64,000 bases of DNA, taken from contig NC_091152.1 of the NCBI RefSeq assembly GCF_040958095.1, positions 20,282,744 to 20,346,743 on the forward strand, in the 5' to 3' direction. The notes under the pieces were generated by a model. The model was not told the origin of the DNA, did no database searches, and saw only the letters and a program-made list of their open reading frames with translations. This stretch comes from Procambarus clarkii (lineage: Eukaryota > Arthropoda > Malacostraca > Decapoda > Cambaridae). Below are positions 1-64,000 of the stretch, in pieces. The translations under genes were made by a program, and so were the position numbers. Positions within the stretch are counted from its first letter, which is position 1. Each line of letters opens with the position of its first letter.

Positions 1-2992
1 GGAGGCAAGCGACACATATAAGTGCGATCAGGAAAAACAACAGAGTAGCCAACACCGTCCGCTGACTTAGACCCATCGGTGAAGACAGAAACGGAGCGGG
101 AGTGAGAAGAAAAGTGCTCGAGGAAAAGGCGTTTTAGAACCGTAGGAGGGGTAAAAGCTTTAGTGATACGGGTCAAGGAAGTACAAAACCGCGGAAGAGG
201 GACCCTCCACGGGGGCAAAGAAGGAACAACACGAGGAGAAACATCAGAAATATGAACGGAGAGAGAATCCTGTAGGCGAGATAACCGGACAGAAAGAGGG
301 AGGTGGTGAAGAGGAACAGGAACCGCAGGAGGGGTAAAAGTTAAAGCACGACAGAGGCGAGAGGAAGGATGTTGCAAGGACCGCGCAAGATAGCGAAGAC
401 AGTAGCGATCACGGCGGTCCTGGAGAGACAGGAAGCCAGTGTCAACATACAAGCTAAGGATGGGAGTCGAACGAAAGGCACCAGAACTGAGGCGCAACCC
501 AGTATGGTGCAAAGCATCAAGACGGCGAAGAGTAGAAGGAGAAGCAGACGAGTAAGCAGGGCAACCATAATCGAGCTTAGACAGGACGAGAGAGGAATGT
601 AAAGCAAGGAGAGTGCGCCTATCTGCCCCCCAAGAAGTATGGGACAAGACCCGAAGGAGGGTAAGGGCCTTAGAGCACTCAACACGGAGGTAAGAGATAT
701 GGGGAGACCAAGACAAACGAGTGTCAAGGAATAACCCCAAAAGCTTCGCGGAATCTTTGTATTCAAGGGGATGACCATAAAGCGACAAAGAGGGACGAAG
801 AACAACCCGTTTCCGCGTAAAAGTCATGGCACAAGTCTTAGAAGTAGAGAACTTGAAGCCATGACCTGTGGCCCAAGACGACACGGCATCAATTGCAAGT
901 TGAAGCCGGCGTTGAAGGAGAGGCGAATCATCACCCTGACAACAAAGGGTAAGATCATCGACATAGAGAGCGGAGAAGACACCAGAAGGAAGAGAGGAAA
1001 GAAGACCATTGAGGGCAACAAGAAAAAGAGTAGTGCTCAGAACACTACCCTGGGGCACACCTTCGTATTGCTGAAAAGAGGGAGAGAGAGCGGTACCAAG
1101 GCGCACCCGAAAGGAACGACGAGAGAGGAAGCTGCGGAGAAAGAGAGGGAGATGACCACGAAGGCCAAAAGAATGAAGTTGAGAGAGGATATGATAACGC
1201 CAAGTGGTGTCGTAAGCCTTTTCTAGGTCAAAAAGGACGGCAACAACGGAGGTCTTCGCAGCAAAAGCAGTACGAATATAGACCTCCAAGTTCACCAGGA
1301 CATCTGTCGTGCTGCGGCACTTGCGGAAACCAAATTGAGAAGGGGAGAGGAGGTGATGGTGTTCCAGGAACCACATCAGACGAACGTTAACCATACGTTC
1401 AAAGAGTTTGCAGACACAACTTGTGAGAGCAATAGGGCGAAAGTCCTTAGGGGAAGTACCCAGAGACCCCGGTTTGCGAACAGGGAGGACAACGGCATCG
1501 AGCCAGTCCTTAGGGACTGACGACGACTCCCAGATCCGATTATACAGACTCAGTAAATACTGAGACGTGCCCGGAGGGAGATGGCGAAGCATCTCATAAT
1601 GAATACCATCGGAGCCCGCCGCCGTAGAACCGCAGAGGGCCAGGGCAGAACGAAGTTCAGAGAGAGAAAAGGGATCATTATAGGGAAGCTGAAGATGAGT
1701 GCAGAAATCTAAAGGACGAGACTCAAGGACAGGTTTACGAAGAAGGAAAGATTGGGGAAGATGAAGACCAGAGCTAACAGAAGAAAAATGGGAACCCAGT
1801 TCGGAAGCGACCTGCAACGGGTCCGCTACAAGAGTATCATGGAGGTGAAGGACCGGTGAAACATCGGGAACGAACTTACCCGCTATCTTGCGGATACGCT
1901 TCCAGATCTGGGCCAGAGGGGTCTCGGACGTAATTGATGAGACATAAGATGCCCAACATTCACGTTTAGCCGTACGGATGGCCCTACGGGCCACCGCACT
2001 CGCTTTCCGAAAGAAAAGAAAAGAATCGGTCGTCTGCCTACGGCGGTGCCTCTTCCAGGCTGCACGCTTACAGCGGACAGCCCGAGCACAGTCCGCATTC
2101 CACCAGGGAACGCACTTCCGTGGACCCCGAGAGGAAGAGCGAGGAATAGAGCGGAGGGCAGCGTTGAAGACAGTGTCATGAAAAAGGAGGAGAGCGCGAG
2201 AGAGAGGCAGAAGGGAGAGGTCAGGGAGAGCAGCACTGAGGGTAAATAGGGTCCAGTCTGCCTTAGCAAACTGCCACCTAGGGAAAGAGAGGGAAGGGCG
2301 AAAAGAGAAAAAGGAAACAAGGATGGGGAAATGATCACTTCCATGGAGGTCATCAAGAACCTGCCACGTGAAATCTAAGTAAAGAGAAGAAGAGCAGAGA
2401 GAAAGATCAAGACAAGAAAGGGTGCGAGTCCGAGAGTCCAAATGAGTGGGCTCACCAGAATTCAGAAGAGACAGGGAAGAAGAGAGGAGAAACGGCTCAA
2501 GGAGGCGACCCCGGGTATTCGTCAGAACGTCACCCCAAAGAGAATGACGACAATTGAAGTCACCCAGCAGGAGCACAGGCTCCGGCAAGGAGTCCAGGAG
2601 GTGTTTCAAATCAGGAAGAGAGAGCGGGACACTCGGGGGGAGATAAATGGAACAAACTGTGTACCATTTCCCCACAAAGACACGAGCAGCAGAACAATGG
2701 AGAGGCGAAGGAAAAAGTAAAGGAACAAAGGGAACATCAGCCCGAATCAAAAGAGCAGAAGAATTAGAAGCCCCAGCAATGGCTGGGGGGGGGGGGAGAG
2801 AAAGGAATAGCCACGAAAACGACCAGGACGAGCACCAAGCATTGGCTCCTGGAGACAGACACAAAGGGGCGAAAACCGCGAAATCAGAAGTTGGAGTTCG
2901 AGGAAATTGGCGTAATAACCTCGAACGTTCCATTGAAGAATGGACAACGACGAGAAGAGAAAGGACAAAAACAGAGAACAAGGAAGAAACAA
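1..2992 (-). pseudogene. LINE ORF2: endonuclease, reverse transcriptase, RNase H (partial, one frameshift)
   Basis: I translated this region in full. An AP-endonuclease-like domain starts at 2992 with QWNVRG and LQEP. After a frame change in a run of twelve G at about 2787-2798 it continues with GDFNCRHSLWG (about 2560) and SDHFPI (about 2339). One open frame then runs without a stop from about 2780 to the window edge. RT motifs are FDLEKAYD (about 1230), QFGFR (about 1335), GVPQGSVL (about 1058) and the catalytic YVDD at 954-965. The RNase H start VFTDGSK lies near 60-85. In family terms the protein nicks the target and copies the element RNA into DNA. The only break seen is the homopolymer frameshift, which could be a real mutation or an assembly error. 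The C-terminus lies beyond the window. Confidence 0.85.
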
Positions 2993-3015
2993 AGGCGAAA
3001 GACCAACAGAGCACG

Positions 3016-4590
3016 TTAAAGAATATCAGGGTCGGGATCAGGGTCAGCAAAGTCAGGGTTAGGGGGCATGGGTAAACTGAGCAAAGACGGAGGGAAGGAA
3101 ACGGGAGAACAGAGCAGAGGTGGGCGGGCAGGGTCTGGAGGAGGAGGAGGAAGAGGAGGAGACAACGGAGAGGAGCCGTCAAGGACAGCAGCAGGAGGAG
3201 GGGGAGTAGAAAGAGGGGAGCGCACCCCAGCAAGAGCAGCAACCGAAAGGGAAGCAGGGGCCAAAGAAACCTCCATAGCAGGAACAGGGGGCGCAAGCAC
3301 TGAAACGGGAGGGGAAGGAGCAACAGAGCCAGAAGGAGGAGCTGAGGAAGAAAGCGAAGCCTTCTTACCCGCCGGGGAAGAGGAAGGAGAGGAGCCAGGC
3401 TTACGCTTCTGACTTAAAGAGACCGGTGTCCCAGCAACTACGTACCGGGCAACGGATTCCAGTGTCTCAACAGGAGAAGCCGAACGAGAGCACACACGAC
3501 GGCCGTTAGGAGAGCGATGGACATCCGCCCGCACCGACAGGCGGTGGGGAGAGCCAATAGATGGAGGAAGAGGATGGGAAGGAGGATCGGAGGGGGACGA
3601 GGAAGAAGACACAGAAGACACGACAGACCGGGTAGAAGGATGGGGAACCCCAGACAGAGGACCAGGAGGAGGATTCTTCGGGAGAGAACCCAAAGGAACA
3701 GAGGAGGGGGCAGTGGGCGCATCAGGGTCCAAGGCCCGGAAACGGTTGTGAGTCTGAGGAAGGCGGGAAGGACGAGGAGAGGAAGAGCGCAACACGCGAG
3801 CATAAGAGATATTAGCATAAGGCGGGAGCCGGCGAACCTGGCGCCTCGCCTCAGGAAAAGATAAACGCTCCCGGTGCTTCAGGTTGAGGACGGCTGCCTC
3901 AAGCTTGTAATGGACACACGCACGGGAGAAGGTAGGATGGGCCTCACCGCAGTTGAGGCAACGAGCCTGGGGAGAAGTGCACTCCGACTTAGAGTGACCT
4001 TCGCCACCACACAAAGGACAGAGAGAGACAGTCCCGGAGCAGCGGAGGGCACCATGCCCAAACCTCCAGCACTTGTTGCAGAGCCGAGGAGAAGGAATGT
4101 ACTCCTGGACAGAGCACCTGGCACCAGCAAGAATGACAGAGGGTGGAAGGGTCCTACCATCAAAGGTAATCTTCACAACCCGGAGGGGTTGACGGCGACT
4201 ACCACGAGGGGGACGAGTAAACGTGTCCACCTGGAGAATAGAATGGCCCTGGGCAGCGAGGATATGGCGAATATCGTCGTGGCAGTCGCGCAGGTCCCGA
4301 ACACCGGTTGCAACATGGGGCGGGAGCAAAATAGTGCCAACACTGGCATTCAATTGAGCGTTCTTCGAGACCCGAACGGGGGTCTCGCCAAGGCAGGATA
4401 AGGCAGCCAAGCGGGAAGCAGCATCCTGAGAAGGAGCAGCAACGACACGTGTACCGAGACGAGTGGGGTTGAAAGTAATGGAGGCATCCACGGAATCAAT
4501 GAGATGTCGATGAAGGGAGAAATCGTCAGGAGGCGCAGAATCAAGAGGGAGGAGATCAAAATATTTGGCCCACGAAGCGGGACCAAACAA
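3016..4590 (-). CDS. LINE ORF1, Gag-like nucleic-acid-binding protein with three zinc knuckles
   Basis: The open frame covers 524 residues from the first in-frame ATG, but the true start is probably further upstream. Related copies keep about 30 more aligned residues before FGPASWAKYF (for example near 15400), and here the upstream part is in another frame (4556-4942). Residues 171-184 (CNKC...H...C) and 191-204 (CPLC...H...C) are CX2CX4HX4C knuckles, and 211-225 is a CX2CX3HX6C variant. The C-terminal half is rich in Ser and Pro and probably disordered. Such proteins coat the LINE RNA. The stop lies 24 bases before the first ATG of ORF2. Confidence 0.8.
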   Translation of the reverse strand: MFGPASWAKYFDLLPLDSAPPDDFSLHRHLIDSVDASITFNPTRLGTRVVAAPSQDAASRLAALSCLGETPVRVSKNAQLNASVGTILLPPHVATGVRDLRDCHDDIRHILAAQGHSILQVDTFTRPPRGSRRQPLRVVKITFDGRTLPPSVILAGARCSVQEYIPSPRLCNKCWRFGHGALRCSGTVSLCPLCGGEGHSKSECTSPQARCLNCGEAHPTFSRACVHYKLEAAVLNLKHRERLSFPEARRQVRRLPPYANISYARVLRSSSPRPSRLPQTHNRFRALDPDAPTAPSSVPLGSLPKNPPPGPLSGVPHPSTRSVVSSVSSSSSPSDPPSHPLPPSIGSPHRLSVRADVHRSPNGRRVCSRSASPVETLESVARYVVAGTPVSLSQKRKPGSSPSSSPAGKKASLSSSAPPSGSVAPSPPVSVLAPPVPAMEVSLAPASLSVAALAGVRSPLSTPPPPAAVLDGSSPLSPPLPPPPPDPARPPLLCSPVSFPPSLLSLPMPPNPDFADPDPDPDIL

Positions 4591-5480
4591 GGCTTGATAG
4601 GTAGCAGAACTGGAAGGAATCGAGCGAGGGCGGCCGTGACGAGAACGGCGGTGAGAACCCCCAGAGAGAGGGGTTAAAAGGCGCAGTAGTTACAACTAGA
4701 GAAGGAGCCGCGCCAGGGGACGAGGTAGTCACCACTGGGGGCTTGGGGCTCGACCCAACCACAGAGGAGGGAGGGGAGCCAGGGGAAGGAGTCAGAGAGG
4801 CCAAAGGAGGAGCAAGGTCGGGGCCCAATGCAGCGGAGGCTACAGAGCCCGGTCTTCCAATACGGACCGACTCGGGGGCTTGGTCGCCCACCCCACGAGC
4901 CTGAAAAGGTAAGCCAGAAGCAGCCGAAACAGGGGTTATCATCTTGACGAAATTAAGAATTCACTCACGAATGAGCCCCCACACCCACCATGGAGCCACA
5001 ATTAGAGGCAGGACACCCAACAAGAAGCTATCGCCGATCTTGTCGGGGCCTCCTAGGGGTGCGTCGTGAGTATACGCCCCACAAACGCCACCTTAAGAAA
5101 CCGACAGTCCGTCGAGATCGGGTTCAGTGACGAAGTGGGGATTGACAATAAAAGGGTCCCCTCGCTCTCTACGTCGGGTACTGCAGTTCTACGGGTGCAT
5201 GAGTATGCCTCCTCAAGCACCCGGGCGTCAAAATAGAAGAAGTCCATGGAAGAACCAGAACGAGCAAAAGGTCGGCAGGAAACGGCAAGCAGATAGGAGA
5301 AGAGGGGGGAGAAAAACGAAACAGAAGGAAAAGGAAAAGGTGCCCAGCAAAATTGGAGAGGACGGCAGCAGGAGCACAAGGCTAGAAAAGGACAGAGGAC
5401 TGTCCTAAGGAGCATCACACTCCAGCAGCCGCCCACGAAGCCCCCACACGGCGACAACGAGCTGAGCGGGGAGGGGGGGG
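4591..5480 (-). other. LINE 5' untranslated region and disrupted ORF1 N-terminus
   Basis: The part from 4591 to about 4942 encodes Pro/Ser-rich sequence related to the ORF1 N-terminus of the other copies, but a frameshift separates it from the main ORF1. The part from 4943 to 5480 matches, base for base over long stretches, the 5' region at 5840-6345. The shared landmarks are the block around the tatacgccccacaaacgcc motif and the acccgggc...tcaaaa block. The order therefore shows two LINE 5' ends one after the other. No other gene is seen here. Confidence 0.6.
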
Positions 5481-5482
5481 AT

Positions 5483-6345
5483 CGCGCAAGTGTGGCCATC
5501 ACATGGACGGAGTTGAGAACCCCCCCCCCCCCCCCTCCAAGAGAGAAAGAAGGTTAAAAGGCATTGTCACAATTAGAGTGAGCCGTGCGAGGGGAAAGAG
5601 GTGGTCACCACTGGGGGAGTGTGACTCGAACCAACCACAGGGAGAGGGAGGGAGAGCAGAGGGAAGTAGTCAGGAGGGTCAAAAGAGGAGCAAGGTCGGG
5701 GCCCAATGCAGCGGGAGCTACAGAGCCCGGTCTTCCAACACGATCCGACTCTGGGGGAAGGGGAAGGGCTGTTGCCCACCCCATGAGCAGAAGGCGCAAG
5801 AGGAACAGAATGAGACATGAAACAAGCGAATACTTTCATTCACGAATGGGTCCCCCTCCCACACTCACCACGGAGCCACATTAAGAGGCAGGACACAAAA
5901 GTGCCTCTCGTCACGCGAACCCCAAGGGGGGGGGCCCCCCCTTGCCGGGGCCCCCTTGGGGTTCGTCGTGACTATACGCCCCACAAACGCAACCTTAAGA
6001 ACCGTCAGTCCGTCGAGATCAGATTCAGTGACCAAAGGATTGACAATAAAAGGGTCCTCTCGCTCGAGCCGTTTGGTACTACAGTTCTATTGGTGCAAGA
6101 ATATGCCACCTCAAACACCCGGGCATCAAAACAAAAGGCCAAAAATAATAAAAAACAGGCAAAGGTTGGTGGGAAGTGACAATTAGAATGGAGAAGGAAA
6201 AGGGAAAGTCGTCCAGCAGAATTCGCGAGGACAGCAGCAGGAACACAAGGATACAAAAGGACAGAGGACTGTCCCAAGGAGCATCACTCCAACATCCGCC
6301 CACCAAGCCCCCTCACGGCAGCAGCGAGCCAGACAGGGACGGGGG
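5483..6345 (-). mobile_element. 5' end of an older LINE copy, directly past gene copy 1
   Basis: This fragment is near-identical to 26855-27715 and holds the ORF1 N-terminal region and the 5' untranslated region of the same LINE family. A run of about 18 C lies at 5519-5536. Its 5' end lies about 30 bases beyond the polyadenylation signal of gene copy 1, on the same strand. The rest of the element is replaced by the younger LINE at 1-5480. Confidence 0.7.
5910..5972. repeat. GC-rich inverted repeat (hairpin), type-A LINE only
   Basis: The arms GTCACGCGAACCCCAAGGGG and CCCCTTGGGGTTCGTCGTGAC are near-complementary around a G/C-run centre. The same structure is at 27284-27347. The corresponding place in the type-B relics (about 15770-15800 and 37420-37450) has only one arm-like sequence and no hairpin. 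Confidence 0.7.
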
Positions 6346-6359
6346 TGTCAAATAAACAA

Positions 6360-7910
6360 GCATTCTGTAAAGTACTTTATTTCCAAGTAAATGAAGTCTA
6401 GATAATGATCTGGCACTTTCCTTATACATTTGTAACAAAGGTAATTTATAGAGGAGCTCAAGGCACTTAAACTAAAAATTTAATAATTAAAAATTTAAGA
6501 AACCAGCACACAAGACCAAGTAACTTGCTCTACCAATAAAGTCAACTTAATTCTTGTTCCCTTTCAATAATGGCAAAACTTTCAAATTCTAAACATTTCA
6601 CATTAGTCTGCCTAGTAGATGACCACTCACTAGAGATTTGCACATTTACTCTATATTCACAAGTCTAGCCGACGTATTTCAATAAGTACAATATCTACCA
6701 GCATCGACTACAGAAGACTAGAATTAAGTAGTCTTCCATCATACTTTGAAAAGGTATTTGATGTTTTACTTAAATCTAAGACAGTTTTAGTGAAGCACTT
6801 ACAGGTCTGCTGGCTACATGCCAGCCGTCAATGCTATAGACTATGATGTTTACATTCTAAATCAATTTATATCTACACTATACCAGCCAGCAATGTGTAG
6901 CAATTACAAAAATACATCTTACAATGCTTTCTAAACCATGACATTACCACAATAAATACATTGTCTTCTCACAAGGAACCCTGGAAACAATATAGAGGAT
7001 AATTATGTCTAATCAAGACCTTAGAGCAGGAATCTACTAGTTCCTTCATGTGACCCGACAGGGTTTGTGAATTACATTGTACCGTGCGGCAGGAGCGTAT
7101 GCTAGACTATAGTGCACTTAAAAATTGGTTATTTCCAAATAGTTGTTTTACCAATTACATTTTTAAAAAACTACAAGTTAGTAAAATACATGATAGCAAG
7201 AGAAATTTGAGCGGACTCTACAATTACACAATGTAATGTATTTTTCTAGGAACATCATTGCTGAATTTAAAATATGAACGTTATTGCTGTATTTAAAATA
7301 TGAACACAGTCTAACCACTGTATGCCTCTTGTTCATGTATTTGGGCAAGATGTATACATCCCCAAATACCATATTAATGAACACTAAAGATACTCAAGAT
7401 GCTAATTTAAAAAGACCTGTGGAAGAGGCACGAGTTATAGCTTAACTTCTTCCTCCACACCTTAGGCTAGAAAAGGCTTTTTACTCTAAACTGCCCATTT
7501 GTCCACATACTTCCCTATTGCCCCAGTGACATTACACTTAAACCCTTAACGTGCTAAGGAGGGAGAGGTTAAATGTTAAAATTAAAAATCTGAATCCTAC
7601 TTTGGGTTCACTTTACAATAAAATACCAATAAAATGTTAAGCACGAGCTCAATTAAAATCATGTCAATTAGTCTTATTGGAGATCCTACTAGGTTTGAAA
7701 GTTTTGATAACTAACTATGACGTCTAGCCATTTTTCAAAATCTTTCTTCTGAGCCCAATCATGTGTTTATACCAAGTTCCTTTCTCCAAACCAACAAAGA
7801 AAATCTGTTTTGACAGGCATCACGTTCTCCAATGCCACAGACTTGGTAAGTTTTGTCCATCTGAAGTTCTTGCAGCATCAAGTTCTCCCACAAACGGACA
7901 GTGTTACACG
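6360..7910 (-). other. Gene copy 1: candidate terminal exon and 3' untranslated region
   Basis: A splice acceptor (gtttcag) ends just before 7910 on the minus strand, and the sequence then runs AT-rich to a polyadenylation signal at 6376-6381. I see no convincing donor within it, so it may be one terminal exon of about 1.5 kb. A 49-codon open frame begins within the first bases (with WENLMLQELQ) in copies 1-4, but copy 5 has an early stop there, and the ORF upstream has already ended. I therefore read it as untranslated. Confidence 0.4.
6376..6381 (-). terminator. Polyadenylation signal AATAAA, gene copy 1
   Basis: AATAAA on the minus strand sits in a block conserved in copies 1-4 (aagtactttattt on the plus strand), and copy 5 also has AATAAA at the corresponding place. 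A LINE relic begins within about 35 bases downstream. Confidence 0.6.
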
Positions 7911-8016
7911 CTGAAACATTATAGTAATGGTTTATTTAAATGACTACAAAACATTTAAATATTAAGTTCCTTTGTTAAAAAAGTAGTGTATATAGTCGAC
8001 CCGGGAACCACCGATT

Positions 8017-8393
8017 CAACCCGTTATCGCACTTGCATGTAGTCTATTTGGCTTATTCATAAGTGCATGCAAGACTAATTTATGATATTTGGTTTACCTT
8101 TAAATTCTGAGTAGAAAATATTGATCGAACCTAACCTTAGTATGTTAAGATTACAGTTAGCACTGAACATATACTTATATTGATATTACAGCTTTTTAGA
8201 AATAGCTAAACTAAAATATTTAAATCTATTTTAAAGCAATTCATGATATTGTCAAATTTTGTACAAAATCTATTGTTTTATTAAACAGGAAGACTTTGCA
8301 TCTAAAATATGGCTTTGAATAAGTCACATATATACTTATTTATAAGCCAAATAGTGATTAAGCAACAAGTCATATGTGCCGTCTAGTGGGTCG
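8017..8393. mobile_element. Fossil foldback (MITE-like) element in the 3' intron of gene copy 1
   Basis: The left end starts CAACCCGTT and the right end finishes GGGTCG, a decayed inverted repeat. The inner sequence, with ctaaccttagtatgttaaga, matches the intact element at 51526-51896. Flanking 7-mers ACCGATT and ACTGGTT look like a decayed 7-bp target duplication. The corresponding place in copy 5 (about 50485-50515) is an uninterrupted empty site. Confidence 0.65.
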
Positions 8394-8679
8394 ACTGGTT
8401 ACCCCATATATATTTAAGAAAAAATTGCAATTACGAGTAAATCATATACAGGCCAGTCATATATATAAAGTATTTGTTCAGAAAATTAGAATAAGCCTCC
8501 CCTTTATTATGAAAATATCAGGGGGCCCCAACAAGAAATTTATAGCCTAGTGGACTGAAGTTACTGTTACAAAAGTTTTCCCCAAAAAAGAAGCTACAGC
8601 CAAAATAGCCAAGACAAAATGCTTCACCACAACGTGATATTTAATCTAGTTTGAAACAGTTGCCACCAAGAATACTTAC

Positions 8680-8810
8680 AAGTCTCAAGAACCGATGGCA
8701 GGTACTTGGCCGTCTATTATACCAGCATTTTCCAGTGAATTTATCTAGCACATCTGATACATCGCTATTGAAGCTTTTCTTTGGCAATTCATTGCTCAGG
8801 CGAAACAAAA
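8680..8810 (-). other. Gene copy 1: candidate 131-bp exon after the stop codon
   Basis: It is bounded by a polypyrimidine-CACCAG acceptor at 8811 and a GTAAGT donor at 8679. One frame is open in copies 1-4 (FRLSNELPKKSF...), but in copy 5 a one-base insertion leaves stops in all three frames. It is probably an untranslated exon, or part of an alternative transcript. Confidence 0.45.
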
Positions 8811-9236
8811 CTGGTGAAAAAAAAAAATAAGTGGAGAAACTTATAGAAAAAACATTTGTGCAGAATCTAGTTCCCACCCTCCCCCTGAATACAAGAAAGA
8901 AACCATATTCTTCAAATCTTGGCAAAGCCACTATTTCTATTTAAAATATGCTAGGCATCTAAACCCTAAAAAAATTAAAAAGTTACTTAACAAAAGGCTC
9001 TACTACTTGGCCCAAGTCAATTTTTCTTCATACAATATTGTAACTTATGCCTTTAGTTAGCAACCATTTCTAATTGGATAGGAAAATTGGTTACGAACTT
9101 TTTAACTTCCAAAAATTGAAAGTTCACTGTATAATATCTTACCTTTTTTATGCACGTCAGTAGTCAAGAATTTTTAGCCACAGGAAGAACACCGTTTATT
9201 CCATCTAGCATAGTTCATTTTCTTGGGCTGTGGCCT

Positions 9237-11632
9237 CTAATCATCTACACTAGAATCTGAATACTCTAGTAGTGGAGGACTTGGCAATGGCACTGGTCCT
9301 CCAATGAGCAACAGAGTCACGAAGAGGAGGCGTGAGCGCCAATGCCAATGCTGACTGGACAACGAGTCACTGGTTTGTGAAGGTGGAGTTATATCCATTA
9401 ATGGCTCTTGTGGTGTAGCTGCTTGCTCAGGCACGACAGGAGCCCGAGCCTCATCATTGACGAATAAAACGTTCCTAGCAGAATATTGTCTCATAATTAT
9501 CTCTACATAATAATCTATTATTTGTAAAGGTGTAAAGGATTGAGAGGCACTGCTCTGAATGCTATTATCTGGAAAGAAATCCCCCAAACCTGGTGCCAAG
9601 CCAGGCCCGGCGGCGGGTCGCTCCCGGCTCTCAGGCCTGGCGGCGTGCCGCTTCCGGCTCCCAGGCCTGGCGGCACTCGGGTGCCTAGCAGGAGAATCCA
9701 CCATGCCGGGTGTCAAGGGAGCACAGGGGTACCGATTTGCGACCACAGGACCAGTCATGTGCCGCTCCCTGCCCAGAGACCCAGTGGCATCCCCAGCCAG
9801 ACGCCCGGCGGCGTCCCCATCCTCTGCCAAAGGCTCGGCGGTGTGCCGCTCCCGGCTCCCAGGCCTGGCGGCACTCGGGTGCCTAACAGGAGAATCCACC
9901 ATGCCAGGTGTCAAGGGAGCACAGGGGTACCGATCTGCGACCACAGGACCAGTCATGTGCCGCTCCCTAATGCGAGGCCCGGCGGAGTGCCGCTCCCTGC
10001 CCAGAGACCCAGTGGCATCCCCAGCCAGATGTCCGGCAGCATTCCCATCCTCTTCCAGAGGCCCGGCGGTGTGCGGCTCCCGGCTCCCAGGCCTGGCGGC
10101 ACTCGGGTGCCTAACAGGAGAACAATCCACCACGCTGGAAGTCAAGGGAGCACAGGGGTACCGATCTGCGACTACAGGACCGGTCATGTGCCGCTCCCTG
10201 CCCCGAGACCCAGCGGCATCCCCGGCCAGAGGCCCGGAGGCGTCCCCGTCCCCGGCCAGAGGCCCAGCGGCGTCCCCATCCTCTGCCAGAGGAACGGCGG
10301 CGTCCCCATCCTCTGCCAGAGGAACGGCGGCGTCCCCATCCTCTGCCAGAGGCCCAGCAGCGTCCCCGGCCGCAGGCACGGCAGCAACAGTCGGGCACCG
10401 AACTCGTCGCTTACGACCACGCTTGCGTCTATTTGACTTTCCAGGCTTCGTTGACACAGTCGAGAGAGTTTCCTCCCGCTTTTGCAAGGCAGCTGGGTTA
10501 TCCGCCTTTGCATGTTTCTTAATCTTTGCGAGTAGTCCAGGGGCCCCGGCGCCAGCCTCCCCAGGTCCAGGGGCCCCGGCGCCAGCCTCCCCAGGTCCAG
10601 GGGCCCCGGCGCCAGCCTCCCCAGGTCCAGGGGCCCCGGCGCCAGCCTCCCCAGGTCCAGGGGCCCCGGCGCCAGCCTCCCCAGGTCCAGGGGCCCCGGC
10701 GCCACCACCAGAGGCACCAGTGGCCCCAGCACCACCACCAGAGGCACCAGTGGCCCCAGCACCACCACCAGAGGCACCAGTGGCCCCAGCACCACCACCA
10801 GAGGCACCAGTGGCCCCAGCACCACAGGCACCAGTGGCCCCAGCACCACCACCAGAGGCACCAGTGGCCCCAGCACCACCACCAGAGGCACCAGTGGCCC
10901 CAGCACCACCACCAGAGGCACCAGTGGCCCCAGCACCACCACCAGAGGCACCAGTGGCCCCAGCACCACCACCAGAGGCACCAGTGGCCCCAGCACCACC
11001 ACCAGAGGCACCAGCACCAGAGGCCCCAGCACCACCAGAGGCACCAGTGGCCCCAGTAGAGGCACCAGTGGCACCAGCACCGGAGGCCTCAGCATCTAAC
11101 AGCAGATTAGTACTCGTGTTCTGTCCAGGAACCAAACTATCGCGCACTTCAACGTACGCGTCTTCGTCAGCATCATTCCAGTCGTCAGGGTCGAGGCCTG
11201 AAACGGACTCCAGCCAACACCTAGACGCGTCGTTCCGAGACGACATCGATTCTGCATCCTGCCAAACCTGGATATCGTTTTTCCAGGTGTTAAGTAGTTC
11301 ACTTGGGGACTCGTAGCGTGTCTCCAAGCCACTTTCCATCATATCTCTGTAATCGCAATTATCTGCACGATGCATTGCATTCAAGTTATTCTTTGTAGGT
11401 TCATCTTCAATTTTATTAGTTTGTGTCAGTAAGCAATTTCCTAAAATATTTCCTTCCATTCGTGTCTTTTCAAGACTTATGCCTTTAATACTTTTAAAAC
11501 CTTCCATGGTTTGGAGTAGCTGCCCTGGTTCTAACAATCCTATGGACTCCTCGAAGTTAAATAACTTTTGTCTCTTAAATTCATTTTGTAGTTTACTGTC
11601 CAAGCATCCACGAATACCCGTGAAGGATGATT
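9237..11632 (-). CDS. Repeat-rich protein of unknown family, tandem copy 1 (main exon)
   Basis: This is the main coding exon, entered through the acceptor atcttgcag|AA at 11633. Joined in phase to exon 1 (ATG at 12044, donor at 12020) it gives 806 residues. Residues about 9-125 are unique sequence. About 127-192 form an acidic module with IQVWQDAESM and GLDPDDW. Then come a Gly/Ala array of 10-residue units, six GAPGPGEAGA units, a basic cluster (NRRKRGRKRR), a short GPLAEDGDAA array and three longer units with RERHMTGPVV and DRYPCAPLT. Near the end a hydrophobic stretch (LLFVTLLLIGG) precedes an acidic tail. No signal peptide or known domain is evident. Type-A markers ILGN and EPTKNN are shared with copy 3. 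The exon continues as untranslated sequence to a GTAAGA donor at 9142. I do not recognise the function. Confidence 0.7.
10220..10370 (-). repeat. Acidic 30-bp coding repeat, copy 1 (about 5 units)
   Basis: Units of 30 bp encode GPLAEDGDAA-type decapeptides on the minus strand. It is the shortest version of an array that has about 13-15 units in copies 2, 3 and 4. Confidence 0.8.
10540..11090 (-). repeat. Gly/Ala-rich 30-bp coding repeats, copy 1
   Basis: Two adjacent arrays with a 30-bp period. At about 10540-10700 are six near-identical units encoding GAPGPGEAGA. At about 10700-11090 are about twelve units encoding GATGASGGGA, some shortened by multiples of three bases. Confidence 0.85.
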
Positions 11633-11831
11633 CTGCAAGATAAAAATCATTATAGATTAACTTCATACAAATCATGAAGGCAAGTAAGTAAGTTTATTCT
11701 TCTTTTAACCCGATAAGTATTTACCTTTGATAGATCTGAATTATCCTGCCGAACTAAATTGTTTGCTCACATCCCACGTTAAATAAATACATTTAAACAT
11801 TACCCTTTTAATTAATCAAAACTTTACTTAC

Positions 11832-11895
11832 GATGCATGGAAGTATTATTTGATTCAGGTAATATTTATTTCAATGCAGTTACCCCGACATCCCA
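11832..11895 (-). other. Gene copy 1: possible alternative 5' exon with its own ATG
   Basis: ATGCATC at 11838-11832 ends at a GTAAGT donor, and joining it to the main exon keeps the frame (M-H-Q). An upstream acceptor (tttcctcag) is present in copies 1 and 3, but the same place reads CCTCGG in copies 2 and 5, and copy 5 has also lost the donor. It is therefore optional at best, or an alternative first exon. Confidence 0.3.
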
Positions 11896-12019
11896 CTGAG
11901 GAAACCATCACTTGACAAGTACAGCTGTAACCGTCACGTAGGGTGACGACTATTTAACCGAAGGATATTGTACCCAGCACATCATACATCTTGTATTAAT
12001 ATCCGCAGCAACAACTTAC

Positions 12020-12300
12020 CATTACGAAGGACTAAAATACACATGTTAAAATAGGATTCCAACGGTTGCTGGAGAATAAAAGCCCAAGGATGAGCGAGGG
12101 ACAGAGAGCTCCAACAAGTGTCTCCACTGTACTCTCGGGAAGAAGTGTACAGACCAACGCTGACCACCAGCGAGGACAACAATTAAAGTAAGCGGTAAAT
12201 AAACTGTGTGATGATCTGCGTCACGTGGCCACTTTCTGGTTTTGCCCTCAATCAATAGATGGCGCTGTCGACGGACCTGTCACCACAGTCAAATCAGAAG
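12020..12300 (-). promoter_or_regulatory. Gene copy 1: first exon and promoter with E-box
   Basis: Exon 1 ends at a GTAAGT donor after 12020. Its last 25 bases, from ATG at 12044, encode MCILVLRN and join in phase to the main exon. The ATG-donor block is kept in all five copies, with GTGAGT in copy 5. Upstream, a palindromic CACGTG E-box followed by TGACGC-type sequence (CACGTG at 12222-12227) is conserved in all five. The exact transcription start is not visible. Confidence 0.55.
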
Positions 12301-12562
12301 CTTTATTCCCTAAATGGTTGTACATTTATAATTAAGAAAGTTTATATAATATTACAGTACATTAATTACATGCCATAATAACATTATAGCAAGTAGACAT
12401 TGTCGTTATCAGAATCTTAAACTGTATTACAGATGGCGACACACCAGAGATTTGTACAGTTGAACAAAGACTTTCTTTTCCTTAAGTCAAACGTTGGTTT
12501 TACTATTCCCAGGGTTTGGTTGGCCATTATATTTAGTGTCTACCTTTTGGGCAACTTTTAAA

Positions 12563-12741
12563 GCCAACAGGCTTACAGAGACAAGCCGCCTGTAGAGAGC
12601 CAGCAGGCTTACAGAGACAAGCCGCCCGTAGAGAGCCAGCAGGCTTACAGAGACAAGCCGCCTGTAGAGAGCCAGCAGGCTTACAGAGACAAGCCGCCTG
12701 TAGAGAGCCAGCAGGCTTACAGAGACAAGCCGCCTGTAGAG
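12563..12741. repeat. 36-bp minisatellite upstream of gene copy 1 (5 units)
   Basis: The unit begins GCCAGCAGGCTTACAGAGAC and is repeated five times. The same array has four units upstream of copies 2, 3 and 4 and is absent upstream of copy 5, where homology ends at about 59361. Confidence 0.9.
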
Positions 12742-13556
12742 TAAAAAGGGCGGGAATGGAAGCCGTGTGATAGTAAAGACGAGAATCGCCCCTTGGCCGC
12801 AAAGCAGGAATTATTACCTGTAGCAATTGCTATTGTAGACGAGTTTGGGATATTGTAACCTTTACATGTTTGGGTGACATTATTCAAAGAGTTTAGTTTG
12901 TTGTTTAATAGTCATGGGTACAACAGTCTGATATTGTAAGTGTAATGACGTGTTATGAGAGCTGAGACGAGGCCTGGAGCAGACGGCAGAGTGAGACCGG
13001 GGGTGGGGTGTGTAGAGCTCCGATGCGGGACGGGAGCGAGTCTTCTCTGTGGCCAGGCTGTAGCATCTTGCAAGAGTAAGAAACTAGACTCGAGTGTTAA
13101 ATTGTTGCTGGTGAATGTGATGGTGTTGAACATCCCAAGTATGTACAGAACGTCAGTCACTGAACCGCTGCTGGTGTAAGACCGTCGACGCTCCTGTTGT
13201 TGTTGTTGTCTTAGATTCAGCTACTCAGAACAAAAAGTTCCAAGCAGCGCGGGCTATGGTGAGCCCGTAAGTGGAGGCTCTTCGGAGCCATTATCTGTAT
13301 CAATAGCTGATACTAGAGATCTGGGGATGGATGATGAAGGGTCTTCATGGTGGTTTTCAGCCCTGGAGGGCTGGCTGTATTAGTTATGGAGCTGGTGGGG
13401 TTAGTGTAGACCTCTAGGTTTTCCGTTTTTTCTTTGAATGAGACTTTGGCTGAGCCGTGCTGTCGTCGGAGTTTCACGAGGTGGTCTCCATGAGAAGTTC
13501 TTGTACGGAGTAGGTGTATTTGTGGTGCGGCGGTTACGAGTTAGAAGAGGACGGGT
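12742..13556. other. Intergenic sequence with a GTT-rich repeat block
   Basis: No gene is seen. The stretch is shared with 24011-24600, 33953-34740 and 45866-46440. It holds a GTTGTTGTTGTT run at about 13194 next to a block (ttagattcagctactcagaac) that resembles a dispersed decapod repeat. The site taatgacgtgtt near 12945 is the empty target of the insertion found in copies 2 and 4. Confidence 0.5.
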
Positions 13557-16185
13557 TACGACCTGCAACGTGTCCGCCACAAGAGTACCACGGGGGTAAA
13601 GGACCGGCGAGACATCAGGAACGAACTTACCCGCAATCTTGCGGACACGCTTCCATATCTGCGGCAGAGGAGTTTCGGACGTAATGGTGGAAACATGAGA
13701 CTTCCAACACTCACGCTTAGCTGTACGAATGGTCAGCGTCGAAGATGGTCTCATGAGAAAGGAGGAGGGCGCGAGGGAGAGGTCAGAGAGCAGCACGGAG
13801 GGTAAATAGGTTGTAGTCCGCCTTAGTAAACTGCCACCTAGGGAAGGAGAGGGGAGGGTGAAGAGAAAAAGGCAACAAGGATGGGGAAAATGGTTACTGC
13901 AATGGAGATCATCAAGAACCCGAAACGTGAAAAACATGTAAAGAGACGACGAGCAGAGAGAAAGATCAAGACAGGAAAGGGTGCGAGACCGAGAGTCCAA
14001 ATGAGTGAGCTCACGAGAATTCAGAAGAGACAGGGAGGAAGAGAGGATGAACGGTTTGAGAAGGCGACCCCGGGTGTTTGTCAGGCTATGGCCCCAGAGG
14101 GAATGTCGACAATTGAAATCACCCAGCAGGAGCACCGGCTCTGGCAAAGAGTCCGTTGGGTGCTTAAGATCGGGAAGAAAAAGCGGGACATTTGGAGGGA
14201 GATAAAGGGAACGTACCATTTACGCACAAAGACACGTGCAACAGAACATTGGAGAGGCGACAGAAAAAGCAAAGGGGGACGAACGGAACATCAGAACGAG
14301 TCAAGAGAGCGGAGAAGAGGAACGGGTGGGGGGGGGGGGGAGAGAAAGGAATAGTCACGGAAGCGACCAGGACGAGCACCAAGCATCGGCTCCTGGAGAC
14401 AGACACAAAGGGGCGAAAACTTCGAAATCCGAAGTTGGCATAATATTCACGAATATTCCATTGAAGAATAGACATCGACAAGAAGAGAAAGGACAGCAAC
14501 AGAGGACAATGGAGCGAGTGTGTCGGAGGCAGGGGGCGAGGAAGAATGTGAAGCCTTCTTACCCGCCGGGGAGGAGAGAGAGGAGACAGGCTTATGGTTC
14601 CGACTCAAAGAGACCGGCATCCCAGCAATGTACCGGGCAACAGATTCAAGCGTCTCACCAGGAGCAGCAGAACGATTGCAAACACGATGGCCGCTGGGAG
14701 AGTGATGGACATCAGCTCGCACTAACAGGCGGCGTGGGGAGCTAAGAGATGGGGGAGAAGGATGGGAAGGAGGATAGGAGGGAGACGAAGAAGACAGGAG
14801 ACGAGATAGACTGGGCAGAAAGGGGAACCCCCAGACAGAACCATGAGGGGGACTAGCGTAGAACTGAAAGGAACAGAGGCGGCGGCGGTGGGCGTGTCTG
14901 AGTCTAAGGCCAGGAAACGATTGAGAGACTGAGGAAGGCGAAGGGACTGATGGCAACGATCACGAGGGGGACGAGTAAATGTATCTACCTGGAGGACAGA
15001 ATGGCCTTTGGCTTCGAGGATATACCAATCATCACCGTGACAGTTCTGCAGATTCCTAACACCGGTCGCAACATGGGGTGGGAGGAGAAGTGCCAACACC
15101 GGCATTCAACAGAGCGATCTTTGAGACCCGAGCAGGGGTCTTGCCACGGCAGGACAAGGCGGCCAAGCAGGTTGCTGCATCCTGAAAAGGAGCAGCAACA
15201 AATGTACAGAGACTGGTGGGGTTGAAAGTAACAGGCATCTACTGAATCAACGAGGTGTCTATGGAGGAAGAAATCAGGTGGTGTAGAACCCAGAGGGAGG
15301 AGATCAAAGTATTTGGCCCACGAAGCGGGACCAAACAAGGCCTGGTACGCATCAGTATGGGGAGGGATCGCGCAAGTGCGGCCATGGCGTGGACTGCGTT
15401 GAGATCCACCAGAGAGAAGGGGGTTAAAACGCATTGTCACAATGAGAGCGAGCCGTGCGAGGGGAAAGAGGTGGTCACCACTGGGGGGAGTGTGACTCGA
15501 ACCAACCACAGAGGAGGGAGGGAGAGCAGAGGGAAGTAGTCAGGATGGTCAAAGGAGGAGCAAGGTTGGGGCCCAATGCAGCGAGAGCTACAGAGCCCGG
15601 TCCGACTCGGGGGGGGGGGGGGGGGGGGACTTTGTCGCCCACCTAACGAGCAAGAAGGTACAAACGGAACAGAATGAGACACGAGACAAGAAATTATTTT
15701 CATTCACGAATGGGCCCCCATCCCCCCCACACTCACCACGGAGCCACATTTAGAGGCAGGACACAGATGCGAGATGTTGCCGGGGCTCCCTAGAGGTGCG
15801 TCGTGAGTATACGCCCCACAAACGCCACCTTAAGAACCGTCAGTCCGTCGAGATCGGGTTAAGTGACGAAAAGAGCATTGACAATAAAAGGGTTCCCTCG
15901 CTCGAGCCGTTTGGTACTACAGTTCTACGGGTGCAAGAATATGCCGCCTCAAACACCCGGGCATCAAAACAAAAGGCCAAAAAGAATCAAAACAGGCAAA
16001 AGGTCGGTGGGAAATGACAATTGGAAAGGAGAAAAAGATAAGGGAAAGTCATCCAACAGAATTCGTGAGGACAGCAGCAGGAGCATAAGGCCACAGAAGC
16101 ACTGTACCAAGGAGCATCACTCCAACATCCGCCCACCAAGCCCCCTCACAGCAGCAGCGAGCCAGATAGGGACGGGATGTTAAAT
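13557..16185 (-). mobile_element. LINE relic between gene copies 1 and 2 (type B)
   Basis: This relic has the 5' region, ORF1 and N-terminal ORF2 of the LINE seen at 1-5480, and stops in the segment before the RT core. ORF2 fragments with GDFNCRHSLWG and IWKRVRKIAGKF are visible but frameshifted. The ORF1 zinc-knuckle segment is deleted at about 14938, unlike the relics at 24600 and 34745. A run of about 20 G lies near 15611. The 5' end sits just beyond the gene copy 2 polyadenylation signal. Confidence 0.75.
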
Positions 16186-16189
16186 AAAC

Positions 16190-17733
16190 AAGCATTCTGT
16201 AAAGTACTTTATTTCGAAGTACATAAAGTAAATAAATGTTCTGGCACTTGTACATTTGTAACAAAGGTAATTTTTAGAGCAGCTCAAGGCACTCTTAAAC
16301 TAAAAATTTAAAAGACCAGCGTACAAGATCAAACAATTTGCTCTACCAATAAAGTAGACTATAAATTCTTGTTCCATTTCAGTATTGGCACAACTCTCAA
16401 TTTCTACTAAACATTTCACATTAGTCTGCCTAGTAGATGACCACTCACTAGAGATTTGCACATTTACTCTATATTCACAAGTTTAGCCGACGTATTTCAA
16501 TAAGTACAATATCTACCAGCATCGACCATAGAAGACTAGAATTAAGTAGTCTTCCATCATACTTTGAAAAGGTATTTGATGTTTTACTTTAATCTAACGC
16601 AAAGAATTTTAGTGAAGCACTTACAGGTCTGCTGGCTACATGCCGGCCGTCAATGCTATAGACTATGATGTTTACATTCTAAATCAATTTATATCTACAC
16701 TATACCAGCCAGCAATGTGTAGCAATTACAAAAGTACATTTTACAATGCTTTCTAAACCATGACTAACATGACATCACAAATACATTGTCTGCTCACAAG
16801 GAACCCTGGAAACCATGTAGAGAATAATTATGTCTGATTAAGACCTTAGAGCAGGAATCTACTAGTTCCTTTATGTGACCCGACAGGGTTGTGAATCACA
16901 TTGTACCGTGCTGCAGGAAGCGCATGCTAGACTATAGTGCACTTAAAAACCTTGTTATATCCGAATAATTCAGTATTTTTAAAGGTAATTGGTAAAACAA
17001 GTTACTAAAATACATGATAGCAAGAGAAATTTGAGCGGACTAAAATTACACAATGTAATGTATTTTTTCTAGGAACAGCATTGCTGTATTTAAAATATGA
17101 AGGTTATTGCTGTATTTAAAATATGAACAGTCGAACCACTGTCTTTCTCCTTCATGCATTTGGGCAAAATGTATAAACTCCCAAATGCCAGATAATGGAC
17201 ACTAAAGACACTCAAGATGCCAAATACAGTTAAAATGACCTGTGGAAGAGACGCGAGTTATAGTTTAAGTTCTTCCTCCACACCTTAGGCTAGAAAAGGC
17301 TTTTTAGCCTCTAAACTGCCCATTTGTCCACATACTTCCCTATTGCCCCAGTGACACATTACACTTAAACCCTTAAAGTGCTAAGGAGGGAGAGGTTAAC
17401 AAATGTTAAAATTAAAAATCTGAATCCTACTTTGGGTTCACTTTACAATAAAATACCAATAAAATGTCAAGCACGAGCTCTTAAAATCTTGTCGATTAGT
17501 CTTATTGGAGATCCTACTAGGTTTGAAAGTTTTGATAACTATGGCGTCTAGCCATTTTTCAAAATCTTTTTTCTGAGCCAATCATGTGTTTATACCAAGT
17601 TCCCTTCTCCAAACCAACAAAGAAAATCTGCCTTGACAGGCATCACGTTCTCCAATGCCACAGACTTGGTAAGTTTTGTCCATCTGAAGTTCTTGCAGCA
17701 TCAAGTTCTCCCACAAACGGCCAGTGTTACATG
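16190..17733 (-). other. Gene copy 2: candidate terminal exon and 3' untranslated region
   Basis: It has the same structure as 6360-7910, with an acceptor (gtttcag) just before 17733 and AT-rich sequence to the polyadenylation signal. No other gene is seen. Confidence 0.4.
16208..16213 (-). terminator. Polyadenylation signal AATAAA, gene copy 2
   Basis: AATAAA on the minus strand in the conserved 3'-end block, with a LINE relic directly downstream. Confidence 0.6.
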
Positions 17734-17836
17734 CTGAAACATTATAATAATGACTTATTTAAATGACCACAAAACATTTAAATATTAAGTTCCTTTGTTA
17801 AAAAAGTGTATATAGTCGACCCGGGAACCACCGATT

Positions 17837-18217
17837 ACACCCGTTATCGCACTTGCTTATAGTCTATTTGGCTTATTCACAAGTGCATGCGAGACTAATT
17901 TATGATATTTGGTTTACCTTTAAATTCTGAGTAGAAAATACTGATCGAACCTAACCTTAGTAGGTTAAGATTACAGTTAGTACTGAACCTATACTTATAT
18001 TGATATTACAGCTTTTTAAAAATAGCTAAACTAAAATATTTAAATAAATTTTAAAGCAATTCATGATATTGTCAAATTTTGTACAAAATCTATTGTTTAA
18101 TAAAACAGGAAGACTTTGCATCTAAAAAAAATATAGATTTGAATAAGTCACATATATACTTATTTACAAGCCAAATAGTGATTAAGCAATAAGTCATATG
18201 TGCCGTCTAGTGGGTCG
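17837..18217. mobile_element. Fossil foldback element in the 3' intron of gene copy 2
   Basis: Same insertion as at 8017-8393, with the same flanks (ACCGATT / ACTGGTT). The left tip has mutated to ACACCCGTT. Confidence 0.6.
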
Positions 18218-18507
18218 ACTGGTTACCCCATATATATTTAAGAAAAAATTGCAATTACGAGTAAATCATATACAGGCCAGTCATATATATAAAGTATTTG
18301 TTCAGAAAATTAGAATAAGCCTCCCCTTTATTATGAAAATATCAGGGGGCCCCAACAAGAAATTTATAGCCTAGAGGACCGAAGTTACTCGGTTACAAAA
18401 GTTTTCCCAAAATAGGAAGCTAGAGCCAAAATAGCCAAGACAAGAATTGGTTCACCACAACGCGATATTTAATCTAGTTTGAAACAGTTGCCACAAAGAA
18501 TACTTAC

Positions 18508-18629
18508 AAGTCTCAAGAACCGATGGCAGGTACTTGGCCGTTTATTATACCAGTAATTTCCAGTAAATTTATCTGGAACATCACTATTGAAGCTTTTCTT
18601 TGGCAATTCATTGCTCAGGCGAAACAAAA
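18508..18629 (-). other. Gene copy 2: candidate exon after the stop codon
   Basis: Acceptor CACCAG and donor GTAAGT are kept. It is shorter than copy 1's exon, with a net loss of 9 bases in the middle (FNSDVPDK in place of FNSDVSDVLDK). Confidence 0.4.
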
Positions 18630-19052
18630 CTGGTGAAAAAAAAAAATAAGTGGAGAAACTTATAGAAAAAACATTTGTGCAGAATCTAGTTCCCACCCTC
18701 CCCCTGAATACAAGAAAGAAACCATATTCTTCATATCTTGGCAAAGCCACTATTTCTATTTAAAATATGCTAGGCATCTAAACCCTAAAAAAATTAAAAA
18801 GTTACTTTACAAAAGGCTCCACTACTTGGCCCAAGTCAATTTTTCTTCATACAATATTGTAACTTATGCCTTTAGTTAGCAACCATTTCTAATTGGATAA
18901 GAAAACTGGTTACAAACTTTTTAACTTCCAATAATTGAAAGTTCACTGTATAATCTTACCTTTTTTATGCACTTCAGCAGTTAAGAACTTTAGCCACAGG
19001 AAGATCACCGTTTATTCCATCTAGCATAGTTCATTTTCTTGGGCTGTGGCCT

Positions 19053-22003
19053 CTAATCATCTACACTAGAATCTGAATACTCTAGTAGTGGAGGACTTGG
19101 CAATGGTACTGGTCCTCCAATGAGCAACAGAGTCACGAAGAGGAGGCGTGAGCGCCAATGCCAATGCTGACTGGACAACGAGTCACTGGTTTGTGAAGGT
19201 GGAGTTCTATCCATTAATGGCTCTTGTGGTGTAGACGCTTGCTCAGGCACGACAGGAGCCCGAGCCTCATCATTGAATAAAATGTTCCTAGCAGAAGATT
19301 GTCTCATAATTATCTCTACATAATAATCTATTATTTGTAAAGGTGTAAAGGATTGAGAGGCACTGCTCTGAGTGCTGTTACCTGGAGAGAAATCCCCCAA
19401 ACCTGGTGCCAGGCCAGGCCCGGCAGCGGGTCGCTCCCGGCTCTCAGGCCTGGCGGCGTGCCGCTTCCGGCTCCCAGGCCTGGCGGCACTCTGGTGCCTA
19501 ACAGGAGAATCCACCACGCCGGGTGTCAAGGGGGCACAGGGGTACCGATCTGCGACTACAGGACCGGTCATATGCCGCTCCCTAATGTCAGGCCCAGCGG
19601 CGTGCCGCTCCCGGCCCAGAGACCCAGTGGCATCCCCAACCAGAGGCCCGGCGGCGTCCCCATCATCTGCCAAAGGCTCTGCGGTGTGCCGCTCCCGGCT
19701 CCCAGGCCCGGCGGCGTCCCCATCCTCTGCCAAAGGCTCGGCGGTGTGCCGCTTCCGGCTCCCAGGCCTGGCGGCACTCTGGTGCCTAACAGGAGAATCC
19801 ACCACGCCGGGTGTCAAGGGAGCACAGGGGTACCGATCTGCAACCACAGGACCAGTCATGTGCCGCTCCCGTATGCGAGGCCCAGCGGCGTGCCGCTCCC
19901 GACACCCAGTGGCATCCCCGGCTAGAGGCTCGGCGGCGTCCCCATCCTCAGCCAGAGGCCCGGCGGCGTCCCCATCCTCGGCCAGAGGCCCGGCGGCGTC
20001 CCCATCCTCGGCCAGAGGCCCGGCGGCGTCCCCATCCTCGGCCAGAGGCCCGGCGGTGTCCCCATCCTCGGCCAGAGGCCCGGCGGTGTCCCCATCCTCG
20101 GCCAGAGGCCCGGCGGTGTCCCCATCCTCGGCCAGAGGCCCGGCGGTGTCCCCATCCTCGGCCAGAGGCCCGGCGGTGTCCCCATCCTCGGCCAGAGGCC
20201 CGGCGGTGTCCCCATCCTCGGCCAGAGGCCCGGCGGTGTCCCCATCCTCGGCCAGAGGCCCGGCGGTGTCCCCATCCTCGGCCAGAGGCCCGGCGGTGTC
20301 CCCATCCTCGGCCAGAGGCCCGGCGGTGTCCCCATCCTCGGCCAGAGGCCTGGCAGCGTGCCGCTTCCGGCTCCCAGGCCCGGCAGCACTCGGGTGCCTA
20401 ACAGGAGAACAATCTACCACGCTGGTAGTCAAGGGAGCACAGGGGTACCGATCTGCAACCACAGGACCAGTCATGTGCCGCTCCCTGATGCGAGGCCCGG
20501 CGGTGTGCCGCTCCCTGCCCAGAGACCCAGTGGCATCCCCGGCTAGACGCCCGGCGGCGTCCCCATCCTCGGCCAGAGGCCCGGCGGCGTCCCCATCATC
20601 TGCCAAAGGCCTGGCGGCGTGCCGCTTCCGGCTCGCTGGCCTGGCAACACTCGGGTGACTAACAGGAGAACAATCCACCACGCCGGTTGTCAAGGGAGCA
20701 CAGGGGTACCGATCTGCGACTACAGGACCAGTCATATGCGGCTCCCTGCCCCGTGACCCAGCGGCATCCCCGGCCAGAAGCCCGGCGGCGTGCCGCTCCC
20801 GAGACCCAGTGGCATCCCCGGCCAGAGGCCCGGCGGCGTCCCCATCCTCTGCCAGAGGCCCAGCAGCGTCCCCGGCCGCAGGCGCGGCAGCAACAGTCGG
20901 GCGCCGAACTCGTCGCTTACGACCACGCTTGCGTCTATCAGACTTTCCAGGCTTCGTTGACACAGTCGAGAGAGTTTCCTCCCGCTTTTGCAAGGCAGCT
21001 GGGTTATCCGCCTTTGCATGTTTCTTATTCTTTGCGAGTACTCCAGGGGCCCCGGCACCAGCCTCCCCAGGTCCAGGGGCCCCGGCGCCAGCCTCCCCAG
21101 GTCCAGGGGCCCCGGCATCGCCCCCCGAAGTTCCAGAATCCCCAGTACCACCACCGGAGGCCCCAGCACCAGTGGCCCCAGCACCAGAGGCACCAGAGGC
21201 ACCAGCAGCACCAGAGGCACCAGTGTCCCCAGCACCACCAGAGGCACCAGTGTCCCCAGCACCACCAGAGGCACCAGTGTCCCCAGCACCAGAGGCACCA
21301 GTGGCCCCAGCACCACCAGAGGCACCAGCACCGGAGGCACCAGCACCGGAGGCCTCAGCACCAGAGGCCCCAGCACCACCAGAGGCCCCAGCACCACCAG
21401 AGGCACCAGTGGCCCCAGCACCACAGGCACCAGAGGCCCCAGCACCGGAGGCCTCAGCATCTAACAGCTGATTAGTGCTCGTGTTCTGTCCAGGAACCAA
21501 ATTATCACGCACTTCAACTTCACCGTACGCGTCTTCGTCAGCATCATGCCAGTCGTCAGGGTCGAGGCCTGAAACGGACTCCAGCCAACACCTAGACGCG
21601 TCGTTCCGAGACGACATCGATTCTGCATCCTGCCAAACCTGGATATCGTTTTTCCAGGTGTTAAGTAGTTCACTTGGGTACGCGTAGCGTGTCTCCAGGC
21701 CACTTTCCATCATATCTCTGTAGTCGCAATTATCTGCACGATGGACTGCATTCAAGTTATTCTTTGTAGATTCATCTTCAATTTTATTAGTTTGTGTCAG
21801 TAAGCAATTTTCTAAAATGTTTCCTTCCATTCTTGTCTTTTCAAGACTTATGCCTTTAATACTTTTAAAACCTTCCATGGTTTGGAGTAGCTGCCCTGGT
21901 TCTAACAATCCTATGGACTCTTCGAAGTTAAATAACTTTTGTCTCTTAAATACATTTTGTAGTCTACTGTCCAAGCGTCCACGAATACCCGTCAAGGGTG
22001 ATT
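19053..22003 (-). CDS. Repeat-rich protein of unknown family, tandem copy 2 (main exon)
   Basis: The main exon is entered by an acceptor at 22004 (cttgcag). With exon 1 (ATG at 22414, donor at 22390) it encodes 991 residues in one intact frame. The layout is as in copy 1, with three differences. The Gly/Ala array is irregular and only partly periodic. The acidic array (GPLAEDGDTA) is expanded to about 15 units. The RERHMTGPVV/DRYPCAPLT unit occurs four to five times, separated by PLAEDGDAAG stretches. The hydrophobic segment LLFVTLLLIGG and tail EYSDSSVDD are identical to copy 1. Type-B markers ILEN and ESTKNN are shared with copy 4. Untranslated exon sequence continues to a GTAAGA donor at 18959. 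Function unknown. Confidence 0.7.
19925..20355 (-). repeat. Acidic 30-bp coding repeat, copy 2 (about 15 units)
   Basis: Near-identical 30-bp units encode GPLAEDGDTA and, at one end, GPLAEDGDAA. The homogeneity points to recent expansion. Confidence 0.9.
21050..21460 (-). repeat. Gly/Ala-rich coding repeats, copy 2 (degenerate)
   Basis: Two GAPGPGEAGA units are followed by an irregular GASGGAGA/GDTGAS array. It is less regular than in copies 1, 4 and 5, but length changes remain multiples of three. Confidence 0.8.
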
Positions 22004-22389
22004 CTGCAAGATAAAAATTACTATAGATTAACTTCATATAAACCATGAAGGTAAGAATTAAGTTTTCTTCTTTTAACCCGATAAGTTTATTTACCTTTGC
22101 TAGGTCTGAATTATCCTGCCGAACTAAATTGTTCGCTCACATCCCACGTTAGATAAATACATTTAAAAATTACCCTTTTAATCAATCAAAACTTTACTTA
22201 CGATGCATGGAAGTATTATTTGATTCAGGTAATATTTATTTCAATGTAATTACCCCGACATCCCACCGAGGAAACCATCACTTGACAAGTACAGCTGTAA
22301 CCGTCACGTAGGGTGACGACTAGTTAACCTAAGTATATTGTACCCAGCACATCATACCTCTTGTATAAATATCAGCAGCAACAACTTAC

Positions 22390-22670
22390 CATTACGAAGG
22401 ACTAAAATACACATCTTAAAATAGGATTCCAACGGTTGCTGGAGAATAAAAGGCCTAAGGATGAGCGAGGGGCAGAGAGCTCCAACAAGTGTCTCCACTG
22501 TACTCTCGGGAAGAAGTGTACAGACCAACGCTGACCACCAGCGAGGACAACAATTAAAGTAAGCGGTAAAGAAACTGTGTGATGATCTGCGTCACGTGGC
22601 CACTTTCTGTTTTTGCCCTCAATCAATAGATGGCGCTGTCGATGGACCTGTCACCACAGTCAAATTAGAA
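22390..22670 (-). promoter_or_regulatory. Gene copy 2: first exon and promoter with E-box
   Basis: ATG at 22414 and the donor after 22390 give MCILVLRN. CACGTG lies at 22593-22598. The alternative ATG (22208) and its donor (22202) are present, but the upstream acceptor of that small exon is CCTCGG, without AG. Confidence 0.55.
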
Positions 22671-22933
22671 GCTTTATTCCCTAAATGGTTGTACATTTAT
22701 AATTAAGAAAGTTTATATAATATTACAGTACATTAATTACATGCCATAATAACATTATAGCAAGTAGACATTGTCATTATCAGAATCTTAAACTGTATTA
22801 CAGATGGTGAAACATCAGAGATTTGTACAGTTGAACAAGGACTTTCTTTTCCTTAAGTCAAACGTTGGTTTTACTATTCCCAGGGTTTGGTTGGCCATTA
22901 TTTTCAGGTTCTACCTTTTGGGCAACTTTTAAA

Positions 22934-23076
22934 GCCAGCAGGCTTACAGAGACAAGCCGCCTGTAGAGAGCCAGCAGGCTTACAGAGCCAAGCCGCCTGT
23001 AGAGAGCCAGCAGGCTTACAGAGACAAGCCGCCTGTAGAGAGCCAGCAGGATTACAGAGACAAGCCGCCTGTAGAG
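22934..23076. repeat. 36-bp minisatellite upstream of gene copy 2 (4 units)
   Basis: Same unit as at 12563-12741. Confidence 0.9.
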
Positions 23077-23288
23077 TAAAAAGAGCGGGAAAGGAAGCCG
23101 TGTGACAGTATAGGCGAGAATCGCCCCTTGGCATCAAAGCAGGAATTATTACCTGTAGCAATTGCCATTGTAGACGAGTTTGGGATATTGTAACCTATAC
23201 ATGTTTGGGTGACATTACCAAAGAGTTTAGTTTGTTGTTTAATAGACACGGGTACAGCAGTCTGATATTGTAAGTGTAATGACGTGTT

Positions 23289-23998
23289 GTTGGTTAGTTC
23301 CAAGGGGTTGTCATAGCCAGGGGGTGGTAATGGGGGGACGAGCTCCCATGACCTATAAAATGCTCCTATACGGCATGCGTCTCCAATAGCCCCTGACAAC
23401 CAAGTCCAACTCCTGGCCTGCATGGGTGGCTTAGTCTTTAAGTCCGGCGGAACTGCTTTTACCGACAGGAGAAGGGGCGAGACGGGCCTCTGGCGCCTTA
23501 AAACCAGCTGCTCCGGGTAGATGGGACTCGATAGCCTGGGAAGGCAGCCCATCTAGGGGAAGGAAAACCCTGATTTTAAACCTTCGCTGCCTTGCGGCCA
23601 TACCTCCTTTTTGGGAAAGGTTTCAGGAGTCAACCTCGAGGAAAAATCCAGAGTTGGAGCCCCTAAGGCAGTTTATTGTTGACGTCGACCTCGTTCTGGC
23701 AGCTCCTGCGACGGTGCTGGAACCATGTGTATTGGCATTTGCCTTTCTATTGGATAATGTCAGCAACGTGGAGAGGGGGGACCTGCTGCATGGGTAAGTA
23801 AATAAGTAATTATCAAAAGAAGGCACCAAACCGGGAAGGCTATGTAGCACCATCAAAAACGCAAAATAATCAGAGGGCGCTAAATATCACCATGCTGCAT
23901 GGGTAACAGCTTCTCCTCCTTATCTAGCTACCCAGGCTTTGCGCCCTGTCAGGGCGCAACTCCATAGTCTTCCGAGACTGAAGGATGCCTACTACTAC
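23289..23998. mobile_element. Unclassified retroelement with 12-bp target duplication, upstream of gene copy 2
   Basis: It is flanked by TAATGACGTGTT at 23277-23288 and 23999-24010. The same site is empty in copies 1 and 3. The right end is a CTACTACTACTA tail after gactgaaggatgcc, which suggests a LINE or SINE 3' end on the plus strand. The same insertion lies at 45255-45853. No long open frame could be assigned. Confidence 0.75.
23798..23892. mobile_element. Short interspersed insertion nested in the retroelement
   Basis: 95 bases are flanked by a perfect 14-bp direct repeat TGCTGCATGGGTAA (23784-23797 and 23893-23906). The corresponding element at 45255-45853 has only one copy of that 14-mer and no insert. 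Confidence 0.8.
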
Positions 23999-24010
23999 TA
24001 ATGACGTGTT

Positions 24011-24600
24011 ATGAGAGCTGAGACGAGGCCTGGAGCAGACAGCAGAGTGAGACCGGGGGTGGGGGTGTGTAGAGCTCCGATGCGGGACGAGAGCGAGTCT
24101 TCTCTGTGGCCAGGCTGTAGCGTCTTGCAAGAGTAGGAAACTAGACTCGAGTGTTAAATTGTTGTGAGTGAATGTGATGGTGTTGAACACCTGAAGTATA
24201 TACAGAACGTCAGTCACTGAACCGCTGCTGGAGTGACTGTCGACGCTCCTGTTGTTGTTGTTGTCTTAGATTCAGCTACTCAGAACAATATGTTCCAAGC
24301 AGCGCGGGCTGTGGTGAGCCCGTAAGTGGAGGCTCTTCGGAGCCATTATCTGTATCAATAGATAATACTAGAGATCTGGGGATGGATGATAAGGGTCTTC
24401 ATGGTGGTTTTCAGCCCTGGAAAGCTGGCTGTACCAGTTATGGAGCTGGTGAGGTTAGTGTAGACCTCTAGGTTTTCCGTTTTTTTTTTGCATGAGACTT
24501 TGGCTGAGCCGTGCTGTCGTTGGAGTTTTGCGAGGTGGTCTCCATGAGGAGTTCTTGTACGGAGTAGGTGTCGTAATTGTGGTGCGGCGGTTACGAGTTA
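24011..24600. other. Intergenic sequence, copy 2 to LINE relic
   Basis: Shared with 12945-13556, including the GTT run and the ttagattcagctactcagaac block. No gene seen. Confidence 0.5.
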
Positions 24601-27600
24601 GAAGATGACAGGTTACGACCTGCAACGGGTCCGCCACAAGAGTACCACGGGTGTAAAGGACCGGCGAGACATCAGGAACGAACTTACCCGCAATCTTGCG
24701 GACACGCTTCCATATCAGCGGCAGAGGAGTTTCGGACGTAATGGTGGAAACATAAGACTTCCAACACTCACGCTTAGCTGTACGAATGGTCAGCGTCGAA
24801 GATGGTGTCATGAGAAAGGAGGAGGGCGCGAGGGAGAGGTCTGAGAGAGCAGTACGGAGGGTAAATAGGTTGTAGTCCGCCTTAGTAAACTGCCACCTAG
24901 GGAAGGAGAGGGGAGGGTGAAAAGAGAAAAAGGCAACAAGGATGGGGAAAATGGTCACTGCCATGGAGGTCATCAAGAACCCGAAACGTGAAATCCAAGT
25001 AAAGAGACGACGAGCAGAGAGAAAGATCAAGACAGGAAAGGGTGCGAGACCGAGAGTCCAAATGAGTGAGCTCACGAGAATTCAGAAGAGACAGGAAGGA
25101 AGAGAGGATGAACGGTTTGAGAAGGCGACCCCGGGTGTTTGTCAGGCTATGGCTCCAGAGGGAATGTCGACAATTAAAATCACCCAGCAGGAGCACCGAC
25201 TCTGGCAAAGAGTTCATTGGGTGCTTAAGATGGGTAAAAGAAAGAGGGACATTTAGAGGGAGATAAATGGAACAAACCATGTACTATTTACGCACAAAGA
25301 CAAGTGCAACAGAACATTGGAGAGGCGACAGAAAAAGCAAAGGGGGACGAAGGGAACATCAGAACGGTTCAAGAGAGCAGAGAAGAGGAACGCGGGAGGG
25401 AGGGTTGTGGAGAGGGGGGGAGAAAGGAATAGTCAGGGAAGCGACCAGGACGAGCACCAAGCATCGGCTCCTGGAGACAGACACAAAGGGGCTAAAACTT
25501 CGAAATCCTTAGTTGGCATAATATTCGCGAATATTCCATTGAAGAATAGACATCGACAATAAGAGAAAGGACAGCAACAGAGGACAATGGAGCGAGTGTG
25601 TCGGAGGCAGGGGGCGAGGAAGAATGTGAAGCCTTCTTACCCGCCGGAGAGGAGGGAGAGGAGAGGAGTCAGGCTTATGGTTCCGACTCAAAGAGACCGG
25701 CATCCCAGCAGTGTACCAGGCAACAGATTCAAGCGTCTCACCGGGAGCAGCAGAACGATTGCAAAAACGATGGCCGCTGGGAGAGTGATGGACATCAGCT
25801 CGCACTGACAGCCGGCGTGGAGAGCTAAGAGATGGGGGAGAAGGATAGGAAGGAGGATAGGAGGGAGACGAAGAAGACAGGAGACGAGATAGACTGGGTA
25901 GAAAGGGGAACCCCCAGACAGAACCATGAGGGGGACTAGCGTAGAACTGAAAGGAACAGAGGCGGCGGCGGTGGGCGTGTCTGAGTAAGGCCAGGAAACG
26001 ATTGAGAGACCGAGGAAGGTGGGAAAGACGAGGAGAAAAAGAGCGCAATACACGAGCATAAGAGACCAGCGAAAAGGGGGAAGACAGCGAACCTGGCGCC
26101 TCACCTCAGGAAAAGACAAACGGTCCCAGTGCTTCTAGTTGAGGTCGACTGCCTCAAGCTTGTAATGTATACACACGCTTAAGAAGGTAGGGTGGGCCTC
26201 ACCGCAATTGAGGCAGAGAGCTTGGGAAGAAGTGCACTCCGACTTAGTGACCTGCGTCCCCACACAAGGGACAGACAGCACTGGAGCACCCGAGGGCACC
26301 ATGCCCAAACCTCCAGCACTTATTACAGAGCCGAGGAGAGGGAATGTACTCCTGGACAGAGCACCTGGCACCAGCAAGAATGACAGAGGGCGGAAGGGTC
26401 CTACCATCAAAGATAATCTTCAAAACCCGAAGGGGCTGACGGCGACGACCACGAGGGGGACGAGTAAATGTATCTACCTGGAGGACAGAATGGCCTTTGG
26501 CTTAGAGAATATGCCAATTATCACCGTGATAGTCCTGCAGATTCCTAACACCGGTCGCAACATGGGGTAGGAGGAGAAGTGCCAACACTGGCATTCAACC
26601 GAGCGGTCTTCGAGACCCGAACAGGGGTCTTGCCACGGCAGGACAAGGCGGCCAAGCAGGTGGCTGCATCCTGAAAAGGAGCAGCATTGACACGTACCGA
26701 GACGGGTGGGGGTTGAAAGTAACAGGCATCTACTGAATCAAGGTGTCTATGGAGGGAAAAATCGTCAGGTGGTGTAGAATCCAGAGGGAGGAGATCAAAG
26801 TATTTGGCCCACGAAGCGGGACCAAACAAGGCCTGGTACACATCAGTATGGGGAGGGATCGCGCAAGTGTGGCCATCACATGGACGGAGTTGAGAACCCC
26901 CCCCCCCCCCCTCCAAGAGAGAAAGAAGGTTAAAAGGCATTGTCACAATTAGAGTGAGCCGTGCGAGGGGAAAGAGGTGGTCACCACTGGGGGAGTGACT
27001 CGAACCAACCACAGGGAGAGGGAGGGAGAGCAGAGGGAAGTAGTCAGGAGGGTCAAAAGAGGAGCAAGGTCGGGGCCCAATTCAGCGGGAGCTACAGAGC
27101 CCGGTCTTCCAACACGATCCGACTCTGGGGGAAGGGGGAGGGCTGTTGCCCACCCCATGAGCAGAAGGCGCAAGAGGAACAGAATGAGACATGAAACAAG
27201 CGAATACTTTCATTCACGAATGGGTCCCCCTCCCACACTCACCACAGAGCCACATTAAGAGGCAGGACACAAAAGTGCCTCTCGTCACGCGAACCCCAAG
27301 GGGGGGGGGGGCCCCCTTGCCGGGGCCCCCCTTGGGGTTCGTCGTGACTATACGCCCCACAAACGCAACCTTAAGAACCGTCAGTCCGTTGAGATCAGAT
27401 TCAGTGACCAAAGGATTGACAATAAAAGGGTCCTCTCGCTCGAGCCGTTTGGTACTACAGTTCTATTGGTGCAAGAATATGCCGCCTCAAACACCCGGGC
27501 ATCAAAACAAAAGGCCAAAAATAATAAACAGGCAAAGGTTGGTGGGAAGTGACAATTAGAATGGAGAAGGAAAAGGGAAAGTCGTCCAGCAGAATTCGCG

Positions 27601-27715
27601 AGGACAGCAGCAGGAACACAAGGATACAAAAGGACAGAGGACTGTCCCAAGGAGCATCACTCCAACATCCGCCCACCAAGCCCCCTCACGGCAGCAGCGA
27701 GCCAGACAGGGACGG
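24600..27715 (-). mobile_element. LINE relic between gene copies 2 and 3 (type A)
   Basis: 5' region, ORF1 with zinc knuckles (around 26135-26410) and the N-terminal part of ORF2 (24600-25560) of the same LINE family, frameshifted at several points. It ends at the same internal point of ORF2 as the relics at 13557 and 34745. The 5' part, including the hairpin at 27284-27347, is near-identical to 5483-6345. Confidence 0.75.
27284..27347. repeat. GC-rich inverted repeat (hairpin), second type-A LINE
   Basis: Same structure as at 5910-5972, with one or two length differences in the G run. Confidence 0.7.
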
Positions 27716-27729
27716 GGGTGTCAAATAAA

Positions 27730-29283
27730 CAAGCATTCTGTAAAGTACTTTATTTCCAAGTAAATGAAGTCTAGATAATGATCTGGCACTTTCCTTATAC
27801 ATTTGTAACAAAGGTAATTTATAGAGGAGCTCAAGGCACTAAACTAAAAATTTAATAATTAAAAATTTAAAAAACCAGCACACAAGACCAAGTAACTTGC
27901 TCTACCAATAAAGTCAACTTAATTCTTGTTCCCTTTCAATAATGGCAAAACTTTCAAATTCTAAACATTTCACATTAGTCTGCCTAGTAGATGACCGCTC
28001 ACTAGAGATTTGCACATTTACTCTATATTCACAAGTTTAGCCGACGTATTTCAATAAGTACAATATCTACCAGCATCGACTACAGAAGACTAGAATTAAG
28101 TAGTCTTCCATCATACTTTGAAAAGGTATTTGATGTTTTACTTAAATCTAAGACAGTTTTAGTGAAGCACTTACAGGTCTGCTGGCTACATGCCAGCCGT
28201 CAATGCTATAGACTATGATGTTTACATTCTAAATCAATTTATATCTACACTATACCAGCCAGCAATGTGTAGCAATTACAAAAATACATCTTACAATGCT
28301 TTCTAAACCATGACATTACCACAATAAATACATTGTCTTCTCACAAGGAACCCTGGAAACAATATAGAGGATAATTATGTCTAATCAAGACCTTAGAGCA
28401 GGAATCTACTAGTTCCTTCATGTGACCCGACAGGGTTTGTGAATTACATTGTACCGTGCGGCAGGAGCGTATGCTAGACTATAGTGCACTTAAAAATTGG
28501 TTATTTCCAAATAGTTGTTTTACCAATTACATTTTTAAAAAACTACAAGTTAGTAAAATACATGATAGCAAGAGAAATTTGAGCGGACTCTACAATTACA
28601 CAATGTAATGTATTTTTCTAGGAACATCATTGCTGAATTTAAAATATGAACGTTATTGCTGTATTTAAAATATGAACACAGTCTAACCACTGTATGCCTC
28701 TTGTTCATGTATTTGGGCAAGATGTATACATCCCCAAATACCATATTAATGAACACTAAAGATACTCAAGATGCTAATTTAAAAAGACCTGTGGAAGAGG
28801 CACGAGTTATAGCTTAACTTCTTCCTCCACACCTTAGGCTAGAAAAGGCTTTTTACTCTAAACTGCCCATTTGTCCACATACTTCCCTATTGCCCCAGTG
28901 ACACATTACACTTAAACCCTTAAAGTGCTAAGGAGGGAGAGGTTAAATGTTAAAATTAAAAATCTGAATCCTACTTTGGGTTCACTTTACAATAAAATAC
29001 CAATAAAATGTTAAGCACGAGCTCAATTAAAATCATGTCAATTAGTCTTATTGGAGATCCTACTAGGTTTGAAAGTTTTGATAACTAACTATGACGTCTA
29101 GCCATTTTTCAAAATCTTTCTTCTGAGCCAATCATGTGTTTATACCAAGTTCCTTTCTCCAAACCAACAAAGAAAATCTGTTTTGACAGGCATCACGTTC
29201 TCCAATGCCACAGACTTGGTAAGTTTTGTCCATCTGAAGTTCTTGCAGCATCAAGTTCTCCCACAAACGGCCAGTGTTACACG
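27730..29283 (-). other. Gene copy 3: candidate terminal exon and 3' untranslated region
   Basis: Near-identical to 6360-7910, with an acceptor just before 29283. No other gene is seen. Confidence 0.4.
27749..27754 (-). terminator. Polyadenylation signal AATAAA, gene copy 3
   Basis: AATAAA on the minus strand in the conserved 3'-end block, followed within about 35 bases by the LINE relic. Confidence 0.6.
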
Positions 29284-29390
29284 CTGAAACATTATAGTAA
29301 TGACTTATTTAAATGACCACAAAACATTTAAATATTAAGTTCCTTTGTTGAAAAAAGTAGTGTATATAGTCGACCCGGGAACCACCGATT

Positions 29391-29767
29391 CAACCCGTTA
29401 TCGCACTTGCATGTAGTCGATTTGGCTTATTCATAAGCGCATGCAAGACTAATTTATGATATTTGGTTTACCTTTAAATTCTGAGTAGAAAATATTGATC
29501 GAACCTAACCTTAGTATGTTAGGATTACAGTTAGTACTGAACCTATACTTATATTGATATTACAGCTTTTTAGAAAAAGCTAAACTAAAATATTTAAATC
29601 AATTTTAAAGCAATTCATGATATTGTCAAATTTTGTACAAAATCTATTGTTTAATAAAACAGGAAGACTTTGCATCTAAAATATGGCTTTGAATAAGTCA
29701 CATATATACTTATTTATAAGCCAAATAGTGATTAAGCAATAAGTCATATGTGCCGTCTAGTGGGTCG
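29391..29767. mobile_element. Fossil foldback element in the 3' intron of gene copy 3
   Basis: Same insertion site, tips and decayed 7-bp duplication as at 8017-8393. Confidence 0.65.
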
Positions 29768-30053
29768 ACTGGTTACCCCATATATATTTAAGAAAAAATT
29801 GCAATTACGAGTAAATCATATACAGGCCAGTCATATAAAGTATATATTCAGAAAATTAGAATAAGCCTCCCCTTTATTATGAAAATATCAGGGGGCCCCA
29901 ACAAGAAATTTATAGCCTAGTGGACTGAAGTTACTCTGTTACAAAAGTTTTCCCAAAAAAAGAAGCTACAGCCAAAATAGCCAAGACAAGAATTGCTTCA
30001 CCACAACGTGATATTTAATCTAGTTTGAAACGGTTGCCACCAAGAATACTTAC

Positions 30054-30175
30054 AAGTCTCAAGAACCGATGGCAGGTACTTGGCCGTCTATTATACCAGC
30101 ATTTTCCAGTGAATTTATCTAGCACATCGCTATTAAAGCTTTTCTTTGGCAATTCATTGCTCAGGCGAAACAAAA
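30054..30175 (-). other. Gene copy 3: candidate exon after the stop codon
   Basis: CACCAG acceptor and GTAAGT donor are intact. The length is 122 bp, through loss of 9 bases compared with copy 1. Confidence 0.4.
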
Positions 30176-31189
30176 CTGGTGAAAAAAAAAAAAAATAAGT
30201 GGAGAAACTTATAGAAAAAACATTTGTGCAGAATCTAGTTCCCTCCCTCCCCCTGAATACAAGAAAGAAACCATATTCTTCAAATCTTGGCAAAGCCACT
30301 ATTTCTATTTAAAATATGCTAGGCATCTAAACCCTAAAAAAATTAAAAAGTTACTTTACAAAAGGCTCTACTACTTGGCCCAAGTCAATTTTTCTTCATA
30401 CAATATTGTAACTTATGCCTTTAGTTAGCAACCATTTCTAATTGGATAGGAAAATTGGTTACAAACTTTTTAACTTCCAATAATTGAAAGTTCACTGTAT
30501 AATATCTTACCTATTTTATGCACTTCAGTAGTCAAGAATTTTTAGCCACAGGAAGAACACCGTTTATTCCATCTAGCATAGTTCATTTTCTTGGGCTGTG
30601 GCCTCTAATCATCTACACTAGAATCTGAATACTCTAGTAGTGGAGGACTTGGCAATGGCACTGGTCCTCCAATGAGCAACAGAGTCACGAAGAGGAGGCG
30701 TGAGCGCCAATGCCAATGCTGACTGGACAACGAGTCACTGGTTTGTGAAGGTGGAGTTCTATCCATTAATGGCTCTTGTGGTGTAGCTGCTTGCTCAGGC
30801 ACGACAGGAGCCCGAGCCTCATCATTGACGAATAAAACGTTCCTAGCAGAATATTGTCTCATAATTATCTCTACATAATAATCTATTATTTGTAAAGGTG
30901 TAAAGGATTGAGAGGCACTGCTCTGAATGCTGTTATCTGGAGAGAAATCCCCCAAACCTGGTGCCAAGCCAGGGCCGGCGGCGGGTCGCTCCCGGCTCTC
31001 AGGCCTGGCGGCGTGCCGCTTCCGGCTCCCAGGCCTGGCGGCACTCGGGTGCCTAGCAGGAGAATCCACCATGCCGGGTGTCAAAGGAGCACAGGGGTAC
31101 CGATCTGCGACCACAGGACCAGTCATGTGCCGCTCCCTAATGCGAGGCCCAGCGGTGTGCCGCTCCCTGCCCCGAGACCCAGTGGCATC

Positions 31190-31595
31190 CTCGGCCAGAG
31201 GCCCGGCGGCGTCCCCATCCTCGGCCAGAGGCCCGGCGGCGTCCCCATCATCTGCCAGAGGCCCGGCGGCGTCCCCATCCTCGGCCAGAGGCCCGGCGGC
31301 GTCCCCATCCTCGGCCAGAGGCCCGGCGGCGTCCCCATCCTCGGCCAGAGGCCCGGCGGCGTCCCCATCATCTGCCAGAGGCCCGGCGGCGTCCCCATCA
31401 TCTGCCAGAGGCCCGGCGGCGTCCCCATCATCTGCCAGAGGCCCGGCGGCGTCCCCATCATCTGCCAGAGGCCCGGCGGCGTCCCCATCATCTGCCAGAG
31501 GCCCGGCGGCGTCCCCATCATCTGCCAGAGGCCCGGCGGCGTCCCCATCATCTGCCAGAGGCCCGGCGGCATCCCCATCATCTGCCAAAGGCCTG
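31190..31595 (-). repeat. Acidic 30-bp coding repeat, copy 3 (about 13 units)
   Basis: 30-bp units encode GPLADDGDAA and GPLAEDGDAA. The two variants are grouped in blocks, with a few interspersed. Confidence 0.9.
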
Positions 31596-32019
31596 GTAGC
31601 GTGCCGCTTCCGGCTCGCTGGCCCGGCAACACTCTGGTGCCTAACAGGAGAACAATCCACCACGCCGGGTGTCAAGGGAGCACAGGGGTACCGATCTGCG
31701 ACTACAGGACCGGTCATGTGCCGCTCCCTGCCCCGAGACCCAGCGGCATCCCCGGCCAGAGGCCCGGCGGCGTCCCCGTCCCCGGCCAGAGGCCCAGCGG
31801 TGTCCCCATCCTCTGCCAGAGGCCCAGCAGCGTCCCCGGCCGAAGGCGCGGCAGCAACAGTCGGGCACCGAACTCGTCGCTTACGACCACGCTTGCGTCT
31901 ATTAGACTTTCCAGGCTTCGTTGACACAGTCGAGAGAGTTTCCTCCCGCTTTTGCAAGGCAGCTGGGTTATCCGCCTTTGCATGTTTCTTAATCTTTGCG
32001 AGTAGTCCAGGGGCCCCGG

Positions 32020-32335
32020 CGCCAGCCTCCCCAGGTCCAGGGGCCCCGGCGCCAGCCTCCCCAGGTCCAGGGGCCCCGGCATCGCCCCCCGAAGTTCTAG
32101 AATCCCCAGCACCACCACCAGAGGCACCAGTGGCCCCAGCACCACAGGCCCCAGCACCACCACCAGAGGCACCAGTGGCCCCAGCACCAGAGGCACCAGT
32201 GGCCCCAGCACCACCACCAGAGGCACCAGCACCAGAGGCCCCCAGCACCACCACCAGAGGCACCAGTGGTCCCAGCACCAGAGGCACAAGTGGCCCCAGC
32301 AGAGGCACCAGTGGCACCAGCACCGGAGGCCTCAG
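32020..32335 (-). repeat. Gly/Ala-rich coding repeats, copy 3 (contains the frameshift)
   Basis: Two GAPGPGEAGA units and a short irregular GATGASGGGA array. The extra C at 32239-32243 shifts the frame here. Confidence 0.8.
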
Positions 32336-33081
32336 CATCTAACAGCAGATTAGTGCTCGTGTTCTGTCCAGGAACCAAACTATCACGCACTTCAACTTCA
32401 CCGTACGCGTTTTCGTCAGCATCATGCCAGTCGTCAGGGTCGAGGCCTGAAACCGACTCCAGCCAACACCTAGACGCGTCGTTCCGAGACGACATCGATT
32501 CTGCATCCTGCCAAACCTGGATATCGTTTTTCCAGGTGTTTAGTAGTTCACTTGGGGACTCGTAGCGTGTCTCGAGGCCACTTTCCATCATATCTCTGTA
32601 ATCGCAATTATCTGCACGATGCATTGCATTCAAGTTATTCTTTGTAGGTTCATCTTCAATTTTATTAGTTTGTGTCAGTAAGCAATTTCCTAAAATATTT
32701 CCTTCCATTCGTGTCTTTTCAAGACTTTTGCCTGCAATACTTTTGAAACCTTCCATGGTTTGGAGTAGCTGCCCTGGTTCTAACAATCCTATGGACTCTT
32801 CGAAGTTAAATAACTTTTGTCTCTTAAATACATTTTGTAGTTTACTGTCCAAGCATCCACGAATACCCGTGAAGGATGATTCTGCAAGATAAAAATCACT
32901 ATGGATTAACTTCATACAAATCATGAAGGCAAGAATTAAGTTTATTCTTCTTTTAACCCGATAAGTTTATTTACCTTTGATAGATCTGAATTATCCTGCC
33001 GAACTAAATTGTTTGCTCACATCCCACGTTAAATAAATACATTTAAACATTACCCTTTTAATTAATCAAAACTTTACTTAC

Positions 33082-33145
33082 GATGCATGGAAGTATTATT
33101 TGATTCAGGTAATATTTATTTCAATGTAATTACCCAGACATCCCA
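33082..33145 (-). other. Gene copy 3: possible alternative 5' exon
   Basis: ATG at 33088 and a donor after 33082, as in copy 1. The upstream acceptor reads TTTCCTTAG and keeps AG. Confidence 0.3.
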
Positions 33146-33269
33146 CTAAGGAAACCATCACTTGACAAGTACAGCTGTAACCGTCACGTAGGGTGACGAC
33201 TATATAACCGAAGGATATTGTACCCAGCACATCATACCTCTTGTATAAATATCAGCAGCAACAACTTAC

Positions 33270-33545
33270 CATTACGAAGGACTAAAATACACATGTTAAA
33301 ATAGGATTCCAACGGTTGCTGGAGAATAAAAGCCTAAGGATGAGCGAGGGACAAAGAGCTCCAACAAGTGTCTCCACTGTACTCTCCGGAAGAAGTGTAC
33401 AGACCAACGCTGACCACCAGCGAGGACAACAATTAAAGTAAGCGGTAAAGAAACTGTGTGATGATCTGCGTCACGTGGCCACTTTCTGTTTTTGTCCTCA
33501 ATCAATAGATGGCGCTGTCGACGGACCTGTCACCACAGTCAAATT
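33270..33545 (-). promoter_or_regulatory. Gene copy 3: first exon and promoter with E-box
   Basis: ATG at 33294, donor after 33270 (MCILVLRN) and CACGTG at 33472-33477. The block is almost identical to the one of copy 5 at 59013-59290. Confidence 0.55.
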
Positions 33546-33808
33546 AGAAGCTTTATTCCTTAAATGGTTGTACATATATAATTAAGAAAGTTTATATAAT
33601 ATTACAGTACATTAATTACATGCCATAATAACATTATAGCAAGTAGACATTGCCGTTATCAGAATCTTAAACTGTATTACAGATGGGGACACACCAGAGA
33701 TTTGTACAATTGAACAGAGACTTTTTCCTTAAGTCAAACGTTGGTTTTACTATTCCCAGGGTTTGGTTGGCCATTATTTTTAGTTTCTACCTTTTGGGCA
33801 ACTTTTAA

Positions 33809-33952
33809 AGACAACTGGCTTACAGAGACAAGCCGCCTGTAGAGAGCCAGCAGGCTTACAGAGACAAGCCGCCTGAAGAGAGCCAGGAGGCTTACAGAGA
33901 CAAGCCGCCTGAAGAGAGCCAGGAGGCTTACAGAGACAAGCCGCCTGTAGAG
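33809..33952. repeat. 36-bp minisatellite upstream of gene copy 3 (4 units)
   Basis: Same unit as at 12563-12741, with small unit-specific changes (cctgaagag). Confidence 0.9.
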
Positions 33953-34740
33953 TAAAAAGGGCGGGAAAGAAAGCCGTGTGACAGTATAGTCGAGAATCGC
34001 CCCTTGGCATCAAAGCAGGAATTATTACCTGTAGCAATTGCCATTGTAGACGAGTTTGGGATATTGTAACCTATACATGTTTGGGTGACATTACCAAAGA
34101 GTTTAGTTTGTTGTTTAATAGTCATGGGTACAGCAGTCTGATATTGTAAGTGTAATGAAGTGTTATGAGAGCCGAGACGAGGCCTGGAGCAGAGGGCAGA
34201 GTGAGACCGGGGGTGGGGTGTGTAGAGCTCCGATGCGGGACGAGAGCGAGTCTTCTCTGTGGCCAGGCTGTAGCGTCCTGCGCGAGTAGGAAACTAGACT
34301 CGAGTGTTAAATTGTTGCTGGTGAATGCGATGGTGTTGAACATCCCAAGTATATACAGAACGTCAGTCACTGAACCGCTGCTGGAGTGACTGTCGACGCT
34401 CCTGTTGTTGTTCTTGTCTTAGATTCAGCTACTCAGAACAAAAGTTCCAAGTAGCGCGGGCTATGGTGAGCCCGTAAGTGGAGGCTCTTTGGCGCCATTA
34501 TCTGTGTCAATAGCTGATACTAGAGATCTGGGGATGGATGATAAGGGTCTTCATGGTGGTTTTCAGCCCTGGAGGGCTGGCTGTACCAGTTATGGAGCTG
34601 GTGGGGTTAGTGTAGACCGCTAGGTTTTCCGTTTTTTCTTTGCATGAGACTTTGGCCGAGCCGTGCTGTCGTCGGAGTTTGGCGAGGTGGTCTCCATGAG
34701 GAGTTCTTGGTCGGAGTAGGTGTCGTAATTGTGGTGCGGC
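33953..34740. other. Intergenic sequence, copy 3 to LINE relic
   Basis: Corresponds to 12742-13556. The insertion target site reads taatgaagtgtt and is empty. No gene seen. Confidence 0.5.
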
Positions 34741-34744
34741 GGTT

Positions 34745-37700
34745 ACGAGTTAGAAGATGACGGGTTACGACCTGCAACGGGTCCGCCACAAGAGTACCAC
34801 GGGGATGAAGGACCGGCGAGACATCAGGAACGAACTTACCCGCAATCTTGCGGACACGCTTCCATATCTGCGGCAGAGGAGTTTCCGACGTAATGGTGGA
34901 AACATGAGACTTCCAACACTCACGCTTAGCTGTACGAATGGTCAGCGTCGAAGATGGTGTCATGAGAAAGGAGGAGGGCGCGAGGGAGAGGTCAGAGAGC
35001 AGCACGGAGGGTAAATAGGTTCCAGTCTGCCTTAGTAAACTGCCACCTAGGGAAGGAGAGGGGAGGGTGAAAAGAGAAAAAGGTAACAAGGATGGGGAAA
35101 ATAGTCACTGCCTTTGAGGTCATCAAGAACCCGAAACGTGAAATCCAAGTAAGGAGACGAGGAGCAGAGAGAAAGTTCAAGACAGGAAAGGGTGAGAGAC
35201 CGAGAGTCCAAATGAGTGGGCTCACCAGAATTCAGAAGAGAGAGGGAGGAAGAGAGGATGAACGGTTTGAGAAGGCGACCCCGGGTGTTTGTCAGGCTAT
35301 GGCCCCAGAGGGAATGTCGACAATTGAAATCACCCAGCAGGAGCACCGGCTCTGGCAAGGAGTCCATTAGGTGCTTAAGATGGGTAAGAGAAAGCGGGAT
35401 ATTTGGAGGGAGATAAATGGAACAAACCATGTACCATTTACGCACAAAGACACGTGCAACAGAACATTGGAGAGGCGACAGAATAAGCAAAGGGGGACGA
35501 AGGGAACATCAGAACGAGTCAAGAGAGCGGAGTAGAGGAACGCGGGAGGGGGGGGGGGTGGAAGAGAAAGGAATAGTCACGGAAGCGACCAGGACGAGCA
35601 CCAAGCGTCGGCTCCTGGAGACAGACACAAAGGGGCGAAAACTTCGAAATCCGGAGTTGGCATAATATTCACGAATATTCCATTGAAGAATAGACATCGA
35701 CAAGAAGAGAAAGGACAGCAACAGAGGACAATGGAGCGAGTGTGTCGGAGGCAGGGGGCGAGGAAGAATGTGAAGCCTTCTTACCCACCGGAGAGGAGGG
35801 AGAGGAGAGGCGCCAGGCTTATGCTTCCGACTCAAAGAGACCGGCATCCCAGCAGTGTACCGGGCAACAGATTCAAGCGTCTCACCAGGAGCAGCAGAAC
35901 GATTGCAAACACGATGGCTGCTGGGAGAGTGATGGACATCAGCTCGCACTGACAGGCGGCGTGGAGAGCCAAGAGATGGGGGAGAAGGATGGGAAGGAGG
36001 ATAGGAGGGAGACGAAGAAGACTGGAGAAGAGATAGACTGGGTAGAAAGAAGGGGAACCCCCAGACAGAACCATGAGGGGGACTAGTACAGAACTGAAAG
36101 GAACAGAGGCGGCGGCGGTGGGCGTGTCTGAGGCCAGGAAACGGTTGAGAGACTGAGGAAGGTGGGAAGGACGAGGAGAAAAAGAGCGCAATACACGAGC
36201 ATAAGAGATCAGCGAAAAGGGGGAAGACAGCGAACCTGGCGCCTCACCTCAGGAAAAGACAAATGGTCCCAGTGCTTCTAGTTGAGGACGGCTGCCTCAA
36301 GCTTGTAATGTATACACACGCGAAAGAAGGTAGGGTGGGCCCACCTCACCGCAATCGAGGCAGTAAGCCTAAGAAGAATTGCACTCCGACTTAGTGACCT
36401 GCGTCCCCACACAAGGGACAGACAGCACTGGAACACCCGAGGGCACCATGCCCAAACCTCCAGCACTTATTACAGAGCCGAGGAGAGGGAATGTACTCCT
36501 GGACAGAGCACCTGGCACCAGCAAGAATGACAGAGGGTGGAAGGGTCTCACCATCATAGGTGATCTCAACCCGAAGGGACTGATGGCAACGACCACGAGG
36601 GGGACGAGTAAATGTATCTACCTGGAGGACAGAATGGCCTTTGGCTTCGAGGATATACCAACTATCATCGAGACAGTCCTGTAGTCCTAACACCGGTCGC
36701 AACATGGGGTGGGAGGAGAAGTGCCAACACTGGCATTCAACCAAGCGTTCTTAGAGACCCCAACAGGGGTCTTGCCAAGGCAGGATAAGGCGGCCAAGCA
36801 GGTGGCTGCATCCTAAAAAGGAGCAGCATTGACACGTGTACCGAGATGGGTGGGGGTTGAAAGTAACAGGCATCTACTGAATCAACAAGGTGTCTATGGA
36901 GGAAGAAATCGTCAGGTGGTGTAGAATCCAGAGGGGAGAAGATCAAAGTATTTGGCCCACGAAGCGGGACCAAACAAGGCCTGGTACGCATCAGTATGGG
37001 GAGGGATCGCGCAAGTGCGGCCATGGCGTGGACGGCGTCGAGATCCACCAGAGAGAGAAGGGGGTTAAAACGCATTGTCACAATGAGAGCGAGCCGTGCG
37101 AGGGGAAAGACGTGGTCACCACTGGGGGGGAGTGTGACTCGAACCAACCACAGAGGAGGGAGGGAGAGCAGAGGGAAGTAGTCAGGAGGGTCAAAGGAGG
37201 AGCAAGGTTGGGGCCCAATGCAGCGGGAGCTACAGAGCCCAGTCCGACTCGGGGGGGGGGGGGGGGGACTTTGTCGCCCGCCTAACGAGCAAGAAAGTAC
37301 AAACGGAACAGAATGAGACGAGACGAGAAACTACTTTCATTCACGAATGGGGGCCCCCCCCCCCCCACACTCACCACGGAGCCACATTTAGAGGCAGGAC
37401 ACAGATGCGAGATGTTGCCGATCTTGCCGGGGCTCCCTAGGGGTGCGTCGTGGGTATATGCCCCACAAACGCCACCTTAAGAACCGTCAGTCCGTCGAGA
37501 TCGGGTTAAGTGGCGAAAAGAGCGTTGACAATAAAAGGGTTCCCTTGCTCGAGCCGTTTGGTACTACAGTTCTACGGGTGCAAGAATATGCCGCCTCAAA
37601 CACCCGGGCATCAAAACAAAAGGCCAAAAAGAATCAAAACAGGCAAAAGGTCGGTGGGAAATGACAACTGGAAAGGAGAAAAAGATAAGGAAAAGGGAAA

Positions 37701-37830
37701 GTCGTCCAACAGAACTCGTGAGGACAGCAGCAGGAGCATAAGGCCACAGAAGCACTGTACCAAGGAGCATCACTCCAACATCCGCCCACCAAGCCCCCTC
37801 ACAGCAGCAAGCCAGATAGGGATGGGATGT
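34745..37830 (-). mobile_element. LINE relic between gene copies 3 and 4 (type B)
   Basis: Same family and same 3' break as the other relics, with ORF1 zinc-knuckle remnants near 36280-36600 and ORF2 N-terminal fragments at 34760-35700. The 5' end matches the relic at 13557-16185. G/C homopolymer runs lie near 37251 and 37352. Confidence 0.75.
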
Positions 37831-37839
37831 TAAATAAAC

Positions 37840-39412
37840 AAGCATTCTGTAAAGTACTTTATTTCGAAGTACATAAAGTAAATAAATGTTCTGGCACTTA
37901 TACATTTGTAACAAAGGTAATTTTTAGAGCAGCTCAAGGCACTCTTAAACTAAAAATTTAATAATTAAAAATTTAAAAGACCAGCGTACAAGATCAAACA
38001 ATTTGCTCTACCAATAAAGTCAACTATAAATTCTTGTTCCATTTCAGTATTGGCACAACTCTCAATTTCTACTAAACATTTCACATTAGTCTGCCTAGTA
38101 GATGACTGCTCACTAGAGATTTGCACATTTACTCTATATTCACAAGTTTAGCCGACGTATTTCAATAAGTACAATATCTACCAGCATCGACCATAGAAGA
38201 CTAGAATTAAGTAGTCTTCCATCATACTTTGAAAAAGTATTTGATGATTTACTTAAATCTAACGCAAAGAATTTTAGTGAAGCACTTACAGGTCTGCTGG
38301 CTACATGCCGGCCGTCAATGTTATAGACTATGATGTTTACATTCTAAATCAATTTATATCTACACTATACCAGCCAGCAATGTGTAGCAATTACATAAAT
38401 ACATCTCTCAATACTTTCTAAACCATGACATTAACATGACATCAAATACATTGTCTGCTGTCAAGGAACCCTGGAAACCATATAGAGGATAATTATGTCT
38501 GATCAAAACCTTAGAGCAGGAATCTACTAGTTCCTTAATGTGACCTGACAGGGTTTGTGAATCACATTGTAACGTGCGGCAGGAAGTGCATGCTAGACTA
38601 TAGTGCACTTAAAAACTAAGTTATATCCGAATAATTTAGTAGCTTTTTTTAAAGGCAATTGGTAAAACAAGTTACTAAAATACATGATAGCAAGAGAAAT
38701 TTGAGCCGACTAAAATTACACAGTGTAATGTATTTTTTCTAGGACCAGCATTGCTGTATTTAAAATATACAAGTTATTGCTGTATTTAAAACATGAACAC
38801 AGTCGAACCACTGTATGCCTCCTTCATGCATTTGGGCAAAATGTAAATACCCCCAAATGCCAGATAATGAACACTAAAGACACTCAAGATGCCAAATAAA
38901 GTTAAAATGACCTGTGGAAGAGGCACGAGTTATAGTTTAACTTCTTCCTCCACACCTTAGGCTAGAAAAGGCTTTTTATTCTCTCTAAACTGCCCATTTG
39001 TCCACATACTTCCCTATTGCCCCAGTGACACATTACACTTAAACCCTTAAAGTGCTAAGGAGGGAGAGGTTAACAAATGTTAAAATTAAAAATCTGAATC
39101 CTACTTTGGGTTCACTTTACAATAAAATACCAATAAAATGTCAAGCACGAGCTCTTAAAATCTTGTCAATTAGTCTTATTGGAGATCCTACTAGGTTTGA
39201 AAGTTTTGGTAACTAACTATGACGTCTAGCCATTTTTCAAAAATCTTTCTTCTAAGCCAATCCTGTGTTTATACCTAGTTCCTTTCTCCAAACCAACAAA
39301 GAAAATCTGCCTTGACAGGCATCACGTTCTCCAATGCCACAGACTTGGTAAGTTTTGTCCATCTGAAGTTCTTGCAGCATCAAGTTCTCCCACAAACGGC
39401 CAGTGTTACATG
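37840..39412 (-). other. Gene copy 4: candidate terminal exon and 3' untranslated region
   Basis: Same structure as in the other copies, with an acceptor just before 39412. No other gene is seen. Confidence 0.4.
37858..37863 (-). terminator. Polyadenylation signal AATAAA, gene copy 4
   Basis: AATAAA on the minus strand in the conserved 3'-end block. Confidence 0.6.
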
Positions 39413-39519
39413 CTGAAACATTATAGTAATGACTTATTTAAATGACCATAAAACATTTAAATATTAAGTTCCTTTGTTGAAAAAAGTAGTGTATATAGTC
39501 GACCCGGGAACCACCGATT

Positions 39520-39894
39520 CAACCCGTTATCGCACTTTCTTGTAGTCTATTTGGCTTATGAATAAGTGCATGCGAGACTAATTTATGATATTTGGTTTAC
39601 CTTTAAATTCTGAATAGAAAATACTGATCGAACCTAACCTTAGTAGGTTAAGATTACAGTTAGTACTGAACCTATACTTTTATTGATATTACAGCTTTTT
39701 AAAAATAGTTAAACTAAAATATTTAAACTTTAAAGCAATTCATGATTGTCAAATTTTGTACAAAATCTATTGTTTAATAAAACAGGAAGACTTTGCATCT
39801 AAAAAAAATATGGATTTGAATAAGTCACATATATACTTATTTATAAGCCAAATAGTGATTAAGCAATAGGTCATATGTGCCATCTAGTGGGTCG
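39520..39894. mobile_element. Fossil foldback element in the 3' intron of gene copy 4
   Basis: Same insertion as at 8017-8393, with the same site and flanking 7-mers. Confidence 0.65.
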
Positions 39895-40174
39895 ACTGGT
39901 TACCCCATATATTTAAGAAAAAATTGCAATTACGAGTTAATCATACACAGGCCAGTCATAAAGTATTTTTTCAGAAAATTAGAATAAGCCTCTCCTTTAT
40001 TATGAAAATATCAGGGGGGCCCCCATCAAGATATTTATAGCCTAGTGGACCGAAGTTACTCGGTTACGAAAGTTTTCCAAAATAAGCTAGAGCCAAAATA
40101 GCCACGACAAGAATTGGTTCACCACAACGCGATATTTAATCTAGGTTGAAACAGTTGCCACCAAGAATACTTAC

Positions 40175-40305
40175 AAGTCTCAAGAACTTATGGCAGGTAC
40201 TTGGCCGTTTATTATACCAGCAATTTCCAGCATATTTATCTAGCACATCTGGTACATCACTATTGAAGCTTTTCTTCGGCAATTCATTGCTCAGGCGAAA
40301 CGAAA
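40175..40305 (-). other. Gene copy 4: candidate 131-bp exon after the stop codon
   Basis: CACCAG acceptor and GTAAGT donor as in copy 1. The length is the same as in copy 1. Confidence 0.4.
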
Positions 40306-40725
40306 CTGGTGAAAAAAAAAAAGTAGAGAAATTTGTAGAAAAAACATTTGTGCAGAATCTAGTTCCCTCCCTCCCCCTGAATACAAGAAAGACACCATAT
40401 TCTTCAAATCTTGGCAAAGCCACTATTTCTATTTAAAATGTGATATGCATCTAAACCCTAAAAAAATTAAAAAGTTACTTTACAAAAGGCTCTACTACTT
40501 GGCCCAAGTCAATTTTTCTTCATACAATATTTTAACTTATGCCTTTAGTTAGCAACTATTTCTAATTTGATAAGAAAATTGGTTACAAACTTAAGCTTCC
40601 AATAATTGAAAGCTCACTGTATAATATCTTACCTTTTTTATGCACTTCAGCAGTTAAGAACTTTAGCCACAGGAAGATCACCGTTTATTCCATCTAGCAT
40701 AGTTCATTTTCTTGGGCTGTGGCCT

Positions 40726-43700
40726 CTAATCATCTACACTAGAATCTGAATACTCTAGTAGTGGAGGACTTGGCAATGGCACTGGTCCTCCAATGAGCAA
40801 CAGAGTCACGAAGAGGAGGCGTGACCGCCAATGCCAATGCTGACTGGACGAGTCACTGGTTTGTGAAGGTGGAGTTCTATCCATTAATGGCTCTTGTGGT
40901 GTAGCTGCTTGCTCAGGCACGACAGGAATCTGAGCCTCATCATCGACGAATAAAATGTTCCTAGCAGAACATTGTCTCATAATTATCTCTACATAATAAT
41001 CTATTATTTGTAAAGGTGTAAAGGATTGAGAGGCACTGCTCTGAATGCTGTTATCTGCAGAGAAATCCCCCAAACCTGGTGCCAGGCCAGGCCCGGCGGC
41101 GGGTCGCTCCCGGCTCTCAGGCCTGGCGGCGTGCCGCTTCCGGCTCCCAGGCCTGGCGGCACTCGGGTGCCTAGCAGGAGAATCCACCATGCCGGGTGTC
41201 AAGGGAGCACAGGGGTACCGATCTGCGACCACAGGACCAGTCATGTGCCGCTCCCTAATGCGAGGCCCGGCGGAGTGCCACTCCCTGCCCAGAGACCCAG
41301 TGGCATCCCCAGCCAGACGCCCGGCGGCGTCCCCATCCTCTGCCAAAGGCTCGGCGGTGTGCCGCTCCCGGATCCCAGGCCTGGCGGCACTCGGGTGCCT
41401 AACAGGAGAATCCACCACGCCGAGTGTCAAGGGGGCACAGGGGTACCGATCTGCGACCACAGGACCAGTCATGTGCCGCTCCCTGATGCGAGGCCCAGCG
41501 GCATCCCCAGCCAGACGCCCGGCGGCGTCCCCATCCTCTGCCAAAGGCTCGGCGGTGTACCGCTCCCGGCTCCCAAGCCCGGCGGTGTCCCCAGCCTCTG
41601 CCAGAGGCCCGGCGGTGTCCCCATCCTCTGCCAAAGGCTCGGCGGTGTACCGCTCCCGGCTCCCAAGCCCGGCGGTGTCCCCAGCCTCGGCCAGAGGCCT
41701 GGCAGCGTGCCGCTTCCGGCTCCCAGGCCCGGCAGCAGTCGGGTGCCTAACAGGAGAACAATCCACCACGCTGGTAGTCAAGGGGGCACAGGGGTACCGA
41801 TCTGCGACCACAGGACCAGTCATGTGCCGCTCCCTAATGCGAGGCCCAGCGGTGTGCCGCTCCCTGCCCCGAGACCCAGTGGCATCCTCGGCCAGAGGCC
41901 CGGCGGCGTCCCCATCCTCGGCCAGAGGCCCGGCGGCGTCCCCATCCTCGGCCAGAGGCCCGGCGGCGTCCCCATCCTCGGCCAGAGGCCCGGCGGCGTC
42001 CCCATCCTCGGCCAGAGGCCCGGCGGCGTCCCCATCCTCGGCCAGAGGCCCGGCGGCGTCCCCATCCTCGGCCAGAGGCCCGGCGGCGTCCCCATCCTCG
42101 GCCAGAGGCCCGGCGGCGTCCCCATCCTCGGCCAGAGGCCCGGCGGCGTCCCCATCCTCGGCCAGAGGCCCGGCGGCGTCCCCATCCTCGGCCAGAGGCC
42201 CGGCGGCGTCCCCATCCTCGGCCAGAGGCAAGGCGGCGTCCCCATCCTCGGCCAGAGGCCCGGCGGCGTCCCCATCATCTGCCAAAGGCCTGGCGGCGTG
42301 CCGCTTCCGGCTCGCTGGCCCGGTAACACTCGGGTGACTAACAGGAGAACAATCCACCACGCTGGGAGTCAAGGGAGCACAGGGGTACCGATCTGCGACT
42401 ACAGGACCGGTCATGTGCCGCTCCCTGCCCCGAGACCCAGCGGCATCCCCGGCCAGAGGCCCGGCGGCGGCCCCGTCCCCGGCCAGAGGCCCGGCGGCGT
42501 CCCCATCCTCTGCCAGAGGCCCAGCAGCGTCCCCGGCCGAAGGCGCGGCAGCAACAGTCGGGCACCGAACTCGTCGCTTACGACCACGCTTGCGTCTATC
42601 AGACTTTCCAGGCTTCGTTGACACAGTCGAGAGATTTTCCTCCCGCTTTTGCAAGGCAGCTGGGTTATCCGCCTTTGCAGGTTTCTTAATCTTTGCGAGT
42701 AGTCCAGGGGCCCCGGCGCCAGCCTCCCCAGGTCCAGGGGCCCCGGCGCCTGTAGAGGTTCCAGTACCACGCCCGGCATCGCCCCCCGAAGTTCCAGAAT
42801 CCCCAGCACCACCCCCTGAGGCACCAGTGGCCCCAGCACCACCACCGGAGGCCCCAGCACCACCACCAGAGGCACCAGTGGCCCCAGCACCACCACCGAA
42901 GGCCCCAGCACCACCACCAGAGGCACCAGTGGCCCCAGCACCACCACCGAAGGCCCCAGCACCACCACCGAAGGCACCAGTGGCCCCAGCACCGCCACCA
43001 GAGGCACCAGTGGCCCCAGCACCGCCACCAGAGGCACCAGTGGCCCCAGCACCGCCACCAGAGGCACCAGTGGCCCCAGCACCGCCACCAGAGGCACCAG
43101 TGGCCCCAGCACCGCCACCAGAGGCACCAGTGGCCCCAGCACCGCCACCAGAGGCACCAGTGGCCCCAGCACCGCCACCAGAGGCACCAGTGGCCCCAGC
43201 ACCGCCACCAGAGGCACCAGTGGCCCCAGCACCGCCACCAGAGGCACCAGAGGCACCAGTGGCCCCAGCACCGCCACCAGAGGCACCAGTGGCCCCAGCA
43301 CCGCCACCAGAGGCACCAGCACCGCCACCAGAGGCACCAGTGGCCCCAGCACCGCCACCAGAGGCACCAGTGGCCCCAGCACCGCCACCAGAGGCACCAG
43401 TGGCCCCAGCACCGGAGGCCTCAGCATCTAACAGCAGATTAGTGCTCGTGTTCTGTCCAGGAACCAAACTATCACGCACTTCAACTGCACCGTACGCGTC
43501 TTCGTCAGCATCATGCCAGTCGTCAGGGTCGAGGCCTGAAACGGACTCCAGCCAACACCTAGACGCGTCGTTCCGAGACGACATCGATTCTGCATCCTGC
43601 CAAACCTGGTCACCGTTTTTCCAGGTGTTAAGTAGTTCACTTGGGTACTCGTTTCGTGTCTCCAGGCCACTTTCCATCATATCTTTGTAGTCGCAATTAT

Positions 43701-43970
43701 CTGCACGATGCATTGCATTCAAGTTATTCTTTGTAGATTCATCTTCAATTTTATTAGTTTGTGTCAGTAAGCAATTTTCTAAAATATTTCCTTCCATTCG
43801 TGTCTTTTCAAGACTTATGCCTTTAATACTTTTAAAACCTTCCATGGTTTGGAGTAGCTGCCCTGGTTCTAACAATCCTATGGACTCTTCCAAGTTAAAT
43901 AACTTTTGTCTCCTTAATACATTTTGTAGTCTACTGTCCAAGCATCCACGAATACCCGTCAAGGATGATT
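40726..43970 (-). CDS. Repeat-rich protein of unknown family, tandem copy 4 (main exon)
   Basis: The exon is entered at acceptor 43971. With exon 1 (ATG at 44380, donor after 44356) it encodes 1089 residues in one intact frame. It has the longest regular Gly/Ala array among copies 1-4 (about twenty GATGASGGGA-type units) and an acidic array of about 13 GPLAEDGDAA units. Several longer RERHMTGPVV/DRYPCAPLT units follow, alternating with a GSRERYTAEPLAEDGD motif. The basic cluster, the hydrophobic LLFVTLLLIGG and the EYSDSSVDD tail are as in copies 1-3. The acidic module has one difference (NGDQVWQD in place of NDIQVWQD). Type-B markers ILEN and ESTKNN. Exon sequence continues to a GTAAGA donor at 40632. 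Function unknown. Confidence 0.7.
41885..42290 (-). repeat. Acidic 30-bp coding repeat, copy 4 (about 13 units)
   Basis: Almost perfect 30-bp units encoding GPLAEDGDAA. One unit differs (ALPLAEDGDA). Confidence 0.9.
42800..43425 (-). repeat. Gly/Ala-rich 30-bp coding repeat, copy 4 (about 20 units)
   Basis: Regular units encode GATGASGGGA, with variants GAFGGGA and short deletions in multiples of three bases. Confidence 0.9.
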
Positions 43971-44169
43971 CTGCAAGATAAAAATCACTTCAGATTACCT
44001 TTATGGTTTGTATGAAGTTAAGAATTAAGTTTATTCTTTTAACCCGATAAGGTTATTTAGCTTTTCTAGGTCTGGGAATCATCCTGCCGAATTAAATTGT
44101 TCAGTCACATCCCACACTAAATCTATACGTTTAGACATTACCCTTTCAATTAATCAAAACTTAACTTAC

Positions 44170-44235
44170 GATGCATGGAAGTATTATTTGATTCAGGTAA
44201 TTATTTCTATGCAATTACCCAGACATGTCCACCTT
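44170..44235 (-). other. Gene copy 4: possible alternative 5' exon
   Basis: ATG at 44176 and a donor after 44170 are kept. The upstream acceptor region has diverged to TTTTCAAG. The left limit is approximate. Confidence 0.25.
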
Positions 44236-44355
44236 GAAAACCATCACTTGACAAGTACAGCTGTAACCGTCACGTAGGGTGACGACTATTTAACCGAAGG
44301 ATATTGTACCCAGCACATCATACATCTTGTATTAATATCCGCAGCAACAACTTAC

Positions 44356-44640
44356 CATTACGAAGGACTAAAATACACATGTTAAAATAGGATTCCAACG
44401 GTTGCTGGAGAATAAAAGGCCTAAGGATGAGCGAGGGGCAGAGAGCTCCAACAAGTGTCTCCACTGTACTCTCGGGAAGAAGTGTACAGACCAACGCTGA
44501 CCACCAGCGAGGACAACAATTAAAGTAAGCGGTAAAGAAACTGTGTGATGATCTGCGTCACGTGGCCACTTTCTGTTTTTGCTCGCAATCAATAGATGGC
44601 GCTGTCGACGGACCTGTCGCCACAGTCAAATTAGAAGCTT
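44356..44640 (-). promoter_or_regulatory. Gene copy 4: first exon and promoter with E-box
   Basis: ATG at 44380, donor after 44356 (MCILVLRN) and CACGTG at 44559-44564. Confidence 0.55.
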
Positions 44641-44898
44641 TATTCCCTAAATGGTTGTACATTTATAATTAAGAAAGTTTATATAATATTACAGTACATT
44701 AATTACATGCCATAATAACATTATAGCAAGTAGACATTGTCGTTATCAGAATCTTAAACTGTATTACAGATGGCGAAACACCAGAGATTTGTACAATTGA
44801 ACAAAGACTTTCTTTTCCTTAAGTCAAACGTTGGTTTTACTATTCCCAGGGTTTGGTTGGCCATTATTTTCAGGTTCTACCTTTTGGGCAACTTTTAA

Positions 44899-45042
44899 GG
44901 CCAGCAGGCTTACAGAGACAAGCCGCCTGTAGAGAGCCAGCAGGCTTACAGAGACAAACCGCCTGTAGAGAGCCAGCAGGCTTACAGAGACAAGCCGCCT
45001 GTAGAGAGCCAGCAGGCTTACAGAGACAAGCTGCCTGTAGAG
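44899..45042. repeat. 36-bp minisatellite upstream of gene copy 4 (4 units)
   Basis: Same unit as at 12563-12741. Confidence 0.9.
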
Positions 45043-45254
45043 TAAAAAGAGCGGGAAAGGAAGCCGTGTGACAGTATAGGCAAGAATCGCCCCGTGGCAT
45101 CAAAGCAGGAATTATTACCTGTAGCAATTGCCATTGCAGACGAGTTTGGGATATTTTAACCTATACATGTTTGGGTGACATTACCAAAGAGTTTAGTTTG
45201 TTGTTTAATAGTCATGGGTACAGCGGTCTGATATTGTAAGTGTAATGACGTGTT

Positions 45255-45853
45255 GTTGGTTAGTTCCAAGGGGTTGTCATAGCCAGGGGGTGTTAATGGG
45301 GGACGAGCTCCCATGACCTATAAAATGCTCCTATACGGCATGCGTCTTCAATAGCCTCTGACAACCAAGTCCAACTCCTGGCCTGGACGGGTGGCTTAGT
45401 CTTTAAGTCCGGCGGAACTGCTTTTACCGACAGAAGGGGCGAGGGCGTGCTTCTGGCGCCTTAAAACCAGATGCTCCGGGTAGATGGGACTCGATAGCCT
45501 GGGAAGGCAGCCCATCTAGGGGAAGGAAAACCATGATTTTAAACCTCCGCTGCCTTGCGGCCATACCTCTTTTTTTGGGAAAGGTTTCAGGAGTCAACCT
45601 CGAGGAAAAATCCAGAGTTGGAGCCCCTAAGGCAGTTTATTGTTGACGTCGACCTCGTTCTGGCAGCTCCTGCGACGTTGCTGGAACCATGTGTATTGGC
45701 ATTTGCCTTTCTATTGGATAATTTCAGCAACGTGGAGAGGGGGGACCTGCTGCATGGGTAACAGCTTCTCCTCCATATCTACCTACCCAGGCTTTGCGCC
45801 CTGTCAGGGCGCAACTCCATAGTCTTCCGAGACTGAAGGATGCCTACTACTAC
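45255..45853. mobile_element. Unclassified retroelement with 12-bp target duplication, upstream of gene copy 4
   Basis: Same insertion and same duplicated TAATGACGTGTT (45243-45254 and 45854-45865) as at 23289-23998, but without the nested 95-bp insert. Confidence 0.75.
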
Positions 45854-45865
45854 TAATGACGTGTT

Positions 45866-46662
45866 ATGAGAGCCGAGACGAGGCCTGGAGCAGACGGCAG
45901 ACCGGGGGGTAGGGTGTGTAGAGCTCCGATGCGGGACGAGAGCGAGTCTTCTCTGTGGCCAGGCTGTAGCGTCCTGCGAGAATAGGAAACTAGACTCGAG
46001 TGTTAAATTGTTGAGAGTGAATGTGATGGTGTTGAACACCTGAAGTATATACAGAACGTCAGTCACTGAACCGCTGCTGGAGTGACTGTCGACGCTCCTG
46101 TTGTTGTTGTTGTCTTAGATTCAGCTACTCAGAACAAAAAGTTCCAAGCAGCACGGGCTGTGGTGAGCCCGTAAGTGGAGGCTCTTCGGAGCCATTATCT
46201 GTATCAATAGATAATACTAGAGATCTGGGGATGGATGATAAGGGTCTTCATGGTGGTTTTCAGCCCTGGAGGGCTGGTTGTACCAGTTATGGAGCTGGTG
46301 GGGTTAGTGTAGACCGCTGGGTTTTCCGTTTTTTCTTTGCCTGAGACTTTGGCTGAGCCGTGCTGTCGTTGGAGTTTGGTGAGGTGGCCTCCATGAGGAG
46401 TTCTTGTACCAGTAGGTGTCGGATTTGTGGTGCAGTGATCGGGTATAGAGGTTATGTGCAGTGATGTGAAATCGTGAGATAGACGAACAGTAGAATGGTC
46501 TCGAGTATGCTGGTGAAGCCGTATGGATCCTGTGCCAGTGGTCTGGGTTGTGTGGACGTAGCCGTGTAGACCGTCCTGTTGAGTGCCGCAGCAGCCGGGG
46601 CCATGGGGAAGGATTGCTTCCAACCGTTATGTATCAACAGTGTTCCAGAGCAGGTCCATCAG
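45866..46662. other. Intergenic sequence upstream of gene copy 4, without a LINE relic
   Basis: The left part matches 24011-24590. From about 46435, where the other intervals enter the LINE relic, this one continues with unrelated sequence up to a foldback element. It is therefore the only interval that lacks the relic. No gene seen. Confidence 0.5.
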
Positions 46663-47366
46663 CAACCCGTTCTTGCACTTTCAAACAGTCAATATTGACT
46701 TATTAAATACGTGCATATGTGACGTACTAATTTATTGTGAATATTTTAGTTTACCTTGAAAAGCTTCATAGACAACACCGACCTTACCTAACCTTCTTAG
46801 TATGTTAAGATAAGCATCTTATTGCTTCATAATTACAATTATTACTTAACCTATTGTAGGTATAATAGGTTAAGTAATAATTGTAATTACGAAGCAATAA
46901 GATGGTTATTTTAACATACTAAGTAGGTTAGGTAAGGTCGGTGTTTTCTATGAAGCTTTTCAAGGGAAACTATTATGTTTAGTATGGCACCTATGCACGC
47001 AACTAATAAGTCAATATTATCTTGAGATTTCGAGTTATCTTGAGATGATTTCGGGGCTTTTTAGTGTCCCCGCGGCCCGGTCCTCGACCAGGCCTCCACC
47101 CCCAGGAAGCAGCCTGTGACAGCTGACTAACACCCAGGTACCCATTTACTGCTAGGTAACAGTGGAATAGGGTGAAAGAAACTCTGCCCGTTGTTTCTCG
47201 CCGGCGTCTGGGATCGAACCCAGGACCACAGGATCACAAGTCCCGCGTGCTGTCCGCTCGGCCGACCGACTCCCGACTTATTAAATTGACTTATATTCTA
47301 TAATTGACTATATTAAATTGACTATATTGACCGATATTGACTTATTAAATTTGCGAGAACGAGTTG
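46663..47366. mobile_element. Foldback (MITE-like) element interrupted by a SINE
   Basis: The ends CAACCCGTTCTTGC and GCGAGAACGAGTTG match the terminal inverted repeats of the intact element at 51526-51896. A long inner palindrome around 46790-46940 (taagataagcatcttattgc and its complement) is shared. Near the right end the element is interrupted at about 47019-47274 and has a short attgactatattaa repeat. The flanking 7-mers CCATCAG and TACTGCC do not match, so the target duplication is lost or the end is rearranged. Confidence 0.75.
47019..47274 (-). mobile_element. tRNA-derived SINE
   Basis: On the minus strand the 5' end is tRNA-like. An A box (GGCCGAGCGG) lies near 47255-47265 and a B box (GGTTCGATCCC) near 47210-47220. 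A longer tail follows with tttctttcaccctattcc and ends in ATCTTGAGAT-type repeats. This resembles a SINE family I recall as abundant in decapods. It is not a functional tRNA gene, because the acceptor stem has no pairing 3' half. Confidence 0.8.
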
Positions 47367-47605
47367 TACTGCCACAGTGCGCTCCGAGGCTGCTACAAGA
47401 GCAATGAAGGTTAGGAAGGAAAGGTAGAGTTCCTGTAGTTATCGGCCATCATCAACCTGCTGTATGTTAGGAGTTTAAACGTCTCCCATGGAAAAGGTTC
47501 CGTTAAGTGGGTATATTCGGAAAACAAATTTGGCATATTTAGGTCACAGTCCTGGCTTCAACTACAAGCGGTAATGGAACAGTCAATGTTTAACAACTTG
47601 TCAAA
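47367..47605. other. Spacer between the foldback element and gene copy 5
   Basis: No gene or clear repeat is seen. Copy 5 3'-end homology starts near 47630. Confidence 0.4.
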
Positions 47606-47609
47606 ACAA

Positions 47610-49234
47610 ACAAAAATCACTTTTAACCAACTTTATTGCCATGTGTGGGAAAGTCCAGATAATGTTCTGGCACTTTCCCTATACATTTGTGTCGAAGGTG
47701 ATTGGTGGAGCAGCTCAAGGTGCTCATGTGTAACAAATTTTTTAAAACTGAATAATGTAAATTCATAAAAAAACAGCATATATCAAATAATTTTCTCTAC
47801 CAATAAAGTAAACTAAAAAATCTTGTTCCGTTTCAATAATGGCACAACTTCCAAAGTTAACCAAACATTTCACATTAGTTTACCTAGTAAATGAACATTT
47901 ACAGATTTGCACAGTTACTCTATATTCACTGTCAAGTCCAGCCAACACGTTGGAATATTCTTAAGTACAGTATACCAGCATCGACCACAGAGGACTAATA
48001 AGTCGTTTTCCCTGTCATACTCTGAACAAATTTTACGTTTTACTTTAATCTAGACAGTTTATTTTAGTGAAGCACTTACAGGCCTGCTGGCTACATGCCA
48101 GCCGTCTGTGCTACAGACAGCCTATGATGTTTACATTCTAAACAATTTATATCTACATTATGTCAGCCAGTAAGGTGTAGCAATTTCAAAAGTACCTCTT
48201 ATAATGCTTTCTACACCATGACATTAACATGATAATCAGTGCAAGAAACACGGTCTGTTCACAAGTAACCCTGGAAACCATGTAGAGGATAATTATGTCT
48301 GATAAACACATTAGAGTAGGAATCTACTAGTTCCTTAATGTAAACTGTCAGGATTTTGCATCACGTTGTACCGTGTGGCAGGAAGCGTATATTAGTTAAT
48401 AGGGGCGACTAAAAAGACTGGTTAGATGCAAATAATTTAGTTAAAAAGGTATTTGATAACTTAAAACAAGTGAATTTAAAATACATGACGGCAATGTAAA
48501 AATTTTAGCTGTCACTAATATGTCGCAATTAGTTTTTAAGGTATAGCATGGCCGAATTTAAAATATGAACGTTGCAAGTACAGAATAAGTATCCGTAATG
48601 CCCACTTACATGCCAATTTATACAGTGGAGTCTGTGTATGCCTCTTTCATGGATTTGGGTAAAATGTCAGACCACACGAATGCCAGATTAATGAATACGA
48701 AAGATGTAGGTCTAAATAAAATTTAAATGAACATTTGTGAGCTAGGCAAAAGTTTGTTTCGACTTCTTCCCAAAGTCTTAGGCTAGAAAAGTGGTTCAAT
48801 TCAATCTAAACTGCTCCGTGAATTATCGAAGTACTTTCCTAATAGCCTACCGCGCTAACATTTTTTTTAAACTTCAATAAGGGCGAGGTTAAAAAAAATT
48901 AAAAAATCTAAATCCTACTTTGGATTCACTTTACAATAAAATTCTAGTAAAATATTCTGCACGAGCTCAATTAAAATAGTTTTCTATTCGATATGTTCTC
49001 TTATTTGAGATCTTGCAACAAAGTTTGAAACAGTTTGGCAACTGTTTACAATGGTGTCTAGCTCTCAAAACCTCTCATGGGCCAGTTGTGTTAATATCTA
49101 GTTCCCTTCTCCAAAGGAACAATCACAAAATCTCTTGACAGGCATCACGTTCTTCAGCACCACAGACTTGGTAAACCTTGTGTCTCTGGAGGTCTCGCAG
49201 CATCTGGTTCACCACAAACGGCCAGTGTTACACG
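47610..49234 (-). other. Gene copy 5: candidate terminal exon and 3' untranslated region
   Basis: Diverged but alignable with the other copies, for example over the gccagccgtc...tatgatgtttacattctaa block. The acceptor (gtttcag) is just before 49234. The short open frame seen here in copies 1-4 is interrupted early. Confidence 0.4.
47632..47637 (-). terminator. Polyadenylation signal AATAAA, gene copy 5
   Basis: AATAAA on the minus strand at the place corresponding to the other copies. No LINE relic follows. Confidence 0.5.
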
Positions 49235-49309
49235 CTGAAACAGTCAAGTCGTAATGAATGAATAATATTTAAATGATAAACATTTAAAGTTCAGTTTCTT
49301 GTTAAAAAA

Positions 49310-50470
49310 GGTAGAGAAGGGGTGGTTAGGTGTTGAACACTTATCACCCGTGAAATGATATGTGTAGTGGGTAATGTTAACGTCTGTTTATCGACCTGGG
49401 GTAAATTTGAAATAATAAAAATAGTCAAAAGGCACCAAGCCCCAAAGGCTGCGTGTCAAATGTGCGGGTATTCAGGAAGCCTAAACATCACCAAGGATGC
49501 CAATACGAGAACAAAAGCGTACAAGTGCCAACGAGACAAGCTTGTATGATCAATACAAACTAGCCAGAGCAGTTTCTCACCGTCTACATGGTGTAGAAGG
49601 CAGGCAAAGGGGGGACAGGTTACGTTTAAGTGTAGTCTATTACCTGTAACACTAGACCAACGACCATGCCAACAGTTGTTTGAGGAATGAATGACAGGGT
49701 AGAAACCTGAACCAGGAACAGCCTTTTGTTTTAAAAATAATTATGGCTTGCCACCCTCCCCTTAGCGTCAGTAGCCGAGCACACATTGAAAATACCAATG
49801 TGTGTAATCTAACAAAATGTCTGGCAATTTGTGTATCACCTAGTGTTTTCATAATGTTGCATTAATAATACCTTACCGGCAGGATGTGTTCCAAGCCGGT
49901 TACGGTTCGAGAGACAGCCATTATTGACCAGACGCTCACCTTGCCCGGCTTGCATAGGGTTCTCTTATTATTGATCTTGCTTGCTACTGCACTTCAAGGA
50001 GGAGTGTTACCAGCTATGAACGCCGTTTAGCTACAATGCAGACCGCACAAATTCATTTAAATAAAATTCTTAAAAGCGAATTCGTTCTTTTAGCAGCAAG
50101 TAGGCTTGTGGTCGTATACTAATAATTTCGTTGTAAAGCGAGTACATGTTCGCCTTCCATACAAGTAGCTTTACTATTAAAATTAGTAAAATAATTCAAA
50201 TTTCCCGATTTTGTAAATTTTAATTTATTAAGCGACATGAACCTTCCTATCCCCCACTGTGGTGATTTTTGTGGCATTTACCAAAATTATATTACTAAAT
50301 TTTTAAAATCTAGCACATTGTTCACTTTTTAATTTAAATACATAACCACAATGTCTGCCAAAATGTCACAATATACCTGGGAAAGGTAAAGGCAAATGGA
50401 GGGTACCTTTGACAAGCCGCCCGCTTCCTGTCCTCGTCCAGGCCACTAGGATAAATAACTGAACAGAGGC
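49310..50470. other. Copy-5-specific intron insertion of about 1.1 kb
   Basis: Copies 1-4 join directly across this point. The segment includes a short block near 49418-49450 (aaaaggcaccaagcc) that resembles the insert nested at 23798-23892. The rest is AT-rich. No gene is supported. Confidence 0.4.
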
Positions 50471-50564
50471 CTGGGAATATATAGTCGACCCGGGCACCGC
50501 CGGTTACCCCACATATTTAAGAAAATTTAAATTATACGAGTGTTCAATATTGACCAATTAGATA

Positions 50565-53098
50565 CCTGGTTGATACCTGGTTGATGGGGTTCTGGGAGTT
50601 CTTCTACTCCCCAAGCCCGGCCCGAGGCCAGGCTCTACTTGTGAGAGTTTGGTCCACCAGGCTGTTGCTTGGAGCGGCCCGCAGGGCCACGTACCCACCA
50701 CAGCCCGGCTGATCCGGAACTTCTCTTAGAAAACCGTCCAGTTTTCTCTTGAAGATGTCCACGGTTGTTCCGGCAATATTTCTTATGCTCGCTGGGAGGA
50801 CGTTGAACAACCGCGGACCCCTGATGTTTATACAGTGCTCTCTGATTGTGCCTATGGCACCTCTGCTCTTCACTGGTTCAATCTTGCATTTTCTTCCATA
50901 TCGTTCACTCCAGTACGTTGTTATTTTACTGTGTAGATTTGGGACCTGACCCTCCAGTATTTTCCATGTGTATATTATTTGGTATCTCTCTCGTCTCCTT
51001 TCTAGAGAGTACATTTGGAGAGCTTTTAGACGATCCCAATAATTTAGGTGTTTTATCTCTTCTATGCGTGCCGTATATGTTCTCTGTATTCCCTCTATTT
51101 CAGCAATCTCTCCTGCTCTGAAGGGGGAAGTGAGTACTGAGCAGTACTCGAGACGGGACAGCACAAGTGACTTGAAGAGTACAACCATTGTGATGGGATC
51201 CCTGGATTTGAAAGTTCTCGTAATCCATCCGATCATTTTTCTGGCTGACGCGATATTTGCTTGGTTATGCTCCCTAAACGTTAGATCGTCGGACATCATT
51301 ATTCCCAAATCCTTGACATGCTGTTTTCCTACTATGGGAAGATTCGATTGTGTTTTGTACCCTGTATTATGTTTCAGATCCTCATTTTTGCCGTACCTGA
51401 AATTTATCACTGTTAAACATCATGTTATTTTCTGCTACCCAATCAGAAACTTTGTTGACATCTGCTTGTAGTTTTTCAATGTCTTCAGCAGAGGTAATTT
51501 TCATGCTGATTTTTGTGTCATCTGCCAACCCGTTCTCACAAATTTAATAAGTCAATATTGACTTATTAACTAAGTGCATAGGTGATATACTAAACATAAT
51601 AGATACCCTTAAAAAGATTCATAGAAAACACCGACCTTACCTAACCTACTTAGTATGTTAAGATAAGCATCTTATTGCTTCGTAATTACAATTATTACCT
51701 AACCTATAATAGGTATAGGTTAAGTAATAATTGTAATTACGAAGCAATAAGATGCTTATCTTAAGATACTAACAAGGTTAGGTAAGGTCGGTGTTTTCTA
51801 TGAATCTTTTTAAGGGTATCTATTATGTTTAGTATATCACCTATGCACTTAGTTAATAAGTCAATATTGACTTTACGAATTTGCGAGAACGGGTTGCATC
51901 TGCAAAGGACGACACGAAGCTGTGGCGTGTATTTTTGTCTATATCAGATATGAGAATAAGGAACAGTAGCGGTGCAAGAACTGTACCTTGAGGTACAGAG
52001 CTTTTAACATCGCTTGGACTCGATTTTATCTGATTGACTGTTACTCTTTGTGTTCTGTTCGACAGGAAATTGAGTATCCAGCGTCCTACTTTTCCAGTTA
52101 TTCCCATTGACCTCATTTTGTGAGCTATCACCCCATGGTCACATTTGTCGAACGCCTTTGCAAAGTCTGTGTATACAACATCTGCATTTTGCTTTTCTTC
52201 TAGGGCTTCTGTGATTTTGTCATAGTGGTTGAGTAACTGTGACAGACAGGATCTTCCCGCTCTAAATCCATGTTGTCCTGGATTGTGCAATTCATTGTTT
52301 TCCATAAAACTAGAAATTTGATTCCTAATCACTCTTTCAAACACTTATTATGTGTGATGTTAGTGCAACTGGCCTATAATTTTTTGCCAAGGCTTTACTC
52401 CCCCCCTTGTGCAACGGAGCTATATCTGCAGATTTAAGTGCTGCTGGTATCTCCCCTGTATCCAGGCTCTTTCTCCATATTACGCTGAGTGCTCTCGCTA
52501 CTGGTACTTTACATTTCTTTATGAATATTGAATTCCATGAGTCAGGCCCAGGAGCTGAGTGCATAGGCATATTATAAATTTCTCTTTCAAAGTCTTCCGA
52601 GTTTGTGGTAATATCCGTTATATTATCTGCAGCTTGAATGTCATTCATAAAGAAGCTGTCTGGGTCATCAACTTTCATGTTGTTTATTGGTGTGCTAAAC
52701 ATAGCCTCATACTGGCTTCTTAGAATTTCACTAATCTCTTTGTTGTCCTCTGTGTACGTACCTTCATTTGTAATTAACGGTCCAATACTGGTCGAGGTTT
52801 TGGATTTTGATTTTGCGTATGTGAAAAAATATTTCGGATTTTTCCTTATCTCTTGTATAGCTTTCTGTTCCAATTCCATTTCCTCAGACTCATATGATCG
52901 CTTCAACGTTTGTTCTATTTCCTCAATCTCCCTGCTTAGGCTTGTTTTCCTTGCTTGTGATAGTTGTGTCTGCCGAAGCATTTCCGTTATTTTTTTCCTT
53001 CTCCTGTACAGTCGTCTCCGTTCTCTTTCTAGAGAACGCCACAAGTTATATAACGTATTTGGTCTGAAATAAGCTAAAATAACCCCGCTGCTGGGAGA
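50565..53098 (-). mobile_element. 5'-truncated non-LTR retrotransposon in the gene copy 5 intron
   Basis: On the minus strand the element starts inside the segment between endonuclease and RT. The segment 53090-52340 carries the pre-RT region and LHKGGSK...NYRPVALTS. The segment 52344-51903 carries HGFRAGRSC, DFAKAFD, SVPQGTVLAPLLFL and FAD(D). The segment 51518-50604 carries the thumb and C-terminal part (KHVKDLGIMMS, RSRLEYCS-like). The 3' end has GATACCTGGTTGAT repeats, a tail type I recall from decapods. It is split by a foldback element at 51526-51896 and has a frameshift near 52340. It is absent from the introns of copies 1-4. It is CR1/Jockey-like; the clade is not resolved. Confidence 0.85.
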
Positions 53099-53167
53099 AT
53101 ATTTTGGGTCAAAAAATTTATAGCCAAGTGGACCGAAGTTACAATTCTTGGTACCAAAGTTGTCCAA
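50604..53167 (-). pseudogene. Broken reverse transcriptase ORF of the 50.6-53.1 kb LINE
   Basis: Three open segments cover the protein: 52337-53167, 51853-52344 and 50604-51410. The RT active-site motif FADD is cut by the foldback insertion after its first Asp codon, and the frame resumes beyond it (DTKISMKI). The first residues of the rightmost segment are intron sequence rather than LINE. Confidence 0.8.
51526..51896. mobile_element. Intact foldback (MITE-like) element inside the RT gene, with 7-bp target duplication
   Basis: The ends CAACCCGTTCTC and GAGAACGGGTTG are perfect inverted repeats. Most of the 371-bp element is palindromic (taagataagcatcttattgc and its complement about a central point near 51710). 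It is flanked by CATCTGC at 51519-51525 and 51897-51903. Removing one CATCTGC and the element restores the RT reading frame. No transposase is encoded. Confidence 0.9.
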
Positions 53168-53261
53168 AACAAGAATCTAGAGCCAAAATACTGAAGACCA
53201 AGAATTGTTTCGCCACAAGTTGGTATTTAGTCTAGTTAGAAACAGTCAAGAATATACTTAC

Positions 53262-53388
53262 AAAAGTCTCAAGAACTGATGGCAGGTACCGTGCCGTCTA
53301 TTACACCGGCAATTTCCAGTGAAATTATCTAGCACATCACTATTGAAGCTTTTGTAGTCTTAATTCATTGCTCAGGCGAAATACAGAA
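53262..53388 (-). other. Gene copy 5: candidate exon after the stop codon
   Basis: The TTTTCAG acceptor and GTAAGT donor are conserved, but a one-base insertion and substitutions leave stop codons in all three frames. It cannot be coding in this copy. Confidence 0.4.
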
Positions 53389-53399
53389 CTGAAAATGTA

Positions 53400-53815
53400 T
53401 AACAAAGTTAAAGATTAATTCACCTATATACATAAATATGGAAATGTTCGTTTGCTCATAATCGCTAATCACTGAAAGTTCTTCACCGATTGTTTTGAAG
53501 TTGTCACAATGTTCCATTCGTATCCGAGCGGGTTTTTATATACCTACTATGTAGACGTCATGTCTGACGGAAAAATACTTTCATGTGAAGGAAATTTTCG
53601 TAACCTCTTATACTTACCATGTACATGCCTCGCCTGTGACAGGAAAAAAAAAACGCTTTTGAAAAACGCCATCTGTTGGACGTAAGATGACCGGGGAGTG
53701 AGGGAAGTTGGGGAATGGTGGGAGGATATGGTAGGGTTGCTGTGGCTCACCAATGCGCATGTGATGCCGAGCCACAGCAACGTGTGGCTGGGTACAGCTA
53801 GAAAAATAGTGCACA
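53400..53815. repeat. Unclassified interspersed repeat in a copy 5 intron
   Basis: This insertion is absent from copies 1-4. It begins near atatacataaatatggaaatg, a block I recall as a dispersed decapod repeat. It contains a 13-bp perfect hairpin (GTTGCTGTGGCTC / GAGCCACAGCAAC) at 53736-53781. No coding capacity is supported. Confidence 0.45.
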
Positions 53816-54224
53816 AAATCCAGTTACCTCATTAATACAAGAATCATTATGCTTCAAATCCCGGCAAAGCCAATATTTCCACTTAAAATACAGTAGGCAA
53901 TTTAAAGTCACTGGTAAATTTAAAAAAAATGACACTGAAACAACCATCTAGCCTAACATGATTCATTCGATTCGCAAATTTACAAAATATTGTAATTTGT
54001 GTGCCCTAGTTTTTAAGTGGATAAGCTACTGTGTGTAAAGTAAAATCTTGACAAACTTCGTGACCATCAATAATTTAAGTGTCACTAAAGTATCTTACCT
54101 TTCTCTTGCATCAGTCTGTTTTAAAATCTTGTTTTAGCCACAGTAAGATTCCACCTAGCATCGACTTCATTATGTCGGGCTGTAGCCTCTTCAGTCTGAA
54201 CTAGAAGAATCCGATTCTTTATCT

Positions 54225-57200
54225 TTAGTTACTAGAGTCAGAAACCTTATCTGAACTAGAAGAGCCACAATCTTTATCCATACTAGAGGAATAAGATTCT
54301 TTATCTGTACTAGACGAGTAAGTATCTTCATCTAAACTTAAGTTCGCGTCTTCTCGGGGAGTATTGTCCAAGTAGAACGCTGCTGTAGTAAACAACAGAC
54401 ACAAGACTACGAGCCGTGCGTTTTCACGATTTTCCCGAATCGTAGCCTCGTCAATGAAGGACGTCCCTTCCATTTCAGCCGCACGATCTCTACGAACTTT
54501 CTCAATAAATGAATCTATTATTTCTCGAGACGTATAGGACCGTGGGACACCGCTCTGCCAGCGAGAAACATCCGCAGCGCTTATGTTGTGCATACAGGCG
54601 TCCCGAGGCCTGGCAGCACCAGGCCGGTGCCGAAGTCTTGTGTTACGACCAGGCTTGCGAATGTAAGTCTTTGCAGGCTTCCTTAACACAGTTGAAAGCT
54701 TTTCTTCCCGCCTTCGCAATGCAGCCGTGTTAACCGTTTTCTTTATACGTCGTGGAGCCCTTGCAGAGCTCCTGGCACCGCCACCGCCGGCCCCAGCACC
54801 GCGGCTGGACGTCCCAGCACCCCTCCGAGTCCTAGTACTGCTAGGAGAGGCTCCAGCACCGCCAGTACTGCGCCCAGAAGCCCCAGGACTGCGCCCAGAA
54901 GCCCCAGGACTGCGCCCAGAGCCCTTAGCACTCCCAGGACTGCGCCCAGAGGCCCTAGGACCACCAGTACTGTGCCCGGAGACCCCAGTACTAGGCCCAG
55001 AGGTCCTAACACCCCCAGAAGCCCCAGTACTGCGCCCAGAGGCCCCATCACCCCCAGTACTGAGCCCCGAGGTCCTAGCACACCCAGAACTGTGCCCAGA
55101 AGCCTCAGTACTGCGCCCAGAGGCCCCAGCACCGAGCCCGGAGGTCCTAGCACACCCAGTACTGCGCCCAGAGTCCCCAGTACTGCGCCCAGAGCCCTTA
55201 CCACCCCCAGGACTGCGACTGCGCCCAGAGCCCTTAGAGCCCCCAGGACTGCGACTGTGCCCAGAGCCCTTAGCATCCCCAGGACTGCGCCCAGAGCCCT
55301 TAGCACCCCCAGGACTGCGCCCAGAGCCCTTAGCACCCCCATGACTGCGCCCAGAGCCCTTAGCACCCCCAGGACTGCGACTGTGCCCAGAGCCCTTAGC
55401 ATCCCCATGACTGCGCCCAGAGCCCCCAGGACTGCGACTGTGCCCAGAGCCCTTAGCATCCCCAGGACTGCGCCCAGAGCCCCCAGGACTGCGACTGTGC
55501 CCAGAGCCCTTAGCATCCCCAGGACTGCGCCCAGAGCCCTTAGCACCCCCAGGACTGCGCCCAGAGCCCTTAGCACCCCCATGACTGCGCCCAGAGCCCT
55601 TAGCACCCCCAGGACTGCGCCCAGAGCCCTTAGCACCCCCAGGACTGCGACTGCGCCCAGAGCCCCCAGGACTGCGCCCAGAGCCCTTAGAGCCCCCAGG
55701 ACTGCGCCCAGAGCCCTTAGAGCCCCCAGGACTGCGACCAGAGCCCTTAGCATCCCCAGGACTGCGCCCAGAGCCCTTAGCACCCCCATGACTGCGCCCA
55801 GAGCCCTTAGAGCCCTCAGGACTGCGACTGCGCCCAGAGCCCTTAGAGCCCCCAGGACTGCGACTGTGCCCAGAGCCCTTAGCATCCCCAGGACTGCGCC
55901 CAGAGCCCTTAGCACCCCCAGGACTGCGCCCAGAGCCCTTAGCACCCCCATGACTGCGCCCAGAGCCCTTAGCACCCCCAGGACTGCGACTGCGCCCAGA
56001 GTCCTTAGAGCCCCCAGGACTGCGACTGTGCCCAGAGCCCTTAGCATCCCCATGACTGCGCCCAGAGCCCCCAGGACTGCGACTGTGCCCAGAGCCCTTA
56101 GCATCCCCAGGACTGCGCCCAGAGCCCCCAGGACTGCGACTGTGCCCAGAGCCCTTAGCATCCCCAGGACTGCGCCCAGAGCCCTTAGCACCCCCAGGAC
56201 TGCGCCCAGAGCCCTTAGCACCCCCATGACTGCGCCCAGAGCCCTTAGCACCCCCAGGACTGCGACTGCGCCCAGAGTCCTTAGAGCCCCCAGGACTGCG
56301 ACTGTGCCCAGAGCCCTTAGCATCCCCATGACTGCGCCCAGAGCCCCCAGGACTGCGACTGTGCCCAGAGCCCTTAGCATCCCCAGGACTGCGCCCAGAG
56401 CCCCCAGGACTGCGACTGTGCCCAGAGCCCTTAGCATCCCCAGGACTGCGCCCAGAGCCCTTAGCACCCCCAGGACTGCGCCCAGAGCCCTTAGCACCCC
56501 CATGACTGCGCCCAGAGCCCTTAGCACCCCCAGGACTGCGCCCAGAGCCCTTAGCACCCCCAGGACTGCGCCCAGAGCCCTTAGCACCCCCAGGACTGCG
56601 ACTGCGCCCAGAGCCCCCAGGACTGCGCCCAGAGCCCTTAGAGCCCCCAGGACTGCGACTGTGCCCAGAGCCCTTAGAGCCCCCAGGACTGCGACCAGAG
56701 CCCTTAGCATCCCCAGGACTGCGCCCAGAGCCCTTAGCACCCCCATGACTGCGCCCAGAGCCCTTAGAGCCCCCAGGACTGCGACTGTGCCCAGAGCCCT
56801 TAGCATCCCCATGACTGCGCCCAGAGCCCCCAGGACTGCGACTGTGCCCAGAGCCCTTAGCATCCCCAGGACTGCGCCCAGAGCCCTTAGCACCCCCAGG
56901 ACTGCGCCCAGAGCCCTTAGCACCCCCATGACTGCGCCCAGAGCCCTTAGCACCCCCAGGACTGCGCCCAGAGCCCTTAGCACCCCCAGGACTGCGACTG
57001 CGCCCAGAGCCCCCAGGACTGCGCCCAGAGCCCTTAGCATCCCCAGGACTGCGCCCAGAGCCCTTAGCACCCCCATGACTGCGCCTAGAGCCCTTAGCAC
57101 CCCCATGACTGAGCCCAGAGCCCTTAGCACCCCCAGGACTGCGCCCAGAGCCCTTAGCACCCCCAGGACTGCGACCAGAGCCCCCAGGACTGCGACCAGA

Positions 57201-58660
57201 GCCCTTAGAGCCCTCAGGACTGCGCTCAGTGGCCCCAGCACTGCGTCCGGAGGCCCCAGCATCCCCAGCACTGCGCTCAGTGGCCCCAGCACCCCCAGTA
57301 CTGCGCTCAGTGGCCCCAGTACTGCGCTCAGTGGCCCCAGTACTGCGCTCAGTGGCCCCAGTACTGCGCTCAGTGGCCCCAGTACTGCGCTCAGTGGCCC
57401 CAGTACTGCGCTCAGTGGCCCCAGTACTGCGCTCAGTGGCCCCAGCACTGCGTCCGGACGTCCCAGCACCCCCAGCACCGCCACCGGAGGCCCCAGCACT
57501 GCGTCCGGAGGCCCCAGCATCCCCAGTACTGCGCTCAGTGGCCCCAGCACCCCCAGTACTGCGCTCAGTGGCCCCAGCACCGCCACCAGAGGCCCCAGCA
57601 CCACCACCAGAGGCACCAGTGGCCCCAGCACCACCACCAGAGGCACCAGTGGCCCCAGCACCACCACCAGAGGCACCAGTGGCCCCAGCACCACCACCAG
57701 AGGCACCAGTGGCCCCAGCACCACCGCCAGAGGCACCAGTGGCCCCAGCACCACCGCCAGAGGCACCAGTGGCCCCAGCACCACCGCCAGAGGCACCAGT
57801 GGCCCCAGCACCACCACCAGAGGCACCAGTTGCCCCAGCACCGCCACCAGAGGCACCAGTGGCCCCAGCACCGCCACCAGAGGCACCAGTGGCCCCAGCA
57901 CCGCCACCAGAGGCACCAGTGGCCCCAGCACCGCCACCAGAGGCACCAGTGGCCCCAGCACCGCCACCAGAGGCACCAGTGGCCCCAGCACCGCCACCAG
58001 AGGCACCAGCACCAGTGGCACCAGCACCGGAGGCCTCAGCATCTAACAGCACATTAGTGCTCGTGTTCTGTCCAGGAACCAAACTATCACGCACTTCAAC
58101 TTTACCGTACGCGTCTTCGTCAGCATCATGCCAGTCGTCAGGGTCGAGGCCTGAAACGGACTCCAGCCAACACCTAGACGCGTCGTTCCGAGACGACATC
58201 GATTCTGCATCCTGCCAAACCTGGATATCGTTTTTCCAGGTTTTGTCAAATACTGGCTCACTCTGGCACTCGTATCGTCTCTCTCGCCCATTTCCTACCA
58301 TATCCTTGAGGTCACCATCTTGGTGACCTGGTAAAGTATTTGTGTAAGCATAAGAGCTTGCTAAACACTCATATTTTGAGCAATTATCTGTAGGATTAAT
58401 TTTTTTCAAGTTATTCTTGGTCGTGAGACGGCCATTTACACCAAATTGCGTCCGTAGGCAATGGTCCGAAATATTCCCGTCTTTTACTTCATGTTCAAGA
58501 CTAATAAATCCTAAAATACTATTTTTAAAATCTTTCCTAGCTTCGAGTAGCAGTCCTGGTTCAGACAATCTCAGACACTCTTGGAAGCTTAATAGCGTTC
58601 GTCTTTTCAAATCATTTTGTACTTCACTTCCCAGACGTCCACGAATACCCGTCAAGGATT
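54225..58660 (-). CDS. Repeat-rich protein of unknown family, tandem copy 5 (main exon, diverged)
   Basis: The exon is entered at acceptor 58661 (attttacag). With exon 1 (ATG at 59037, donor after 59013, MCILVLQN) it encodes 1486 residues in one intact frame. The first 140 residues or so are clearly related to copies 1-4 but diverged (TGIRGRLGSE, TKNNLKKI). Then IQVWQDAESM to LLDAEASGAG is almost identical to them, as is the following GATGASGGGA array. After that the repeats are unlike the other copies. There is an ATERSTG array, then about 2 kb of 10-residue units such as GAKGSGRSPG, rich in Ser, Arg, Lys and Gly. The basic tail segment (RRIKKTVNTAALRRREE) is the diverged counterpart of the copy 1-4 basic cluster. 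The C-terminus has a hydrophobic stretch (VVLCLLFTTAAFYL) and a Ser/Asp-rich acidic tail. Function unknown. Confidence 0.7.
55190..57225 (-). repeat. Basic Ser/Arg/Gly-rich 30-bp coding array, copy 5
   Basis: About 2 kb of 30-bp units encode GAKGSGRSPG with variants SHGG, SPGD and HSRSPGGS. Shortened units differ by multiples of six or three bases. A 276-bp higher-order unit occurs twice in succession: the rare gagtcctta variant falls at about 56000 and 56276. Confidence 0.9.
57226..57590 (-). repeat. ATERSTG 21-bp coding array, copy 5
   Basis: Units of 21 bp encode ATERSTG, with interruptions such as GASGRSAG. Absent from copies 1-4. Confidence 0.8.
57591..58010 (-). repeat. Gly/Ala-rich 30-bp coding array, copy 5 (about 14 units)
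   Basis: Regular GATGASGGGA units, the same unit as in copies 1 and 4. Codon variants fall in blocks (caccacca versus caccgcca), which suggests local expansion. Confidence 0.9.
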
Positions 58661-59012
58661 CTGTAAAATAAAACCCATTACAGATTAGTTGCGATTTATA
58701 TGAATTTTAGAAAATTAAATTAGTGCCATTAGCCTTTTAACCCGATTGGGTCATCCATATCTAGCTTTGAGAATTATCCTACCAAATTAAATCTCACTCA
58801 CACCCCGCACTTAATCTATACCAACAATCCTCTTTAAATTAACAATTTTTCTTAGGCTACATGGAATAAATTATGGATTTAATTAATAATTTTTAGTGTA
58901 ATTACCAATATATTTTGACCGAGGAAAACCATCATTTGACAAGTAACCAACCATATGTAGGCCGAGGACTATTTAACCGAAGGATCTTGTATTAATATCC
59001 GCGTCAACTCAC

Positions 59013-59361
59013 CATTCTGAAGGACTAAAATACACATGTTAAAATAGGATTCCAACGGTTGCTGGAGAATAAAAGCCTAAGGATGAGCGAGGGGCAGAGA
59101 GCTCCAACAAGTGTCTCCACTGTACTCTCGGGAAGAAGTGTACAGACCAACGCTGACCACCAGCGAGGACAACAATTAAAGTAAGCGGTAAAGAAACTGT
59201 GTGATGATCTGCGTCACGTGGCCACTTTCTGTTTTTGCCCTCAATCAATAGATGGCGCTGTCGACGGACCTGTCACCACAGTCAAATTAGAAGCTTTATT
59301 CCTTAAATGGTTGTACATTTATAATTAAGAAAGTTTATATAATATTACAGTACATTAATTA
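59013..59361 (-). promoter_or_regulatory. Gene copy 5: first exon and promoter with E-box
   Basis: ATG at 59037 and donor GTGAGT after 59013. CACGTG at 59215-59220. From about 59025 to 59361 the sequence is almost identical to copies 1-4, in contrast to the diverged intron next to it. Homology stops abruptly at about 59361. Confidence 0.55.
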
Positions 59362-59652
59362 CATTTTCACATTCTCCGCTTTAATAAGATATTTTTGTGT
59401 TACTCTTTTCTTAAAAATTTTTTATTTACCGAGTATTATGTACTTTTTGAATTGATTGTCATATAATTTCTTGTATTTCTTTGTTAAAGTGTTTACTCAT
59501 GTCCATTCTCTTCCTGGTTCATTGTTATTGTTGGGTCTATTGAGCTATGTTGATGATACGTAAATAACACATAACTCTCTTGGCAACATTACTGAAGTGG
59601 GGTTTTAGGCTTAATTGCCAACTTAGCATTCCATTCCTTAACACTGCTTTTA
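59362..59652. other. Spacer between the copy 5 promoter and the minisatellite
   Basis: AT-rich, with no gene or repeat recognised. Confidence 0.4.
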
Positions 59653-61272
59653 ACACTGGGGACACATAACACTGGAGACACATAACACTGGAGACACATA
59701 ACACTGGAGACACATAACAATGGAGAGACATAACACTGGGGACACATAACACTGGAGACACATAACACTGGAGACACATAACACTGGAGACACATAACAC
59801 TGGAGACACATAACACTGGAGAGACATAACACTGGAGACACATAACACTGGAGACACATAACACTGGAGACACATAACACTGGGGACACATAACACTGGA
59901 GACACATTACACTGGAGACACATAACACTGGAGACACATAACACTGGAGACACATAACACTGGAGACACATAACACTGGAGACACATAACACTGGAGACA
60001 CATAACACTGAAGAGACATAACACTGGAGAGACACATAACACTGGGGACACATAACACTGGAGACACATAACACTGGAGAGACACATAACACTGGGGACA
60101 CATAACACTGGAGACACATAACACTGGGGACACATAACACTGGAGACACATAACACTGGGGACACATAACACTGGAGACACATAACACTGGAGACACATA
60201 ACACTGGGGACACATAACACTGGAGACACATAACACTGGGGACACATAACACTGGAGACACATAACACTAGGGACACATAACACTGGAGACACATAACAC
60301 TGGGGACACATAACACTGGGGACACATAACACTGGAGACACATAACACTGGAGACACATAACACTGGAGACACATAACACTGGAGACACATAACACTGGA
60401 GACACATAACACTGGAGACACATAACACTGGGGACACATAACACTGGAGAGACACATAACACTGGAGAGACACATAACACTGGAGACACATAACACTGGA
60501 GACACATAACACTGGGGACACATAACACTGGAGACACATAACACTGGGGACACATAACACTGGGGAGACACATAACACTGGAGAGACACATAACACTGGA
60601 GACACATAACACTGGAGACACACAACACTGGAGACACATAACACCGGAGACACATAACACTGGAGACACATAACACTGGGGACACATAACACTGGAGACA
60701 CATAACACTGAAGAGACACATAACACTGGAGACACATAACACTGGAGACACATAACACTGAAGACACATAACACTGGGGACACATAACACTGGAGACACA
60801 TAACACTGAAGAGACATAACACTGGAGAGACACATAACACTGGGGACACATAACACTGGGGACACATAACACTGGGGACACATAACACTGGAGACACATA
60901 ACACTGAAGAGACATAACACTGGAGAGACACATAACACTGGGGACACATAACACTGGGGACACATAACACTGGGGACACATAACACTGGAGACACATAAC
61001 ACTGAAGAGACATAACACTGAAGAGACATAACACTGGAGAGACACATAACACTGGGGACACATAACACTGGGGACACATAACACTGGAGACACATAACAC
61101 TGGGGACACATAACACTGGGGACACATAACACTGGAGACACATAACACTGGAGACACATAACACTGGAGACACATAACACTGGAGACACATAACACTGGA
61201 GACACATAACACTGGAGACACATAACACTGGAGACACATAACACTGGAGACACATAACACCGGAGACACATA
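59653..61272. repeat. Minisatellite, 16-bp unit, about 100 copies
   Basis: The unit is ACACTGGAGACACATA, with common variants GGGGACACATA, a GAAGAGACATA form and a two-base longer GGAGAGACACATA form. The minus strand has no stop codon in any frame over most of the array. That produces long Cys/Val/Ser-rich open frames that are not genes. Confidence 0.95.
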
Positions 61273-61485
61273 ATTCGTCTCGTAGATTAGATGTATGACA
61301 GATTTTTAGACCAAGAATTATTACCATGGCTTCAGTTTGAATGTTATCTTTTCATATCGCTTTGGGAATACGTGCATAAGACTATGAAGTCTTATAGTCT
61401 TAAGACATCATTGAAGGAGCATACATATGATGTGAACATCAGTTTAAATATGGCAATAGAAGACCCAGGACCATTCTAGGACATG
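61273..61485. other. Spacer right of the minisatellite
   Basis: No gene or repeat recognised. A 62-codon plus-strand frame has no supporting feature. Confidence 0.4.
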
Positions 61486-61605
61486 AGTGTTAGTGCCCTG
61501 AGACGTGCCCTGAGTGCCCTGAGTGTTAGTGCCCTGAGTGCCCTGAGACGTGCCCTGAGACGTGCCCTGAGTGCCCTCAGGGTTAGTGCCCTGAGACGAC
61601 TTTTA
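61486..61605. repeat. Small tandem repeat of GTGCCCTGAG
   Basis: Units of about 10-15 bp built from GTGCCCTGAG with ACGTGCCCTGAG and TGTTAGTGCCCTGAG variants, about nine or ten copies. Confidence 0.8.
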
Positions 61606-61629
61606 AACGTCATACTCACGTCCGTCCGT

Positions 61630-64000
61630 GGGTGTGTACTCACCTAGTTGTACTCACCTAGTTGTGTCTGCAGGATCGAGCATTGACTCTTGGATCCTGC
61701 CTTTCCAGCCATCGGTTGTTTACAGCAATGACTCCTGTCCCATTTCCCTATTATATCTAGTTTTAAAAGTATGAATAGTATTTGCTTCCACAACCTGCTC
61801 CTTAAGTGCATTCCATTTTTCCACTACTCTCACGCTAAAAGAAAACTTCCTAACATCTCTGTGACTCATCTGAGTTTCAAGCTTCCATCCATGTCCCCTC
61901 GTTCTGTTACTATTCCGTGTGAACATTTCGTCTATGTCCACTCTGTCAATCCCTCTGAGTATTTTATACGTTCTTATCATATCCCCCCTCTCCCTTCTTT
62001 CTAGTATCGTAAGTCTCAGTTCCTTCAGGGGCTCTTTACACCCCATATCTCATAACGCTGGGACGAGTCTCGTTGCAAACCTCTGAACCTTTTCTAGTTT
62101 CCTTATGTGTTTCTTCAGGTGGGGACTCCATGATGAGGCGGCATACTCTAAGATTGGTCTCACGTAAGCAGTGTAAAGCACCCTAAATACCTCCTTACTT
62201 AGGTTTCTGAATGATGTTCTAACTTTTGCCAGTGTAGAGTACGCTGCTGTCGTTATCCTATTTATATGTGCCTCAGGAGTTAGATTAGGTGTTACGTCCA
62301 CACCCAGGTCTCTTTCTCGAGTCGTCACAGGTAGGCTGTTCCCCTTCATTGTGTACTGTTCCTTTGTTCGCATATCACCTAATCAAAATTTCCATAACTT
62401 TACATTTGCTCGTGTTGAACTCCAGTAGCCATTTCTCTGACCATCTCTGCAACCTGTTCAAGTCCTCTTGGAGGATCCTACAATCCTCATCTGTCACAAC
62501 TCTTCTCATCAACTTTGCATCATCCGCAAACATCGACATGTAGGACTCTACGCCTGTAAACATGTCGTTAACGTATATTAGGAATAGAATTGGTCCCAGC
62601 ACTGATCCTTGAGGTACTCCACTCGTTATTGTTCGCCAGTCCGACTTCTCGCCCCTTACCATTACCCTCTGGCTCCTTCCTGTTAGGTAGTTCCTTACCC
62701 ATACTAGGGCCTTTCCGCTTACTCCCGTACTGTATCAAAGGCTTTTTGGCAGTCCAGAAATATGCAGTCTGCCCAACCTTCCTGTCCTGTCTTATCCTCG
62801 TTAATTTATCATAGAATTCCAAAAAGTTTTTAGGCAAGATTTCCCTTTCCAGCACCCATGTTGATGTTTGTTCACAAACTTAACGTTCTCCAGGTGTGCA
62901 ACAAGTCATAGCCTAATTATTCTTTCAAGTATTTTACATGGGATGCTTGTCAGTGATACGGGTCAGTAGTTAAGTGCCTCCTCCCTATCACCTTTTTTGG
63001 AAATCGGTACGACATTTGCCCTCTGCCAGGAATTGGGCAATTTCCCCGTCAAGGAATCATTAAAGGTCCTTGCCAGAGGCACGCCGAGGGCCTGCGCTGC
63101 CTCTTTTAGTATCCACGGTGATACTTTGTCTGGTCCAACTGATTTAGTTGCATCCAGTGTTGTCAACTGTTTCATTACCTCCTCTGCTGTCACCTCTATA
63201 TCTGATAGTCTTTCATCTAGGGTAACCCCTTCCAACAATGGGAGCTGCTCAGGCTCGGTAGTGAACACTCCATGGAAACTGGCATTCAGTGCCTCGCAGA
63301 TTTCCTTGTCACTTTCAGTATATGCCCCCTCTGTCTTCCTTAGTCTTGTCACTTGGTCGTTCACCGACATTTTTCTTCTTATATGACTGTGTAGTAACTT
63401 AGGTTTTTTTTTCGCTTTGATCGCAATATCGTTCTCAGAATTTCTTTCCGATGCTTTTCTTGTGTTAATGTAATTATTCCTAGCTCTGTTGTATCTGATC
63501 TTGTTGTCCTCTGTCCTTTGTCTTCTGTACTTCCTCCACTCCCTCCTGCTTCTCACCTTTGCTTCCTGACACTGTCTATTAAACCATGGGTTATTATATT
63601 CCCCTCTTACCTTTTCCCTTTACTGTTGGTATAAATCTTTCTTCAGTCTCCTGGCATTTCCGTATGACCAGGTCCATCATATCTTGCACTGTTTTTCCTC
63701 TAATTTCTTCCTCCCACTGCACTTCACCCAGATAGTCCCTTATCCTTCTGTAGTCCCCTATCCTCCTGTAGTCAACTCTCCTTTCCCAGACTTCTTGTCC
63801 CATGGTCACAAGTTAGAGTTCCATCGTGTAGTCAAAGACGAGGACACAATGGTCACTGGCCCCTAGAGGTATTTCATGCTCCAAATTCTCGATGTCTTCT
63901 ACGTTCTGGGTGAAAACCAGAAGTGGATAAAACTCGAACACTAACATGAGACACATGACCAGCATAAGAACATTGTTTAGAAACGTAAAACACGATTCCT
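61630..64000 (-). mobile_element. Non-LTR retrotransposon (LINE), running off the right edge
   Basis: On the minus strand the window edge starts in the endonuclease domain (LGASDHCVLVFDY near 63870-63830). The pre-RT region and RT core follow: KSVGPDKVSPWILK near 63130, TSGVPQGSVLGPILFL near 62600, and FADDAKL near 62530. Then come the thumb and C-terminal segment to 61720. The 3' end carries two ACTCACCTAGTTGT copies at about 61650. RT motifs are CR1/Jockey-like. It is a different family from the LINEs at 1-5480 and 50565-53098. Confidence 0.85.
61720..63835 (-). pseudogene. Endonuclease-RT ORF of the right-edge LINE, several frameshifts
   Basis: The protein is spread over at least six open segments in different frames (63594-63809, 62963-63556, 62568-62855, 62375-62662, 62050-62373 and 61720-62046). 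There is a stop or frame change near each junction, and a gap near 62860-62960. All RT core motifs are recognisable, so it is an old but well-preserved inactive copy. Confidence 0.8.

Follow-up and report, generated by a model that had tools for sequence, protein, structure and literature searches.

The 64,000-nt window of Procambarus clarkii DNA analyzed here (the whole stretch under study) carries five related genes, arranged head to tail on the minus strand and referred to as copies c1 to c5. They probably represent genuine protein-coding genes of a tandem orphan family that evolves fast, whose products carry a predicted membrane anchor near the C-terminus and in which some tracts would have spread by gene conversion. 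Judged from sequence alone, the copies appear to overwrite parts of one another.

All five copies share four predicted exons, namely a 25-nt first coding exon, a giant exon 2 and two non-coding 3' exons (Table 1), and the blocks recur with a period of about 10 kb. The coding part of exon 1 is joined in phase 1 to the giant exon across an intron with a GT donor and an AG acceptor in 5/5 copies, and such donors and acceptors are present at all three predicted introns of every copy, despite the diverged flanks in c5. Exons 3 and 4 lie downstream of the stop codon and read as non-coding, with splice signals and AATAAA in each copy. The first-pass annotation had proposed five related tandem genes with exon layout, splice signals and polyadenylation signals in common, which is what all five copies display, and the 12020/11632 junction it had put forward agrees with the predicted exon 1 donor and exon 2 acceptor of c1. 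The stop codon precedes the predicted exon junction by 93-126 nt in 5/5 copies, a layout that, according to a zebrafish study (PMC7310861), can invite nonsense-mediated decay.

Table 1 Coordinates of the five gene copies and of the candidate conversion tracts in the window
Copy	Feature	Position	Strand	Remark
c1	exon 1 coding part	12020..12044	-	phase-1 donor AATG/GTAAG (slash, exon end)
c1	giant exon 2	9143..11632	-	stop at 9237, then 94 nt 3' UTR to donor
c1	CDS	12044-12020 + 11632-9237	-	2421 nt, 806 aa, ATG to stop, single frame
c1	predicted exon 3, 3' UTR	8680..8810	-	131 nt
c1	predicted terminal exon 4, 3' UTR	6374..7910	-	ends at own AATAAA signal
c2	exon 1 coding part	22390..22414	-	
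c2	giant exon 2	18960..22003	-	stop at 19053
c2	CDS	22414-22390 + 22003-19053	-	2976 nt, 991 aa, ATG to stop, single frame
c2	predicted exon 3, 3' UTR	18508..18629	-	
c2	predicted terminal exon 4	16206..17733	-	
c3	exon 1 coding part	33270..33294	-	
c3	giant exon 2	30511..32881	-	frameshift at G run in Gly/Ala array, near 32240; past it, usual frame open as far as usual stop, 30605
c3	CDS	33294-33270 + 32881-30605	-	2302 nt, not divisible by 3; first stop is codon 270
c3	predicted exon 3, 3' UTR	30054..30175	-	
c3	predicted terminal exon 4	27747..29283	-	
c4	exon 1 coding part	44356..44380	-	
c4	giant exon 2	40633..43970	-	stop at 40726
c4	CDS	44380-44356 + 43970-40726	-	3270 nt, 1089 aa, ATG to stop, single frame
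c4	predicted exon 3, 3' UTR	40175..40305	-	
c4	predicted terminal exon 4	37856..39412	-	
c5	exon 1 coding part	59013..59037	-	
c5	giant exon 2	54099..58660	-	stop at 54225; basic SPGGAKGSGR array, without acidic PLAEDGDAAG array
c5	CDS	59037-59013 + 58660-54225	-	4461 nt, 1486 aa, ATG to stop, single frame
c5	predicted exon 3, 3' UTR	53262..53388	-	
c5	predicted terminal exon 4	47630..49234	-	preceding intron with reverse-transcriptase-like ORFs
c5	promoter and exon 1, candidate gene conversion tract A	59013..59360	-	near-identical to c1-c4
c5	Trp/Asp module, candidate gene conversion tract B	58032..58230	-	near-identical to c1-c4

As the comparisons stand, the case for coding is one that rests on unique sequence, not on the arrays. 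Specifically, 7 of 7 distinct indels in the unique coding sequence have a length divisible by three, whereas only 23 of 95 do so in introns and UTRs (Fisher p = 1.1e-4); c5 C-terminal indels relative to c1-c4 were left out because the C-terminal alignment of c5 with c1-c4 was built on protein. For the c5 N-terminus, the c1 N-terminus and the c5 C-terminus, all of which are stop-free, 0, 1 and 1 of 20,000 mononucleotide shuffles were likewise free of stops. N-terminal comparisons of c1-c4 with c5 hold 0 stops in the coding frame and 2-29 in the five other frames. Openness of the arrays was dropped as evidence and says little about coding: repeat lengths are multiples of three, and alternative frames, as well as the antisense strand, are also open across the arrays. 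The earlier statement that four copies keep one frame is right for c1, c2, c4 and c5, which are intact, but draws little weight from the open arrays themselves. A coding length divisible by three, also pointed out earlier, recurs in the same four copies, but it was rejected as evidence and adds little because exon 1 is the same in all copies and the ORF was chosen in frame.

Three other readings of the exons were set aside. Coding use of exons 3 and 4 was suggested by open stretches in c1, but the phases misfit and the c5 indels are not multiples of three. Joining exon 1 directly to exon 3, with exon 2 skipped, is open in c1-c4 (49-52 codons) and meets two stops in c5; by judgement, the open length is chance-sized. 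Starts inside intron 1 were discarded on visual inspection, since the open frame that precedes the acceptor is shortened in c4 and different in c5.

Amino-acid selection on these proteins is, by these estimates, weak. N-terminal dN/dS between c1-c4 and c5 is 0.59-0.69, with upper bounds of 0.97-1.17 and some wrong frames as low (0.63, 0.64). Against c5, the basic middle part gives 0.87-1.05, and the C-terminus, which aligns poorly, gives 0.74-0.82; within c1-c4, the N-terminus gives 0.30-0.68 and the C-terminus 0.6-2.1, the latter resting on 1-3 synonymous changes. Apart from the N-terminus against c5, the comparisons yielding a value span 0.17-2.1. It is therefore conceivable, if rather unlikely, that the genes are transcribed and spliced with a protein of little importance, as a decaying or RNA-acting family whose arrays are open as multiples of three. 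Ratios mostly near 0.6-1, open alternative frames across the arrays, splice signals retained for 3' UTR exons, a stop shortly before a junction and the frameshifted c3 all suit such a family, but the exclusively in-frame indels of the unique coding sequence, its stop-free segments and the intactness of 4/5 copies do not.

The arrays differ between copies in unit number and type, with the frame kept in 4/5 copies. The Gly/Ala consensus unit, GAGATGASGG, has Gly at positions 1, 3, 6, 9 and 10; a collagen-like protein was discarded, since Gly does not occupy every third residue. Where c1-c4 carry PLAEDGDAAG, c5 has 61 units of the basic SPGGAKGSGR array, and PLAEDGDAAG units were not found in c5 with as many as 6 mismatches allowed per 30 nt. 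PLAEDGDAAG units show an excess of synonymous change (0.32-0.48), Gly/Ala units a weak signal (0.61-0.78) and SPGGAKGSGR units an excess of replacement change (1.9-2.5). By net charge, c1 (-22), c2 (-54) and c4 (-52) are acidic, and c5 (+123) is strongly basic. The domain order first described, running from a unique N-terminus through the Trp/Asp module and the arrays to an acidic tail, fits c1-c4 but has to be amended for c5, in which SPGGAKGSGR replaces PLAEDGDAAG.

A comparison along c5 reveals a mosaic. In promoter/exon 1 and in the Trp/Asp module, c5 matches the other copies at 97-99% identity, compared with about 70% in neighbouring sequence. Between c1-c4 and c5, identity is 97.9-98.9% in the promoter versus 68.9-71.8% in intron 1 and 69.7-70.8% in the N-terminus, which is as diverged as the intron; dS against c5 is 0-0.05 in the Trp/Asp module and 0.46-0.54 in the N-terminus. 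Tract A contains a TATA-like box, AGCGCCATCTA and CACGTG, and tract B probably continues into Gly/Ala units in common (57584-58009). Within c1-c4, promoter identity (96.8-98.3%) barely exceeds that of the upstream sequence (95.6-97.8%), so constraint by itself would be insufficient for the promoter identity of c5, whose tracts lie far closer to the other copies than their flanks do. Near-identical tracts amid flanks of about 70% thus make recent gene conversion the likely source of the mosaic, a reading drawn from identity contrasts. As such, the likeness of the copies noted at first pass does mark related genes, but for c5 it would partly reflect recent exchange rather than common constraint.

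Tandem multigene families under concerted evolution consist of head-to-tail copies with near-identical tracts. The present cluster resembles them in its head-to-tail order, in the pairing of terminal exons (c1 with c3, c2 with c4) and in its near-identical tracts amid divergence; it differs in that the homogenised tracts of c5 comprise only promoter/exon 1 and a single internal module, and in that its arrays are unlike in type and charge between copies. The terminal exons of c1 and c3 are 99.7% identical and the c3 frameshift lies in a G run, as could happen if there were fewer true copies and the repeats had been mis-assembled, but elsewhere the aligned parts of c1-c4 diverge by roughly 1-12% between copies and their arrays contain different numbers of units, which makes an assembly artefact highly improbable.

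The proteins start with MCILVLRNES (c1) or MCILVLQNES (c5), in which no signal peptide is evident by eye, and end in SSVDD (c1-c4) or VSDSSN (c5). A hydrophobic stretch lies near the C-terminus (LLFVTLLLIGGPVPL in c1, c2, c4 and the 3' part of c3; LVVLCLLFTTAAFYL in c5). Its mean hydropathy is 2.25-2.43 over 15 residues but 1.43-1.48 over 19, which is low for a transmembrane helix and leaves the anchor uncertain. A structure model of the c1 tail places helices at residues 28-46 and 83-103 with modest block pLDDT (54-74), and the N-terminal model was uninformative (pLDDT 34.7).

In c1, a basic cluster (NRRKRGRKRRVR) is followed by a low-complexity linker of about 350 residues and then by the hydrophobic helix, an order present in c1-c4 and also known from yeast Heh1/Heh2. 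A protein of this kind would reach the inner nuclear membrane by means of its basic import cluster, disordered linker and helix, and there its acidic module would meet chromatin or import factors. In one study, NLS and linker were required and sufficient for Heh2 reporters to accumulate at that membrane (PMC4695851). This location is nevertheless doubtful: the linker of c5 has only about 70 residues and its cluster is degraded, no LEM/MAN or other Pfam domain was found in the unique parts, and 800-1500 residues would hinder diffusion of the type described for tail-anchored LRRC59, which apparently diffuses to the inner nuclear membrane under a limit set by cytoplasmic domain size (PMC6359192).

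Other known proteins resemble the family in part. KASH tail-anchored proteins, whose C-terminus ends in a PPPx motif, likewise have one hydrophobic segment close to a short tail at the C-terminus, but the tails here end in DD or SSN, and there is no Pfam KASH match. EBNA1-type proteins likewise combine a long Gly/Ala array with basic stretches; here, however, an animal gene has introns, other repeats and a hydrophobic helix, and the likeness seen is one of composition. Fibroin- and spidroin-like genes have a tiny first coding exon, a giant repeat exon and changing unit numbers, as do these genes, which differ in their MCILVLRNE start (no signal peptide evident by eye), their acidic or basic arrays and their C-terminal hydrophobic helix.

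Searches with the unique ends agree with the initial impression of no recognised family. Pfam returned no family for either unique end up to E = 1, and PDB, PHROGs and IMG/VR viral contigs yielded no credible relative of them, the search covering these four collections. PDB matches to a receptor-endolysin-G protein fusion and to DHDDS (E 0.28-0.79), from a query that merged two frames not spliced together, were ascribed to chance, as were those to azoreductase and to acyl carrier protein phosphodiesterase (E 1.1). The window was also scanned for tRNAs and with Rfam (gathering threshold), and nothing was found. Such gene families are undescribed among the matches listed from the openly accessible parts of the literature, the single string match belonging to a plant RNA polymerase paper.

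By eye, reverse-transcriptase-like ORFs were recognised inside the c5 intron before exon 4. Carriage and amplification of the gene by a mobile element or endogenous virus could be imagined from the LINE sequence in 3/4 spacers (c1-c2, c2-c3 and c3-c4) and the period of about 10 kb. A scan of viral contigs with the left-hand LINE protein yielded no relative. Such carriage is very unlikely, however, as the copies are duplicated blocks in head-to-tail order with three predicted introns and their own promoter, the reverse transcriptases are part of separate LINE sequences, and the unique parts match no PHROG, Pfam family or viral contig.

For the favoured protein-coding family, the following model can be proposed. 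The hydrophobic C-terminal helix, preceded by basic residues in c1-c4, would anchor the protein in an intracellular membrane. The N-terminus, acidic Trp/Asp module and arrays would lie on the cytosolic or nucleoplasmic side, forming a flexible brush of variable length that holds the module at a distance from the membrane. Gene conversion would spread the promoter/exon 1 and Trp/Asp tracts among copies, so that one promoter and one module are kept in all of them and the rest drifts or adapts. A far more speculative and quite improbable extension is that the copies are charge-opposed partners from one ancestral gene, whose membrane-anchored acidic and basic brushes, if co-expressed, could condense on an intracellular membrane by charge; conversion would then keep their regulation and docking module in step as the arrays grow apart.

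If expressed, the cluster would be a natural and compact record of the evolution of repeat-filled genes: within one cluster the arrays shift in type, charge and length, and the promoter and a short module stay alike, apparently by exchange. It would therefore make directly testable which parts of a low-complexity protein are seen by selection. For annotators, furthermore, it would serve as a warning that giant repeat exons can be genuine genes rather than low-complexity noise.

The five tandem minus-strand genes (c1-c5) are spaced at about 10-11.5 kb. In every copy, a 25-nt first coding exon reading ATG TGT ATT TTA GTC CTT ... AATG, followed by GT, joins the giant repeat-filled exon 2 in phase 1. 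Together, the two exons translate into 806, 991, 1089 and 1486 residues in c1, c2, c4 and c5. The first-pass annotation had proposed that a single frame is kept in four of the five copies, which is borne out: those four are intact, and c3 is shifted: its exons 1 and 2 amount to 2302 nt, a length that three does not divide, and codon 270 is its first stop. The frameshift lies in a five-G run within the Gly/Ala array, past which the usual frame stays open as far as the usual stop.

That a frame stays open over long arrays says little about coding, because the length of the array units is divisible by three and there are further open frames, antisense ones included; the coding test was therefore moved to unique sequence. 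Specifically, all seven distinct gap runs in the exon 2 N-terminal part, Trp/Asp module and C-terminal part (c1-c4) are multiples of three (3, 3, 3, 6, 6, 6 and 66 nt), against 23 of 95 in a non-coding set made up of intron 1, the last exon and, for c1-c4, the stretch from the stop to exon 4 (Fisher one-sided p = 1.1e-4). Mononucleotide shuffles were stop-free in 0 of 20,000 cases for the c5 N-terminus (148 codons) and in 1 of 20,000 each for the c1 N-terminus (123 codons) and the last 170 codons of c5. The substitution pattern weighs the other way: N-terminal dN/dS of c1-c4 against c5 is 0.59, 0.63, 0.67 and 0.69 (bootstrap ranges 0.35-0.97 to 0.42-1.17), equally low values being found in some wrong frames; among c1-c4 it is 0.30-0.68. 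The C-terminus gives 0.6-2.1 among c1-c4, on few changes, and the basic middle part 0.87-1.05 against c5. Among array units, the observed/expected ratio of replacement changes is lowest in PLAEDGDAAG (0.32-0.48), intermediate in the Gly/Ala unit (0.61-0.78) and highest in SPGGAKGSGR (1.9-2.5); these ratios carry no significance test and compare duplication-related units. We conclude that the reading frame is under selection, with amino acids that appear only weakly constrained.

Downstream, a second donor (GTAAG) lies 3' of the stop, at 93 or 94 nt in c1-c4 and 126 nt in c5; the third-intron acceptor GTTTCAG is present in all five copies, and the terminal exon, roughly 1.5-1.6 kb long, ends near an AATAAAG signal. 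Because the exons after the stop differ between c1-c4 and c5 by numerous indels that would shift a reading frame, we read exons 3 and 4 as putative 3' UTR. The stop precedes the predicted splice junction by 93-126 nt in all five genes; in vertebrates a stop so placed can set off nonsense-mediated decay, as PMC7310861 describes for zebrafish. Joining exon 1 directly to exon 3, with exon 2 skipped, would leave c1-c4 with 49-52 codons in open frame and c5 with two stops. The third intron of c5 (about 4 kb) contains two reverse-transcriptase-like open frames recognised by eye (50604-51419 and 52337-53176), neither of which matched in a Pfam scan.

Coordinates of stop codons and surrounding repeats, with predicted exon 3 lengths
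Feature	Position in window	Strand	Remark
Stop codons	9237 (c1), 19053 (c2), 30605 (c3), 40726 (c4), 54225 (c5)	minus	
Predicted exon 3		minus	131 (c1), 122 (c2), 122 (c3), 131 (c4), 127 (c5) nt
LINE	3-5473	minus	two long ORFs
LINE ORF, endonuclease and reverse transcriptase	3-3413	minus	runs off window end
LINE gag-like ORF	3016-4689	minus	cysteine knuckles (by eye)
LINE relatives	near 13.7-16.2, 24.8-27.7, 34.9-37.8 kb		in spacers; 75-81% alike
16-bp minisatellite, TAACACTGGAGACACA	59651-61273		about 100 copies; open in three minus-strand frames
36-bp tandem repeat	12562-12741, 22933-23076, 33817-33952, 44900-45042		about 4-5 units; Tandem Repeats Finder

Last-exon identity is 99.7% between c1 and c3, 96.1% between c2 and c4, and about 93% for the remaining pairs among c1-c4, a pairing that would fit duplication of a two-gene block and is less clear in other segments. 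c5 is 69-75% identical to the others across intron 1, N-terminus and last exon. Its promoter, however, is 97.9-98.9% identical to those of c1-c4 over 286 nt (96.8-98.3% among c1-c4), a tract whose start near 59360 is sharp and which fades out shortly past the exon 1 donor. Likewise, the Trp/Asp module of c5 shows 0 synonymous differences from c2 and c4, 1 from c3 and 2 from c1, in contrast to an N-terminal dS of 0.46-0.54. Constraint explains the promoter tract poorly, since among c1-c4 promoter conservation barely exceeds that of its flank; recent exchange by gene conversion seems the better explanation of both tracts.

The promoter and exon 1 tract has a TATA-like box (-286 or -287), CACGTG and AGCGCCATCTA in common. 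The last, which may resemble the insect CTCF site, occurs five times in the window, one per copy, against 0.05 expected; as these sites are all copies of a single sequence, the count is no independent enrichment. The 36-bp repeats lie upstream of the c1-c4 promoters, and Tandem Repeats Finder reported none upstream of c5, where the TAACACTGGAGACACA minisatellite comes within about 290 nt of the promoter tract.

In c1-c4, the encoded protein runs from a unique N-terminus through the Trp/Asp module, Gly/Ala array, basic cluster and charged arrays to a predicted helix (around SFTPLQIIDYYVEIIMRQ), a hydrophobic helix and an acidic tail. c5 retains the ends and the Trp/Asp module and has 61 SPGGAKGSGR units; no PLAEDGDAAG unit was found in it at the matching used. 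Net charge is -22, -54 and -52 in c1, c2 and c4, versus +123 in c5; that acidic and basic copies are co-regulated partners of opposite charge is a stranger possibility, and a very improbable one. From alignments of the five sequences only, structure prediction was uninformative for the N-terminus (pLDDT 34.7) and gave two helices of modest confidence at the C-terminus (mean pLDDT 55.5), the second spanning the hydrophobic stretch. No signal peptide stood out on inspection by eye. As a working model, the likeliest is a single-pass protein that would be held in some intracellular membrane by a C-terminal anchor, the rest forming a long flexible part, cytosolic or nucleoplasmic. For the tail-anchored protein LRRC59, a passage of PMC6359192 describes a size effect of the cytoplasmic domain.

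That the genes match no known family, as first annotated, holds for the unique parts in Pfam (six peptides, no family up to E = 1), PHROG (three peptides, no match up to 0.1), PDB sequences (none for the N-terminus, chance-level matches for the C-terminus) and IMG/VR (no confirmed relative in two profile scans, no match to two exact patterns). All of the databases searched are curated, prokaryotic, viral or limited to solved structures, and the queries came from the unique parts only. In predicted layout, c1-c4 resemble Heh2-type NLS-linker-TM proteins, of which NLS and linker are, according to a passage of PMC4695851, both required, and sufficient, to bring Heh2 reporters to the inner nuclear membrane. 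Membership is not claimed, because c5 departs from this layout and Pfam found no LEM domain in the unique parts.

If the source is a decapod, the repeat-rich setting would fit the very numerous satellite families that PMC10454600 reports for decapod genomes. Taken together, this is most likely a real gene family, ordinary in kind and with no assigned family: tandem, repeat-rich, fast-evolving and subject to exchange between its copies.
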